Shown piece after piece: positions 1 through 64,000 of a stretch of DNA of 64,000 bases. Within the stretch, counting starts at the first letter, position 1; each line of letters starts with the position of its first letter. The notes under the pieces are model-generated. The model saw only the letters and a program-made list of their open reading frames with translations, did no database searches and was not told the origin of the DNA. Made by a program: the position numbers and the translations under genes. The stretch comes from Amphibalanus amphitrite (lineage: Eukaryota; Arthropoda; Thecostraca; Balanomorpha; Balanidae), in NCBI RefSeq assembly GCF_019059575.1, contig NW_024883012.1, forward strand, positions 1 to 64,000, written 5' to 3'.

Positions 1-330
1 TTTCCTTTAAGGGCCTACATCGGCGGCTCTGAGAGTCCCCACACCGGCGCCTCTGAGGGCCACGTACCAGTGACTCTGAGGGCCTCTTACTAGCCTCTGA
101 GTGTCCTTGCCAGCCTATGAAGGGCCACTTTCCACTTGCAGGCCATTTTGCAGGGCCACACACATGCCAATGATGGCCCCACCAGTGTCTCTAAACCCTA
201 AGACCCCACAACGGCGCCTGTGACGACCAAACACCAGCGCATCTGACGGCCTTTCACTGGCACCTCTGAGCGCGCCACACACCGGTGACTCTGAAGAGCT
301 CGCTCGCTTCGCTCGCTCGTAAAATACCAT
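1..330. repeat. Degenerate GGCC-core minisatellite
   Basis: Loosely repeated units of about 20-22 bp with the core CTCTGAGGGCC run from the left edge to about 300. Units have diverged a lot. Similar GGCC-centred arrays occur near 10213, 15060 and 20155. Short open frames across it are by-products of the repeat. Confidence 0.6.
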
Positions 331-1564
331 GTATGTACATTAGGCATTAGTGTACAATAGGCACACTCCTCGGGCATAAATGATACTTTTACTTGCCAAT
401 TTTCCACATTTTCTCATGCAAAGACCGTTTTAAAGAGACCCGTTTGCCACTGAGACTGGACCCACCGTGCCTCCCTCCTCCCATCGAAAGGTCCTGGATA
501 CATCCTTGCCTGAGCTGACCCCCGGGCGACTCGCGGGCCCGGGGTCAGGTGACCAGCAGGTGACCCCCTCTTGGGCGAAATTCTGGGTACGTGTCCGACA
601 TGCATCGTACATAGTCCTGTTGATTTGATTCATCGGTTAAACATTAAATATAAGTTATAAGCTGGATCTCTAGACTGTGATCCCACATCGTATCAGATAC
701 CTAATGACATTTCATGTCGATGTGCCTAAAAAAATATGCGAATATACGTGAAAAAGGAGTGTTGCTACCGCTCCTACACATCCGGGCCAAACAGTGACCG
801 GCCCCTGCTTCCAGCCACCCGGGGCCGGTCGGCCGGCCGGCAGTTATAGTCGCTGCCCGGGGCTGATTTCTGAGCGACTTGCAACAATGTTTATTAATGA
901 AATGTTTTACTTTACGTAATAAATTAGATGATTAGGTATACCTATGTACCGGCTCTGAGTCGCATTTGAGAAAAAAAAACATGCTAGCGTAAAAATATAA
1001 ATGTTTTGAAAATTAAGCTGGTTCCGAAATAATTGTTTTACTATGCATTGACAAAAGCTCGAGCCTCAAACCAACCGAAATATAACCCCATGGGCCGTAT
1101 TTTTTTTTTTGGGGGGGGGGGGCCCTTCGGCATGGGGGGCCCAGTTCGAAGGTCGTGCCCCCCCCCCCATTCAAAAATCCTGTGTGCGCGCCTGGACTGA
1201 ACTGAGTTCTTTACGCCTGCAGACAGCACCAAATTGACGAGGTCAAACAGTTGATATTTTCATGACATCAAATCATTCACTGAAGAGGGACGTAGTTGTC
1301 ACCCTGAAAAGAAGAAGACAGCCGTTGTCAAGGGCAGAATATCAATCAGCTATTGTATGCTACAAGGTTACTGTTTTTTTCATTCTTTTTAAACACTCAA
1401 GGAATGAGTGCGGGACGTGCGATACTAAATAAACGAACAAATTGGGCAAAACTCTTTTTTTCCCTGATTTTTTTTTTCATTGGCTACCATGTAATTTACT
1501 TGGTATATCATTTCCCGAGTAGAAAAATGCATGAGAGCCAAAGGCCATTTCAGCATATACCTAC
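331..1564. other. Non-genic stretch downstream of the membrane-protein gene
   Basis: No coding exon or complete element was recognised. A G-run near 1111 and a C-run near 1158 face each other around a short spacer and could pair as a hairpin. Further exons of the minus-strand gene that ends at 1865 could lie here or beyond the left edge, but none was recognised. Confidence 0.4.
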
Positions 1565-1862
1565 TGATCTAGAAAGTGACATTACATTATATTGACAATA
1601 TACTGATCATATATTGGCTATATTTTGACAAAACACTGCCCGTCTCCTTACAATATGCTGAAAGCATACTGGTAATATAACTACATACTAAATGCTGGTA
1701 GTATGTTGACAATATGCTGGTAAAATACTGACAATATTCCGGTAAAATACTGGCAATATTCTGGTAAAATACTTACAATATTCTGGTAAAATACTGACAA
1801 TATTCTGGTAAAATACCGACAACATTCTGGTAAAATACTGACAATATTCTGGTAAAAAACTG
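1565..1862. repeat. AT-rich 22-bp minisatellite
   Basis: About eight good copies, and more degenerate ones to the left, of a 22-bp unit whose core is AATATTCTGGTAAAATACTG. The array touches the 3' edge of the last recognised exon of the membrane-protein gene. Without splicing at 1865 the frame would run on through the array to a stop near 1688. Confidence 0.85.
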
Positions 1863-1864
1863 AC

Positions 1865-1952
1865 CTTTTTACCCGGATAGGGGTGGTCCACCACGCTGAA
1901 AACGGTAAATTCCTCGTCCTCTTCACTCAACAGCGGAGCATCCGCGGGTCGT
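1865..1952 (-). CDS. Membrane glycoprotein exon 5 (cytoplasmic tail)
   Basis: The acceptor is CTTTTTCTCAG. The join with exon 4 makes Arg, followed by 29 codons starting RPADAPLLSEEDEEF and ending PYPGKK. The proposed donor GTCAGT is weaker than the others. The alternative is translation into the adjoining minisatellite. Confidence 0.65.
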
Positions 1953-4900
1953 CTGAGAAAAAGAGCACGAGCAACTTGATACAATTACAAACTACACAAA
2001 TACAAACTTACTGAACCAGTGACAAAAAGATTGGAAGATACAGAATTCGGGCAAACATGTGGCCTTTGGCCATACTGACAAGTGTCACAAACGATCTAGA
2101 CAAGTGTCTAGCTCAGTACAAACGAGTAAATGTAACCAGTGCATACAAATGCAACATACACAAATATTCATGCGCAAATACTGGCAGTAAAATCACACTA
2201 AAATGTTGTGGTAACTTCCAACAGCTGCAATTGTGCCCTGTTCAGGTACGCAGTACCTATGTACTAATTAATATTTACAGGATTTTTCAGCATACCTACT
2301 GGCTGGCTGGCTGTCCGTTATAGCTTCGAAAAAGCACATGGTAAGTTATTGCAATTAATAAATTACCTGACACGGAATACACCACAGACGACTGCTGCCA
2401 AGATGGCGACCCCGACACAGGCTCCAACGGTGGCGGCAATAAAATGCACAGTGGATTGGTGAGCCACATCGGTGGCCATCATTTCTTGTTGGCGATTTTC
2501 CACGGACACACTGCTGTTCAGCACTTCGGTCATCCAGCCTCCTGTGATCAGAATATGACGTCATATGTGCGGCAGTATCGGTTATTCATGCCGCCTGAGT
2601 GATTAGAATGACTTCATATGTGGGGCAGTATCGGTTATTCATGCCGCCTGTGATTAGAATGACGTCATATGTGGGCAATATCAGTCATCTAACCCGACTG
2701 TGATTGGAATAACGTCACTTGAGTGACTGTTTTGTTATGAAATTATGACAAAATTTTGGTGTCTGTGAAATTTAGTCAGGCATCCAGCTTATAGCATAAA
2801 CAGAGAAACTACTCAAAAGTATGCTAGCAATTGGGCCACTGTCAACGTCAGTCCGACATTTAATCGCCAGTAGTCGGAGTATGACGTCACTCATGTACCG
2901 TTGGGAGTAACAAATAAACAATTGAAAACACAGAGATACAGCAGTGTTTGCATGTTATTAGAATAAACTCCTAACACAGAATACCCATATCAAGTACGCA
3001 TACACATATTCCACGTGAATAATTCTAGAACGAAAAGTGACGTGCATAAATCCACACACAGCCCCATTTGTGGGTACATACGTACCCTTCGTTGGTACCA
3101 GTTGTTCGTTGCCGTTCCAGCTACTGTGGTTCAAATGTGTACCGTTGATGGGATCTGCACCCATTCCCATGTCGTCCAGAACATCTGAAAATAATGTGCC
3201 GTGTCAACACATCACACATACCTAATATAATGCATTGAAAGATTTCCTCGCATCGAAAGAAAACTAAAACAGTTTGTCAGAAAAAAAGTCTAATGACAGC
3301 TCTATTGCCCACATCACAATAGTTTCATGACCAATATCAGAGCCACTGTCAGAATGGTATACCTACCTAGTTCGTTTCTTTTTCTAAGTTCGACCCGCGA
3401 CCGTCACTGTAAACGTTTCTTTGAACACAACACCATAATTGGTACCTAGCTGAATTACTGAGAAAATCGTTGGCGAACATGGATTTCGAAGACGATAAAA
3501 TGTAACAATATTATATCTACCTGGCTCCTATTTCCCAGACTCGCAGCTGGGTATTTGCAACCCCACAAGGATCGAGGACTTGTTAGGAAGTATAACTGAA
3601 CTAATTAATAAATCGCACGGCGTATAACGTAAAAGTATATCATCGGTGTTAGAAGCTTAATTTTGAAAAAAAATTATACTTAATGCACGGTTTCCCGTGC
3701 ATAAATGGTTTTAACGCACGAGATGAGTGATTAGAGCACGAGTGTGTTAATGCACGAGTGAAACGAGTGCATTAACCCTCGCCGGACCTATTGGTTTTCT
3801 ACATACGCGCCGGCCGAGGGGGGGGGGGGGGCGGGTACGACCCCCCCCCCCTCGCCGTTTCGCCCCTGGTGGAGATAGCGCGTCGCAGAAAAAACGAGCG
3901 TGTGCACCGTTACGAGACGCAGAGATTGGTATCCGATTTTAAGGTCCTAGGTCAACCGGTGACCTCTGAGGTCAGGTCAAGTGCCCCAAGAAACGGTTCA
4001 GTTTTTGGTGAATAACTTCGCCAAAAACGGCCGCAGAGCCGCGATTTTGGCAGCATCGTGCTCGCCTCGCTCAGGCGCGTCGAATTATATACTTTTTGTC
4101 CGGGTCAGGTCAACTTGGGGTTTTGACCTCAGGTCAAGGTCAGGTCAGCACCCCCAGGTCACCCAGTTGGTCGAAAGAGGTCATGTCGCATATCATTCGA
4201 TTCGGCAGGTCTTCCTGAGTCCATTGGTGGCTTTCCCGACTCGCTAGCTCAATGTGATCAAGAGTTATTGACGAAAAACTAATATGACCTTGATGACGTC
4301 ATAAATGACGTCACGAAAGGTCAACATTGCAAAAGTGACGCATCTAACCTTGCAAGGAGAGCATCAAATCACGATTCTGTGTGCTTGATATAGTTGGAGA
4401 TCGTTCCTGGCGCCAGAATAGCAGTTTTCATTTTTCCCATTGACTTATAATGGTGAGGTCACGAAAATGACCTGACCTCATATGACCTTTAGGAAAAATC
4501 CGAGATATACAAGTTGTGAGACTCATAATGGATACTAGATCCTGCAAGTTTCATTTCCCTGTGACATCTCCTCTGGCAGTGAGGGCGTTGCGAAATTGCG
4601 ACATCTGAAGACCGTGCAGAGGTTCACTTATGACGTCATAGGTCAGTGACCTGACCTGACCCAAAAATGCGGTTGGTGTCAAAAGATCCGGCTTGAATCA
4701 AAGGTCAGGTATGCCAAGTTTCAGCTCTCTATCGCCAGCGTGTTCGGAGCTATCGCGAAAAAACCCTATGGGGAGGGGCGGCACCCGCCCCCCCCCCCTC
4801 GGCCGGCGAGGGTTAACGCACGAGTGCTCTAATCACTCATCGAGTGTGTTAAAACTATTTATGCACAGGGAAACTGTGTATTAGAAATATTAATATATGC

Positions 4901-7900
4901 TTTAACCCGCGCCCTGGTGGGGGGGCTATTTTTTGCCCCCCCCCCCTCCAGACTTTTCGATATATCTCCAGAACCGCTGCGCCGATCGTCACCAAACTTT
5001 CAGTACCCTCCCGGACATCAATTTTACACATTGTGACTAAAAATTTTTCCAAAGGCTATGATAGGTTGGCCAGAAATGACGTCAGAGTGACGTCATGTTC
5101 TGCCGTTTTCGACACAAAAAAGGGTTTCGCGGGAAGAGCTGTCAGGCCTATAGCTTTGCAAATACAGAAAAACGGCAATGACATAAAAGCTGTAAAATTG
5201 ACAGGGCTACAAAACTGCTATCTTTGATTTTTGAAATTTTTGGATTTTGACCCCTAAAAATAAAAAAAAAATATTTTTTTTTTGAACATACTAGCCGGAA
5301 AATCCAAAAAGGTTTTTGAATTACACAAAAAACGGAATATATGTGATAGCTCTTACCACCTATCCACATACCAAATTTCAGATTGATATCTCTTTTTTTG
5401 GCGAAGTTATAGCGAAAAAACTGTTCAAAATTGATGACGTCAAATTTTCAAACTCAATTTTTAGCAATTCTAGACCCCGTAGCGCAATACAAAGACCACC
5501 ATTAAGGCCTGGCTACACTATGCGTTTTCTTCGTGCGTTTTTTGCGTGTTTGCGTGTTTTGCGTGATATCGTTCTAGAAAAAAGAGCGATATTACGTTTT
5601 TGTGATGTTTTTCACCTTCAATTTTAGTTACATAAGAGTTATATTAGCTTTTGTATATAACCAAAGTAAAAATTATATTGTTTATAACATTTTTTCCTAG
5701 AACGATATTACGCAAAACACGCAAACCTGCAAAAACGCTCGCAGAAAACGCATAGTGTAGCCAGCCCTTTAGACTCCCCGTGACGAGCTGCATCGAATCA
5801 ATACCCATTTTATGCAAAACTATCAACTTTAAAATTTGACCTTATTTGACCTGGCCTTGACCTGACCTTCACCGGAAAGTGACCTAAGCCGTACCTGATA
5901 GTCTTATAACCAACACCATTGAGTTGGAAATGAACAATTGGCCATAAAACATGCATCGCACAACCATAGTACCTAAAGTTAGGTTCATGTGACCTGACCT
6001 GTGACCCTTGGTGACCTGACATGTGACCTGACCTGGTATTGTCAGTGACCTCTTATAGCAACATATGTACTAGGCACCTGACGCCCTATCGCTGATTCTC
6101 GACAAAATGCGTTTTCTTCGGTGTTATAGCGCATTCCCTAGAAGACCCGTGAACGGTGAAACATTTCATCTTTGACCTGACCTGTGACGTCATCGGTGAC
6201 CCCGAGGTCAATGAAATTTGGTTTCCTTCGACAAATTTGACAGGGCTATCGAACGCCGTTTGAATTTTGCGGATCCGTCCAGTAGTTTCGGAGATACGAG
6301 GGGGGGGGGCAAAAAATAGCCCCCCCCCCCACCAGGTCGCGTTATAAACAGACCCCACCAGGGCGTGGGTTAAGGTGCAATTCCAGGCAATCGCCATGCT
6401 AAAGGGCTTTTATTTTGGGGCTACAGGGCTTGGTGTTTTAGGGATATAGAAAATTGTGAACGCATGCTTACACGATAGCAGCACTCTGAACTGTTAATTT
6501 TTTTTTTGTGCAGTGTATGGTCATGCGATAAATCGTCTCATTATTGACGAAGTTCGATAACGAAAATATATCAATTTGTTTGATAATAGGCGTGCGTTAA
6601 TATATATTAACACATGGTTTCCCGTGTGTAAATGGTTTTAACGCACGACGTGGATGGATTGGAGCACGAGTGTGTTAATGAACGAGTGAAACGAGTGCAT
6701 TAACGCACAAGTGCTCCATTCCATCCACGAGTGCGTTAAAACCATTTATGCACGGAAACCATGTGTTAAACTAATTAATACATGCTTAACGGTGCGAATT
6801 TAAATTAAAATAAACTTAATCCATGACACTAAATGGGCCTGTTGTGGGAATTCTTAAAAATAAAGTCAATGACCCTTCCGAAAAACTTCAGTCGAGAAAT
6901 TCATCAATGCACGCGCGTGCACCAATTTAAATTGGTGCACGGCTACCTTCGAATTAACGCACGGTTAATCTCCAGTGAACGCACCGTAAAGTATGTATTA
7001 ATTTCGATTAACGCACACTGAATTTCATTAGAGCACGCTCGTGGCAATAAAGCACTGGCTCTCCCAAATTCGACAACTTCGAATCCCCAGTGAACGCACC
7101 GCAAAGTATGTATTAATAGTTCATATCTCCAATAGAAAGTGCGTACCAAGTTTTGTCAGTAATTCAGCTCGCAATTATCGTGCTGTTTCCAAAAAGATGT
7201 TTACAGTGAGTGTCGAACTTAAAAAAAAAACGAACTGTAATAGTTGTTTTCACCACGGCCATCCGGTACACATTTAGTGCAGATCAGGTGTAAATTTGGT
7301 GCAGATTTGGTCAAATCAGGTTCAGTGTGCCTCTTAACCCGCGCCCAGATGGGGTCTGCCGAGCAACGCGGTCTGATGGGGGGGGGGGGGGGCCATTTTG
7401 GCCCCCCCCTCAGATCTCGAGAACCACGCAACATAGCGACAAGCGGTAAACGGTGTTGGATAGCCCCAACAGGGAACTACCTTGTGACCCAATTTCATTG
7501 ACCTCGGTCAAACCGATGACGTCACAGGTCAGGTCAAAGGTCGAATTTTCACCGTTTACAGGCATTTCAAGAAATGCGTTGTAAAATCGTGTAAAATGCA
7601 TTTCATTGAAAATCATCGATGGGGAAATGTTCTTCAAACACATATTTTGCTATTTGAGGTCACTGATACCAGGTCAGGTCACAGAGGTCAGGTCACTGGG
7701 GGGTCACAATATGAAAGTGTCGTGTGATACATGTTTTATGGTCCATTTTACATGACAAATGCGATTATGTGGGTCAGACAGACTTTAGGGCCAGCTTAGG
7801 TCATGTTTTGGTCAAGGTCAGGTCAAGGTCAGGTCAAATTAGGTCAAATTTCAAAGTTGATATTTTTGCATAAAATGGGTATCGATTCGATGCAGCTCGT

Positions 7901-10900
7901 CACGGGGAGTTCAATGGTGGTCTCCGTTTTGCGCTACGAGGTCTAGAATTGCTAAAAATTGAGTTCAAAAATTTGACGTCATCAATTTTTAACAGTTTTT
8001 TCGCTATAACTTGGCCAAAAAAAGAGATATCGATCTAAAATTTGGTATGTATATCGAAGAGCGCAGGGACTATCACATATATTCCGGTTTTTTCGAAATT
8101 CGAAAAATTTTTGGAAATTTTTTGAGTTTTTCTAAAAAAATCAATTTTTTTGATTTTTGGGGGTCAAAATCCAAAAATTTCAAAAATCCGAGATAGCAGT
8201 TTTGTAGCGCCGTTTTTTCTCTACACAACCACATAAAGAACTTTAAAATTGCTTGTGAACTGTAGAATTGGTGAGCGTTTCAAGATGTCATGTTTTTTGC
8301 TCATTTTTACTCGAACATGACCTCAGTTTGACCTCAATAACTCCTGACCTGAGGTGACCTGTGACTTGAAATTTTGTGTGAAGGTGTCAAATTGATGTCC
8401 GGTAAGGTACCCAAAATTTGGCGGCGCTGCGCACCGCCGTTTTCTCGCTATTTAAGAAAAACCACAGGGGGGGGCCAAAATGGCCCCCCCCATCAGGGCG
8501 CGGGTTAAAAGCTATCAGTTTGGGTTGCACAGATGCATATGCATCTTTTTTCAAATTAATATATATTTAATTGCCCGGTCCCTATATATTTAATTGCCCG
8601 GTCGATACGGTCGCTTTTTTTATAGTACATTTTTGCCACCGACGAATGTTAAAAAAGTTCAGTTAAATTTTTGCATAAAGGTGGCCTGCTGAAAGCCAGA
8701 AGCGCGAGAGACGGTTAATTCGGACCGGGCAATTAAATTTATTATAGTAAATTTTTGGCACCGAGCACCAACGCATCTCTGAGAAAGGGTTCGCTTTTGG
8801 GCTTCGACATCAAGGAGGGGCGCGGAAGATGGAGGGGGGGGGCAGCAAATGGGTAAAGCTTTGGGCGTATAATGAAAATTATTGCCAATGGACTTAAACA
8901 CACGATGGGCGAATAACGAAATTAATCTACCACTTGGTCTCAGTATACCTATACAAATTGCTAATTGCCTACCACGTCGTATTTTGCTTGAAATTCATCC
9001 CTCATTCCTCAGATATTTCCTGGTGAACATGCCAGACCCGTCTGTTACTTTTATTAGACATTCATGCTACGAAGCAATTGCGAGTGAGGAGTTAGGCGTT
9101 GCGGAGACATGCTTTGTCCTCATTAGTGGGAAAATGTCGTTGCGTTCCCTCCTCTTTTCTATATTTTGACATCCAATATCCATGAAGGTATGATATCAAA
9201 CGTCGATCTTACTACGAACACTCGCTCCTGGCAGTGCTATTCTTCCCGTTTTGTAAGGGTCATCTTCAATTGCTATTTTCACTGGCTCTTGAGAAAGCCT
9301 CGAAAATGTGCCTCGAAATCTGCCTTCTAAATTTCTGCGTAACCTGCTAAGCCATCTCTTTGAAATACATACGATAAGTCATTACATTAAGGCTCAAGGG
9401 CGGATCTAGGGGGTCGTTTTGGGGGGGGTCACCAGTCGGCCGACATCCCAGGTCTGGTGAATGAATTCTGACGACCGGGGGGGGGGGGGGGGTAGGGAGC
9501 GAGTATGTCGAGATCAAAAAATGACATTTGATCTTCGTCGTTTATAAGATGAAGTTTTATCGTAAGTCACTCGGCTCAGTAGTTTTAGTTAGTGAAACCC
9601 ACCTATATAGGAGCGTCGCCACGGATTTTTTACTGGGGGGGGGGGGGGAGGCGGGTCGACCGACTTAAAAACCCAGAAGTAGATATAGTTACCTCACTTT
9701 TAGCCTAATGCATTAGTAAATAGTAGCATACAGTCACGATCTCTCTTATTGACCTGTGTATGAATCGGCGGCGCGAAGCGCCGCAAAAATTTGCAAAAAA
9801 AAGTTGTCAAAACACAGCTCTAAAACACAAATATTACAACCTTTTTAGCATGCTAGTACAAGCCGGAGTTCCTTCACAGTACACATATGAATTCCGATTC
9901 AATTTGACACGGTTGGTGTTATTACAGTCACTGTTATTTCTCTCTTATTGATTGGTGTATAAATCGGCGGCGCGAAGCGCCGAGAAAATTTGCAAAAGAA
10001 TGTGTCGAAACACAGCTCCAAAACACAAATTTTACCACCCTTTTAGCATTGCAGTACAAGCCGGAGTTCCTTTACAGCACACATATGAACTCTGATTCAA
10101 TTTGACACGGTTGGTTTATGTAATTACAGTCAAGATTTCGTATTGACCTGTACGTATGTACATAAATCGGCGGCGCGAAGCGCCGCGAAAAATTTGCAAA
10201 AACATTTGTCAAAACACAGAGGGGGCCTCCTCTCTACAGAGGACCACCGATCTCTACTGCGGGCCTCCTCTTTTCACAGGGCCTCTTAACTACAGAAGCT
10301 ACAGGGCCTCCTCTCTACAGAGGGCTTCCTCTCTACTGAGGGTCTCTCCCTTTAAGAGGGCCTCCTTTACAGAGGGCCTCCTCTCTTCAAAGAGCCAGAG
10401 GACCTCATCTCTGCAAAGGGCCTCCTCTCTTCAGAGGGCCTCTTCTCTACAGAGGGCCTCCTTTCTTCAGAGGGCCTCTTCTCTACAGCGGGTCTCCACT
10501 CTTCAGAGGGCCTTCTGCATTCAGGCGGTCTCCTTTCCACAGAGGGCCTCCTCTCTACACAGGGCCTCCTCTCTACATAGAGCCTTCTCTCTACAGCAGG
10601 TCTCCTCTCTACAGAGGGCCTCCTCTTTAAAGGGGTCTCCTCTCTACAGGGGGCCTCCTCTCTACTGAGGGCCTCCTTTCTACAGAGGACCTCCTCTACA
10701 GAGGGCCTCCTACCTACTGAGGAGTCAGAGGGGCCCTAGCGGTCAGACACAGACACTAGCGGTTATTCACTGGAGGCCCCAGGAAGTAAGAAGGGCCCTA
10801 GCTGTCAGGCTGGTCAGAGGGCCCTGAATGTCCTGACGTGATTTTTGGGATTCCCGTGAATTTCTTTCGCCTCAGACGTGATTTTGACCTGCCAGGGCCC

Positions 10901-13771
10901 AGGGGCACTAAAAATAAAACAAACAAAATAAAAAATGAAAATAGGACATCACCAAAATTAAGTGACCGAAATCCGTTGAGTTTTTAATTTTGCGTATAGG
11001 TAGGGGCACCACGAATTAAATTCATGACCATCCCCTTGGAGTTTTCCTGGATCATCCCCTGGTGCTCGCACGGTTGAGACAAAAACGAGTAAGATTCTGG
11101 TCTTCAATACGCCTTTTCACGCAACACGATCCAGAAAAACAAAGGTATTAGCTCAGAAGTGTTTGACAGGTGATTTTGAGCATGCAAGACGGCGTCTATA
11201 GCGCATTTAGGTCTTCGGCTTTTGGGGGGGGTCAAATGACCCTCTCAGACCTTTTGGGGGGGGTCATGACCCCGTGGACCCCCCCCAGGATCCGCCAGTG
11301 TTAAGGCTGTGTTCTTTCCAAAATTTACCTGTCAACCTATTTCGCAATTTATTTTATTCCAAGCTGCAAGCTTCTATGACCGGACTTTTATTGAAGTTTC
11401 AGTCATGGAACGCATTGTTTAACAGGGAGCTTTTGAAGAGAAGAAAACTGCCGTATAATGAAATTAACCGCCGTGTTTTTATGCATGGGTTTCGATAGAC
11501 ATTTCCGAGTTTTGGCGTCGACTGAAATTAACCGTCTCTCGCGCTTCTGGCTTTCAGCAGGCCACCTTTATACAAAAAATTAACTGAACTTTTTTAACAT
11601 GCGTCGGTGGCAAAAATGTACTATAATAGACATTATTTGATATCAAAACACTAAAGTAAAATGATGATATAAAGATGTTTATTGTGAAAGTGATTTGGTG
11701 CAGATTTGATCAAATTAGGTTCATTCGCCAGATAGCCCGACGTAAAACAGCTAATAGGCGTTTTCACGACGGGCTATCCGGCGAATGCACCTAATTTGAC
11801 AAAACCTGCACCTAATCTTTTTTACAGCAAATATCTTCCAGTGTTTTATTCCAGTGTTTTAATCGATGATACTCTCTGATAATATGAAAAAGGAGGCATA
11901 TAAGCAATTAGTGCAATCCTAGCTCATAGCTTCTAAGAGATGCACTGAACCTAACTTGACCAAATCTGCACCTAATCTAATATGCACCAAATGTGTATCA
12001 GATGGCCGCCGTGAAACGGCTAATATCGCCCCCACATCATCTTTCTCACCTTTATGCACCAGCACATCTCTATGTAGACCGGCTGTGCTGCTGTTGACAT
12101 GCAGCACACTGTGTGTGCTATTGTGCTCCAGCACAGTAGCGTGTACGTCATGTGTGGAACCCTCGTGCTCCATCTCTCCGTGTGTCTCGTTGTGGAGGTG
12201 AACGTGAAGAGCGTCGTCGGGAAGTGACGTCATCGGTGGAGCCGTGACGTCAGTGGTGGCGCCAGGCCGTGCTGGAAATGGGAACAGAAAGGTGGGCTAG
12301 TTTACAAAATTGAAAGTCAATGGGGAAGCGTAAACCGTTTTTATGTCAAGCGATATGATAATTTTTAGATCAAGCAATATAGCAGTACGTTTTTAGGGGT
12401 ATGGGATGCTTCAAATAAACAAGATTTTGGCATTGATTTTTAAAATTGGTTGAAATAATAAATGACATAGTAATGCGAGGCTCTGCAGCCTAAAAACCGT
12501 GAAAAGTGTACCTAATGCTCGTACCAATTATATCTTATACTTTCGCTGAACAACCAGATAGCGTTCAGAGCTGTAAAAAAGTTTTTTTTTAACAGCTATT
12601 CACATAATATTGCAACTTGAAATATCTGCAATAACACCTTCATAACTAAATTTCATTTCAGTCCCCCTCTGAGCAAATCCCTGACTACGCCCATGCTCTG
12701 TACTAGATGTGACGTCACCAACGACGCCATGTTGTTTGAAGCATTGATAGCAGCATTGATAACAGCATGCCGAAACCCTTACATCAAGCATCAGCCTTGT
12801 TATCTCGCCCACCCACGCTGGTCGGCCTGGCAGTAGATTGATGTCCACTTCCGAATATGCTGCTACTGGCATAACATAAAAGTTGACCCACGCTAGACTC
12901 AGACCCATTTTAGCCCCCTTCAACTCTAATCGGTCCAGATTTTGATAAAATATGCCAAAAACACTTCATTTATCTCTCACTCAAAGGATAAGAGCGAAAC
13001 ACAGATTGTTTGGAAAACATCAAATGTCTGTCTACCAGCAGCAGATTCACGGACATCAGTTTACCGCCAGATTGACAAACGTCACGCACCCATTAGTTGG
13101 AGAAATGTGAGGCTCAGGATGTTCGAACAGCACAAATGGTGATGATATTGACCAATAACATGACACTTGAGAAATACTTCTCAAATACATCTCACTGCCA
13201 TGTTATTGGTCAACTTCATCACCATATTTGATTATTTGATCATGGCAAAACCGACCATTTACATCAAGATGTTCGAACATCACAAACCCGCCGCCCCAGC
13301 GTGCCGTCCGTTGCGGTTCCAAAGCCAAATCGGCACGTGCGAGCACCCACAGGTCTGAGCAGTTCTGAATTATCCAATATGTACTCACTAGTGATGTCAA
13401 TTACGGAAAATCGGAATACCGATACCAAACCAAATACCCATCAACCAAAACCATGGGGAAATACCGAAACCAAACCAACTTGGGAACATGACAGAAATAC
13501 CAACTATTTACCGATTTCTTAGCCTCTTATACATACATTAGTGAAGATTCATAATACAAACAAAATACCAAACACATCAGGATTGAAATACCAAATACCA
13601 AGTTGGTATCGGTTTAGTATCGGTGTACCCAAAAGTTGGTATCCGATTGACATCTCTAGTACTGACCGTTGTCACTCTATGTAGTCTCCACATTGTAGGT
13701 ACGTACTCACCTATTAGAGCCAGAAGTGTGAGAGGCCACAGCATGTCTGCTCTACTTCCTCTTGTAGCCAT
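1865..13771 (-). CDS. Histidine-rich single-pass membrane glycoprotein (5 exons, 3' end uncertain)
   Basis: I do not recognise the family. Exons 13711-13771, 12050-12271, 3086-3184, 2367-2541 and 1865-1952 join in one frame to give 215 residues. All four joins agree in phase (1, 1, 1, 2) and have GT-AG borders. Residues 1-21 are a signal peptide (core LWPLTLLALIA). The ectodomain, about 22-158, is rich in His and acidic residues (for example LHVHLHNETHGEMEHE). It has six N-glycosylation sequons at about N48, N71, N80, N108, N113 and N136. A transmembrane helix spans about 159-183 and is followed by basic residues. The cytoplasmic tail is acidic (PLLSEEDEEF). This is a type I topology by inference. 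The start is the first ATG in the exon. The last exon ends at a GTCAGT donor, so more exons may follow. Intron 2 is 8.9 kb and mostly transposons. Confidence 0.8.
2367..2541 (-). CDS. Membrane glycoprotein exon 4 (transmembrane helix)
   Basis: The acceptor is GATCACAG and the donor GTAATT. It gives 57 codons, including one NSS sequon and the hydrophobic helix FIAATVGACVGVAILAAVVC. The helix is followed by a positive residue, consistent with cytoplasmic stop-transfer. Confidence 0.8.
2546..2720. repeat. 52-bp tandem repeat carrying TGACGTCA
   Basis: Between three and four copies of a 50-55 bp unit start at 2546, 2601, 2652 and 2702. The first and third contain the CRE/ATF palindrome TGACGTCA; the second and fourth have single-base variants. 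The array lies in intron 3, directly next to the acceptor of exon 4. Confidence 0.8.
2721..3085. other. Rest of intron 3, nothing recognised
   Basis: Only the 5' splice site of exon 3 and scattered TGACGTCA-like sites are seen. Confidence 0.5.
3086..3184 (-). CDS. Membrane glycoprotein exon 3
   Basis: The acceptor is TTATTTTCAG and the donor GTACGT. It gives 32 codons, beginning VLDDMGMGADPING and ending LVPTK, with sequons NGT and NHS. The leftover G joins GA of exon 4 to make Gly. Confidence 0.75.
3185..3679. other. 3' part of intron 2, nothing recognised
   Basis: Ordinary AT-rich intron sequence with no repeat or open frame that can be supported. Confidence 0.5.
3680..4883. mobile_element. 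Palindromic MITE copy 1, interrupted by TTAA element A1
   Basis: The left arm (3680-3775) and right arm (about 4813-4883) are inverted repeats built on TTTAACGCACGAG. They match the uninterrupted copy at 6607-6769 base for base in long stretches. The interruption falls exactly at a TTAA. Confidence 0.8.
3772..4816. mobile_element. TTAA element, family A copy 1
   Basis: It is flanked by TTAA on both sides, with ends CCCTCGCCGG and its inverse. The left end is the long form: spacer, second CCGGCCGAGG word, G-run, near-palindrome GCGGGTACGACC and C-run. The right end is the short form. The interior has many AGGTCA or TGACCT sites, a perfect AGGTCA-G-TGACCT palindrome at 4640-4652, and the 17-mer CCATTGACTTATAATGG at 4437. 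No transposase is seen, so it is non-autonomous. Confidence 0.85.
4902..6373. mobile_element. TTAA element, family B copy 1
   Basis: Flanking TTAA is present, with ends CCCGCGCCCTGGTGGGG and the inverse. The hairpin core is GCTATTTTTTGC between a G-run and a C-run. The right end is the long form, with the CACCAGG word twice. A second copy is at 52924-54127. This copy carries a Harbinger-like insertion at 5505-5768 that the second copy lacks. Confidence 0.85.
5505..5768. mobile_element. PIF/Harbinger-like MITE with TTA target duplication
   Basis: Terminal inverted repeats start AGG(C/G)CTGGCTACACTATGCG. TTA is duplicated at 5502-5504 and 5769-5771. The matching place in the other family B copy (about 53520-53533) reads straight through with a single TTA, which fixes both ends. 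Confidence 0.85.
6374..6606. other. Intron sequence between elements
   Basis: No feature beyond AT-rich sequence. Confidence 0.4.
6607..6769. mobile_element. Palindromic MITE copy 2 (empty-site copy)
   Basis: A near-perfect palindrome of about 163 bp with ends TTAACACATGGTTTCC and the inverse. It holds the unoccupied TTAA that corresponds to the family A insertion in copy 1. Confidence 0.8.
6917..6940. repeat. Perfect 24-bp palindrome
   Basis: Two 12-base arms, GTGCACCAATTT and its reverse complement, meet without a spacer. Nearby bases repeat the GCACG theme of the palindromic MITE, so it may be a remnant of a related element. Confidence 0.85.
6941..7333. other. Intron sequence with GAACGCACCG(C/T)AAAGTATG duplication
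   Basis: A segment of about 40 bp containing CCAGTGAACGCACCG followed by AAAGTATGTATTAAT occurs twice, near 6972 and 7088. Near 7260-7330 a stretch beginning with a GTGCAGAT motif repeats a sequence seen again around 11700 and 11950. Confidence 0.5.
7334..8508. mobile_element. TTAA element, family C copy 1
   Basis: TTAA flanks both ends, CCCGCGCCCAGATGGGG (long form, left) and CATCAGGGCGCGGG (short form, right). The hairpin core is CCATTTTGG between a G-run and a C-run. A GC-rich hairpin near 8420 and many AGGTCA or TGACCT sites follow. The second copy is at 49855-51046. Confidence 0.85.
8509..9394. repeat. Intron sequence with a dispersed repeat (inverse copy near 11518)
   Basis: Bases about 8611-8740 (ACATTTTTGCCACCGACG through GCGCGAGAGACGGTTAAT) reappear in inverse orientation at about 11518-11640. 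TTTAATTGCCCGGTC is duplicated at about 8565 and 8590, with an inverse copy near 8722. No complete element could be delimited. Confidence 0.55.
9763..10215. repeat. About 200-bp tandem repeat with a GC hairpin
   Basis: AATCGGCGGCGCGAAGCGCC starts at 9763, 9962 and 10165, so the period is 199-203 bp. There are two full copies and a partial third that runs into a minisatellite. Each unit starts with a CGGCGGCGC-loop-GCGCCG hairpin like those in the TTAA elements. Confidence 0.85.
10216..10725. repeat. GGCC minisatellite, about 17-20 bp unit
   Basis: Repeated GGGCCTCCTCTCTACAGA units with length variation. The inverse, AGGAGGCCCTCTGTAGAGAG, resembles the unit at 20155-21870. A 170-codon open frame over it is an artefact of the repeat. 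Confidence 0.85.
11301..12049. other. 5' part of intron 2
   Basis: Contains the inverse copy (about 11518-11640) of the 8611-8740 repeat and the GTGCAGATTTG-type repeat at about 11697, 11795 and 11950. No coding sequence. Confidence 0.5.
12050..12271 (-). CDS. Membrane glycoprotein exon 2 (His-rich ectodomain)
   Basis: The acceptor CATTTCCAG precedes 73 codons; the donor is GTGAGA. Three sequons (NET, NST, NSS) and repeated His-x-His spacing mark it as ectodomain. The trailing G joins AT of exon 3, 8.9 kb away, to make Asp. Confidence 0.8.
12272..13388. other. Intron 1, partly repetitive
   Basis: The segments at about 13110-13160 and 13190-13290 share GATGTTCGAACA and inverse motifs, including ACATGACACTTGAGAAAT and ATTTGATTATTTGATCATGG neighbourhoods. 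This suggests a small MITE. Borders could not be fixed. Confidence 0.4.
13389..13658. mobile_element. Small hAT-like MITE in intron 1
   Basis: Ends TAGTGATGTCAAT and, in inverse, TAGAGATGTCAATCGG. Flanks are GTACTCAC and GTACTGAC, an 8-bp duplication with one mismatch. The interior repeats ACCGATACCAAACC-like words. Confidence 0.7.
13711..13771 (-). CDS. Membrane glycoprotein exon 1 (signal peptide)
   Basis: It encodes 20 residues from MATRGSRADM to LLALI plus one base, then the donor GTGAGT. The leftover G joins CA of exon 2 to make Ala. An upstream open stretch has no ATG, so 13771 is the natural start. Confidence 0.8.
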
Positions 13772-14295
13772 CTCTGACTTCCAGCTGTGGCTAGTCTTCC
13801 AGGAGAATGAGGACGTCTCTAATCGCTCTATACTGAAGAGGCGTTCTAGACGTCCTGACAATGTCTAAGAACACTCGCTGCTTGCCGTGATGACTCGCTT
13901 TAACCACTTATTACTACGGCGTGTTATCACTGAAGTCAGCTGGTTGATCCTTCTTGGAATTCTTCTTTGCTTTTCGCTCGACCCTAATGTCGTCACTAGC
14001 TGATTGTTTTCGTCAATGCACTGGTATCTGCTTGCGTTTCGTTGATTGCCGCCGTTAGTGTCGGCACTTGAATGCCTTCTGTTGGATGCTGACCGTCGTT
14101 AGAAATGTTTTGCTCACACTTGTAGACCTATAGTGAAGATGTAACCAGACTAGTCTCATGAGCTCAAGGTGTATGATACTCCGATACACCAATGGAGTTA
14201 CAGTGTCAAATATTCACATTTCACAATAGCTCACTGTTAATCACTGCATTGCTGTTGCTAATACTGATCACTCTTTAGGTACTAACCACTGCACT
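13772..14295. other. Region upstream of the membrane glycoprotein gene
   Basis: No further coding sequence. The minus-strand promoter should lie in the first few hundred bases, but apart from a TCAGT no element is clear. Confidence 0.4.
13832..13836 (-). promoter_or_regulatory. Possible TCAGT initiator of the membrane glycoprotein gene
   Basis: A TCAGT initiator lies about 60 bp upstream of the start codon on the minus strand. No TATA box is seen at the right distance, so this is weak. Confidence 0.35.
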
Positions 14296-15059
14296 CACTG
14301 GCGGTCGCAGCCGCTAGCAAAAGGGGGGGCCAAAGTCACACTCGCGGGACATAACATTTATCCGTCACCGGGAGGGGGGGGGGGGGGTGATCGGCTAATT
14401 TTTTACGTCCACGAGGTGCCGCGCAGTTGGCATTACTTATGCTTCATCCATCTGATTCTTGCGTGAAATTTTTAAGCTCAATTTAAGGCAAAATCACCAG
14501 TTCCATTTCCCGCCCCACGGTGCTTCCACCGGTCGGCCCACTGCACCATGACGACGGATCGGTGTAGCATAGGTATACTGGAAGGTCAGGCACGCGGATT
14601 CATGACCTTACCACTATAAAACAATTCGGAAAAGTACAGATACCTCTTGCTTTGAACAAGCATGTGAAACCCAGAGAGCATTTTCAGACTATGACATTTA
14701 CTCATATAGGTAACATACCTAGTTGTGTGGCGGCGGGAGAGAGTAGGTACACCGACCGACCTCTGGAGACCCCCCACAGGTTCCAAGCTTTCAAAATTGG
14801 CATCTGAGGGCCGCGCGCGACTCCTGCGGGGCTTCGCAGCGGCTCTATTGGGGCTCACTCAACCTGCCTAGTCTTACTGCTAAAAAGACTGGCCCTGAGC
14901 CCTAAGGACTTCATCAGTCTCTGCCAGCCCCAGGACCCACACCGGCTCATGGGGTCCCGACGTCGAAATATGAGGGAATCTGCGCCGGACCATCAGGACG
15001 CTAAGTAATCTCGATCAGGACCAACGTAAGGCTGTGCCGGAGACTGCGTGAGCCCTCTG

Positions 15060-15615
15060 ATCTTCAGAAACCCACCCATATATGTTTTCACGTAGAGGCC
15101 AGTTTAGGGCCCTCAGAGACCAGTACAGGGCCTGCAAACTACAAAGGCCAGTAGTTTGAGACAATCAGTGACCGAGTTGGGCTCTCAGAGGCTAATGTGG
15201 GTTATTACAGGCCAACATGGGCCCTCAGAGGTCAGCGTGGGGCCCTAAAAGACCGGCATGAGCCGTCGTTGGACCCCAGAGGCCAGCAGAGGGCCCTCAA
15301 AGGCCAAGATGGGCCCTCCTCAAATGCCAATGCAGGCCCTTAGAGGCCGGCATCGGGTCTCCAGCAGCCAGTGCGGGGCCCTCATTGGCACCTTAAGGTT
15401 CGTCTTGGGACACCACAGACAGAAATAAGGCCACCAGAGACCGGTGTGAGACCCTCAGACGCCGGTTGGGACCCCTGAGGCCTGTTAGGGGCCCTCATAG
15501 GCCAGATGTGGGGTCTCAGAGGTTGATGTAGGCTCTTAGCGGTCAACGTGGGCACTTGACCGCCACTGAAGTTCCCTCAGAGGTCAGTGTAGGACGCTCA
15601 AAGACCGGTGTGGGA
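15060..15615. repeat. Degenerate GGCC minisatellite
   Basis: Units of about 20-30 bp with the motif GGGCCCTCAGAGGCCAG, strongly diverged, inside the composite hAT-like element. Confidence 0.65.
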
Positions 15616-15887
15616 GCTATATTAATAGCTGGGCGTGGGTTTTTTGAGCTTCGTGACGATCGAATAATTGCCAGGGCCCCATACACCTATATGGGGGCCC
15701 ATTGGTTGTTTGAGGGGGGGGGGGGGCAAATGATATGATGGCCCCCTTTATTGACCTTGGGGGGGGGGGGCATGGCCCTGATGCCCCCCCCGCGACCGCC
15801 ACTGTGTACACATTACACACATGCCTCTGAGATTACATACTAGCTCATGCAAACTCTATGCAGGCCCCGGAGTTCCCACGCTAATCC

Positions 15888-16921
15888 TTAACCCTCGCCG
15901 GCCGAGGGGGGGGCGGGTGCCGCCCCCCCCATAGGGTTTTTTCGCGATAGCTCCGAACACGCTGGCGATAGAGAGCTGAAACTTGGCATACCTGACCTTT
16001 GATCCAAGCCGGATCTTTTGACACCAACCGCATTTTTGGGTCAGGTCAGGTCACTGACCTATGACGTCATAAGTGAACCTCTGCACGGTCTTCAGATGTC
16101 GCAACTTCGCAACGCCCTCACTGCCAGAGGAGATGTCACAGGGAAATGAAACTTGCAGGATCTAGTATCCATTATGAGTCCCACAACTTGTATATCTCGG
16201 ATTTTTCCTAAAGGTCATATGAGGTCAGGTCATTTTCGTGACCTCACCATTATAAGTCAATGGGGAAAAATTCAAACTGCTATTCTGGCGCCGGGAACGA
16301 TCTCCAACTATCTCAAGCACACAGAATCGTGATTTGATGCACTCCTTGCAAGGTTAGGTGCGTCACTTTTGCAATGTTGACCTTGCGTGACGTCATTTAT
16401 GACGTCATCAAGGTCAAATTAGTTTTTCGTCAATAACTCTTGATCAAATTGAGCTAGCGAGTCGGGAAAGGCACCAATGGACTCAGGAAGGCCTGCCGAA
16501 TCGAATGATATGCGACATGACCTCTTTCGACCAACTTCGTGACCTGGGGGTGCTGACCTGACCTTGACCTGAGGTCAACACCCCAAGTTGACCTGACCCG
16601 GACAAAAAGTATATCATTCGACGCGCCTGAGCGAGGCGAACACGATGCTGCCAAAATCGGCGCTCTGCGGCCGTTTTTTGCGAAGTTATTCACCAAAAAC
16701 TGAACCGTACCCTGGGGCACTTGACCTGACCTCAGAGGTCACCGGTTGACCTAGGACCTTAAAATCGGGTACCAATCTCTGCGTCTCGTAACGGCGCACA
16801 CGCTCGTTTTTTCCGCGACGCGCTAGCTCCACCAGGGGCGAAACGGCGAGGGGGGGGTCGTACCCGCCCCCCCCCTCGGCCGGCGCGTATGTAGAAAACC
16901 AATAGGTCCGGCGAGGGTTAA
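15888..16921. mobile_element. TTAA element, family A copy 2 (inverse orientation)
   Basis: Closely similar to the copy at 3772-4816 in inverse orientation. TTAA flanks both ends; the short end is left and the long end right. It holds a perfect AGGTCA-C-TGACCT palindrome at 16048-16060 and the inverse of CCATTGACTTATAATGG at 16247. Confidence 0.85.
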
Positions 16922-17356
16922 GAAACCAAGCTGGCATACGGCGTCACCACCGGGCTTCTGAGGTGCACAGCACCAACCCATGACGTCTTACTTTAGTGTC
17001 TTAGAGCCAATCTCCTTTAGCAGGGCCCACCCACCACTGCCGAAGAGGGCCAGCCATTGCTGGGCCTACGAGAGCCTCAAGTAAACCCACGCTGATATTC
17101 CATATAAGATCCGGCCATACTCGTGAACCGGTGCCAGCGACGCTGACCACCAAATTGACAGAATGCGAAACTGAGCCCTCATGAGTGAAATTTACGTCCT
17201 TTGATGGCGCAAGAAAGAAAATGAAACATACGAAAAGCTTTTCTAGGACTTTTGTTCGATCTGAAAGGTGGGGCCAAAAGATAGTATGGCCCCACCTTTC
17301 AGCACCAAAGGGGGGGCCATGGCCCCCGTGCCCCCCCCCCCCTGGGACCGCCAGTG

Positions 17357-17699
17357 ACTGCACTGCATTCACTGCACTGCAGTGCACTCAATATTGGTTT
17401 TTCAGTGTAGTGTAGGAGTGATCTAGTCAGTATCCTTGTGATTAGTGTCAGTTTCCTATGCCTAGAGACAGGTTTACGACTTTGTATCGTTAGAAGATTT
17501 AGTTTTTTTTTTTCACCAGTGTGTCATCTACAACATTTCCGAAGCTAAAAGCGGAAAACCAGTTTTGTACGTAGCTTATAGCTGATGGCTCGCGCATACA
17601 TGAGTTGCACGCTGACTCCTGATTGCTTTCGAAGCGGTACTTTATACCAAGCTTAGCGAACTCTGTGAAACTATGTGTAACACGAAAATATCTACGAAA
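17357..17699. other. Intergenic, nothing recognised
   Basis: The 8-bp duplication of the hAT-like element is at its left edge. No gene is seen. Confidence 0.4.
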
Positions 17700-18300
17700 T
17701 CAAATTCCTAGATGTTCTCACTACTCCCTAGTGACAGTGATTCTACAACTCTAGCGACAACCGACAGCACTTCTAGTCCCTACGGACAGCACTTCTAGTC
17801 CCATACCGCCAGCACTTAGTCCCTTGCAACAGCACTTCTACTCTCTAGCAACAGCACTTTGAGTCCCTAGTAACAGCATTTCTACTCTCTAGCAACAGCA
17901 CTTTTAGTCCCTAGTAACAGCACTTCTACTCTCTAGCGACAGCAATTCTAGTCCCTAGTGACAGCAATTCTACTCCCTAGCGACAGAGATTCTACTCCCT
18001 AGCGACAGAGATTCTACTCCCTAGCGACAGCTCGAATTGCTGTCGCTACTCCCTAGCGCCAGCAATTCTACTCCCTAGCGACAGCAATTCTACTCCCTAG
18101 CGACAACACTTCTATAGTCCCTAACGATGGCATTTCTACTCTCTAACTATAGCACTTCTAGTCCCTAGCGACAGCACTTCTACTCCCTAGCGACAGCGAT
18201 TCTACTCCCTAGCGACAGCAATTCTACTCCCTAGCGACAGCACTTCTAGTCCTAGCGACAGTATTTCTAGTCCTTAGACGATAGCACTTCTAGTCTCTAG
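17700..18300. repeat. 22-bp minisatellite
   Basis: About 25 copies of a unit such as AGCGACAGCAATTCTACTCC plus CT, with an alternating CACTT or CAATT variant. One local inversion occurs near 18025. Confidence 0.9.
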
Positions 18301-19074
18301 CTATTGCGGTCAGCACTGACTAACGCGTATATCTGCGAGATCGACACTGTTAAACGGTAACACTACATTATTTCTTCTGATCGTTCAATTGCCAGGGCCT
18401 ATCCAAAGTTGCGTCGCTAACACTAATATAGCTTTAGAGCGCTAAAGCTGCATCGGTACTAGTCAACTATAGCCCTACCATGAGTCAATAAGGCTTTGTT
18501 TTGTTTCATCCACCCACCCACTCAAACACTCATACGTTACATATTTGACACGCTTAGGGATTCCTCTTGTTCCTCGCGCTCAATTCTCGATTGGGCCAAG
18601 TTAACTGCGTCAACCATCATTTGGTACCTACGTCGTCTAGCTGGCCCATCAACTAAATCAACCAGTGCTTTCAAACCGACACGCATCGTGCGCAAAACTT
18701 CAATCAGGGTCCACAGTAATTCACGGAGAGTCCACAAAATCACACATATCGTCCTCAGAACGTCACAAACCGTGATACAGAGCGTCGTCAGTGCTACCCA
18801 GAGTGTACTCAGCACGATGTTATAGTTACTCAGTGCCGCATAAAACCCGACACAGAGTGTCCTTAGTACCTTAAAACCATAGAGCATTGAGAATAAACTG
18901 CACTATCCGAAGCATAACGAAAATAAGTGCAGTAAAGAAGAAGAATGACAACGGATCATCTTGCTTTGTTTTGATCGAAAGGAATAAAGACAAGATATGT
19001 GCAATCGCGAATAGCACTTTTTCATTAAATGTCAATGGATCAGCAAATACTGGCATTGTGATTATCGGTGTCGA
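18301..19074. repeat. Degenerate 25-35 bp repeats (CACAGAGTGTCCTCAGTAC type)
   Basis: Between about 18660 and 18880 units such as CACAGAGTGTCCTTAGTACC recur irregularly. A related array is at 24770-25200. The two overlapping open frames (109 and 116 codons, opposite strands) come from this repetition. Confidence 0.5.
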
Positions 19075-19995
19075 TTAACCCTCGCCCGCACATGCCATTT
19101 TCCCATCCTAGAACGCACATGGGGGGGGGGGGGTAGTTGCCAGCCCCCCCGCGCCATTTCGTTCCTGTTGGAGATAGAGCTTAGCAGTAAAGACCAAAAA
19201 GATTCTTTGGGAAGAGACGAATCCAATGCTACCCAATTTTACCTTCTCAGGTCAGTCATTGACCTTCCAGGTCAGGTCAAACTAAAAAATGTTGCTGTTT
19301 TGGGTCACCGTTGGATATCAAGTGTGCTGCTTATCAAATACCGATGACGATGCTGTTTTCTGGTGCCAAGCCAGCTAGAACCTCTTTGTCACACTACCCG
19401 ACCAGAATTTTGCTGCTGAGGTCATTTCAGGTCAAGTTAGGTCAAGGTCAATTATATGTGTTTGTATGTCTGTGTGTGTCTGTGTGTATACTGATGTGTG
19501 CACCGATTGTTTTTGGGTCCATATTACATGAAATCATGATCTGAGAAGCTTTTACGAAAAATGCAGTCAAAAAACTTCAAAAAAAGTAAATTCAGCTTGC
19601 CTAAAACGCAATTATCTTAGGTGACCTAGGTTGACCTTGACCCTGACCTTGACCCCTGTACATCGTCGAACAACATGTTCCATGATAGGTAGGAGGTAAG
19701 ACTGGCAAAAAGGCCGAAATCAGGGTGTCAAAAGCTCATAAGGCCCATGGCAAACGCAAGATGTTGAGAATTGGCCATTTGGGTCATGACATGACCTGAA
19801 AAACAAGGTCATATCTCCGAAACCAAAGGTCACAGAAACTTGAAATTTTCAGTGGACATCAAGAAAGGATAGAGGAGCAGCTATACGAAAAATCAGCCTT
19901 CTAGCTCTAAAAATGTTGAGTGCAGAGCAGAAAGACTACCTGGGGGGGGGGGGGTGGCAACCACCCCCCCCCCCCCATGTGCGGGCGAGGGTTAA
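19075..19995. mobile_element. TTAA element, family D copy 1
   Basis: TTAA flanks both sides. The left long end begins CCCTCGCCCGCACATGCC; the right short end is CATGTGCGGGCGAGGG. The hairpin core is GGTGGCAACCACC between a G-run and a C-run. TGACCT and AGGTCA sites and a short TG tract are inside. Family D copy 2 lies 1.9 kb away beyond a minisatellite. Confidence 0.85.
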
Positions 19996-20029
19996 CCATG
20001 GGTGTAACTTTGTATACTTTCGAGGTCCC

Positions 20030-21870
20030 ATGTGGGACCCCAGTGCGAACATTTGGGACCCCAATTGTCATTTTGGGACCCCAATAGTGGAGGCCCCCGA
20101 GACGCACCAGCTACTTTACAAACGGAGGTCCGATGTTCATATAGAAGGTTCTCTGTATAAATAGGAGGCCCCTTGGACAAATCGGAGGCCCTGTTGGACA
20201 AATGGGAGGCTCCCTGTAGAGCACTTCACGGATAGGCTTTTTAGGATCCGGCCCGGCCCATATCCGGCAAGTCATATCCAGATCCGCCCATTATCCGCCT
20301 TTCTTTGAATATCAGAATCCGGCCCACCCATGGCCCGTATTGCAGCCAAACTTCCAAAAAATATCCGTAATAATCCGTTTCACCAATAACTGGTTTCACC
20401 CAAAACTGGACTAACAAATTCAATCTAAGGGACCAGACAGCCATACATCTCACAGACCATCATGGTTCCAAAAACCATGCTTATAAACCTAAAACCACAT
20501 GAAAATCACCACATTGGTAAACTAGGTATCAATTTTTAACTTCAATGTTGAATGTTAAAATTTTGATCCGTTTTGATCCGGGTTCAACCTTCAATTCCCA
20601 AATCCGGCCCGCCCATATCCGTTCTTTTTTAACAAATTTAGAATCCAATCCTATCCGGTCCGTGGATTTATCCGTGGATAACGGATTTATCCGGCCCATG
20701 AAGTGCTCTAGCTCCCTGGACAAATAGGAGGCCCCCTGAACAAGTAGGAGGCCCCCTAAACAAGTAGGAGGCCCCATGGACAAGTATTGGACATAGGAGG
20801 CCCCCTCTGTACGAATAGGAGGCCCCCTAGGCCTGGACAAATAGGAGGCCCTAGACCTAGACAAACAGGAGGCCCCTTTCACAAAAGGAGGCCCCCTGGC
20901 CAATTAGCAGCCCCCTGGACAAATAGGAGACCCCCTGGACGAATAAATAGAAGGCCACTGGATAAATAGGAGGCCCTCTGAACAAGAAGGAGGCCCCCTG
21001 GATAAAGAGGAGGCCCCCTAAAAATAGGAGCCCTCTGGATAAATAGGAGGCTACTTTAACCAATAGGAGGCCCCCTGGACAAATAGGAGGCCCCCTGAAC
21101 AAGTAGGAGGCCCGCTGGACAAATAGGAGGGCTCTTGGGCAAATAGGAGGCCCCCTAGAAAAATAACAGCCGCTTGGACAAATAGGAGGCCCCCTGGACA
21201 AATAGGAGGCCCCCTGTACAAAAAGGGGACCTCTTGAACAAATAGGAGCCCCCATGGACAAGTAGGAGCTAGAGGCCCTCTGTACGAATAGGAGGCCCCT
21301 GAACAATTAGAAGGCTCCCTTAACAAAAAGGAGGCCCTTCAAAAAAGGAGGCCCAAGTGGGAGACCCCTGGACAAATAAGAGGCCCCTGCACAATTATGA
21401 GACCCCTGGTCGAATAGAAGACCCCTGGATAACTAGGAGGCCCCTGGACAAATAGGAGGCCCCTGAACACGTAGGAGGCCCCCTGGATAAAGAGGAGGCC
21501 CCCTGGAAAATAGAAGCCCCCTGGATAAATAGGGGACCTTCTGGACAAACAGGAGGCCTCCTGGACAAATATGAGGCCCCCTAGACGAATAGGAGGCCAC
21601 TTGGACAAATAGGAGGCGCCATTAACCTATAGGAGGCCCCCTAGACAAACAGGAAGCCCTCTGTAACAGTAGGAGGCTCTCTGTACGTACAAATAGGAGG
21701 CCGGCGCTCGACCTGTAGAAGCTTAGCTGTATGTACAAAAAGGAGGCTCTCTGTGCAAGTAGTCGAAGTAGGAGGCTCTCTGTACTGTATGATGTACCTA
21801 CAAATAAGAGGCCCCCTGGGCAACTTAGAGGCTAGGTACACAAATCGGAGGTCACCTATAAAAAAGCGGG
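20030..21870. repeat. Large 20-bp GGCC minisatellite array
   Basis: Some 50 or more copies of AGGAGGCCCCCTGGACAAAT and variants, with a few diverged units from 20030. It is interrupted by a small hAT-like element at 20217-20710. It lies exactly between two family D TTAA elements. Open frames of up to 149 codons on the minus strand are repeat artefacts. Confidence 0.9.
20217..20710. mobile_element. hAT-like MITE with perfect 8-bp duplication GCTCCCTG
   Basis: Ends TAGAGCACTTCACGG and, in inverse, TAGAGCACTTCATGG. GCTCCCTG stands at 20209-20216 and 20711-20718. Internally ATCCGGCCC and ATATCCG words recur many times. Confidence 0.85.
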
Positions 21871-21922
21871 ACTCTGTTGGAATACCCGTTTGAATAAATT
21901 GTTTTCCTGATATTCAAATTAT

Positions 21923-23064
21923 TTAATCCTCGCCCGCACATGGGGGGGGGGGGGGCAGTGGTTGCCACCCTCCCCCCAGGGTTTTTTCTGCTCTGCACTC
22001 AACATTTTGATTGCTAGAAGCCGGATGTTTCGTATAGCTATAGCTGCTTCTCTATCCTTTCTTAGCGTCCATTGAAAATTCCAAGTTTCTGTGGTTTTGG
22101 TTTCGGAGATATGACCTTATTCTTCAGGTGATGTCATAACCCAAGTGACAAATACCCAATATCTTGCGTTGGCTATGGGTCTTATGAGCTTTTGACACCT
22201 TGATTTTGGCCTTTTTTGCCAGTCTTACCTCCCACCTATCATGGAACATGTTGTTCGATGATGTAGAGACGCTAGAGTCAGGGTCAAGGTCAGCCTAGGT
22301 CATCTAAAAATTTTGCGTTTTAGGCGAGCTGAATTTACTTTCGTGAAATTTCTTTGACTGTATATTTGGTAAAAGCTTCTCAGTTCATGATCTCATACTA
22401 TAGGGACACATTCATAATCGGTGCACACACCAGTATACACACAGACACACACAGACATACAAACACATATAATTGACCTTGACCTTACTTGACCTGAAAT
22501 GACCACAGCCAGCAAAAACCTAGTCGGATAGTGTGACAAAGAGGTTCTAGCTGGCTTGGCACCACAATACGGCAGCGTCATCGGTATATGATGAGCAGCG
22601 CACGTGATATTCCAACGGGCAACGGTGACCCCAAACAGTAACGTTCTTTAGTTTGACCTGACCTGGAAGGTCAATGACTGCCTGATGAGGTATGATATGT
22701 GTTTGTATGTCTGTGTATGTACTGATGTACCCTGACCCTGACATCTGTACATCGCAGACGGCAGAACAGCATGTTCAATGATAGGTGGGAGGTAAGATTG
22801 GCAAAAAAAAAAAAAACGACATCAAAGTGTCAAAAGCTCACAAGGCCCATAGCCAACGCAAGATATTGGGTATCTTAGAACAAGAACAAGATCATATCTC
22901 CAAACCCAAAAGCCACAGAAACTTGAAATTTTCAATGGAGGCTGAGAAAAGATAGAAAAGCAGCTATCCAAAAGTCAGATTTCTAGCTTAAAAAATGTTC
23001 AGTGTAGAGCAGAAAAACTAAATTGGGGGTGGCAACGCTCCCCCCAGGTGCGGGCGAGGGTTAA
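21923..23064. mobile_element. TTAA element, family D copy 2
   Basis: The left flank TTAA is followed by TCCTCGCCCGCACATGG (first C mutated to T). The right end GTGCGGGCGAGGG is followed by TTAA. Part of the interior is present twice (around 22090-22300 and 22680-22930), probably an internal duplication or recombination between copies. Confidence 0.8.
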
Positions 23065-23548
23065 CCCTCACACTTTCTGGGGTCGGTTAGATTCCTTGCG
23101 CAATGCTGTGCCGTTAAATTCTTTTTTATAATAAAGGCTTTTTGTGTTATTGTCGAAAGTGAAAAAGCCAGAAATTTTCGTCGATTTCGGTCGACGCGGG
23201 GGATATTTACATACAATGTCATCCTGCTGGCCTGGATCCATGAGTAAGGTCAGGCGGCGACCTACCATTTCTTTATTAATATTTAAAAAAAGTCATGGCG
23301 TCCGGGCTGTGACGAAAAATAAGTGGCCTAAATCCAATGAGAAAACTGGATTTGGGGGTACCTACCCTAGGTTTGGCTTCTGAGCCTCTGGTCCCCCAGT
23401 GAAAATTTCTTAGAGGAGGCCCTGGCGTGGTTCGTAAATTACCGCTTCCGCAATTGGAGGCCCCTAATTGCTTGGAGGCCCCCACTAAATGGAGGCCCCC
23501 TTGGACGTTTGGGACCCCAATGGTAATGTCAAAGTTTCACCCATGGGG
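23065..23548. other. Spacer between TTAA elements
   Basis: Contains a few diverged GGAGGCCCC units near 23410-23510 that echo the large minisatellite. No gene is seen. Confidence 0.45.
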
Positions 23549-24745
23549 TTAACCCGCGCCCGGCTGGGGGTCCTGGATTTCCACGCCCTGCTGGGGGGGG
23601 GGGGGTGTTTGAACACCCCCCCCCTTCTAACTCGGCTCCTGGGCCACGTAGCGATACGCGGAAGGCGGCGTTCGAAAGAGCGTCAAAAATAATGACGAAA
23701 TCACTTCGGTCAATTTTTTGGTCAGGTCAAAGGTCAGGTCACCAGAGGTCATTGAAGGCAAAATTTCGCCGATTTCCAGGTCGAATGTCGAAAATTTCCA
23801 AGAAGCCAACGCATAACTCGGGAACCAATAGAGCTACAGCGCCGCGGAAAAACGCATTCGATAGCCCTATTAACGCCCTTCCTGAGTAATTCTCTCAGAT
23901 TTGACCTAACGTCAACGGTTTTGCCTGCAGGGGGCAAAAACTGCAAAAATAGCCGATTTTTTCGGAAATAGTTTTCTGCAATAACTTTTGACCCAAGCCT
24001 TGTACGAGCTTACTTTTACCGGCATCGTGTTCCTCTCGTCAAGACGCATCGAATGAACTGTAACTTGACCTTGAAAGGTCAACTTGAAAATTTGACCTCA
24101 GGTCAAGGTCATGACCTGACCAGAAAGGGTCATGTTGCATATCAGTCGATCCGTATCGTCGAGCTGAACACATCTAAGGTGTTTTCATCGCTCTAGCATG
24201 CCTCTATCAAAAGTTATTTGCGAAAAACTGTTAGATACCATTCGTGACCTAAGATGACCTCAGGGCATAAACAGGGGTCACGGACACCATTTTCATGTTC
24301 AGTGTGTCTAAACCACTTGTAATTCAGTGTTTGGGAGTGTTTATAATGTCTTTCGTTCGAAAGAGACGCATTTCAATTTTCTCCCATTGACTTATAATGG
24401 GGAGGTCGCAAAATTGACCTGACCTTAGGTCATCGATATCAAAATTCTGAGATATACATTTTGTACATGCTATTGCTCTTAGCAATCGCTGAAAGTTTCA
24501 AAGCGATCGGTCATTCGGTGTAGCTATGACAGACATTGAAACTTTTTATGAGGTGAGGTCACTTCAAGTGACCTGGTGACCTGACCTTGAATACCCTCGG
24601 TCTGAAATTTTCACAACATGTGTAGAATTGATGCATGATAAGGTGTACCAAAAACGGCGGCGCTCCGCGCCGCCGTTTTTGAGATATTTGCGAAAAACCA
24701 CAAGGGGGGGTGTTCAAACACCCCCCCCAGCAGGGCGCGGGTTAA
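23549..24745. mobile_element. TTAA element, family E copy 1
   Basis: TTAA flanks. The left long end is CCCGCGCCCGGCTGGGG, then a second CTGCTGGGG word; the right short end is CAGCAGGGCGCGGG. The hairpin core is GTGTTTGAACAC. It has the internal 17-mer CCATTGACTTATAATGG near 24384 and a GC hairpin near 24656. A copy in inverse orientation is at 42519-43698. Confidence 0.85.
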
Positions 24746-25200
24746 GTTGTTTCCGCTAGTTTACAGGCTTGACACAGAGTCTGTCGCAACGTTCTGAGTA
24801 CGACACAGCAAGTCTCGAGTAAGACACAGCCTCTCTTCAACAAAAACTTACCACAATTATAAATACCGAGTGTGAACAGCAAAACACGGATAGTCTCTAT
24901 ATGTAAATCACAGTAAGTCCCAGCAAATCACAGGAAGTCTTCAGTAAAACACAGAGTTTCCTCAGTCGAAACACAGATCCTCTTCCGCAGAGGTGCACTG
25001 TGCAAGCAATCCTAAAAAAACGCGTTCTAAATAACACACGGTCCTCATGCACACAAATACTGCGACAACCTCAATACACAGCGTCAACAAAAACACCACT
25101 TCTCAACACAGCACAACGTCCTCAATAAAATAAAAGAAATCCTCAGAAAGACACAAACTCACTGTCAAGTCCCAACACACACCGTACTGCGACACTGCTC
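24746..25200. repeat. Degenerate CACAGAGTCC-type repeats
   Basis: Irregular 20-35 bp units such as CCTCAGTAAAACACAGAG. The same theme occurs at about 18660-18880. Confidence 0.5.
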
Positions 25201-25297
25201 TCAGCGCGTCGAATCCTGCCTGGCTATCGCTCACTAGCGCAATGACGCACACTTATCAGTGATGACTGGCGTTTGATCACCGATAGCAGGGCGACGG

Positions 25298-25376
25298 CGT
25301 GGCAAGAGGCGATATCAGGCTAGAGTACCGCGATAACGCTAGTCAGCGGGTTCGATCCTGCACGCCGCGTAGGCGA
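25298..25376 (+). other. tRNA-like or SINE-head sequence with Pol III A and B boxes
   Basis: An A-box-like TGGCAAGAGGCG at 25300-25311 and a B-box GGTTCGATCC at 25349-25358 stand at tRNA-like spacing. GGCGTG and CACGCC can form a six-pair acceptor-like stem. The T loop is one base short and no good anticodon arm is seen. A tRNA-derived SINE head or tRNA relic is likelier than a working tRNA. Confidence 0.35.
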
Positions 25377-25409
25377 CCGAGAAGCTTCCGTTGTGCGGGA
25401 TTCTTTTAG

Positions 25410-26090
25410 CTCGTTGACCTTAAAAGGTCATTTGGAAAATTTGAACTCAGGTCAAGATCATGACCTGACCGGAAAGGGTGATGTTGCATATCACTCGATA
25501 CGTATCGTCGAGGTGCATATATCTGGCATTTTTTCATCGCTCTAGCACGTCTCTATCAAAAGTTATAACCAAAAAACCGCTGGTGACCGTCCATGACCTG
25601 AGATGACCTCAGGGGCACACAGAGGGGTCAAAGGTGCATTTTTCCGATTCAGTTTGTCATGTTTACCTGTGAACCGATGTTTGAGAGGGTTTTGAACACC
25701 ATTCGTCCAAAAGAGGTGCATTTCAATTTTCCTTTCCCTTGACTTATGGGGAGGTCAGAAAATTGACCTGACCTTAGGTCACCGATATCAAAATTCGGAG
25801 ATAAAAATGTTGTACATACTTTTACTCATATCAATCGCTGAAAGGTTCAAGGCGATCGCTCAGTCGGTGTAGCTATTACGGAGATTGAAACTCTTTCTGA
25901 GTTGAGGTCACATGGCGTGACCTGGTGACCTGACCTTAAGAGCCCTGGGTCTGAAATTTTCACAGCATGTGCGGAAAAAATGCATGAACAGATATGCTAA
26001 AAACGCCGGCGCTCCGCGCAACCGTTTATGAGATATCTGCGAAAAACCGCAGGGATAAGTCAAACACCCCCAGCCCGGGGTGGGTTATTG
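25410..26090. mobile_element. Decayed family E TTAA element (left end lost)
   Basis: Parallels the interior and right end of family E, for example the CACAGCATGTG and GGCGCTCCGCGC segments. Its right terminus is eroded (GCCCGGGGTGGGTTAT). The left terminus is missing. Confidence 0.7.
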
Positions 26091-27542
26091 TAATGTATAA
26101 TGTTCAAAAGGATAATCATTCTAAAGCTTTCCAGTTCGATGATCATCATTTTGAAAAAGTCCTGTTTTAGATAATCCTTCTATCTGCTTCCCACGAACCA
26201 TACATTCTATTCTCGCATGCCTAACTTAGTGTTTGGAAGTTCAGCTTAAAGGACAAAAACAATCAAATGACATGCATTGCAGCCTTTATTACGCATCTTT
26301 TACAGCATACCTAATCCAAACCAAACAAAATTTCAGACCGATAGCGTAGTTTACGATGTCCGCTTTACTTTCATTGGCTGCGAATTGTAAGCATCTCAGC
26401 AACAGTCAAGAAAATCGATAACAAAGTAAATAACAATATCACCTCCTAATTTATCTCGCAAAATAACATATCGTACACACATGCCGGCTCCCCACAAGTT
26501 AACCAAGTTGCTAAACCTGGTAAACAAAACAAATTCTTGACAATTTTTGAACAAATAATCGCATGGTACAAGTAATCAGTTGCTTCTAATTAGGCATTAT
26601 CCAGTGAGCAATGTCATTTGTGTAGGCAACTGTAAAGGAAGTCATATCTTACTGCAAGCAACAACCATGCACGCGCTTTTTCACATTCAACCGGTCAGCA
26701 TACATCATACGCCAAGCTGAATTCAAACATAAAAGTCACACATGCCCACATTTTTACAAACGGTAAACGGTGTGAGGAGCATGGAACCTTCGCCGGTGTT
26801 CCTATAATAGCTATGAACAACTCATTCCAGTATCGTTGAGTTGGCAAACTTCTGATAGTTGACAGATGACACAAAGCTATAGCTACGTATCGGCAAAACC
26901 CTGGTCCATGTTTTTTACCTATGACAATAGATGGCGCTGTAAAAGGCAATAGATGGCGCTGTTGAGGCACTCAAACACCTCAGTGAAGCTAGAACTACCC
27001 TAGAACAGCCGCCTCGTCCGTGTTATACTTTTTATGCACACATCTCTCGTGCGTTGAACACTGCCCGGCAGCTTAATTCAGCAACGATCAGCGTCTTTTG
27101 TTTTATGGTGTCGCTTAAAAATATTGCTAGGCTTTTCTGCAACCCATCTCCACTCACATAAATTTCTTGGTTATTTACGTCGCTGATCGCATTAGTAGAA
27201 AATGCCTTGGCTTATTTCCTTACCAATCACACCGATAGACTTCCAGGCACGCCTATAGGCTAACGGTCGCTCTCATCCACAGCGATTCTACAGTTAAGTT
27301 TGTTGCATGCTGAGTGACAGATACAGGCACCAAGGCGACTGCATTTCACTGTTGGCGATTTTTCGGCTATGTTTGCTGCACAGTGCATCTGCAAGCACCT
27401 GCCAACGAAGCGTATGTCTCTGGTAAAATCACAACTTTTGGGTTCTACCACGTCGCATGTTGAATCTTTAGGCACCTGCACCGGGGCTAGCGCACGTAAC
27501 GCGTGCTACCCTCACTCTTCTAGTCGATGCGACCGATTGCGC
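26091..27542. other. 3' flank of the asparaginase-domain gene
   Basis: Unique sequence that probably includes the 3' untranslated region of the minus-strand gene ending at 27543. AATAGATGGCGCTGT is present twice near 26928 and 26949. No coding exon is supported. Confidence 0.4.
26285..26290 (-). other. Candidate polyadenylation signal (AATAAA)
   Basis: AATAAA on the minus strand, followed by a TG-rich stretch, about 1.25 kb downstream of the stop codon at 27543. It would imply a long 3' untranslated region. Confidence 0.4.
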
Positions 27543-28340
27543 TCACAAATACTCCTCGGCGATATTTTCTGTGATCGGACCTCCTTCCGACAACCTCCGA
27601 AGAAGCGATCTCGGACCACGACGTCCGCTTCCCAGAGGCCTTGTGTCTCCCTCCTCCTCCTCTAGAAGATCCTCCAGAGCTCGTTGAGGAAGGTGACGCC
27701 ACCCAGGTGGAAGAGTACGCCGAACACCCATCTTCTTCTGCGCAAGAAGAGGCGACTCGCTGGCATCATCTGGAACGACATCAGGTGACGGTGAAGCTTC
27801 ACCGTCGTGGATTGCGTCAGAGTCGACGATAGGGAGAGAAGAGAGCCCTGGGGAGCGTCGTAGCCCTCCTCCTCCAACGCTTGAACCTCCACCCACACCT
27901 CCAACGCTGGGAGACGTGAGCAGCGAGCCATTCGTCCTCACCGCAGGACGACGAGTCACAGCGAGAGACGGATCTGACGTCGTCTCGGGCTCTCTCCGCG
28001 CCGGTCGAGTGGCGGGCCTGGGAGGTAACGCAGGGCGTGATATCTGTGGACAGGACCTCGCACGTTGCGACTGAAGGTACTGGACGCTTGTCGAAAACAC
28101 CGCCTCCGCGTCTTGAAGAGGAGCTTGATCTGCGCCCCCTGGCCTTCGAGGGAGAGTCAGAGGAACGGGGACTGAGGTTTGACGGCGAGGTGGGTCCGGA
28201 GGTGCGCAGCGTAGTGGCAGCCGTGGTTCCGGTTGCGGTGTTGGTTCCCGGTCCCGCTCTGGGTCCGGTTCGGTTTCTGGTTCCGGGATGCTGTCGAGAA
28301 GGGATTCCCGGGAAGAACTGGTGGAGCGACGCTTTGCGAT
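27543..28340 (-). CDS. Asparaginase-domain exon 6 (disordered C-terminal tail)
   Basis: The acceptor is TTCCATCCCACAG. A single open frame of 265 codons starts IAKRRSTSSSRESLLDS and ends ENIAEEYL before TGA. It has P/E/R-rich stretches, a Gly-rich patch and an acidic LEDLLEEEEGD segment. A plus-strand open frame over part of it is a shadow. Confidence 0.75.
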   Translation of the reverse strand: MAKRRSTSSSRESLLDSIPEPETEPDPERDREPTPQPEPRLPLRCAPPDPPRRQTSVPVPLTLPRRPGGADQAPLQDAEAVFSTSVQYLQSQRARSCPQISRPALPPRPATRPARREPETTSDPSLAVTRRPAVRTNGSLLTSPSVGGVGGGSSVGGGGLRRSPGLSSLPIVDSDAIHDGEASPSPDVVPDDASESPLLAQKKMGVRRTLPPGWRHLPQRALEDLLEEEEGDTRPLGSGRRGPRSLLRRLSEGGPITENIAEEYL

Positions 28341-31298
28341 CTGTGGGATGGAAACGGGGAAAGATGGGTGTTAGTCTTTGCTGCTATAGTTCCTGACGCA
28401 AGCCTATAACTCGGAGCTATATCACAAATAGCATACTTATATTTGTAACTCAATTGCTGGTCTATAACGAACTGACATAGGTTAGCGTGTCACAGGAGAC
28501 TCAACCAATAAACTAAGGCAAGATACACGAAAAGTGACTTGACAAGTAGTGGCAATCTGTAAGTCTTGTCTGACTTGTCACAAGAGCTGTTCACTGACAT
28601 AAGAGCTGACTTGTCACAAGTTAGATCTGGACTCAAACCTAACTCTGTGGCCGCCCTGGATTGACTCCGCCGCTCTTTCAGTTATGACGCTAATCTAACC
28701 TTACATCTCGATCAGTGGCACTGCTACAGTTATCTAACCTGACTCTGCTCACTGCTGTAGCATCCCTGATCTGACTCTTTCATTGACTCTAACCTGATTC
28801 GGCTGGTCAACCAGCAGTGACTCCAGACTCCTCTGCCTCAGATGTTCACCAGAGCGAGGTCGAGTCATCTCTCCCGAGCGGGGGCGAGTCATACTCAGGT
28901 CACGTGACCTGGGCCGGCGACAGGGCAGAAATTGACCGTTTTCCGTGTCCCGTTCCATAGACTCACAAGGACAGACGAGGCCTGCGGGAAAATGGACAAA
29001 ATCGTCACATGAATAGAGACCATTCTTCATTCATTCATTCATTCGTTAGCTGTCTACCCTTCATTCATTCATTCATGCATTCATTCGTTAGCTGTCTGCC
29101 TTTCATTCATTCATTCATTCATTCATTCATTCATTCATTCATTCATTCATTCATTCATTCATTCATGCATTGGTTCGTCCATTCATTACCAGTTCGTCGA
29201 CATGTCACATTTCTTCCCCTCAGTTTTTCCTCATCCCACTATCCATACACGATACATGCTCCATGCCCATTTTCATCCTACTGCTAACTGTATGACCAAG
29301 TGTCATACGTGTATGACCAATGGGCCACGGATGTTCCATCACATCCCTTGTCTCACTAACCATTCATTGCGATGTAGACCCTGCTGTTACCGCTCCCCGG
29401 GAGGCTCTGCAGTGCTCCGAGAGCCATTCCGATGTTGAAGTCTGCGTCACTGTCTTTGAAAGCCTCAGGCGTGAAAGCGCCGGTGAATACTACAAGGCTG
29501 TGAATGGTGGGTAGAAAAGTGTTAGTATAGACAAGCAAGAATGTCTTGTGACCAGCCTATATAACACCAAACTGTCAAAATAAACGCGTGAACTGTCAAT
29601 GGGTCTGCTCCAGTCGCACTTCGTAACACCTCTAAACTCCTCCAAGAGCAAGATAGAGGAGGTTGGAGCGGGACCCTCCTTGGCTTTGTAGGGGCTAGAG
29701 CTGCCACCGGAACAGTGAAGCAATCTTGGAGGAGTTTAGAGATGTTAGGAAGTGCGACTGGAACAGACCCAATGTGTAACATCAGACTGTCAAAATACGC
29801 CAGTGGATTGTCATATGGGTTGGAAGAGTGTCGGTAGAAAATAAACAAGTCGACTGTCAACCAAAGACGGATCCAGAAAGGTGGTCTCGGATGTTCGGGG
29901 CGCGGCCATACATAACAAAGTATCTCTAGTAGCGAACTTTTCTTTAAAAAAAAATTACTCTTGAGAAAATGGTAAGCTTGCATCGATTTCGGGCGTAACG
30001 GGGTAAGAGGGGATGGGGGGTTGCAGGGATGCCCCAGGATCCGTCAGTGTTATAAAAAGTACAGCATATTGCTCATGCAGAACACATTCTGCCGAGAAAC
30101 AACACGGCACTGTCAAGCGATATCATCAGAATCATTAGTTATTGTCTGTTATTGTTGTAGTTATTATCATTAGTCTGTTATCTGTAGTTATTGTCTGCCT
30201 GCCTTCTTCCCTGCCTTCTCACTGTCTGCCTGACCAGCCGACACTTCTTACTCAGACAATACTCACTCTCTCACTAACTAACTTACCGGCTGTTGGTCCC
30301 CAGACAGGGTTGTAGCTGCTCCTGTAGCCACTGAGCGGTTTGTAGCATCGTATCCGTGCCGTGGGTGATGAGAATGCGATGTTGTGAGGCAGCCATTACC
30401 CTCGTAAGCAGCTTGTTCCTGGAGACGTCAGTTAGATCACGTCATTCGTCATATCAATGGATTGGGTAAATATGACATCACTGGGGCGATGTGGGTGGGT
30501 GGTGATATCATCTTTTAGGTCAATGCTTAGTCATCAACCTGAATACACAAGAATGGCTTGTTCCTGGTGGTATCAGATATATCACGTCACGGTATTCATC
30601 ATAACAAAAGGTAGGGTAAAAATTACATCACTTCGGCTATGAGGTGCCTATTATCTGCCTATTAAATACTGATGCCTGTTATATCTTTTAGGCGATCATT
30701 TGGTCATCAATCTAAGGACTCGAGGGTGGCTTTTAACTGACATCAGTTGGGTCACGTCATTCATCACGACAATGAGCAGAAAAGTATGGGATGTCCGGTT
30801 AGCAGGTTCCTAGTTGACCATGGTATAATGAGATATATTTTCAGCAAAAGAGCACGCCTCCCAATTGCTGACATAGAGACAATTGACAATTGCATCAGAA
30901 AATCAAATTCGTTTGTGTGTGTGCATGTGTTTTTAGGGGCTAAAACAGACTCTTTTCGCAGTCAGGAAATCGCATGCGAGAACCCATTCAAATACATTAA
31001 ATCAGCTCGCATCAATCGCATGCGCACATCCCGCATATGCTTCATAAGGGCATAATTTTTATTTGAATAAGCTCTCGCATGGGATTTCCTGACTGCGGAA
31101 AAGAGTCTGTTTCACCCAAGTGCGTCACTGACCTATCTTTCTCCGTCATCTCCAGACTGTCCTTCTTTGCGACCGTGTCATGCACGACCAGGGCGCTCCT
31201 TCCCGGCCGGAGACGTGCCAGGACGCGTTTCGATGCCGCCGAGTCGATCTCAAATGCGTACCCGCTTCTGGTGCGAGGGTAGCACTTGTCGATAGTGC
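27543..31298 (-). CDS. L-asparaginase N-terminal-domain protein with long disordered tail (5' exon missing)
   Basis: Exons 31133-31298, 30287-30418, 29361-29497, 28794-28981 and 27543-28340 splice in one frame to 473 residues. Every join agrees in phase. The first 165 or so residues match the catalytic N-terminal domain of the AnsA/AnsB asparaginase family. Visible motifs are GTIDK (nucleophile Thr), HGTDTM (second catalytic Thr-Asp), TGAFTPEAFKDSDADFN and VYIAMNG. In the family these act in hydrolysis of Asn to Asp and ammonia. The usual C-terminal domain of about 120 residues is absent. In its place is a tail of about 300 residues rich in Ser, Pro, Arg, Glu and Gly, with TRPRSGE repeats, low in predicted order. 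The first coding exon must supply a start and the T-G of TGGTIDK; I could not find it between 31300 and 39900. Introns rule out bacterial contamination. Whether the enzyme is active is inference. Confidence 0.85.
28794..28981 (-). CDS. Asparaginase-domain exon 5 (end of domain, start of tail)
   Basis: The acceptor is CATTTTCCCGCAG. LVCPCESMERDTENGQF aligns with the closing segment of short asparaginase domains. Two TRPRSGE repeats follow. The donor used here is CAG-GTTAGA at 28794; an alternative GTCACG donor upstream would shift the frame and end the protein near 28157. Confidence 0.75.
29029..29167. repeat. (ATTC)n tetranucleotide repeat
   Basis: Long perfect ATTC runs in the intron between asparaginase exons 4 and 5, with two short interruptions (GTTAGCTGTCTGCC type). 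Confidence 0.9.
29361..29497 (-). CDS. Asparaginase-domain exon 4 (TGAFTPEAF motif)
   Basis: The acceptor is CCATTCACAG and the donor GTTAGT. It has 45 codons, LVVFTGAFTPEAFKDSDADF to VYIAMN. The trailing G joins GC of the next exon to make Gly. Confidence 0.85.
29498..30286. other. Intron 3 of the asparaginase-domain gene
   Basis: CTAAACTCCTCCAAGA-like inverse copies at about 29632 and 29727 form an inverted pair of about 30 bp. CCAGGATCCGTCAGTG near 30030 resembles the right end of hAT-like elements, but no partner with matching flanks was found. Confidence 0.5.
30287..30418 (-). CDS. Asparaginase-domain exon 3 (HGTDTM motif)
   Basis: The acceptor is ACGTCTCCAG and the donor GTAAGT. It has 43 full codons from NKLLTRVMAASQHR through ILITHGTDTMLQTAQW to CLGTNS. 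The trailing CG joins C to make Arg. Confidence 0.85.
30419..31132. other. Intron 2 of the asparaginase-domain gene
   Basis: Inverted arms around GACTCTTTTCGCAGTCAGG (near 30948) and CCTGACTGCGGAAAAGAGTC (near 31088) enclose about 130 bp, probably a small MITE. Two related 50-bp blocks with TCACGTCA(T/C) near 30436 and 30590 are also present. Confidence 0.5.
31133..31298 (-). CDS. Asparaginase-domain exon 2 (GTIDK motif)
   Basis: The acceptor is CTTCCCAACAG and the donor GTCAGT, which is not a strong site. It reads G, then TIDKCYPRTRSGYAFEID and on to KKDSLEMTEKD. The last two bases AG join G of the next exon to make Arg. Confidence 0.85.
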
Positions 31299-32039
31299 CT
31301 GTTGGGAAGAGAGGGGAGTGATGTCAGTAGAGGCAAACGTGATAAATGACGTCATGAGGGATTTGTGGAGTAAAATGTACAGAAACAATGTTTGTTCGTT
31401 CTACAACCAATAAAAGTGCCGTAGGACCTTTCGCAAAAAGGAATTAATTTCCATCACCTATCACTTACGTCCGTTGCTATTCAAGCCACCACCAATATGT
31501 TATAAGAGATACCATCACCATACTTTCAACATTACTTTCATCCATCATGATATAACTTCCTCCCAAGTTCGAAATTCTTCCTATCCTCTTCCTCCCTTGA
31601 TCACCAATCTACACTATATCATCACTAACGCCCGCCTTTTTTGCGAATCATTTTTTTGCACGCTCACTTTCTCACAACGTGCCTTGATGTGAGTGTGACC
31701 TGCTTTCCGCAGACGTGGCGAAAGTACAGTGCCAAATCCGGTCCGGCTGCGCGGAACAAGTGTGATCCCGGTAGAGTTTCACATTCCGATGAAAAACTAG
31801 TTTTGACTTGATTTCAACGCGTTTGTTACACCGACGAAGTGGAGGGATTGGGTGTATAAGTTGTATGCGAGTGCTTGGTGCTTTAGGTAGTTGGAAGGGC
31901 TAGGGAGGGCCCTTGTACAGTTGGAAGGGCTAGAAGTACCATGAGACATGTGAGAGCTTATAGGCATTTCTAGCGGAGACACGATAGCTAGGTGACAATA
32001 AAACTAGGCGCTAGGAAATGTACACGCAAAACCTTAAAG
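31299..32039. other. Upstream of asparaginase exon 2, no exon found
   Basis: Searched on the minus strand for a short exon ending in a Thr-Gly codon context with a donor. A GTAAGT donor at about 31463-31468 would give Arg instead of the conserved Gly before TIDK and was not accepted. Confidence 0.4.
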
Positions 32040-32429
32040 GGTTCCCCTAAAAAGTTCAGGTCTCTGTCGTTTCAGGTCAGGTCACCAGGTCACAAAAAAA
32101 AACTGGCACAATGTCAGGGTAAAATTCGACTATATTAGCGGGAACGGACGGAATCGCTAAGTTTATCGTTCATAGCTCGATAACAGTGAAACGAAGGGCC
32201 ACCAAATTTCAGCCAGAACATGGCGCAGCCATAAGACACGTTTCCTAGGAGTTTTGTGTTCCAGTGACCTCAGGTGAGGTCACAAGGTCACAAAAATCGG
32301 CACATGGTCAAAATGGCAATGAAAATACGCTATATTTTGTCAATGAAATATAGAGTTGCTCATCGATTTGATTCAAACTGGCAGGATATGCTAAGTTCAC
32401 CGAGTTGCCCTAGTGAAAAAATCCTACAG

Positions 32430-32790
32430 GATTTGTACCAAAATCCTGTACGTCCCTACAGGGTCGTGCAGGGTTGCTGGAGTAGCCGTACAGGATTTCA
32501 TGCAGGCAACTATGGCTGTACATGGAATCCTACAGGGTGCCCTGCACGACATCCAACAGGGGACCCTGTACTGAATCCTACAAGGAGCCCTGTACGGTAT
32601 CTGATAGGGAGCCCTATAGGGAATCCTACAGGGCCCTGTAGGGAATCCTTCAGGGAGCCCTGTATGCAATGATACAGGGAGCCCTGTGCGCAGTCATACA
32701 GGGAGCCCTGTGCGCAGTCATACAGGGAGCCCTGTACCCAGCCATACAGGGAGACCTGTACGCAGTCATACAGGGTCTTATAAGATTTTA
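32430..32790. repeat. 24-bp minisatellite (ACAGGGAGCCCTGTA core)
   Basis: Repeats of ACAGGGAGCCCTGTA plus a variable 9-10 bp linker. The core is itself an inverted repeat. It belongs to the left end of the 2.5-kb element. Confidence 0.85.
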
Positions 32791-33602
32791 CCAGAATCTT
32801 AACACTATCTTACATGATCTTATAAGATTTTAAAGACAGTCTTGCAAGGCCTAGCAGAGCTTGTACAAGATTGGCCAACATCATACAGAGCTTATAAGAA
32901 TCTGTCATAGGCAGATTCTCGCGAGAATGCTGATTCTGGTAAGATTGAAGAATCTTACAAGAATGTGCTGATCCCATGGAAGGCTACTCCCGCTAATCGT
33001 TTTTCGCATAAATCATAATTAAAGAGCTCTCAAGCAAATGCGATCATTTGCTCCACACGGACTACGTGGAGAACAGTTGTAAACGATGCACCTGTCAAGT
33101 AAAGTATGAGGACTGAGGAGTACCTACCTAGGGAGAAATGACTCGCCCCGGTGCGTTGATATGTTGGACAATGGACATTTTTCTCAATCTGCAACCTACC
33201 GGGATTTATTCATCTCCTCAGGACGGTACTGCTCATTATTAGAACTGGCGGGGACATAAACATTCGAATGTTGTTGTCAACATTGTCCCGATATATAGGG
33301 AATTACGAATTGTGAATTGATCCCTATAAAAGAATCGATTCACTTCATAACTCCCTAATCCTTTCATAACATTATCATCTTAATTTGACGCGTTGCTGTA
33401 CTGTATTATTCTGGGACTAAAGTGTGCATTTGTGCGCTGTGGTGATCTTTCAGAGACTGTACCGACTGGAATTTAGCGACCACTGTCCGTTTTAGAGACC
33501 GTACGGTCGGCGGCGGGCGTCCCGATCCTCGCCTGGGGCGGAGAGGGGAGCGCGCGTCCCCCTCCGCCGCATTCCGTCCGTCCCATTCACTGCCCGCTCG
33601 CG

Positions 33603-34237
33603 ATGTGCGGAGAGCCGACGGAAGTGTCGAGTGTGTGCCGTGCGGTGTCACCTGCCGTCTCCTCTTCCGACCTGAAGGTAAGTTTCTGCCATTCTGTATT
33701 GCTGGGTAACAATAAAAAATTGTTCTCAATATTTGCAGCATTACAGACAAAAAAACGGTGCCGAAACGCTCACTCAAAAAATAGCTGATCGAAAAAAAAT
33801 AGCTGAAAAAATAGACATTTAAATGTCTACTATCAGATACCAGAGCGCATTAGTAGCGGCGACGCTACTACATACTCAATAGTAGCACACAACATTAATT
33901 CAATATTGAAAATTGGTTGAATCCAGGTTGATTGTCAACATTGAAGATCAACCGTTTTTCGACATCGATCCAGCATTTATTTCACGTTGAATTTGCGTTG
34001 TATTTGGTTGATAGGAGATTGATATGCAATATTGTGATACAACATCAAAACAATGTTGTATGCCGATCACTTTGTATCGCGCTGTATGTATCACTTTTAT
34101 GCCGATTAGTTACTTTCGACGGCAGGGGTCCCTTCAATCAATATACCTATTATCATTGTAACATGTGAATATCCACCTTGTTACAGGAACGCAGGATGCG
34201 AGGATCGTCGGGCGACACCACCACTCGAGATTCGTAG
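33603..34237 (+). CDS. Possible two-exon 41-residue open frame inside the 2.5-kb element
   Basis: ATG at 33603 runs 25 codons (MCGEPTEVSSVCRAV and on) to a GTAAGT donor after 33677. The acceptor TTGTTACAG at 34178-34186 continues in phase for 16 codons to TAG at 34237. It resembles no family I know. A captured host gene fragment or chance are both possible. Confidence 0.2.
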
Positions 34238-34486
34238 ATCGATGGACGGAGCGGCAGCCGCGACGCGACGAAGTGTGTCGTAATGTGACGGGATGTGACC
34301 CGGAAATGGGTGTGTATTTATCCCAGAAATACATTTATTCCGAATATTGACTTTGTCGGTAACGCGGGAACTCGTGGGTCTTTTTAGCATTCCTGGTCAA
34401 CCGGCTCAAGATGCCCGAGTCGGAGGTGCCCGAGTCGGAGGTGTGCTGAGCCGCTGTTTTCAACAGCGGCTCAGCACAATAACAAG

Positions 34487-34828
34487 ATGCGGAATACTTA
34501 TAGAATGGCGAGTGTGGTGCCCTGTACGAGATCCTTTACGATACCCTGTACGACACCGTGCACGGTACCCTGTACGACACCGTGCACGGTACCCTGTACG
34601 ACACCGTGCACGGTATCCTGTACGACACCGTGCACGGTACCCTGTACGAAACCATGCACGGTATCCTGTACGACACCGTGCACGGCACCCTGTACGACAC
34701 CGTGCACGGCACCGTGTACGGCACCCTGTACGACACCGTGTACGATACCGTGTACGGTACCCTGTACGACACCGTGCACGGTACCATGCACGACACCGTG
34801 CACGGTACCCTGTACGGCACCCTGTAGG
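34487..34828. repeat. 24-bp palindrome-rich minisatellite
   Basis: Repeats built from CCTGTACGACACC and GTGCACGGTA. Each unit contains the perfect palindrome ACCGTGCACGGT. Because the unit length is divisible by three and the unit is self-complementary, open frames of 90-170 codons appear on both strands. They are artefacts. Confidence 0.9.
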
Positions 34829-35254
34829 AACCCTGGTAACAATTTCGTCAAAAATCCTGTAGGGTCAACCATACAGGGCTACCCTGTAAGATTTTTTCAC
34901 TAGGGTGTATAACCTACATCCAGATTTTTAAGTTTTCGTGACCTGAGGTCATCTAGAGGTCACGACAAATTTTAGGAAAATTTGTCTAAATAGCTCCAAT
35001 TGTAAAAATATGCTCCATTTCAACGTTTTTGTGTTGTTTTAGCTCCTATAAAGATGAATTCGGTGATTGCTTTCTGAAAAAAACACCTAGGTCAGGTCAT
35101 CTTAGGTCAAATTAGGTAAAACTATTTTTGCCAATAACTTCGCACACAATGAGGCTAGAGCTTCAAAAATGGTGTAATTGTGTTCCTTGTGATCGGCCCA
35201 ATCGAATGATTTTTGATATAATGCAATCTGGTCAACTTGAACTAAATTAATTAA

Positions 35255-36804
35255 CAGAGCTGGGCATTGCGCAACTTAAGTCCGCAACTCCGCAACTCCG
35301 CAACTTGCGGACTACCCTCTTGGTAGCGGAGTTACGGATCGGCTACCGAGCCCAAAAAAGTTGCGGAGTTGCGAGTTGCGGAAGCGAAAAATTCTAAAGC
35401 GCAACCGCTACCGGGGCCGCCACCGCTGGTGGGGGCGCCACTGTACTCTTTGCACTCCACTGCACACTGCACGTGTTTCCAGGCTAGTTTTTGAAGCTGA
35501 TTTCGAATTTAATGACCGTTTGAACATTTACGAAGTAGTTTTAGTGCCTTAGTAACATGTTACGAGGCTTTCAGTGGTGGTTGACACTGGATAGGCGGTA
35601 GGACGCCTACTGGTTGACCTGACCTGACCTGACCCAACCAGGCCCAAATGCATGAAGACGTCATCTTTGACCAAAACCAACATGAAATTTGTTATCAGCC
35701 CCCCCTCCCCCCAAAAAAGCATAAAAGCTTCACTTTACGAAGTTCTAGCAGGTCCGATTTTCCCGACTTTTGGGTCATTGACCTGGCCTGGAAGGTCAAC
35801 CAACTTCATGACCTATGACCTTAAAATTGGGTATCATCGGCTTCCTCTCGTCACGGGCAACACGCTCGTTTTTTTCCCGCGAAGCTCTAGCTCGATCAGG
35901 GGCCGAACGGCAGGGGGGAGGGGTCCGACCGACGTACACGTTAGACGCTGTAAAACACCGCATGACAGCGAGGGTTAAGTCAAATTTTTGTGGTCGCCAG
36001 CACGGGGCCGGGGGCGGGGGGGGGGGGGTGTTTGGACACCCCTCCGTAAGGTTTTCCACAAATATATAAAAAAGGCGGCGGCAGCGCGGCTGTTTTCGAC
36101 ACTGCTATTAACACATCCTTTCCACACATTGTATCAACATGTCAGACCCAGGTCACCTCAGGTCAGGTCACCAGGTCAAGTCAAGGGACCCAATTTCCGA
36201 AAAAAAATTTAAACACCCGCCCTAGCAATACAGGGCAATATAGCAATATAGATACACCTATTGACCGATATCACTTTGATACTGTCTGCATGTGACAAGG
36301 GTAACAAGATATAGGTACAAAGTGTATTGTCTCATATTTTTTTTATATTTGTGACTTAAGGTAAGGTCAACTGTGTGACCTCTCCATTATAAGTCAATGG
36401 GAGAAAATACAGCTCGTCCGGATTTGCGGCAAAATGATCCCAAACAACTAAAACATGCAAAGAGTAGCACTGGCAGGTCATTTACGTCGACTGGTGTCGC
36501 AATGACTTGCGCATTGAGCATTATAGGTCACGTGACGTCATCAGAGGTCACCAACAGTCAGGTCACCAACAGAGGTCAACCAAAGGTACTACCTGTCAGA
36601 CATAACACTGCACTTCAGGACTAAAACTGATAAAACATAGGAACCTAATAGAGGTTGGTAGCGGAGTTGCGGAGTTGCGGAGTTGCGAGTTGCGGTTTTA
36701 CGATCTGCAAAATAGTTTCGGAGTTGCGATTGCGCTTTGGGTACCTTAGGTTGCGGAAGGTAGCGGTAGCGGTTTCCACATTTCGGTAGCGATGCCCACC
36801 TCTG
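35255..36804. mobile_element. hAT-like element with 8-bp duplication TTAATTAA
   Basis: Ends CAGAGCTGGGCAT and, in inverse, CAGAGGTGGGCAT. TTAATTAA stands at 35247-35254 and 36805-36812. Next to both ends are short repeats of GTTGCGGA or its inverse. The interior carries pieces of TTAA elements: a family H remnant ending at the TTAA at 35975, and another right after it with a G-run near 36008. Confidence 0.8.
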
Positions 36805-36922
36805 TTAATTAAAGTTCACTTAGAATTTAGCAAATTTTAAGTTCACATAAACTGGATCAAAATATTTCAATCGATGCGCACTGATATGCTGAGTTCAGTG
36901 GTGCTTTTCTTATTGCTCTATC

Positions 36923-37932
36923 TTAACCCTCGCACCGACGGGGGGGCGGATATCCGCCCCCCCTGAGGTTTTTCGCGAATAGCGGAAAAACCGCGGCGCG
37001 TAGCGCCGCGAAATTTTGTATGACTATAACCTCATCAATTTTACACGTGGTGTGCAAGTTTGAACTTCCTACCTTTTAAGGTCAGGTCACCAGGTCACTT
37101 TGAATGACCCAACCTCAAGTCACTTTTTTGCAACTTCGTCACCGTGCCAGAGCTACAGTAGATGTCGGAGGCCTTTAAAAGTCGCAGGATATTATTAGGT
37201 CATTAGTAGCTACAATTTGTATATCTCGGAATTTCGATATCGGTGACCTAAGGTCAGGTCAATTTCGCGAACTCCCCATTATAAGTCAATGGGGGAAAAA
37301 TCAACTCCCTGTTTTTACCACTAAAACGGGTCGGAATGGCCCCATATACCATACATGACTTCATATACGATCAACCTTCACTACCTTGAGGTCTGTTTTG
37401 CTGTTGGGCAGCTGTGAGGTCATGTGACGTCATCAAAGGTCACCAAAGGTTTTTGGCCAATAACTCCGTACAGGAACAAGATACAGACGCGTGGATGGTC
37501 TCATTGTGTTCAGCTCGTCAAGACGCATCGAATGATATACATGATGACCTCGAGGTCACGTGACCTGAGGTCAACCTTTGACCTTGACCTTTCGAGGTCA
37601 ACATATATATCATTCGATGCGGATTGACGAGAGGATCACGATGATGCCCTTAATTTGTTCCTATCTTGACTAATTCGAAAGTTATTCGAGAAAAACTCTC
37701 TCCATATCTAGCGCCGCCATTTTGACTTTTTCGACCCCTGTGACGTCATCTTTGACCTGACCTGAAAATGACCTTTGTAAAAATTGTAGATCTTGGCCGT
37801 GCGTATCCGATGCCGTTTACCGCTTGTCGCTATCTTGCTTCGTTCTCGAGATCTCAGGGGGGGGGGCGGTCATCCGCCCCCCCCCCCCGTCGGTGCGAAG
37901 TTGGCGCAGACCCCCGTCGGTGCGCGGGTTAA
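36923..37932. mobile_element. TTAA element, family G copy 1
   Basis: TTAA flanks. The left short end is CCCTCGCACCGACGGGG; the right long end has the GTCGGTGCG word twice. Hairpin cores are CGGATATCCG (left) and CGGTCATCCG (right). It is inserted in family F copy 2 where the intact copy reads CTTAATTAG near 62718. A second copy is at 49532-51729. Confidence 0.85.
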
Positions 37933-38196
37933 TTACATCAAAAGTTATATGCGAACAACTTTTGACCTGTTTTAGCGAATTTGTACATTTATAGGCTCCC
38001 CAAAAGAACCCCTAAACATTGCCCTAGAGCAACCAAATTTGCACAGATGCGAAATCTCCTATGGGCCCACCTAACCTGCAAATTTGGTGTTTCTAAGTGC
38101 CATAGGAGCCAATCACCAGGGGGATGGGGTCGTATCACCCCATCCCTCCTCTGGCCGTCCCCGTAATGAAAAAGGCCCTGGTTTAGCGAGGGTTGA

Positions 38197-38993
38197 CCTT
38201 CAATTTATTGATTTTGATTTGTTTATTCAATTGATCTCGTTTCATTTTATTTAGGAATGACACATGAAATACTCGTATGGTGTTTAGAGGAGGAAACGCT
38301 ATCGTTCAAAATATCATTAAATATCCTTATTATTTTCGATCTATCCTGTATTGATCACGAGACTTCATTTGGAATAATGTTATCGTGTTTTGGTAAAATT
38401 CACAATGATTGGATCCCATAGGTCCGGCGGACATAAGACGAAGTATTTCCCACCTTTGCCCCATGCATAGCACATATGCCATGAGCCGTTGTAGCCTCAT
38501 ACATAAATAAAACATGCATGTTTTATGAGCTGGTTGACCACTGACCAGAAAGAGAAAGTATTTCAGATGTTTCCGCAATAAACAATTTAGCGCGCGTCAT
38601 TGCCAAACGGGTTTCTTTTCCGGTCACCTATTTCCGAGATTTCGAAATAGGGTCAATAATTATATCCTGTTTGCTGTAGTTCAGCTTATCGTTGGTTCAT
38701 CACATTGCTCATGTTCTTTTACCACTGAGTGTTAGTGAATTTTCTCTTGAATATGCCAAACTATATCTCTTGCCTCCGATATAACCTTTGCTTCGAATGC
38801 ACCTCTCCTGAGTGTTTCCCATCTCGTCCCTGCATCAGTTTCCTTTCCTCAAATTTCGAGTTGACGTAGCGCTTCGAGGTCTAGTGACCAAAATAATCAT
38901 AAGTGAACCAAATAATTTAATCTCTTATCATAGGTTAGCACAATATACGTCAGTGTAGAACCTTATTCTACAGCTTTTGTCAGTTGAATTGCA
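38197..38993. other. Unique intergenic sequence
   Basis: No exon or element recognised; one open frame of 82 codons on the minus strand has no supporting signals. Confidence 0.4.
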
Positions 38994-39887
38994 TTAACCC
39001 TCGCATGTGTGCGGCGTTTGCCAGCTTCTAATGTGTAGGGGGGGGGGGGTCGGTTGGACCCCCCCCCCTTGCCGTTTGGCCCCTGATCGAGCTAGAGCTT
39101 TGCGGAAAAAACGAGCGTGTTGCCCGTGACGAGAGGAAGCCGATGATACCCAATTTTAAGGTCCTAGGTCATTGATTGACCTTCCAGGTCAGGTCAATGA
39201 CCCAAAGTCGGGAAAATCGGGACCTGTTTGAAAGTCGTAAAGTGTGGCTGCTAAGGGGTTTTTCGAGGTGCTGATCACGAATATCGTGTTAGTTTTGATC
39301 ACAGATGATGTCTTGAAGCATTTAGACCAGGTCGGGTCAGGTCAGGTCAGGTCAACCAGTAGGCGTCGTGACGGGTATTCGTAGTACGTGTCAACCGCCT
39401 CTGACAGCTTCGTAACATGTTACGAAGTCACCAAAACTACTTCGTAAATGTTCAAATGGTTGCTAAATTCGAATTCAGCTCCAAAAACTAGCCTAGAAAC
39501 ATGTACAACTCGAAAAAGTGACCCGAGGTCACCCGAGGTCACCAAAGGTCAATGACCTGACCTGACCTTCAGGTGACCTTGACACACACGGCAGTAACAT
39601 CAAATCACATGTTTGAACGTTTGAAACCACGAAAAGCTTGCAAACACGCGGCTAGTGCGAGCCGACATACGCGAAATCGCGATTCCGGCCAAACATGGTC
39701 TCGGAAAAGAGGTCACAGGTCAAAGGTCATTTGGGTCAGGGTCATGAAATTTTCAGGGTAGGTGTAAAATTGATCAATGCGAGGGTACTGAAAGTTTCGT
39801 CGCGATCGGCCGCTTTTTACGCGAGTTATTCGCGAAAAACCATGGGGGGGGGTCCATCCGACCCCCCCCTACACATGCGAGGGTTAA
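38994..39887. mobile_element. TTAA element, family H copy 1
   Basis: TTAA flanks. The left long end is CCCTCGCATGTGTGCGG with a later ATGTGTAGGGG; the right short end is CTACACATGCGAGGG. Hairpin cores are GTCGGTTGGACC and GGTCCATCCGACC. It has a perfect AGGTCA-A-TGACCT palindrome at 39546-39558 and a direct repeat with one spacer at 39717-39729. Its right edge is about 70 bp from the predicted poly(A) signal of the secreted protein gene at 40412. Confidence 0.85.
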
Positions 39888-39957
39888 ATTCCCAGCTAGT
39901 TCCACCCTTCCTCATTTCCAGCTCGAAAGATGAACGAAGCGAATGTTTGCTAACATT

Positions 39958-39963
39958 TTTATT
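39958..39963 (-). other. Polyadenylation signal of the 40412-41859 gene
   Basis: AATAAA on the minus strand, about 450 bp past the stop codon. Confidence 0.55.
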
Positions 39964-40411
39964 GCATATATTATATTTCAGTTCATATTTAACTACTCAC
40001 TACATAACAACGTACAAACAAATACATAAATACGTACAAAACATAAATAGCGACTTCAGACGCGGGCAAGAAGTCACTTCAACAACGCATAACACTTAGC
40101 CGGCCGGGCTTGACAATCACTACCCTGATCACTTATGGCAATGTTGATGGTCTTACAGGAGTTTTGCGTGCACTGGTTAAGCTCGAGTATTTCTTGAAGG
40201 TGTCCTTCAATGAGTTCAATGAGAGCTTATCTAGCATTCGAAAAAGCCTGGTAGACCATGCAACAATATCCGATAATTATCAGTAAGAGCCGTCAAATAC
40301 CACGTCCACATTGACCAGAAACTCCTCATATGGGTGTAAAACTACACAGTTCCACTCGGTTTAGGTGTAACACCCCAGCACTACACCTCTAGCCGGGTAT
40401 AACTGCCTTGC

Positions 40412-41524
40412 TTAGTACGGGTGCTCGGGCGCCACCGGCAGGACGTCTTGGGGTGTGTCCACGTACACCTGATCGGTTACTACCTGAGCTGGAGCTGCAG
40501 CCTCATACACCGTATCCGGGTGTACGTCAGTGTTGTGGTGTACCCCCTTCACCACAATCGGAACGATGATGTGATGCGGCCGCTGTACTACCGTGGTCTC
40601 CTTGTAGACGACAGGATCAGGGACGTAGTCCTCGCCGACGGCGTATTCGGGCTCGTAGGTTGATCCAATGACGTAATTATCCACGACATTGCTCACGGTG
40701 TTGACGACAGCCTGGCCGGCCTTCACTGGAAGCGAGAGCACCGTCCCGGCAGCGGAAGAGATGGCAGAAGCAGTGTCGGAAGCGGTATTGATGATGGAAG
40801 TAGCAGCAAGGCCAGGCAGCTTCAGGGCGGTGCTGAAGAAACCTTCCTCTTCTTCTTCTTCCACATCAGAAGTCACCACGGGAGTGGGCACCTGGATGAC
40901 GTTGACGACGCTGCTGTCCTGAACGCCAGAGTCACCCACGGCCACAACCTGATGTCCTGAGTAATCCTCTCCTCCAAGCGAGATCACCTGATGTCCACCC
41001 AGGTCTCCACCAAGAGAGACGACTTGATGACCACCAAGATCTCCACCACCCAGAGCGACAAGTTGCTGGTCACCATATCCTTCTTCTCCCAGAGTAAGCA
41101 CCTGTTGTTGGCCATAGCCGGTTCCATCAATTGCTACCACTTGGTGACCCCCCAGTCCAGCATCGGCAGCGTTGACGTAGACCGGAGCGATACCGGAAGC
41201 TCCAACCAGTCCAGTTGTTCCAGCGAGACCCGCCGTTCCAGCGAGACCTGCCGTTCCAGCCAGTCCGGCGGTTCCAGCTAGTCCAGCCGTTCCAGCTACT
41301 CCAGCAGTACCAGCGGTGGCGGCAACCTTCTTAGCGGCAGCACTCTTAGCGAAGAGCTTCGCGGCCAGGAGTTTGAGAAGAAGGAAGCGACCTCGGCGGT
41401 TGTTGCCGGGCTCGGAGTCGGCGGCAGAGTCGGAGTCGGAGTCGGAGTCGGAGTCGATGGAAGTCGGCGCAGGAAGAGAGTCATCTTCCTCTTCGATGGG
41501 TGCAGTATGGACGGTTACCACAGC
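40412..41524 (-). CDS. Secreted acidic/Gly-Ala protein exon 2
   Basis: The acceptor TTTCTCCGCAG precedes GCTGTGGTAACC; 370 codons run to TAA. A plus-strand frame over the SD and GTAGLA repeats is a shadow. Confidence 0.85.
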   Translation of the reverse strand, partial: AVVTVHTAPIEEEDDSLPAPTSIDSDSDSDSDSAADSEPGNNRRGRFLLLKLLAAKLFAKSAAAKKVAATAGTAGVAGTAGLAGTAGLAGTAGLAGTAGLAGTTGLVGASGIAPVYVNAADAGLGGHQVVAIDGTGYGQQQVLTLGEEGYGDQQLVALGGGDLGGHQVVSLGGDLGGHQVISLGGEDYSGHQVVAVGDSGVQDSSVVNVIQVPTPVVTSDVEEEEEEGFFSTALKLPGLAATSIINTASDTASAISSAAGTVLSLPVKAGQAVVNTVSNVVDNYVIGSTYEPEYAVGEDYVPDPVVYKETTVVQRPHHIIVPIVVKGVHHNTDVHPDTVYEAAAPAQVVTDQVYVDTPQDVLPVAPEHPY

Positions 41525-41859
41525 CTGCGGAGAAACAAACAGGTCAGCAAAGGTCAAATAATGAAAAAAAACAACTAACCATAAATCATACCCCTGCAAT
41601 TCTCTATCGAGCCTCCTGGTCTTTCTCAGTTACATGTCTTAGTAGTTTGCAATGCTGCATTTTGACGAGCTTATTGGTATCACTTTTCAATGCAACATTA
41701 CCTCACATTAAGCATTTGACCCCCACTAGCTCCAGCAAAGCCCCGCTTACTTCATTCCTAGCTCCACTACCCCACTAACTCCTCACCAACCCCTTCACTC
41801 CACTCCTTCCCCAAACTCACCGCCAAAGCCACGAGTGCGACGAGCAGATGAAGCCTCAT
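40412..41859 (-). CDS. Secreted low-complexity acidic/Gly-Ala protein (2 exons)
   Basis: Exon 1 (41821-41859) and exon 2 (40412-41524) join in phase 0 to give 383 residues. The start MRLHLLVALVALA plus AVVTVHTA is a signal peptide. Then follow an acidic stretch with SDSDSDSDS (about 35-55), a basic NNRRGR that could be a processing site, a Lys/Ala helix-like stretch, six-residue GTAGLA repeats and GGHQVVSLGG-type repeats. After these come a Glu cluster, an amphipathic Ala/Ser/Val region and a Tyr/His/Val/Pro-rich C terminus ending EHPY. No family is recognised. The SD run could bind calcium, and the repeats suggest an extracellular matrix, cuticle or adhesive role; this is inference. An internal Met upstream of the acceptor gives an unspliced alternative frame, rejected because the spliced form supplies a clean signal peptide. 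Confidence 0.85.
41821..41859 (-). CDS. Secreted acidic/Gly-Ala protein exon 1
   Basis: Thirteen codons, MRLHLLVALVALA, then the donor GTGAGT. The intron is 296 bp. Confidence 0.8.
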
Positions 41860-41939
41860 CTTTCCTCAATCCAACTCCACTGGCCGTCCCAACTCTCCTC
41901 CGCACCAGCTCCGGTGCTTTCCAACCAACTCAGCTCTCC

Positions 41940-41976
41940 GACTGACTGCATTCGGCTTTCAACCCAAGATATATCC
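41940..41976 (-). promoter_or_regulatory. TATA box and TCAGT initiator of the 40412-41859 gene
   Basis: On the minus strand GATATATC at about 41969-41976 lies roughly 30 bp before TCAGT at 41941-41945. The start codon follows about 80 bp later. This spacing fits an arthropod core promoter. Confidence 0.65.
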
Positions 41977-42518
41977 ATCGCTGGCCACATTCAGTTGCGG
42001 TTCCGGTCGGACGAGGTTTATCCGGACTGACCGGGTCTCCGACAGGAACGTAAGCGACCTCGATCTCCGGATGTATGCGCCAACTCGCTAGTGAACCGGC
42101 TGTGGTTGGGTTCGAAGACAGACCGGACGCAACGCCACGTGATGAGGGATAGACGGATGGAGGGGAGGGGGGGGGGGGGGGTTAGGGGGGTAAGGAAAGT
42201 GGTTTGTCTAGTGGGGGGGGGGGGTGAGAGTGGTGTGAGATCCGGTACACCGCGGGGGGGGGGGGTAGAGGGGGGAAGGACGGTCAGTGGTGGAGGAATG
42301 TGGTTTGCTAGACGAGAAAGGACGTCTGGTGGTCGAGGCTTTGCGAAGCTAACGCTTTTCTAATGAGAGGCCTTTCGTCGTAAAAAGAAGGCAAAATCAA
42401 TGAGCCTAACTCTGCTCATTCTAAAGAGATGAACTAGATGAACTAGATGATTTTAAAAGCATGTTTATAACACCATTGGATATTTCAAAGCATTGTAATA
42501 GTGCATCAATATATGCGA
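41977..42518. other. 5' flank of the secreted acidic protein gene
   Basis: Includes three long G-runs (about 42165-42260), which could form quadruplexes. No further gene. Confidence 0.45.
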
Positions 42519-43698
42519 TTAACCCGCGCCGGGCAGGGGGTGTTTGAACACCCCCCTGCGGTTTTTCGCAGATATCTCAAAAACGGCGGCGCGGAGCGCC
42601 GCCGTTTTTGGCCCACCTGTTCGTGCATCTTTTCCGCACATGTTGTGAAAATTTCAGACCCAGGTCACCTTAGGTCAGGTCACCAGGTCACGCCAAGTGA
42701 CCTCACCTCAGAAAAAATAAGAATGCTCGTCATAGCTACACCGATTGATCGATTGCCTTGAAACTTTCAGCGATTGATTAGAACAACATTGTCTATAAAA
42801 TGTTAATCTCGGAATTTTGATATCGGTGACCTAAGGTCAGGTCAATTTTGCGACCTCTCCATTATAAGTCAATGGGAGAAAATTGAAAAGCGTCTGTTTT
42901 GCACAAACGCTATTCTAGACATTCTCAAACATCGAGATGTAGGTAAAATGGACACACTGACCCGCAAAATGGCAACTGTGACCCCTCGTTATGTCCCCGA
43001 GGTCATCTCAGGTCACGAACAGAATCTAACAGTTTTTCGCTAATAACTTCTGATATAGACGTGCTAGAGCGTTGAAAACGCCTTAGCTGTGTTCGGCTTG
43101 ACGTTGCGGATCGACTGATATGCAACATGACCTTTTCCGGTCAGGTCATGACCTTGACCTGAGGTCAAATTTTCAATTTGACCTTTCAAGGTCAAATTAT
43201 AGTTCATTCGACGCGTCTCGACGAGAGGAACACGATGGTGGCAAAAGTAATGTCATGGCTTTTTTGAGTCAAAAGTTATTGCCGAAAAAAAAACGTTTTT
43301 CGGAAAAAACGGCTATTTTTGGAGTTTTTGCCCTCTGGAGGCTAAACCGTTGACCTGAGGTCAAATCTGAGGATATTATTCAGAAAGGTCTGTAAAAGGG
43401 CTATCGAATGCGCTTTTCCGCGGCGCTGTAGCTCTATCGGTTCCCGAGATAGCCGTTGGCAGTTTCCAAAATGTTGAAATAGTGAACATTTGACCTTTGG
43501 TGACCTCTGGTGACCTGACCTTTGACCTGACCCAAAAAATGACCGAAGTGTTTTCGTCCTTATTTTGGACGTTCTTTCGATTGCCGCTTTTCGCGTGTCG
43601 CTACGTGGCCCAGGAGCCGAGTTAGAAGGGGGGGGGGGGTGTTCAGACACCCCCCGGCCCGGCGCGGAATCTCAGAGCACCGTCCCGGCGCGGGTTAA
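42519..43698. mobile_element. TTAA element, family E copy 3 (inverse of copy 1)
   Basis: TTAA flanks. The short end with GTGTTTGAACAC is at left; the long end with two GCGCGG segments is at right. The GC hairpin CGGCGGCGC-loop-GCGCCGCCG lies near 42584, and the inverse of CCATTGACTTATAATGG near 42859. Confidence 0.85.
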
Positions 43699-44381
43699 CT
43701 GGGCTTGTTTTGTAAATATATGTGTAGCAAGAATCATAGCTATGAATATTGAATGCTACTGATCAACATAACTCGGCTTTACTATTGGACAGTTTCGTGG
43801 TCTTTATTGCCACTGCTTCAGGGAATTGCATTGTCAAATTTGTCCATTTCCAATTTCCAATATCGCATATTGCAATACAAAGGCTTAGCTTATATGAAGT
43901 GTCATGCAAGGATTACGCCGAAGTACCAACACATGCGACCACGCAAGCATCCGGTTGGAATGGTCACAGATACATACTAATCTCCCGTGCATTGTAAACC
44001 GCAAACATCCCAACTGAACTCCTGGGGACAAATTCCTGAAGGATTAGAAACGCTTGGTTAGGTCATGCGATTACGCAAAACGTAAGTGAAAAATGACACT
44101 CGCATGCCATTATTTCACAACGTTAATAATTTGACACATGGGAAGGGTAAGACGAGTACTAAGCTCATACAAGTTAAGAAAGTTACGATATGCCTATTTT
44201 CTGTAAGATACGGGATTTGTTTGCCATGCAACTAGTGTGTCCATTCCTATTATGTTGTTTAGCCATTTTGTGGTGTATTGACATTTAACACTGAGTCAAT
44301 TTTGTGCTACCAAATCAATACGTCAGCGCTTATAGGGCGATAGTCTATTCATGGGCACGGTGCCACTAATAGGTACCTACT
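43699..44381. other. Unique sequence, no gene recognised
   Basis: Two overlapping frames of about 80 codons near 43750-43997 lack signal, splice or composition support. Confidence 0.4.
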
Positions 44382-46237
44382 TTATCCCTCGCCGGCACAG
44401 GCCATTTTGCGTCCTTCGACGGCACAAGGGGGGGGGGGGTTGGTTGGTTGGTACGACCCCCCCTCGCGTTTGGCTCCTAATCAAGCTAGAGCTTCGCGAA
44501 AAAAAACGGGCGTGTTGCCCGTCACGAGAGGAAGCCGATGATACCCAATTTTAAGGTCCTAGGTCATCGGGTGACCTTCCAGGTCAGGTCAGGTCAATGA
44601 CCCGAAAACCGGGAAAATCGGGACCTGTTAGAAAATCTTAAGTGTGGCTGCTATGTGGTTTTCCGGGGTGCTGATCACGAATATCGTGCTAGTTTTGATC
44701 AGAGATGATGTCTTTAACCCGCGAGTTGCTGGGGGGGGGGCGTTAAACGCCCCCACTTTTTTACGCCGGGCCGTAGCATAAAAACGGCGCGCCGCAGGCG
44801 CGCCAAATTTTAAGTACCTGTAGGGAATTGATTGAAGTTTATTGTGACAGAGTTTCAAAAAAATCGGTCGGAAAATTTTTGAGATATCGAGGTTTTAGTG
44901 ACGTCATGATTTCTGAGTTTTCGACCAAAAACGGCATATGTTCAAAAAATCATATAAAATCACAGAATAGACATATAAACATGCCGTAAACGCCATTAGA
45001 CTCCCAATACCATGAATAATCAAATGGCTATCTTCGATTATTGATTTTCGTTCCGCATTTTCCAAAATCTTGAACTGAATCTTGGCAATTTCTCGTGACT
45101 ACTTCACGACCATGACACATGAATTTCTTAAATTGAACTTTTTTAGCCAAACACGTACACATATGATAAAATGAATGTCACCATCGTGTTCTACGCCCCA
45201 AATAACCCATAAAAAATGTGTCACAGGCTGCGAATATCAGTTTTTATTTTCGGGGATATGTGCCTGCCCGGTTGACCTGACCTTGACCCTGACCTATGCT
45301 TGACTGACCCCTGCATGGAGCAGACACTCTTGTAGGCCTTATATGATGGATTATGCACCGTTTTGACAGAGTTTATGACGAGAGGCGCCCATTGCGAAGT
45401 CCTGAAGTCCATGCTACTGAAAGCCCGATTTCAGGTGTTTGACCTGACCTTGACCTGACCTGTGACCTCAAAATTCAAATTTAAAGTACTCATCTGAAGC
45501 GTCTTGTCGCGTTCTTTCGTTTGCCGCCTCGTGCGTTTCGCTGCGCCTATTGGTTCTCGAGTTATCGGCTGGGGGCGTTTAACGCCCCCCCCCCCAGCAA
45601 ACGGTGGGTGGCGAAATACCCCAGCAACTGCCGGGTTAAGCATTTAGACCAGGTCGGGTCAGGTCAGGTCAGGTCAACCGGTAGGGGTTGTGACGGGTAT
45701 TCGTAATACGTGTCAACCGCCTCTGACAGCTTCGTAACATGTTACGAAGGCACCAAAACTACTTCATAAATGTTCAAATAGTTGCTAAATTCGAATTCAG
45801 CTCCAAAAACCAGCCTAGAAACATGTAAAACTCGAAAAAGTGAACCGAGGTCACCCGAGGTCACCAAAGGTCAATGACCTGACCTGACCTTCAGGTGACC
45901 TTGACACCCACCCTAATGTATGGGAGCAACATCAAATCACATGTTTGAACGTTTGAAACCACGAAAAGCTTGCAAACGCGCGGCAATGCGAGCCGACGCC
46001 CGACATACGCCGAATCACGATTCCGGCCAAACATGGTCTCGGAAAAGAGGCCACAGGTCAAAGGTCATTTGGGTCAGGGTCATGAAATTGGCAGGGTAGG
46101 TGTAAAATTGATCAATGCGAGGGTACTGAAAGTTTTGTCGCGATCGGCCGCTTTTTACGCGAGTTATTTGCGAAACACCTTAGGGGGGGGGGGGGGGGGT
46201 TGCATCAACCTGTGCCCCCTGTGCCGGCGAGGGTTAA
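44382..46237. mobile_element. TTAA element, family H copy 2, split by family J
   Basis: The left flank reads TTAT, the right TTAA. The ends CCCTCGCCGGCACA and TGCCGGCGAGGG differ from copy 1, but the interior matches it closely. It holds a perfect AGGTCA-A-TGACCT palindrome at 45868-45880. A family J element occupies a TTAA at 44714-45639, where copy 1 reads continuously as GTCTTGAAGCATT near 39311. Confidence 0.8.
44714..45639. mobile_element. TTAA element, family J
   Basis: TTAA flanks. The left short end is CCCGCGAGTTGCTGGGG; the right long end has the CCAGCAA word twice and closes with GCCGGG. The hairpin core is GCGTTAAACGC and itself contains a TTAA. It has fewer AGGTCA sites than other families. 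Next to the left end is GGCGCGCC-rich inverted sequence. Confidence 0.85.
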
Positions 46238-47110
46238 ATGAAATGCCAGCAAAACGTAGCTTAGGTACATCTATGCCACGCAAAAGGCTACAGTTAGGAG
46301 CTATATGAAAAGATATAAAAGATGAGACAACAGAAAGCAGTTTGAATTGGAGACAGTTCATTCAAATAAAAAAGTTTGGTTTGTAAAATTACAAGCAACA
46401 AACCGATAAATCCTAAACGCTGTGTCAGATGGGTGAATATCTTTTTATATCCGGCAGAAAGTAAACTAAACTAACAGGAACTGCTAGGAACAGACCAGGA
46501 AAACGATTATATTGAGATTAACCTAGAACAAGCAAAACAAAGCTGATAGGAGCAGCGTCTGCAACCAATGCGGTTAAACATGATACCACCGGAGAAGCAA
46601 GACTTGCGCAGCCAACAAATAATCATGGTGGGGAGATTTTTGACAAAACCACATCTAATGACAAACTGCCTTACCTACACAGACGAAAGACGTGACAAAG
46701 GACGCTCATACTTCCCTTATCTCAGTTCTGTTTGCACCCTTTTTCATAAGAAAGACTCAGCATTGTATCATTATTTTCGTATGCCCCTTTGGATCCACCA
46801 ATGATTTCAGAGTTCAGACCCTCTAGGAGAGGAACATGTCTCAGATGACCCCTGGGACCCGTCAATGAAAGGGCACGTGAGCTCGGAATGCGACTGAACC
46901 CCCTCCCCTATCCCCCCCCCCCCGGCAGACACCGCGCGACTGTTCCGAGATTTTGGCTACAACATACCAAAGATCTAAATAACCGGAATGGGTGGTTTGG
47001 TGCCGGGTGTTGCGGCGCGAACTGTGGACTGGTTCTAGGCAGCAGTTCGTTTCATTAGGTATGCACGGTGCTGACGTCTGGAGGCTACAGTTGGAAGCTC
47101 TGATACTGTA
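46238..47110. other. Unique sequence, no gene recognised
   Basis: One frame of 78 codons (46568-46804) lacks signals. A C-run lies at 46913-46923. Confidence 0.4.
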
Positions 47111-48080
47111 GGGTAGCCTGGGGCAAGACGCCCCAGATAATTTATTTTGCTACATAAATTGTGTCCCACATCACCTGGAAGGCCAAATTTGTGCTCAATG
47201 CGTTCTTTGGACATTTTACTTTAAATTGCACCCCTCAAATTGATTCACTTATGATCGGACTCCAAGCTAGGAAGCGATTTGTGAAGCAACTGCAAATGGG
47301 GCATTTTGCCCCAACCCCAGGGCAAAACGCCCCACGGCCTGGGGCAAGTAGCCCCATACTTTAGATTAAAGATTTAACATGGTAGTTGGCTAAATCTTAT
47401 GTGAGAGGTCCGTTAGACCTCTGGAGGCACGGCACTGAAGTTAGCACATTCCATCCTGTCAGGTGCTCAGGTATGACACTATTGTATGAGCAGGTTTTTA
47501 CCTACCTCATAAGACCAAATAATAAATTATTGCAATGCAAATGTTAACAAAATACTTCCTTTGCCATCCAGTTGCTGAGAAAAATACACATAAAGGCATA
47601 GAAACTTACTGTTCGCCTGGTACCGAACATAAGGAAGTGGGTAGCCCGAACAACACATGAGGTAAAACGCCCCAGGGGCTTTTTGCCCCGCGACCTACTG
47701 GGGCGTTTTACCCCATCACGTAGTTCGGTCAGAGAACAACGCTTTGCACTCCAGCAAGACATAATTTAACACGAACCAACCCGGCATGATAAGCGTTAGA
47801 CAATAGTTGTTCAAAATACATAAAAGTCGTTAACCTAATGTGGACCATAAAAGAACGCCATGATACATAATCTGACAACAAAACATAAAAATCACTCAAA
47901 AAACACATTTTTGGCTATATCTCCCGAAAGAGTCATCACAATTTCTTTCCAGTCTGCTCATATAATGATCATATAGTGCACGTTTTATAGAAGAGATGAT
48001 GTTTCCCCAGAACCCTGCCAGTTCCGAGAAACATCGGTGAGGCGTTTTACCTCGGCGGGGCGACTTGCCCCGGTCTACCC
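47111..48080. mobile_element. Mariner-like (TA target) MITE copy 1
   Basis: Ends GGGTAGCCTGGGGCAAG and, in inverse, GGGTAGACCGGGGCAAG. TA flanks both sides (47109-47110, 48081-48082). Several GGGGCAAAACGCCCC and GGGGCGTTTTACCCC palindromes lie inside. Copy 2 starts at 63132. Confidence 0.8.
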
Positions 48081-48082
48081 TA

Positions 48083-48919
48083 TCTAGCCGCCTACGTACC
48101 AGAGCGCTGTTGGCACTGATAATAGCGGCTGATCGAGGATGGATGGCGCCGGAGGTGCCCAAGATCTCAACTTAGAGATGTATGACTAGTCAAGTCACAT
48201 AACCAAAATAGCAAATGGTCTTTCATCTTCACTAGCCCTGCCCCTACCCTTTGCCCTGAGGTCCCCTCCGCACCAACAGAAAGGTGGCAGGGAAGGAGGA
48301 GAATACGACCCCCTTGCAGCCTCCTAATCGATCTTCCATCATCGTGTCGGGAAGTCATCCGTGCAGATCGCTTCAGAGCGCCAATTTCGATACCCGATTT
48401 TACGGTCTCAGATCATCCGGTGGCCTGCTATTTATTGTCAAAAGCCATCACTTTTTTATAATGAAATTACGGCTGTCGAATAGATATTAGTTATCATACC
48501 CATTACTGTCATTGGTCTCTGGTCAAGATGCGTCGAATGGTAAAAGCACTGTTTGTTACGAAAAACATGATCAATTCTGACCTCAGATAACCGGAACTGA
48601 GCTTAGATAACGTTGAAACGTGGTGGATAATTTCCTTGTATCCTAAAAGACTAGAAATTAGAGAATGGCGTGAGAAATGTAATCGGTTGAGCTGAAAAAA
48701 ACTGCATTTGCAGTTGTTAGAAATCATGGTTTTTATACATATACGTCCAATATAGTAGCTACAAATATAATGTTCACTCATTTCAAGACATGATTGATGA
48801 TACGTGCGGGAAATATGCGTTCGCCTTTCCACTGCGATCTACATGACTGCCTGATGCTTAGACTGCACCGCACAACACCAGAAATAGCCGGGAAGGTAGA
48901 CTGTGCCGCAATACACTAA
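48083..48919. other. Mostly unique sequence with a trace of a TTAA-family interior
   Basis: Around 48390-48540 motifs such as GATACCCGATTTTACGGTC and GTCAAGATGCGTCGAATGG recall TTAA-element interiors, but both ends are gone. Confidence 0.4.
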
Positions 48920-49532
48920 AGGCCGCCGTCCACTGTGCGGAATGCTTGCGGTCCGTACGGAATTTAACACAGAACCCTATGGGCGCATCCGGTCCGTACG
49001 GAAATCGTGTGCGGACCGCATCCATGTTGTGTGGACACATATCGCTGATAATTGGCGTAATTACCTATATTCAGTCCCGACTCGGAAGTCACGTTATGCA
49101 AGTCGCGCGTGACCTCCCTCGAGCTAAATTCGAAATCAGGTTATCAATCGACATCCGAAGTGGTTGTCGCAGAGACGAAGCACCAAAGTACAACGTGTTG
49201 AACTGTGTGCGGAGAACGCAGACGGAATGAATGCGGACATGGGCCGTCGCCCGTCTTCGAGTTTTCAATTGGAAATTTAAGATTGAATTTCTACTCTTTT
49301 AAGACAAAGTAAATAAATATTATTTCCTTGGCATGACACCATCTTGTGATGCTAGGCAATGGCCATATTTTCTTTTTGTAACAATTGATATCGAGTGTGC
49401 GTGAGCTCTCCGTTTGCTGTCCGGATGCAAAGACATTCCTGACGGACTCCGGACGGAGACCGCATGCGCCCATAGGGCTCTGTGTTAAATTCCGTACGGA
49501 CCGCAAGCGCTCCGCATAGTGGACGGCGGCCT
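48920..49532. mobile_element. Harbinger-like MITE with TAA target duplication
   Basis: Ends AGGCCGCCGTCCACTGTGCG and, in inverse, AGGCCGCCGTCCACTATGCG. Arms extend inward more than 80 bp, including TCCGTACGGA palindromes. TAA flanks at 48917-48919 and 49533-49535. The right copy of TAA is also the left border of the family G element that follows. Confidence 0.8.
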
Positions 49533-51729
49533 TAACCCGCGCACCGACGGGGGTCTGCGCCAACTTAGTACCGACGGGGGGGGGGGCGGATGACCGCCCC
49601 CCCCTGAGATCTCGAGAACGAAGCAAGATAGCGACAAGCGGTAAACGGCATCGGATACGCACGGTCAAGATCTACAATTTTTACTAAGGTCATTTTCAGG
49701 TCAGGTCAAAGATGACGTCACAGGGGTCGAAAAAGTCAAAATGGCGGCGCTAAATATGGAGAGAGTTTTTCTCGAATAACTTTCGAATTAGTCAAGATAG
49801 GAACAAACTAAGGGCATCATCGTGATCCTCTCGTCAATCCGCATCGAATGATATATATCCCTCGCCCCGTTGGGGGGGGGGGGCCATTTTGGCCCCCCCC
49901 CCTGTGGTTTTTCCTGAATAGCAAGAAAACGGCGGCGCGCAGCGCCGCCAAATTTTCAGTACCTTCCCGGGCATCAATTTGACACCTTCACACCAAATTT
50001 CAAGTCTTAGGTCACCTTAGGTCAGGAGTTATTGAGGTCAAACTGAGGTCATGTTCGAGCAAAAATGAGCAAAAAACATGCAATCTTGAAACGCTCACCA
50101 AATCTAGAGTTATCAAGCAATTTCAAAGTTCTTTATATGGTCTAGTAGACAAAAAGCGGTGCTACAAAACTGCTATCTCGGATTTTCAAAATTTTGGGTT
50201 TTTGACCCAAAAAATTTCAAAAAATTGATTTTTTTTGAAAAACTAAAAAAAAAATCCAAAATTTTTCCGAATTTCGAAAAACCCGGAATATATGTGATAG
50301 TCCCTGCGCTCTTCTATATACATACCAAATTTCAGATCGATATCTCGTTTTTTGGCCAAGTTATAGCGAAAAAAACTGTTCAAAAATGATGACGTCAAAT
50401 TTTTGAACTCAATTTTTAGCGATTCTAGACCTCGTACGGCAAAACAAAGACCACCATTGAACTCCCCGTGACGAGCTGCATCGATTCAATACCCATTTTA
50501 TGCAAAAATATCAACTTTGAAAGTTGACCTAATTTGACCTGACCTTGACCTGACCTTGACCTGACCTTGACCAAAACGTGACCTAAGCTGGCCCCAAAGG
50601 CTGCCTGGCCCACATAATCGCATTTGTCATGTAAAATGGACCATAAAACATGTATCACACGACACTTTCATATTGTGACCCCCCAGTGACCTGACCTCTG
50701 TGACCTGACCTGGTATCAGTGACCTCAACTAGCAAAATATGTGTTTGAAGAACATTTCCCCATCGATGATTTTCAATGAAATGCATTTTACTCGATTGTA
50801 CAACGCATTTCTTGATATGCCTGTAAACGGTGAAAATTGGACCTTTGACCTGACCTGTGACGTCATCGGTTTGACCTAGGTCAATAAAATTGGGTCACAA
50901 GGTAGTTCCCTGATAGGGCTATCCAACACCGTTTGCCGCTTGTCGCTACATTGCGTGGTTCTCGAGATCTTAGGGGGGGGCCAAAATGGCCCCCCCCCCC
51001 CCAACGGGGCGCGTTGCTCGGCAGAGCCCAACGGGGCGCGGGATATGTTGACCTCGAAAGGTCAAGGTCAAAGGTTGACCTCAGGTCACGTGACCTCGAG
51101 GTCATCATGTATATCATTCGATGCGTCTTGACGAGCTGAACACAATGAGACCATCCACGCGTCTGTATCTTGTTCCTGTACGGAGTTATTGGCCAAAAAC
51201 CTTTGGTGACCTTTGATGACGTCACATGACCTCACAGCTGCCCAACAGCAAAACAGACCTCAAGGTAGTGAAGGTTGATCGTATATGAAGTCATGTATGG
51301 TATATGGGGCCATTCCGACCCGTTTTAGTGGTAAAAACAGGGAGTTGATTTTTCCCCCATTGACTTATAATGGGGAGGTCGCGAAATTGACCTGACCTTA
51401 GGTCACCGATATCAAAATTCCGAGATATACAAATTGTAGCTACTAATGACCTAATAACATCCTGCGACTTTCAAAGGCCTCCGACATCTACTGTAGCTCT
51501 GGCACGGTGACAAAGTTGCAAAAAAGTGACTTGAGGTTGGGTCATTCAAAGTGACCTGATGACCTGACCTTGAAAGGTAGGAGGTTCAAACTTGCACACC
51601 ATGTGTAAAATTGATAAGGGAATAGTCATACCAAATTTCGCGGCGCTACGCGCCGCGGTTTTCCCGCTATTCGCGAAAAACCTCAGGGGGGGGGCGGATA
51701 TCCGCCCCCCCCGTCGGTGCGCGGGTTAA
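49532..51729. mobile_element. TTAA element, family G copy 2, split by family C
   Basis: In inverse orientation to the copy at 36923-37932 and closely similar. The long end is left and the short end right, with the right flank TTAA. Cores are CGGATGACCG and CGGATATCCG. A family C element sits at 49855-51046. Confidence 0.85.
49855..51046. mobile_element. TTAA-superfamily element, family C copy 2, in an ATAT target
   Basis: Ends CCCTCGCCCCGTTGGGG and CAACGGGGCGCGGG. The hairpin core is CCATTTTGG. ATAT flanks both sides. The uninterrupted family G copy reads continuously across this place with a single ATAT, so the 4-bp duplication is real although not TTAA. Confidence 0.85.
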
Positions 51730-52692
51730 AACTCCAGCCACCTTCGGCCGACAGTGGGGGAGGGGCTGACGGGGGGGGGGGGGGGGTGAATGAAGATCGG
51801 GAAAGCTGCAGCCGCGATATCAATATCATCTGGGCTTTGCCAAACCCGGCAAAGTTTGGAGACGCAGGAACTTGAAGTCAAATCGCTTTTGAAAAAAGCT
51901 GTAGGTAGTGACTAAATTTGTTTCATTTGTGGATTTATATTTAGGGACTGGGGCTTGTTCTTATCGATGCCGAAGTGACCGAAACTTGATATACCTTCCA
52001 AAAGCATAACAAGTTTTCTCAGAAGAAAAAAATCCCACGCGTGTCATAAAGTGACACATACTCATGCAATGAAATGCAACTTTGCATTATTATTATTTTC
52101 ATTGCTATTTCTGACATTCAATTGGTGCAGAATACTGCGCTGCACCTCAGCAGCACCTATCTTATACCTAGTTACAAAACGAGAACCACCACACGTGATC
52201 AGCATTCTGCAACACAATCCAAGGAGATATGTTGCAACCGGTTTGGTTGGTCCGTACCAAAAAAAGCCGACCTCACGCTGGAGCCGGCATTGCTCATCTC
52301 AGGTAAAAATCTCAGGTAAAATTGCACAACTAAGGGAAGGGTCCGGTGGCACACATATGCAGGTAAATCTACAGTCACGCATGCTACTTCTATTTATCGT
52401 CGACCTTCTTTGATAATGTCAAGCGAATGATGGGATGGCTCCTCCACTGGTATTTTCAACAATCAGCTGAATAAAACAACACATAGTTACTTAGCAACAG
52501 TAGGAAATTTTAATTTCAATTTTGTACGGAAAAGGAAAAGTTCGGTCAATGACCCGCTGAAAGGCCGCAATCTGGAACAGTTTTATAATCGGAATTCATC
52601 GGAGTCACTCGAAGCAACAGACCAAATAGTCACATATTCTTGGTGGGATTTGTGGTCCTGGCTGACAGCATCGTGTCGCATAAATATGTTTC
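51730..52692. other. Unique sequence, no gene recognised
   Basis: A G-run lies at about 51770-51786. An open frame of 120 codons at 52051-52413 has a hydrophobic start but no promoter or splice support and was not accepted. Confidence 0.4.
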
Positions 52693-55068
52693 TTAACCCG
52701 CGCGGGGCTGGGGTCTCCAGCCGAACGCGCGGGGCTGGGGGGGGGTAAATTTTACCCCCCTGTTATCTCCCGAACTAATGGTCCGATTTGGAAAATTCAA
52801 ACGCCAATCGAAAGCTCTCATCACGAACTACTAAAAACATGTACTTAATTTAAAGTTTGAGGTCAAGGTCAAGGTCAGGTCAAGGGTACAAATTGCAAGT
52901 TTCTACAGTATCGGCCTTGCACCGTAGCCCGCGACCTGGTGGGGGGGGGGGGGCTATTTTTTGCCCCCCTCCAGACTTTTCGATATATCTCCAGAACCGC
53001 TGCGCTGATCGTCACCAAACTTTCAGTACCCTCCCGGACATCAATTTTACACATTGTGACCAAAATTTTTTCTAAAGGCTATGATAGGTTGGCCGGAAAT
53101 GACGTCAGAGTGACGTCATGTTCAGCCGTTTTCGACCCAAAAAAGGGTTTCGCGGGAAGAGCTGTCAGGCCTATAGCTTTGTAAATACAGAAAAATGTTT
53201 AGAGCATAAAAGCTGTAGAATTGACAGGGCTACAAAACAGCTATCTCGGATTTTTGAAGTTTTTTGATTTTGACCCCCAAAAATCAAAAAATAGATTTTT
53301 GGGATATAACAGTAAAAAAATCCAAAAAGTTTTTTGAATTTCGCAAAAACCGGAATATATGTGATAGTCCTTACCGCCTTCCATCCACATACCAAATTTT
53401 AGATTGATACCTCTTTTTTTGGCGAAGTTATAGCGAAAAAAAAACTGTTCAAAATTGATGACGTCAAATTTTCAAACTCAATTTTTAGCAATTCTAGACC
53501 TCGTAGTGCAAAAACAAAGACCACCATTAGACTCCCCGTGACGAGCTGCATCGAATCGATACCCATTTTATGCAAAAATATCAACTTTGAAATTTGACCT
53601 TTTTTGACCTGACCTTGACCTGAGCTCCACCAGAAAGTGACCTAAACCGTACCTGATGGTCTTATAACCAACACCATTGGGTTGGAAATGAAAAACTGGC
53701 CATAAAACATGCATCGCACAACCTTAGTAAAGTTGGGTTCATGTGGTGACCCTTGGTGACCTTTGGTGACCTGACCTGTGACCTGACCTGGTATGACCAG
53801 TGATCTCTAATAGCAACATATGTACTAGACAACTGACGTCTTATCGCTGATTTTCGACAAAATGCGTTTTACTCGGTGTTATAGCGCTTTCCCTAGAAGC
53901 CCCGTGAACGGTGAAACATTTTATCTTTGACCTGACCTGTGACGTCATCGGTGACCCCGAGGTCAATAAAATTTGGTTTCCTTCGACAAATTTGACAGGG
54001 CTATCGAACGCCGTTTGAATTTTGCGGATCCGTCCAGTAGTTTCGGAGATACGAGGGGGGGGGGCAAAAAATAGCCCCCCCCCCACCAGGTCGCTTTATA
54101 AACAGACCCCACCAGGGCGCGGGGTAGTTGCCGAAGAATGGAGTCATGGACTGAGACTGATCGCCCAAAACGTGTTCTTAGGCTACCAAGACAATATAGT
54201 ACAATATCATTCAGAGGTCAAGGTCAAGGTCAGGTCAGGTCAGGTCAGGTCACCAAAAAACAAAATATAGAAAAGAACATGTGCGACACATGTTTTATGG
54301 GTCATTTTACTCATAGAATTCAATAGGCACACTCAATAGGTGATATGGACCACCTCTGGATGAATTTCAGGTCGAGGTCAGGTCAAGGTCAGGTCAAGTG
54401 AGGTCAAATTTTGAAGTTGGTTGTTAAGGCCTAAAAAGGTGTCTATCTGATGCAGTTTTTCACGGCGAATCGAATGGTGCTATTTTTTTCCGTACGAGGT
54501 CTAGAACTTCCAAAAAAGTCATTTTTCAAAAAAAAAATTGTGTGTCGTGACGTCATAAAATTTTGAATAACTCCCACATTTTCCAACCGATTCTTCTAAA
54601 ATTTGGTATGTAGGTGCACATAGACCACTTCTCTGACATATATTCCGGTTTTTTCGATAGACTCAAAATTTTGGATTTTATAATGATTTTCCCAAAAGGT
54701 CAGTTTTTTGAAAAAAAATTAGGCCAAAATCCAAAATTTTCAAAAAACCGAGAAACCCATTTGATAGACAAAGTAAAATTACGTATAACCTTTTTTGTTA
54801 CGTCTTGATTCCTTTAAAAATGAAGATGTTAGCGGTGTTTGAACTTTTGCCGTTTTTGAGGCGAAAATGGCGAACATGACGTCACTAAAACGTCAATTTC
54901 TCAAAAAATTTCCGACGGATTTCGCTCAAATTTTCAGGGAACGTGTCAAATTGATGTAAGAAAAGGTACTGAAAGTTTGGCGGCGCTGCGCGCCGCCGTT
55001 TTTGAAATATCGCAAAAATTCGCGAGGGGGGGTAAAATTTACCCCCCCCCCAGCCCCGCGCGGGTTAA
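52693..55068. mobile_element. TTAA element, family K, split by family B
   Basis: TTAA flanks. The left long end has CGCGCGGGGCTGGGG twice; the right short end is CAGCCCCGCGCGGG. Hairpin cores are GTAAATTTTAC and GTAAAATTTAC. A GC hairpin lies near 54980. A family B element sits at 52924-54127. Confidence 0.85.
52924..54127. mobile_element. TTAA-superfamily element, family B copy 2, in a GTAG target
   Basis: Ends CCCGCGACCTGGTGGGG and CCACCAGGGCGCGGG. The core is GCTATTTTTTGC. The flanks are GTAG at 52924-52927 and 54124-54127, a matching 4-bp duplication that is not TTAA. It is closely similar to the copy at 4902-6373 but lacks the Harbinger-like insertion. Confidence 0.8.
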
Positions 55069-55979
55069 AAACTCGTATGCTATCCGTAATATGTTATCTA
55101 AGCTCGAAATAGAGTGTTTTCCCTGTGCATTTTATCTGACCAAAACCAAACTGCGTGAACATCACCCGCCAGACCAGTCTTAGCCGTGACCTCTGGCTAA
55201 TACTCAATCCTCACGCAATATGGCGGCTGACTAGCAACCTCCAACCAGTCGTATCACGTATACAGACTTTACACCACGGGATTGCGAGACCTTTCAAGGC
55301 TACGCTAAGTTGACGTGCGGAGAATGCGATTGGTGCGATCGCACTGGCGGCTGTGGTTACAACTTGCATCACTTGTGGGGTTGAGTAGAGTTTATCCGGG
55401 CTGGGAGGATGTGTGTAAACAGGAATCCATATGTGGGCTGGCACAGAGTGAACTGGTTTAACGCTCACGGCTAAAAAAACACAGGCCATGGAAGGTTGAA
55501 CTCACAACTTGGTATGAGGGGGTGCACTCAGGGAGAGTAATGGAGAAAGAGGGAGAAAGAAAAAGAGAGAGAGAAAAAAACGCAGACGGTGAAAGAGAAG
55601 GAAGAAGAAGGAGGAAGGAAGAGAAACTGAAAGAAAGACAGAGACAGAAAGGAGACACGTCTACATACTTATAAATGAACAAAGAACGGGAAAATACGAC
55701 AAAGGGTTTCGAAGATAAAGGAAAGAGACAAAGACGCAGACATAAGCAGACTCAGAAAGCCAGGTCAGAGGAATAAAACATAAAACAAAAACAGATAGAA
55801 AGAGGCAGACAAATCCGAAGGCTAGAACATCTGATCACACACTTCCTAACCAATTAACCATACAACCTCATTTTCTAATTGGATCGGACAGGCAGACATT
55901 CCATCTTGCTGCAAAACTACTCCACCCTGGCCGGCGGCCATCTAAAAACGGGTCTCCTCCATTGTTCTCACAACCGGTG
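55069..55979. other. Unique sequence followed by a purine-rich tract
   Basis: From about 55535 to 55800 the plus strand is mostly A and G (GAGAAAGA-type). No gene is supported. Confidence 0.4.
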
Positions 55980-56849
<870 letters not shown>

Positions 56850-56880
56850 TATAAAGGACTTTGTAAAGCTATTTAGCGAC
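56850..56880 (+). promoter_or_regulatory. TATA box of the 56911-58643 gene
   Basis: TATAAAG at 56850-56856, 61 bp before the start codon; transcription would begin near 56880. Confidence 0.65.
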
Positions 56881-56910
56881 CAGACGAACGAATTCGCGGG
56901 TGGCGTTACG

Positions 56911-56955
56911 ATGGGAAGAAGCGGCGGTTGGGCTGCGCTGGTAGCATTAACTACG
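56911..56955 (+). CDS. Secreted Tyr/Gln-rich protein exon 1
   Basis: Fifteen codons ending in Thr, then the donor GTAAGA. The intron is 530 bp. Confidence 0.8.
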
Positions 56956-58643
56956 GTAAGATTATAACGTTTTTATAACAAACATTGCCTTTTTGGTGAA
57001 TCATCTACAATTTATATGCAACAGGTGCGGTATTATAATTTTGGTCTACCGGTCGAATTAAGATGGGTGTTGTTCTGAGGATAACCTTCTTGGTGGTTAT
57101 TGTAAACTTAACACCGTTTTGTAAACAATATATAGGTGCTTTTTTATGAGTTTGTGTCTCAAGAAATAGGTAAATGCGTAGCAGCTCTATAATAGCTCAA
57201 CTACGTCTGAAACAAAATACTTTTTGCCGAATGCTTGGAGCAGGGTCTTGAAAAATCAATTGTTCACGTTCGACATCATTCGTATCTTTATCGTTTTGTC
57301 AACACTCAACTAGTACTTGAAGAAAGATCTAAACAATACCCAACAGAAGTAAATTACCCTCAACCTAAAATATCTTACAATATTACATCAGCTTGCGACG
57401 ATTTACGACCTCCCCCCATAACCCATGATTGCCAGAACCAGTTATCAGGTATAGCAGTTCTAACGATAGTGTTTTCCTCTTACAGATTATCACCGCCATC
57501 AATGCATACCCATCTTTAGAGCCTTCAAGACAGCTGACTGAATCTGTAGCGTCACCTTCTAAACAGCTGACTGATCCGCTGACGTCACAAAACCAACATC
57601 AACGTGATGCAAGATTTCTCCTCACGTGGGATGATTTTTCGTGGTTCTTTGGTACGAAGAAACAAGCTCCACCACCACCGCCACCACCACCAGCGGTGGT
57701 GGTCAAAAAACAAACTCCTACGACCATAGTGGTGAAGATTCCTGCACCACCGGCACCACCTCCGCACCAACTGCCGCAACTACCGCCTAGTACTGTCACT
57801 AAAGTTCATACAAGTATTAGGACTAGTACTAGTACCAAGGTAGTGGTAGTTATACCCACGTTGTCATACTACCCTGTGCATTATCAGGCTACGAAGGTGC
57901 ACAAGCCTAAGGGATACTTGAACACTGGTGTACATCATTCGGTTGTTGGTGTACAGTATCCATCAAATGATGTGCAGTATCCTTCAACCGGAGATTATCA
58001 GCAAACAACGGGATTATCCCACCAAACGGTGGGGAAATATCAACAACCGGTGGGACAATATCAACCATCAACTGCCGAAAACTACGCAGTAAATACGGTA
58101 CAATACCCAGCCGAGACGGGATACCAGCTGACCACGGGACAACATTATGCACCGAATGAGCCATATCACGCAACTACAGGAGTAAACTACCAGCCAGCTG
58201 ATAAGCATTATCAAACAGGTACAGGATATGCTACGGAGAAGGTGGACATCTATCAACCCGAGGTTGAACACTACAAACCAGCGGTGGAACACTACACAAC
58301 AACTGGAAACTATATCCCACAAACGCCAGTTACCTATCTTCCGCAAGTGGATAAATACGCACCTACAGAAAATCAATATGCATCAACAGTAACGCAGCAC
58401 CCAGTAGATAAAAATCACTATGCGCCAGTGGCTCAACAAACCCCACAAGGAGCGCCACACTACCAACAAATTGCGCAAAACTACGTAGTAAACGCACAAC
58501 AGTACCCAGCAGCTATTACACACTATACAGACGACGCGGATCACTATCCAAAAGATGCGGTACATAACCCAATCCCAGGGATTCACTACTCCGTGTCGAA
58601 AAATACGATTTTACGGCGAGAATCTGTAGATCGTAGAAAGTGA
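56911..58643 (+). CDS. Secreted Tyr/Gln/His/Pro-rich repeat protein (2 exons)
   Basis: Exon 1 (56911-56955) and exon 2 (57486-58643) join in phase 0 to give 400 residues. MGRSGGWAALVALTT plus IITAINA is a signal peptide with likely cleavage before YPS. A short Thr/Gln/Ser region and the aromatic patch WDDFSWFFG follow. Then come eight prolines, Val/Pro/Lys/Thr-rich sequence, and from about residue 155 to the end a loose 9-13 residue repeat with Tyr, Gln, His and Thr (for example VGKYQQPVGQYQPS). There are no cysteines in the repeat region. I know no matching family; regular tyrosines suggest a cross-linked extracellular structure such as cuticle, eggshell or adhesive (inference). The unspliced frame begins earlier at an ATG but has no signal peptide. 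Confidence 0.85.
57486..58643 (+). CDS. Secreted Tyr/Gln-rich protein exon 2
   Basis: The acceptor TCCTCTTACAG precedes ATTATCACC; 385 codons run to TGA. Confidence 0.85.
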   Translation: MITAINAYPSLEPSRQLTESVASPSKQLTDPLTSQNQHQRDARFLLTWDDFSWFFGTKKQAPPPPPPPPAVVVKKQTPTTIVVKIPAPPAPPPHQLPQLPPSTVTKVHTSIRTSTSTKVVVVIPTLSYYPVHYQATKVHKPKGYLNTGVHHSVVGVQYPSNDVQYPSTGDYQQTTGLSHQTVGKYQQPVGQYQPSTAENYAVNTVQYPAETGYQLTTGQHYAPNEPYHATTGVNYQPADKHYQTGTGYATEKVDIYQPEVEHYKPAVEHYTTTGNYIPQTPVTYLPQVDKYAPTENQYASTVTQHPVDKNHYAPVAQQTPQGAPHYQQIAQNYVVNAQQYPAAITHYTDDADHYPKDAVHNPIPGIHYSVSKNTILRRESVDRRK

Positions 58644-58841
58644 TGATAATGAGGCTGTTGTGGTCTTGCCACTCATTGTAGATCTTATGTTGGTATTTAA
58701 ATATTTATTGTTTGTGTCATGATCGCAAGTGTAAAAATACGCAGGCGAATAACTTGTTGACTAAGTGAAACTGTGAAACTGAATTTGTCTATCCGCTGTA
58801 TGTTACGAGCTACGCGTTTGTTGTGTTTTAGTGTGTTTTTA

Positions 58842-58847
58842 AATAAA
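58842..58847 (+). other. Polyadenylation signal of the 56911-58643 gene
   Basis: AATAAA about 200 bp after the stop codon. Confidence 0.6.
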
Positions 58848-60078
58848 CCAGTTGAACCACAAACCTCGGTATACAGGGGTCTGTGCTTGAGCTCATTTGT
58901 GTGCTATTGCATTTATAGATTGTCTTCGCTCATTGGTGATCGTCAATGGTTGTTGCAAGACATGCTGGACAACCGCATTGGAAATTACATGTATGCATTA
59001 TCTGACATCATTTGTTTGCTTTTTTACGTCTGCAAACATGAGCGCAACGGCACTGGCCTCTGAGAAGACAAATTATTATAAATGATGCATATTCATAAAT
59101 AGCTCCAAAAGTCTCTAGTTTTCCCATAACTCCATCCAACCGTTGTGATGCGAACAACACGCGCATCATTTCCACATGTTTTCGCATTTGCGCTAACCGC
59201 ATCCGTTCCACCGGCTTCAGTCGTCAGTTTTCTGCCCACCCTCTGATGGAATTCGGATAAGCACCTCTCTTTGTGTAAGTAGAACCGCTAATCAGTGAAC
59301 CAGTTAAACGGGTTATTCCCTCGTCTGATCTACAACAGCTGGCCTCACAGAGGCGACCTCCGAAACGGACCAGTTTAGTGGCAAACAAGCACACAAACAG
59401 GGCAAGTGTGCAGAAAACCGGTGGGGAGGTGTCTGTGGAAAAAGTGACCTTGGTCCACAGCCGAGCAGATTTGAGATAGACACTGTGAAGTTTCGTTTGG
59501 CAATGTCCGTTGATCTATCCTACCACCTCTACGTACCTGTTTATATTTACACACGGTTTGCGAGCTCTGTTATAAATCAGTTGAGAAATGACATCAGTCT
59601 AGGTTCTACAGATGAGCTATGGTCGCTGGGCTAACAACTTCATAGTATCCACGCAATGTTAATGCGATTACAAGCCCGCTACTATTTATTTTCTTATTGG
59701 AAAACCACATGCATACAGAAGACACACATAAACGCAATCCGCCATCTTTCAAGTTAAAACGCAGTTCAAATAACACTCGAACGCATCAAAACTCGTGTTA
59801 AAACGCAATCCAAATCACACCGAAATCGCCATTCAACCCGTTTCAATCAATAAATTCCCCTGCCAAACCAGGCCCGTGACTCATATATCCCTGATTCACC
59901 AAACATCTGCAATGAACCGGCTCTAGCAGTGCTGCAACATCCTCCAATCACAGCCGCATGCAAGGTTAGCATTGTGGTGAGATTCTCACTGCAGCCACTT
60001 TCTCTCCCTATCTCACCGCCCGCGACACGCACGGGTGAGATGGTTGGTAGATCTGCTAGTTACGGAATCAGTGGATAG
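58848..60078. other. Intergenic region between two secreted-protein genes
   Basis: Near 59745-59830 short repeats of AAAACGCA(A/G)TTCAAAT type occur. No gene is seen. Confidence 0.4.
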
Positions 60079-60146
60079 TATAAAAATTAGGCCGTGACCT
60101 GGTGGTTAGTATAAAAGGAGGAGGGTTGAAAGACGGAGGATTCAGT
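60079..60146 (+). promoter_or_regulatory. TATA boxes and TCAGT initiator of the 60155-61036 gene
   Basis: TATAAAAA at 60079 and TATAAAAGG at 60110 stand upstream of TTCAGTC at 60141-60147. The second box has correct spacing (about 33 bp) to the initiator. The start codon is only about 11 bp further. Confidence 0.7.
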
Positions 60147-60154
60147 CGGACAAA

Positions 60155-60211
60155 ATGACGAGGCACACGAGGATGATTGCGGCAACGCTGGGGATTATTG
60201 TACTGGCACAG
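60155..60211 (+). CDS. Secreted GGVP-repeat protein exon 1
   Basis: Nineteen codons ending in Gln, then the donor GTGAGC. The intron is 342 bp. Confidence 0.8.
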
Positions 60212-61036
60212 GTGAGCTTTCGCACAGTGGGCATAATTATTTAGCTATGGGAAGTATCTTTTTATCTATTCGAAGGACAATAGCTTGTTATCATTGAATC
60301 TACAATACAAAATTATTTGATCATTATTATTAATGTTTTATTTTCGTTGCATCGAAATAAATAACAATTTATTATCCATATTATTCGACATTATATGATC
60401 CAATGTGTAATCCATGCTAATTTATTCGCAATAATTGTTTTATTCAGTGATAGGTTAGTAGTTTTGTCTTCTACTTGGCTATCGTATCTAATTTTCAGTT
60501 CTCCAAATGTATGTCCATGACCGCTATGACATTGTATCTTCCTGTGCCCTCAGGTCGTCATCAGTACCGAGGTCAAGAAGCCCAAAACCTCCCCGGTGGC
60601 TCCCTATGGTGCCCCCGCCCAGCCCGGCCTCTTCTCCGGCCTCGGCGGCCTCATCCTAGGCAAGAACGCCCTTCTTCTTCAGCGTCCTCTACTAGCTCTA
60701 GGACAAGTGGCTCAAGCTGTTGGAGACGGAGCTAACCGTCTAGCTGCGAGGGTGACACAGGCGGGGCTATCAGGATTTCAAGCTGCCTCGCAGAGTCTAG
60801 GTTCGGCGTATGCTCCGCCAGTTGGCGGAGTGCCAGGAGGAATACCACTTGGCGGAGTGCCAGGTGGCATTGGGCCACTTGGCGGAGTGCCAGTTGGAGG
60901 CGTGCCAGCTGTTGGGGGCTACAAAGGTCATCATTCGTTTCATCATCGGTCGAAAGGTCAACAGCATGCGGTGCATCATAAGTTGAAAGGTGCGGCGAAG
61001 AAGGTGGCGAAGGCGGTAAAGTCTGTAAGAAGGTGA
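60155..61036 (+). CDS. Secreted basic GGVP-repeat protein (2 exons)
   Basis: Exon 1 (60155-60211) and exon 2 (60554-61036) join in phase 0 to give 179 residues. MTRHTRMIAATLGIIVLAQ plus VVIS is a signal peptide. Then follow a Lys/Pro/Ala/Gly region, an amphipathic Leu/Gln/Ala stretch (RPLLALGQVAQAVGDGANRL), GGVPGG(I)PLGGVPGG repeats at about 115-145, a His/Lys-rich patch (KGHHSFHHRSKGQQHAVHHK), and the strongly cationic C-terminal KLKGAAKKVAKAVKSVRR. No family is recognised. The tail resembles a cationic amphipathic helix; surface-binding or antimicrobial behaviour is speculation. It shares the exon pattern of the genes at 40412 and 56911. Confidence 0.85.
60554..61036 (+). CDS. Secreted GGVP-repeat protein exon 2
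   Basis: The acceptor CTGTGCCCTCAG precedes GTCGTCATC; 160 codons run to TGA. Confidence 0.85.
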   Translation, partial: VVISTEVKKPKTSPVAPYGAPAQPGLFSGLGGLILGKNALLLQRPLLALGQVAQAVGDGANRLAARVTQAGLSGFQAASQSLGSAYAPPVGGVPGGIPLGGVPGGIGPLGGVPVGGVPAVGGYKGHHSFHHRSKGQQHAVHHKLKGAAKKVAKAVKSVRR

Positions 61037-61458
61037 ATGCTGGATGGAAGCAGCTACTGAGAGAATGTGGAGGACATCAGGAGATACAGGACAGCATCGA
61101 ATGACGTCTAGCAGAATATCAAAGAATGGAGGAAAAGAAAAGTTTCATCATATTCATCATCATCAGCATCAGCAACATCACAAACCTGCATCACAAGCAG
61201 CCGAGACCGCCATCATTCTTATAAGAACAATGTATTGCAATGACATTGAGTGAACAAGTGCTATTTGAGAGTGTGTAATGTGTGTGCAAGTCGACAGTTA
61301 GTGTTCTCCTAAGTCCTAACGCTTCCCATGAAATAAAACATTATTGAAGATCTTTGCATTTCGACACCACTGCTGCTTACAACATAACACAACACTTAAG
61401 CACGGTTTGTAGAAAACACAAGTGTATGGCACTGATGTGGTTAATAAACATCAATAGC
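61037..61458 (+). other. 3' untranslated region and flank with AATAAA at 61332
   Basis: AATAAA at 61332-61337 lies about 295 bp after the stop. A short CAT-rich tract near 61150 lies within the untranslated region. Confidence 0.55.
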
Positions 61459-61944
61459 TTAAAGGGACCCTCCAAACTTCAAAAAAGTTTATGAATTGGC
61501 ATAAAAGTGATGTCGCTCGGTTCAGAAAGAGCGAAAACGAATTTCTACCAAATTTCACCGAAAAATATTCACCGGTTTTCAAAATATTTGACTTTTAGTT
61601 TTGTTTACTTTTTTGGGATCTCCGCTGTTTCTAGTGACTTTATTTTAGAAGTGCGGCGTTTGCGGCAGATGTTGCGCGCAAGTAGCATATACCACCGCGT
61701 GCTAGAAAACGTTTTAGTCAAACATTTAAAAATCGTTAGATATCTGCGCTGACGTCACACATTCAGAGGGGTATTCCTAAGCATTAGCCCCGCTGAATCA
61801 AAATGCTGCAATTTTGAAATTCAATATTTCCGATTTAAGGCATTTCTCGATGCTGTGAGAGCCGAAACCGGTAATTGTGAGCCAGGGACCCCATTTTGGC
61901 TATCTCAACTCAAATCTAATGTTAAGGTGGGAGGGTCCCTTTAA
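61459..61944. mobile_element. TTAA-flanked MITE with AGGGACCCTCC ends
   Basis: Inverted ends AGGGACCCTCC; TTAA at 61459-61462 and 61941-61944. It differs from the CCC(T/G)CGC superfamily. Its right TTAA is also the left TTAA of the following family F element. Confidence 0.75.
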
Positions 61945-62976
61945 CCCTCGCCCTGGCAGGGGGGGGGGTCGATGCGACCCCCCCCCCCCCTGAGGTTTTT
62001 CGAAGATAGCGGAAAAAACGAGCGCCGCCAAATTTGGCACAGCCTATGGGGCAGCCTTTTTACATATGACCTGAAAATTTCAGGTCCGGGTGACCTTGGG
62101 TCAGGTCACCAGGTCAGAAAAACCGGTACAAGGTCATGGTCAAATTTCAATTTTCTTTTTGCACCTGTCCAACTCACAGTTTTCGACTGATTTCCTTCAA
62201 ACTTTCAGGATGTGCTAAGTTCACCGAGTTGTATAACATATAGTCCGTTTTTTTTAGGTCACTGACCTGAGGTCAGTTAGAGGTCATTACGTCGTAATGT
62301 TAAGCCTATGGGAAAATACTAAATTCGGAAAATACTGGAGATATCCGCTTCGTTTTATCACTTTTGTGCTTTGAAACCACGGTACTTAACAGCAGGTCAC
62401 TTGGTGCTTCTTTGTTTGGTGTACTTATCCATGGGTCAGGTCAAATGAGGTCAACTGAGGTCAAATGACGTTTTTGCCAATAGCTTGGCACATAATGACG
62501 CTAGAGCTTAAAAAATGGTATCATTGTGTTCCTAGTGATCAGCCGAATCAAATGATATGCGATATGATGCAATTTGGTTAACTTGAACTTAATTTATTAA
62601 TTTAAGTTTACTTAAAATTTAGGAAAAACTTTAAGTACACTTAAGCAAGCTAAAAAGTATATCATTCGACGCGCCTTGACGTGCTGAGTTCACTGGTGCT
62701 TTTCTTTTTGCTCTATCTTAATTAGATCAAAAGTTATAAGCGAAAAACTTTTGACCTGTTTTTAGCGAAATTTTTACATTTATACCCCCCAAAACCCCCC
62801 TAAATATTGATCTAGAGCAACCAAATTTGCACAGGGGCGAGAACTCCGGGGGGCCCACCTACCTACCAAATTTGGTGTTTCTAGGTGCCATAGGAGCCAA
62901 TCGCGAGGGGGGGGGTCGCATCGACCCCCCCTGCCAGGCCGTGTTATGAAAAATGCCCTGCCAGGGCGAGGGTTAA
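61941..62976. mobile_element. TTAA element, family F copy 1 (intact)
   Basis: TTAA flanks. The left short end is CCCTCGCCCTGGCAGGGG; the right long end has TGCCAGG twice. The hairpin core is GGTCGATGCGACC. It has a perfect AGGTCA-C-TGACCT palindrome at 62256-62268. This copy supplies the empty sites for insertions into copy 2 (32040-38196). Confidence 0.85.
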
Positions 62977-63131
62977 ATGTCCTGTCCATTCAACGCACCA
63001 GCCTGCATTTAGAAGTTCAACAAACCCTTCAACTGGAAGCTGCGTAATTGAGTTTACGGCTGACATTACGCATAGCTGGTGGGACTTTTGTAGTTTTAAT
63101 GTTGTACGGGGCGCATTTTATCTTCAATATA

Positions 63132-63808
63132 GGGTAGCCTGGGGCAAGACGCCCCAGATAATTTATTTTGCTACATAACTTTTGTCCCACATCACCTGGA
63201 AGGCCAAATTTGTGCTCAATGCGTTCTTTGGACATTTTACTTTAAATTCCACCCCTCAAATTCATTCACTTATGATCGAACTCCCAGCTAGGAAGTGATT
63301 TGTGAAACAACTGCAAATGGGGCATTTTGCCCCAACCCCAGGGCAAAACGCCCCACGGCCTGGGGCAAGAAGCCCCATACTCTAGATTGAAGATTAAACA
63401 TGCTAGTTGACTAAATCGTATATGAGAGGCCCGTTAGACCTTGGGAGGCACGGCACTGAAGTTAGCACCTTCCATCCTGTCAGGTGTTCAGCTATGACAC
63501 TATTGTATGTACAGGTTTTTCACCTGCCTCATAAGGCCAAATAATAAATCATTGCAATGCAAATGTTAATCAAATACTTCCTTTGCCATTAATTTTTTGA
63601 GAAAAGCACATAAAATTGCATAGAAACTTACTGTTCGACAGTTACCGAACATTAGGAAGTGGGTATTCGGAACAACACATGAGGTAAAACGCCCCATGGG
63701 GCTTTTTGCCCCGCGACCTACTGGGGCGTTTTACCCCATCACGTAGTTCGGTCAGAGAACAACGCCTTGCACTCCAGCAAGACATAATTTAAAACGGACC
63801 AACCCATT
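63132..63808. mobile_element. Mariner-like MITE copy 2 (right part missing)
   Basis: TA then GGGTAGCCTGGGGCAAG; about 675 bp match copy 1 at 47111. Similarity stops near 63808 and no right end is seen before the window edge, so it is truncated or interrupted. Confidence 0.75.
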
Positions 63809-64000
63809 ATCCAGAATTGGAGGATCAAAAGCATGCGATAGCATGCTTTTGCATCCGGAAATTCCCATTGGTGGGTCGCTGAAGAAAAGTTCGGCCAAGC
63901 CTGTTTGTCAGTATGTGAGTGAGTATGTGAGTATGTGAGTTTGTCCAAGCCTTTTTGGACCTGGAGTCAAAATGGGTGGACCGATCGGGACGAAAGTGGG
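63809..64000. other. Window edge, short repeats
   Basis: AAAGCATGCG and CGCATGCTTTT-like inverted words near 63830, then a GTATGTGAGT repeat near 63910. Too short to classify. Confidence 0.35.

Follow-up and report, generated by a model that had tools for sequence, protein, structure and literature searches.

Much of a 64,000-nt stretch of the Amphibalanus amphitrite genome (hereafter the window; contig C1515 of the 807.6-Mb genome) is taken up by short elements of the piggyBac superfamily, which are non-autonomous deletion relatives of larger piggyBac elements. Their ends combine a family-specific word with a palindrome, the word being repeated at one end with an offset of mostly 27 bp; word and palindrome vary together at the two ends of a copy, insertions carry precise 4-bp duplications, and autonomous relatives with like ends occur in the genome. 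We consider it very probable that a lineage close to the piggyBac of the moth T. ni has radiated here into many families, which would be mobilized by the mechanism set out below.

Elements in the window and their abundance

We found 17 elements with both ends, which cover 18.5 kb of the window, or 21.1 kb once fragments are added; these elements are real, and the nineteen copies in about 20 kb given in a preliminary description of the sequence were a fair estimate. Complete elements measure about 0.9-1.5 kb (mostly 0.9-1.2 kb) and are longer where a nested element splits them. In the list below, S is the single-word end, D the double-word end, and the strand is the inferred S-to-D direction.

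3772..4816, minus strand: non-autonomous element, word CGGCCGA; D left, S right, TTAA duplication; 96% identical to 15888-16921
4902..6373, plus strand: element, word CCTGGTG, core GCTATTTTTTGC; S left, D right, TTAA
7334..8508, minus strand: element, word CCTGATG, core CCATTTTGG; D left, S right, TTAA
15888..16921, plus strand: further copy of the 3772..4816 family (CGGCCGA); S left, D right, TTAA
19075..19995, minus strand: element, word CCGCACA; D left, S right, TTAA
21923..23064, no strand assigned: rearranged CCGCACA-family element with two S-ends (fold-back); self-inverted halves
23549..24745, minus strand: element, word CCTGCTG, core GTGTTTGAACAC; D left, S right, TTAA; both ends of autonomous L045 align
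23553..23624, plus strand: example D-end; CCC tip, word, spacer, word repeated at +27 bp, G-run, palindrome, C-run
24704..24741, minus strand: example S-end; CCC tip, one word, G-run, palindrome, C-run
25413..26098, no strand assigned: CCTGCTG/CGGGCAG-group fragment, by alignment
32189..38194, no strand assigned: broken CCTGGCA-family element in pieces 32189-32407, 34896-35254, 36805-36926 and 37929-38194, with other sequence and insertions between
35468..35983, no strand assigned: ATGTGTA-family fragment with decayed D-end, by pattern and alignment
36014..36415, no strand assigned: fragment, relative of 42519-43698, by alignment
36923..37932, plus strand: element, word ACCGACG, core CGGATATCCG; S left, D right; sits at a TTAA of a CCTGGCA element
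38994..39887, minus strand: element, word ATGTGTA; D left, S right, TTAA
42519..43698, plus strand: element, word CGGGCAG, core GTGTTTGAACAC; S left, D right, TTAA
44382..46237, minus strand: element, word CGGCACA, split by a nested element; D left (TTAT), S right (TTAA); ends of the L036/L077/L078 kind
44714..45639, plus strand: nested element, word GTTGCTG, core GCGTTAAACGC; TTAA; S-end type of transposase locus L057
49532..51729, minus strand: second ACCGACG element, split by a nested element; TTAA
49855..51046, plus strand: nested CCCGTTG element, inserted at ATAT
52693..55068, minus strand: element, word GGGGCTG, core GTAAATTTTAC, split by a nested element; TTAA
52924..54127, plus strand: nested CCTGGTG element, inserted at GTAG; S side judged by alignment to 4902-6373
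61941..62976, plus strand: element, word CCTGGCA, core GTCGATGCGAC; S left, D right, TTAA

Outside the listed elements, the window contains a 92% identical 0.67-kb duplication (47109-47782 and 63130-63805). There are also two low-complexity open frames of about 400 aa (40415-41629, minus strand, and 57429-58640, plus strand; GTAGLAG repeats and Y/P-rich repeats), neither of which gave a Pfam match above cut-off, and tandem arrays at 17762-18301 (22-bp unit), 20714-21663 (20 bp), 34516-34835 (24 bp) and 55997-56273 (2 bp).

The pattern TTAACCC[GT]CGC occurs 12 times on the plus and 14 times on the minus strand of the window, and genome-wide it was counted 45,339 and 45,493 times (sum 90,832), versus 373 and 361 (sum 734) for the reversed-pattern control. 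Given two ends per element, we estimate very roughly 45,000 elements and 50 Mb across the genome. The signature TTAACCC-N8..38-G6-N6..20-C6 was matched 34,936 times in forward orientation versus 6 in the control; its reverse count (117,350 versus 3) was set aside because alternative gap lengths probably inflate it.

Target sites and traces of mobility

TTAA flanks 14 of the 17 complete window copies on both sides, as the preliminary description had it, whereas one copy has TTAT and TTAA and two nested copies lie between ATAT/ATAT and GTAG/GTAG, respectively. Removal of the nested element at 49855-51046 together with one ATAT from its ACCGACG host restores the letters of the sister copy 36923-37932, revealing an exact 4-bp duplication, and the element at 52924-54127 shows an exact 4-bp GTAG duplication against empty sites in loci L003 and L005. 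The target is therefore usually, not always, TTAA. For the TTAA insertions, 36923-37932 has an exact empty site in 61941-62976 and the empty site of 44714-45639 matches with one substitution, which is the precise 4-bp TTAA target duplication of the piggyBac superfamily.

Architecture of the two ends

We collected 35 paired ends (13 from the window, 22 from other loci) and kept 34, the pair at L073:37-1193 being removed as its two ends belong to different families. This sample holds 24 different S-end words, each counted through one representative; L044 and L054 form one family and others are close relatives, so that the words are incompletely independent. The S-end reads CCC-N4-word-G-run-core-C-run, with the palindromic core starting 18-28 bp from the tip in the 24 sampled words, while the D-end has a like tip and word, then the word again, G-run, core and C-run, and its core starts 45-56 bp from the tip.

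The distance between the two word starts in the D-end is 27 bp in 19 of 24 words, 26 in four and 28 in one (ties resolved in favour of 27), which is tighter than the 20-40 bp spacer first described for this second word. Mean word identity reaches its maximum of 0.77 at an offset of 27 and is at most 0.42 at other offsets. At least six of eight letters match at 26-28 bp in 21 of 24 words and at exactly 27 bp in 16, compared with a mean of 0.29 and a maximum of 3 of 24 at 27 bp in 500 interior shuffles. Core palindromy is 0.62 (S) and 0.54 (D) versus about 0.25 expected from composition. G-run length ranges from 5 to 15, and the distance from tip to palindrome is therefore not fixed; slippage after insertion could explain this variation.

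One single-word and one double-word end were present in 16 of the 17 complete window copies. The claim that the word stands once at one end and usually twice at the other thus describes all but the element at 21923-23064, in which two single-word ends face each other and the inverted halves are 74% identical. The ends have the CCC-type termini of the piggyBac superfamily, with CCT at the S-end of L045/L048 and TCC at 21923 as exceptions. CCC(T/G)CGC, taken earlier to be universal, does not hold for 44714-45639 (CCCGCGA and CCCGGCA tips), and CCCTATT, CCCGGCN and CCCTAGA tips are found elsewhere among the genome matches listed. A strong GGCGGCGCG..CGCCGCC inverted repeat lies just interior to the S core (e.g., window 24655-24675) and is common to otherwise dissimilar families.

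The letters of the two ends change together. The S word and the outer D word of the same copy differ on average at 0.67 of 7 positions versus 4.02 when permuted (5000 permutations, lowest 3.0), and the S word and the inner D word (best of offsets 26-28) at 1.08 versus 4.05. Core similarity within a copy is 0.83 versus 0.53 permuted (highest 0.645). Across the 24 representatives, words and cores are thus matched between ends as first described. The palindromes of one copy are alike but sometimes non-identical (e.g., CGGATATCCG and CGGATGACCG), and in the second autonomous family described below the S and D words differ at 2 of 7 (L054) or 3 of 7 (L044) positions. One comparison gave practically no correlation among the distances for word, core and subterminal sequence (rho -0.14 to 0.14), but its pairwise aligner penalized gaps so lightly that shuffled sequence reached 0.72, and we draw no conclusion from it in either direction.

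Autonomous relatives and their transposases

We searched the genome with the PF13843 profile, obtained 116 scored matches and fetched 49 loci, about 38 of which, by eye, show at least one likely end of their own (about 30 conventional and eight of the G-run type). The tips of conventional piggyBac elements here are CCCATTA and similar. Within the window, the four frames scanned had no PF13843 match, and contig C1515 holds none of the 116 scored matches and none of those scored for the L045 protein (72 genome matches, mostly partial).

The search for an autonomous copy with the same ends, proposed in the preliminary description, succeeded in two families, and PF13843 transposases encoded between such ends bear out the suggested piggyBac affiliation. 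The first family comprises L045 (433-5155) and L048 (108-4839), which are 4.7 kb long with G-run ends and a 666-aa frame, and are identical at 4,722 of 4,723 aligned bases (plus 9 gap columns) in differing flanks; L047 has the same frame and D-end as L045, its S-end not being visible in our data. The second comprises L054 (415-4385; 674 aa) and L044 (155-4131; 590 aa open), about 4 kb each, with a shared end pair. At L054 415-418 and L044 4128-4131, elements adjoin end to end on one common TTAA. Frames of 666-674 aa are thus open in several copies of two families, and three further families are broken. Broken relatives with further words are seen at L057 (S-end only) and L075/L076 (D-end only). 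At L036, with its flanks L077 and L078, CGGCACA-type ends about 6.6 kb apart, one adjoining CTAA, enclose a transposase frame with a stop, and nested copies interrupt the locus. Transposase-bearing copies with both ends therefore represent two families, or 3 of the 24 sampled S-words, and across the transposase loci with G-run ends different transposases do lie between different words, as had been supposed. The S-end is 5' of the transposase in L045, L048, L054, L044 and L057; the polarity of these ends relative to T. ni piggyBac is an assumption here. L028, a candidate for a further autonomous G-run copy, was rejected, since its 604-aa frame belongs to a conventional piggyBac with CCCATTAGTGCC ends (L028 7-3825) that lies within a CCTGATG G-run element.

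The transposases with G-run ends matched PF13843 with E-values of 1e-59 and 3.4e-68, and their best match among solved structures was T. ni piggyBac (6x67; E 1.3e-56 and 9e-79), spanning the cysteine-rich domain, while two conventional transposases tested from the same genome matched piggyBat best. At the sequence level, the ligand order of the cysteine-rich domain in L045, L054 and L036 is T. ni-like (C2C-n-C2C-4-C2H-n-C2C). In the tree, a 100/100 branch separates L036, L056, T. ni and the four G-run rows from 20 other piggyBac rows of this genome, which include some near-copies; T. ni itself sits on a long branch (1.06), and its letter make-up is unlike that of the other rows. The label "G-run" alone requires three changes on this tree because the L036, L056 and T. 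ni rows are unlabelled.

The window copies have sides homologous to these autonomous elements and no recognized transposase, as MITEs do. Several of them align to the outermost parts of L045 (~720 bp at its start and ~740 bp at its end), at 59-69% in all pieces but one. The copy at 44382-46237 has ends like those at the L036 locus, with pieces of which it shares 87-94% identity; the S-end of 44714-45639 is that of L057, and on this side the two are 74% identical over 339 bp. Elsewhere in the genome, L074 is a 949-bp deletion relative (MITE) with ends as in L054 and sides 90% and 86% identical to it.

Mosaic structure of ends and interiors

The preliminary description called the ends modular and swappable, and in three comparisons ends or subterminal blocks are at odds with interiors. 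The interiors of the GGGGCTG and CCCGCTG elements are 90-93% identical, but just inside the two cores identity is 65% and 76%, and words and cores differ. L071 is 93% like the L054 family inside the D core, whereas over the 65 bp inside the S core it is 92% like the CCTGATG family and 66% like L054. Over the first half of the interior, CGTGCTG and CGGGCAG elements show 92-100% identity in most 60-column windows, yet their spacers, words and cores differ. We also compared blocks across 23 families, leaving out a run that gave zeros for some poorly aligned pairs. Among family pairs with any strong link, five were alike in all four blocks, 20 only in the S subterminal block, and four in other combinations. 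Modularity is thus partly supported, because ends and interiors are partly mosaic; the block data support some block exchange and fast change of ends but do not demonstrate free shuffling. L068, considered as a half-and-half mosaic, aligns over its whole length to 7334-8508 at 79%, and thus displays uneven divergence only. Among the matches listed, an S-end at G000:C1:349765-349816 carries a CCTGGCA word and an TTGATGCAA core as in the CGGCACA family, and is possibly a word/core recombinant.

Comparison with known systems

The layout, first described as unfamiliar, corresponds to the published asymmetric end organization of T. ni piggyBac. As printed in PMC3078864, the 63-bp T. ni end has AAAGATAATCAT at positions 7 and 34, 27 bp apart, and then a palindrome, and the 35-bp end carries motif and palindrome once; that paper names the 63-bp end 3' at one point and 5' at another. 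According to PMC7351741, a dimer of cysteine-rich domains binds the palindrome, which makes it a protein-binding dyad, and the same article calls the asymmetric piggyBac ends puzzling and enigmatic and also finds the long-end duplication with its 17-bp insertion puzzling. The barnacle elements share with T. ni piggyBac the TTAA target, the CCC tip, this arrangement of motif and palindrome at the two ends, the transposase core and the T. ni-type cysteine-rich domain. They differ in the many families per genome, in other words and cores, in the ATAT and GTAG insertions, and in palindrome arms made of variable-length G- and C-runs. The loop between the first two C2C pairs of the cysteine-rich domain is 21-23 residues here and 11 in T. 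ni, as counted from sequence strings, and this longer loop is a candidate reason for the G-/C-run arms.

Other systems are less similar. The piggyBat of Myotis lucifugus, as described in PMC11707139 and PMC13405395, likewise has asymmetric ends, inner and outer dimers, and a core-bound motif (GCGGGA) followed by a palindrome that two cysteine-rich domains bind, and the former paper pairs this motif with the palindrome read by that domain. One piggyBat end, however, is described as lacking the palindrome, the fold of its cysteine-rich domain differs, and the proteins here are closer to T. ni. The closest precedent for ends that diverge faster than interiors is provided by the CMITEs of corals (PMC2872659), MITEs of piggyBac type in which the terminal repeats vary more from family to family than the interior does. 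They are about 100 bp long, with six families and an estimated 1,600 or so copies in A. millepora; the account in PMC2872659 that we draw on mentions neither a palindrome nor a duplicated word and leaves the origin of the interiors unexplained, whereas here the sides align to autonomous elements. The literature searched yielded no description of the present ends, and the three papers in it that contain TTAACCCGCGC concern other subjects by title.

Alternative explanations

Kolobok was considered because it has TTAA in common with piggyBac and the first 30 piggyBac loci had other visible ends (CCCATTAGTGCC and the like). Kolobok elements share the TTAA duplication but, according to PMC9587614, have RR..YY termini, and they use another transposase; the CCC termini and the autonomous piggyBac copies rule this identity out. 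That any other TTAA superfamily (Kolobok, Sola3) gave rise to these elements is scarcely credible, even though the duplication is common to them and no transposase was recognized in the four frames scanned or among the scored matches on C1515, since a piggyBac transposase sits inside elements with these very ends. It is also quite improbable that the palindromes serve as DNA or RNA hairpins, a structural signal, and not as a protein-binding dyad. We folded the ends, as the preliminary description had proposed, and six window ends fold as ssDNA better than most shuffles (z -2.1 to -4.9); together with the variable arm length this speaks for hairpins. However, folding is expected of every perfect inverted repeat. 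In placement and symmetry the palindromes agree with the internal repeat of T. ni piggyBac to which the cysteine-rich dimer binds (PMC7351741), and these transposases contain the cysteine-rich domain.

The two ends might instead match through concerted evolution, by conversion or copying between ends and not by family-specific transposase recognition. The fold-back element at 21923-23064 and the mosaic blocks indicate that exchange or rearrangement does occur, but such a process leaves unexplained the fixed 27-bp offset and the single/double asymmetry amid changing sequence, as well as the same layout in T. ni, and the sequence just interior to the core looks unlike between S- and D-ends (by eye). 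We regard concerted evolution as an unlikely source of the match and favour recognition of each family's ends by its own transposase.

Proposed mechanism and implications

In the mechanism that we propose, the rarer 4-4.7 kb autonomous relatives would make a transposase with a DDE core and a T. ni-type cysteine-rich domain, which would move the non-autonomous copies by cut and paste, mostly into TTAA. By analogy with published structures, word and core would correspond to two known kinds of binding site: the CCC tip and word may be read by the catalytic/dimerization core, the G-run, palindrome and C-run may form a dyad to which two cysteine-rich domains bind, and a second, non-catalytic dimer may be seated on the additional D-end word. 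Word and palindrome may thus act as a code read by the transposase of the family. If each family is read by its own transposase, the two ends would be expected to change jointly in word and palindrome. Families may be founded in part through end blocks exchanged among elements. More tentatively, and in our view less likely than not, this two-part code, read by two protein domains, may evolve faster than the rest of the element, families may arise by matched replacement of end blocks at both ends, and the asymmetry and the 27-bp offset may be under selection; if true, transposon "speciation" would proceed by end exchange.

This genome, in which tens of thousands of copies fall into some two dozen families or more, offers a natural mutagenesis experiment on which end features matter, because nearly all sampled families retain both the asymmetry and the 27-bp offset as their letters change. 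The family-matched ends also form a natural data set on how piggyBac transposases may read DNA. T. ni piggyBac is a transposon used in genetic engineering and has the same lopsided end layout; paired transposases and ends from the barnacle may therefore provide material for new, possibly mutually independent piggyBac-like tools.
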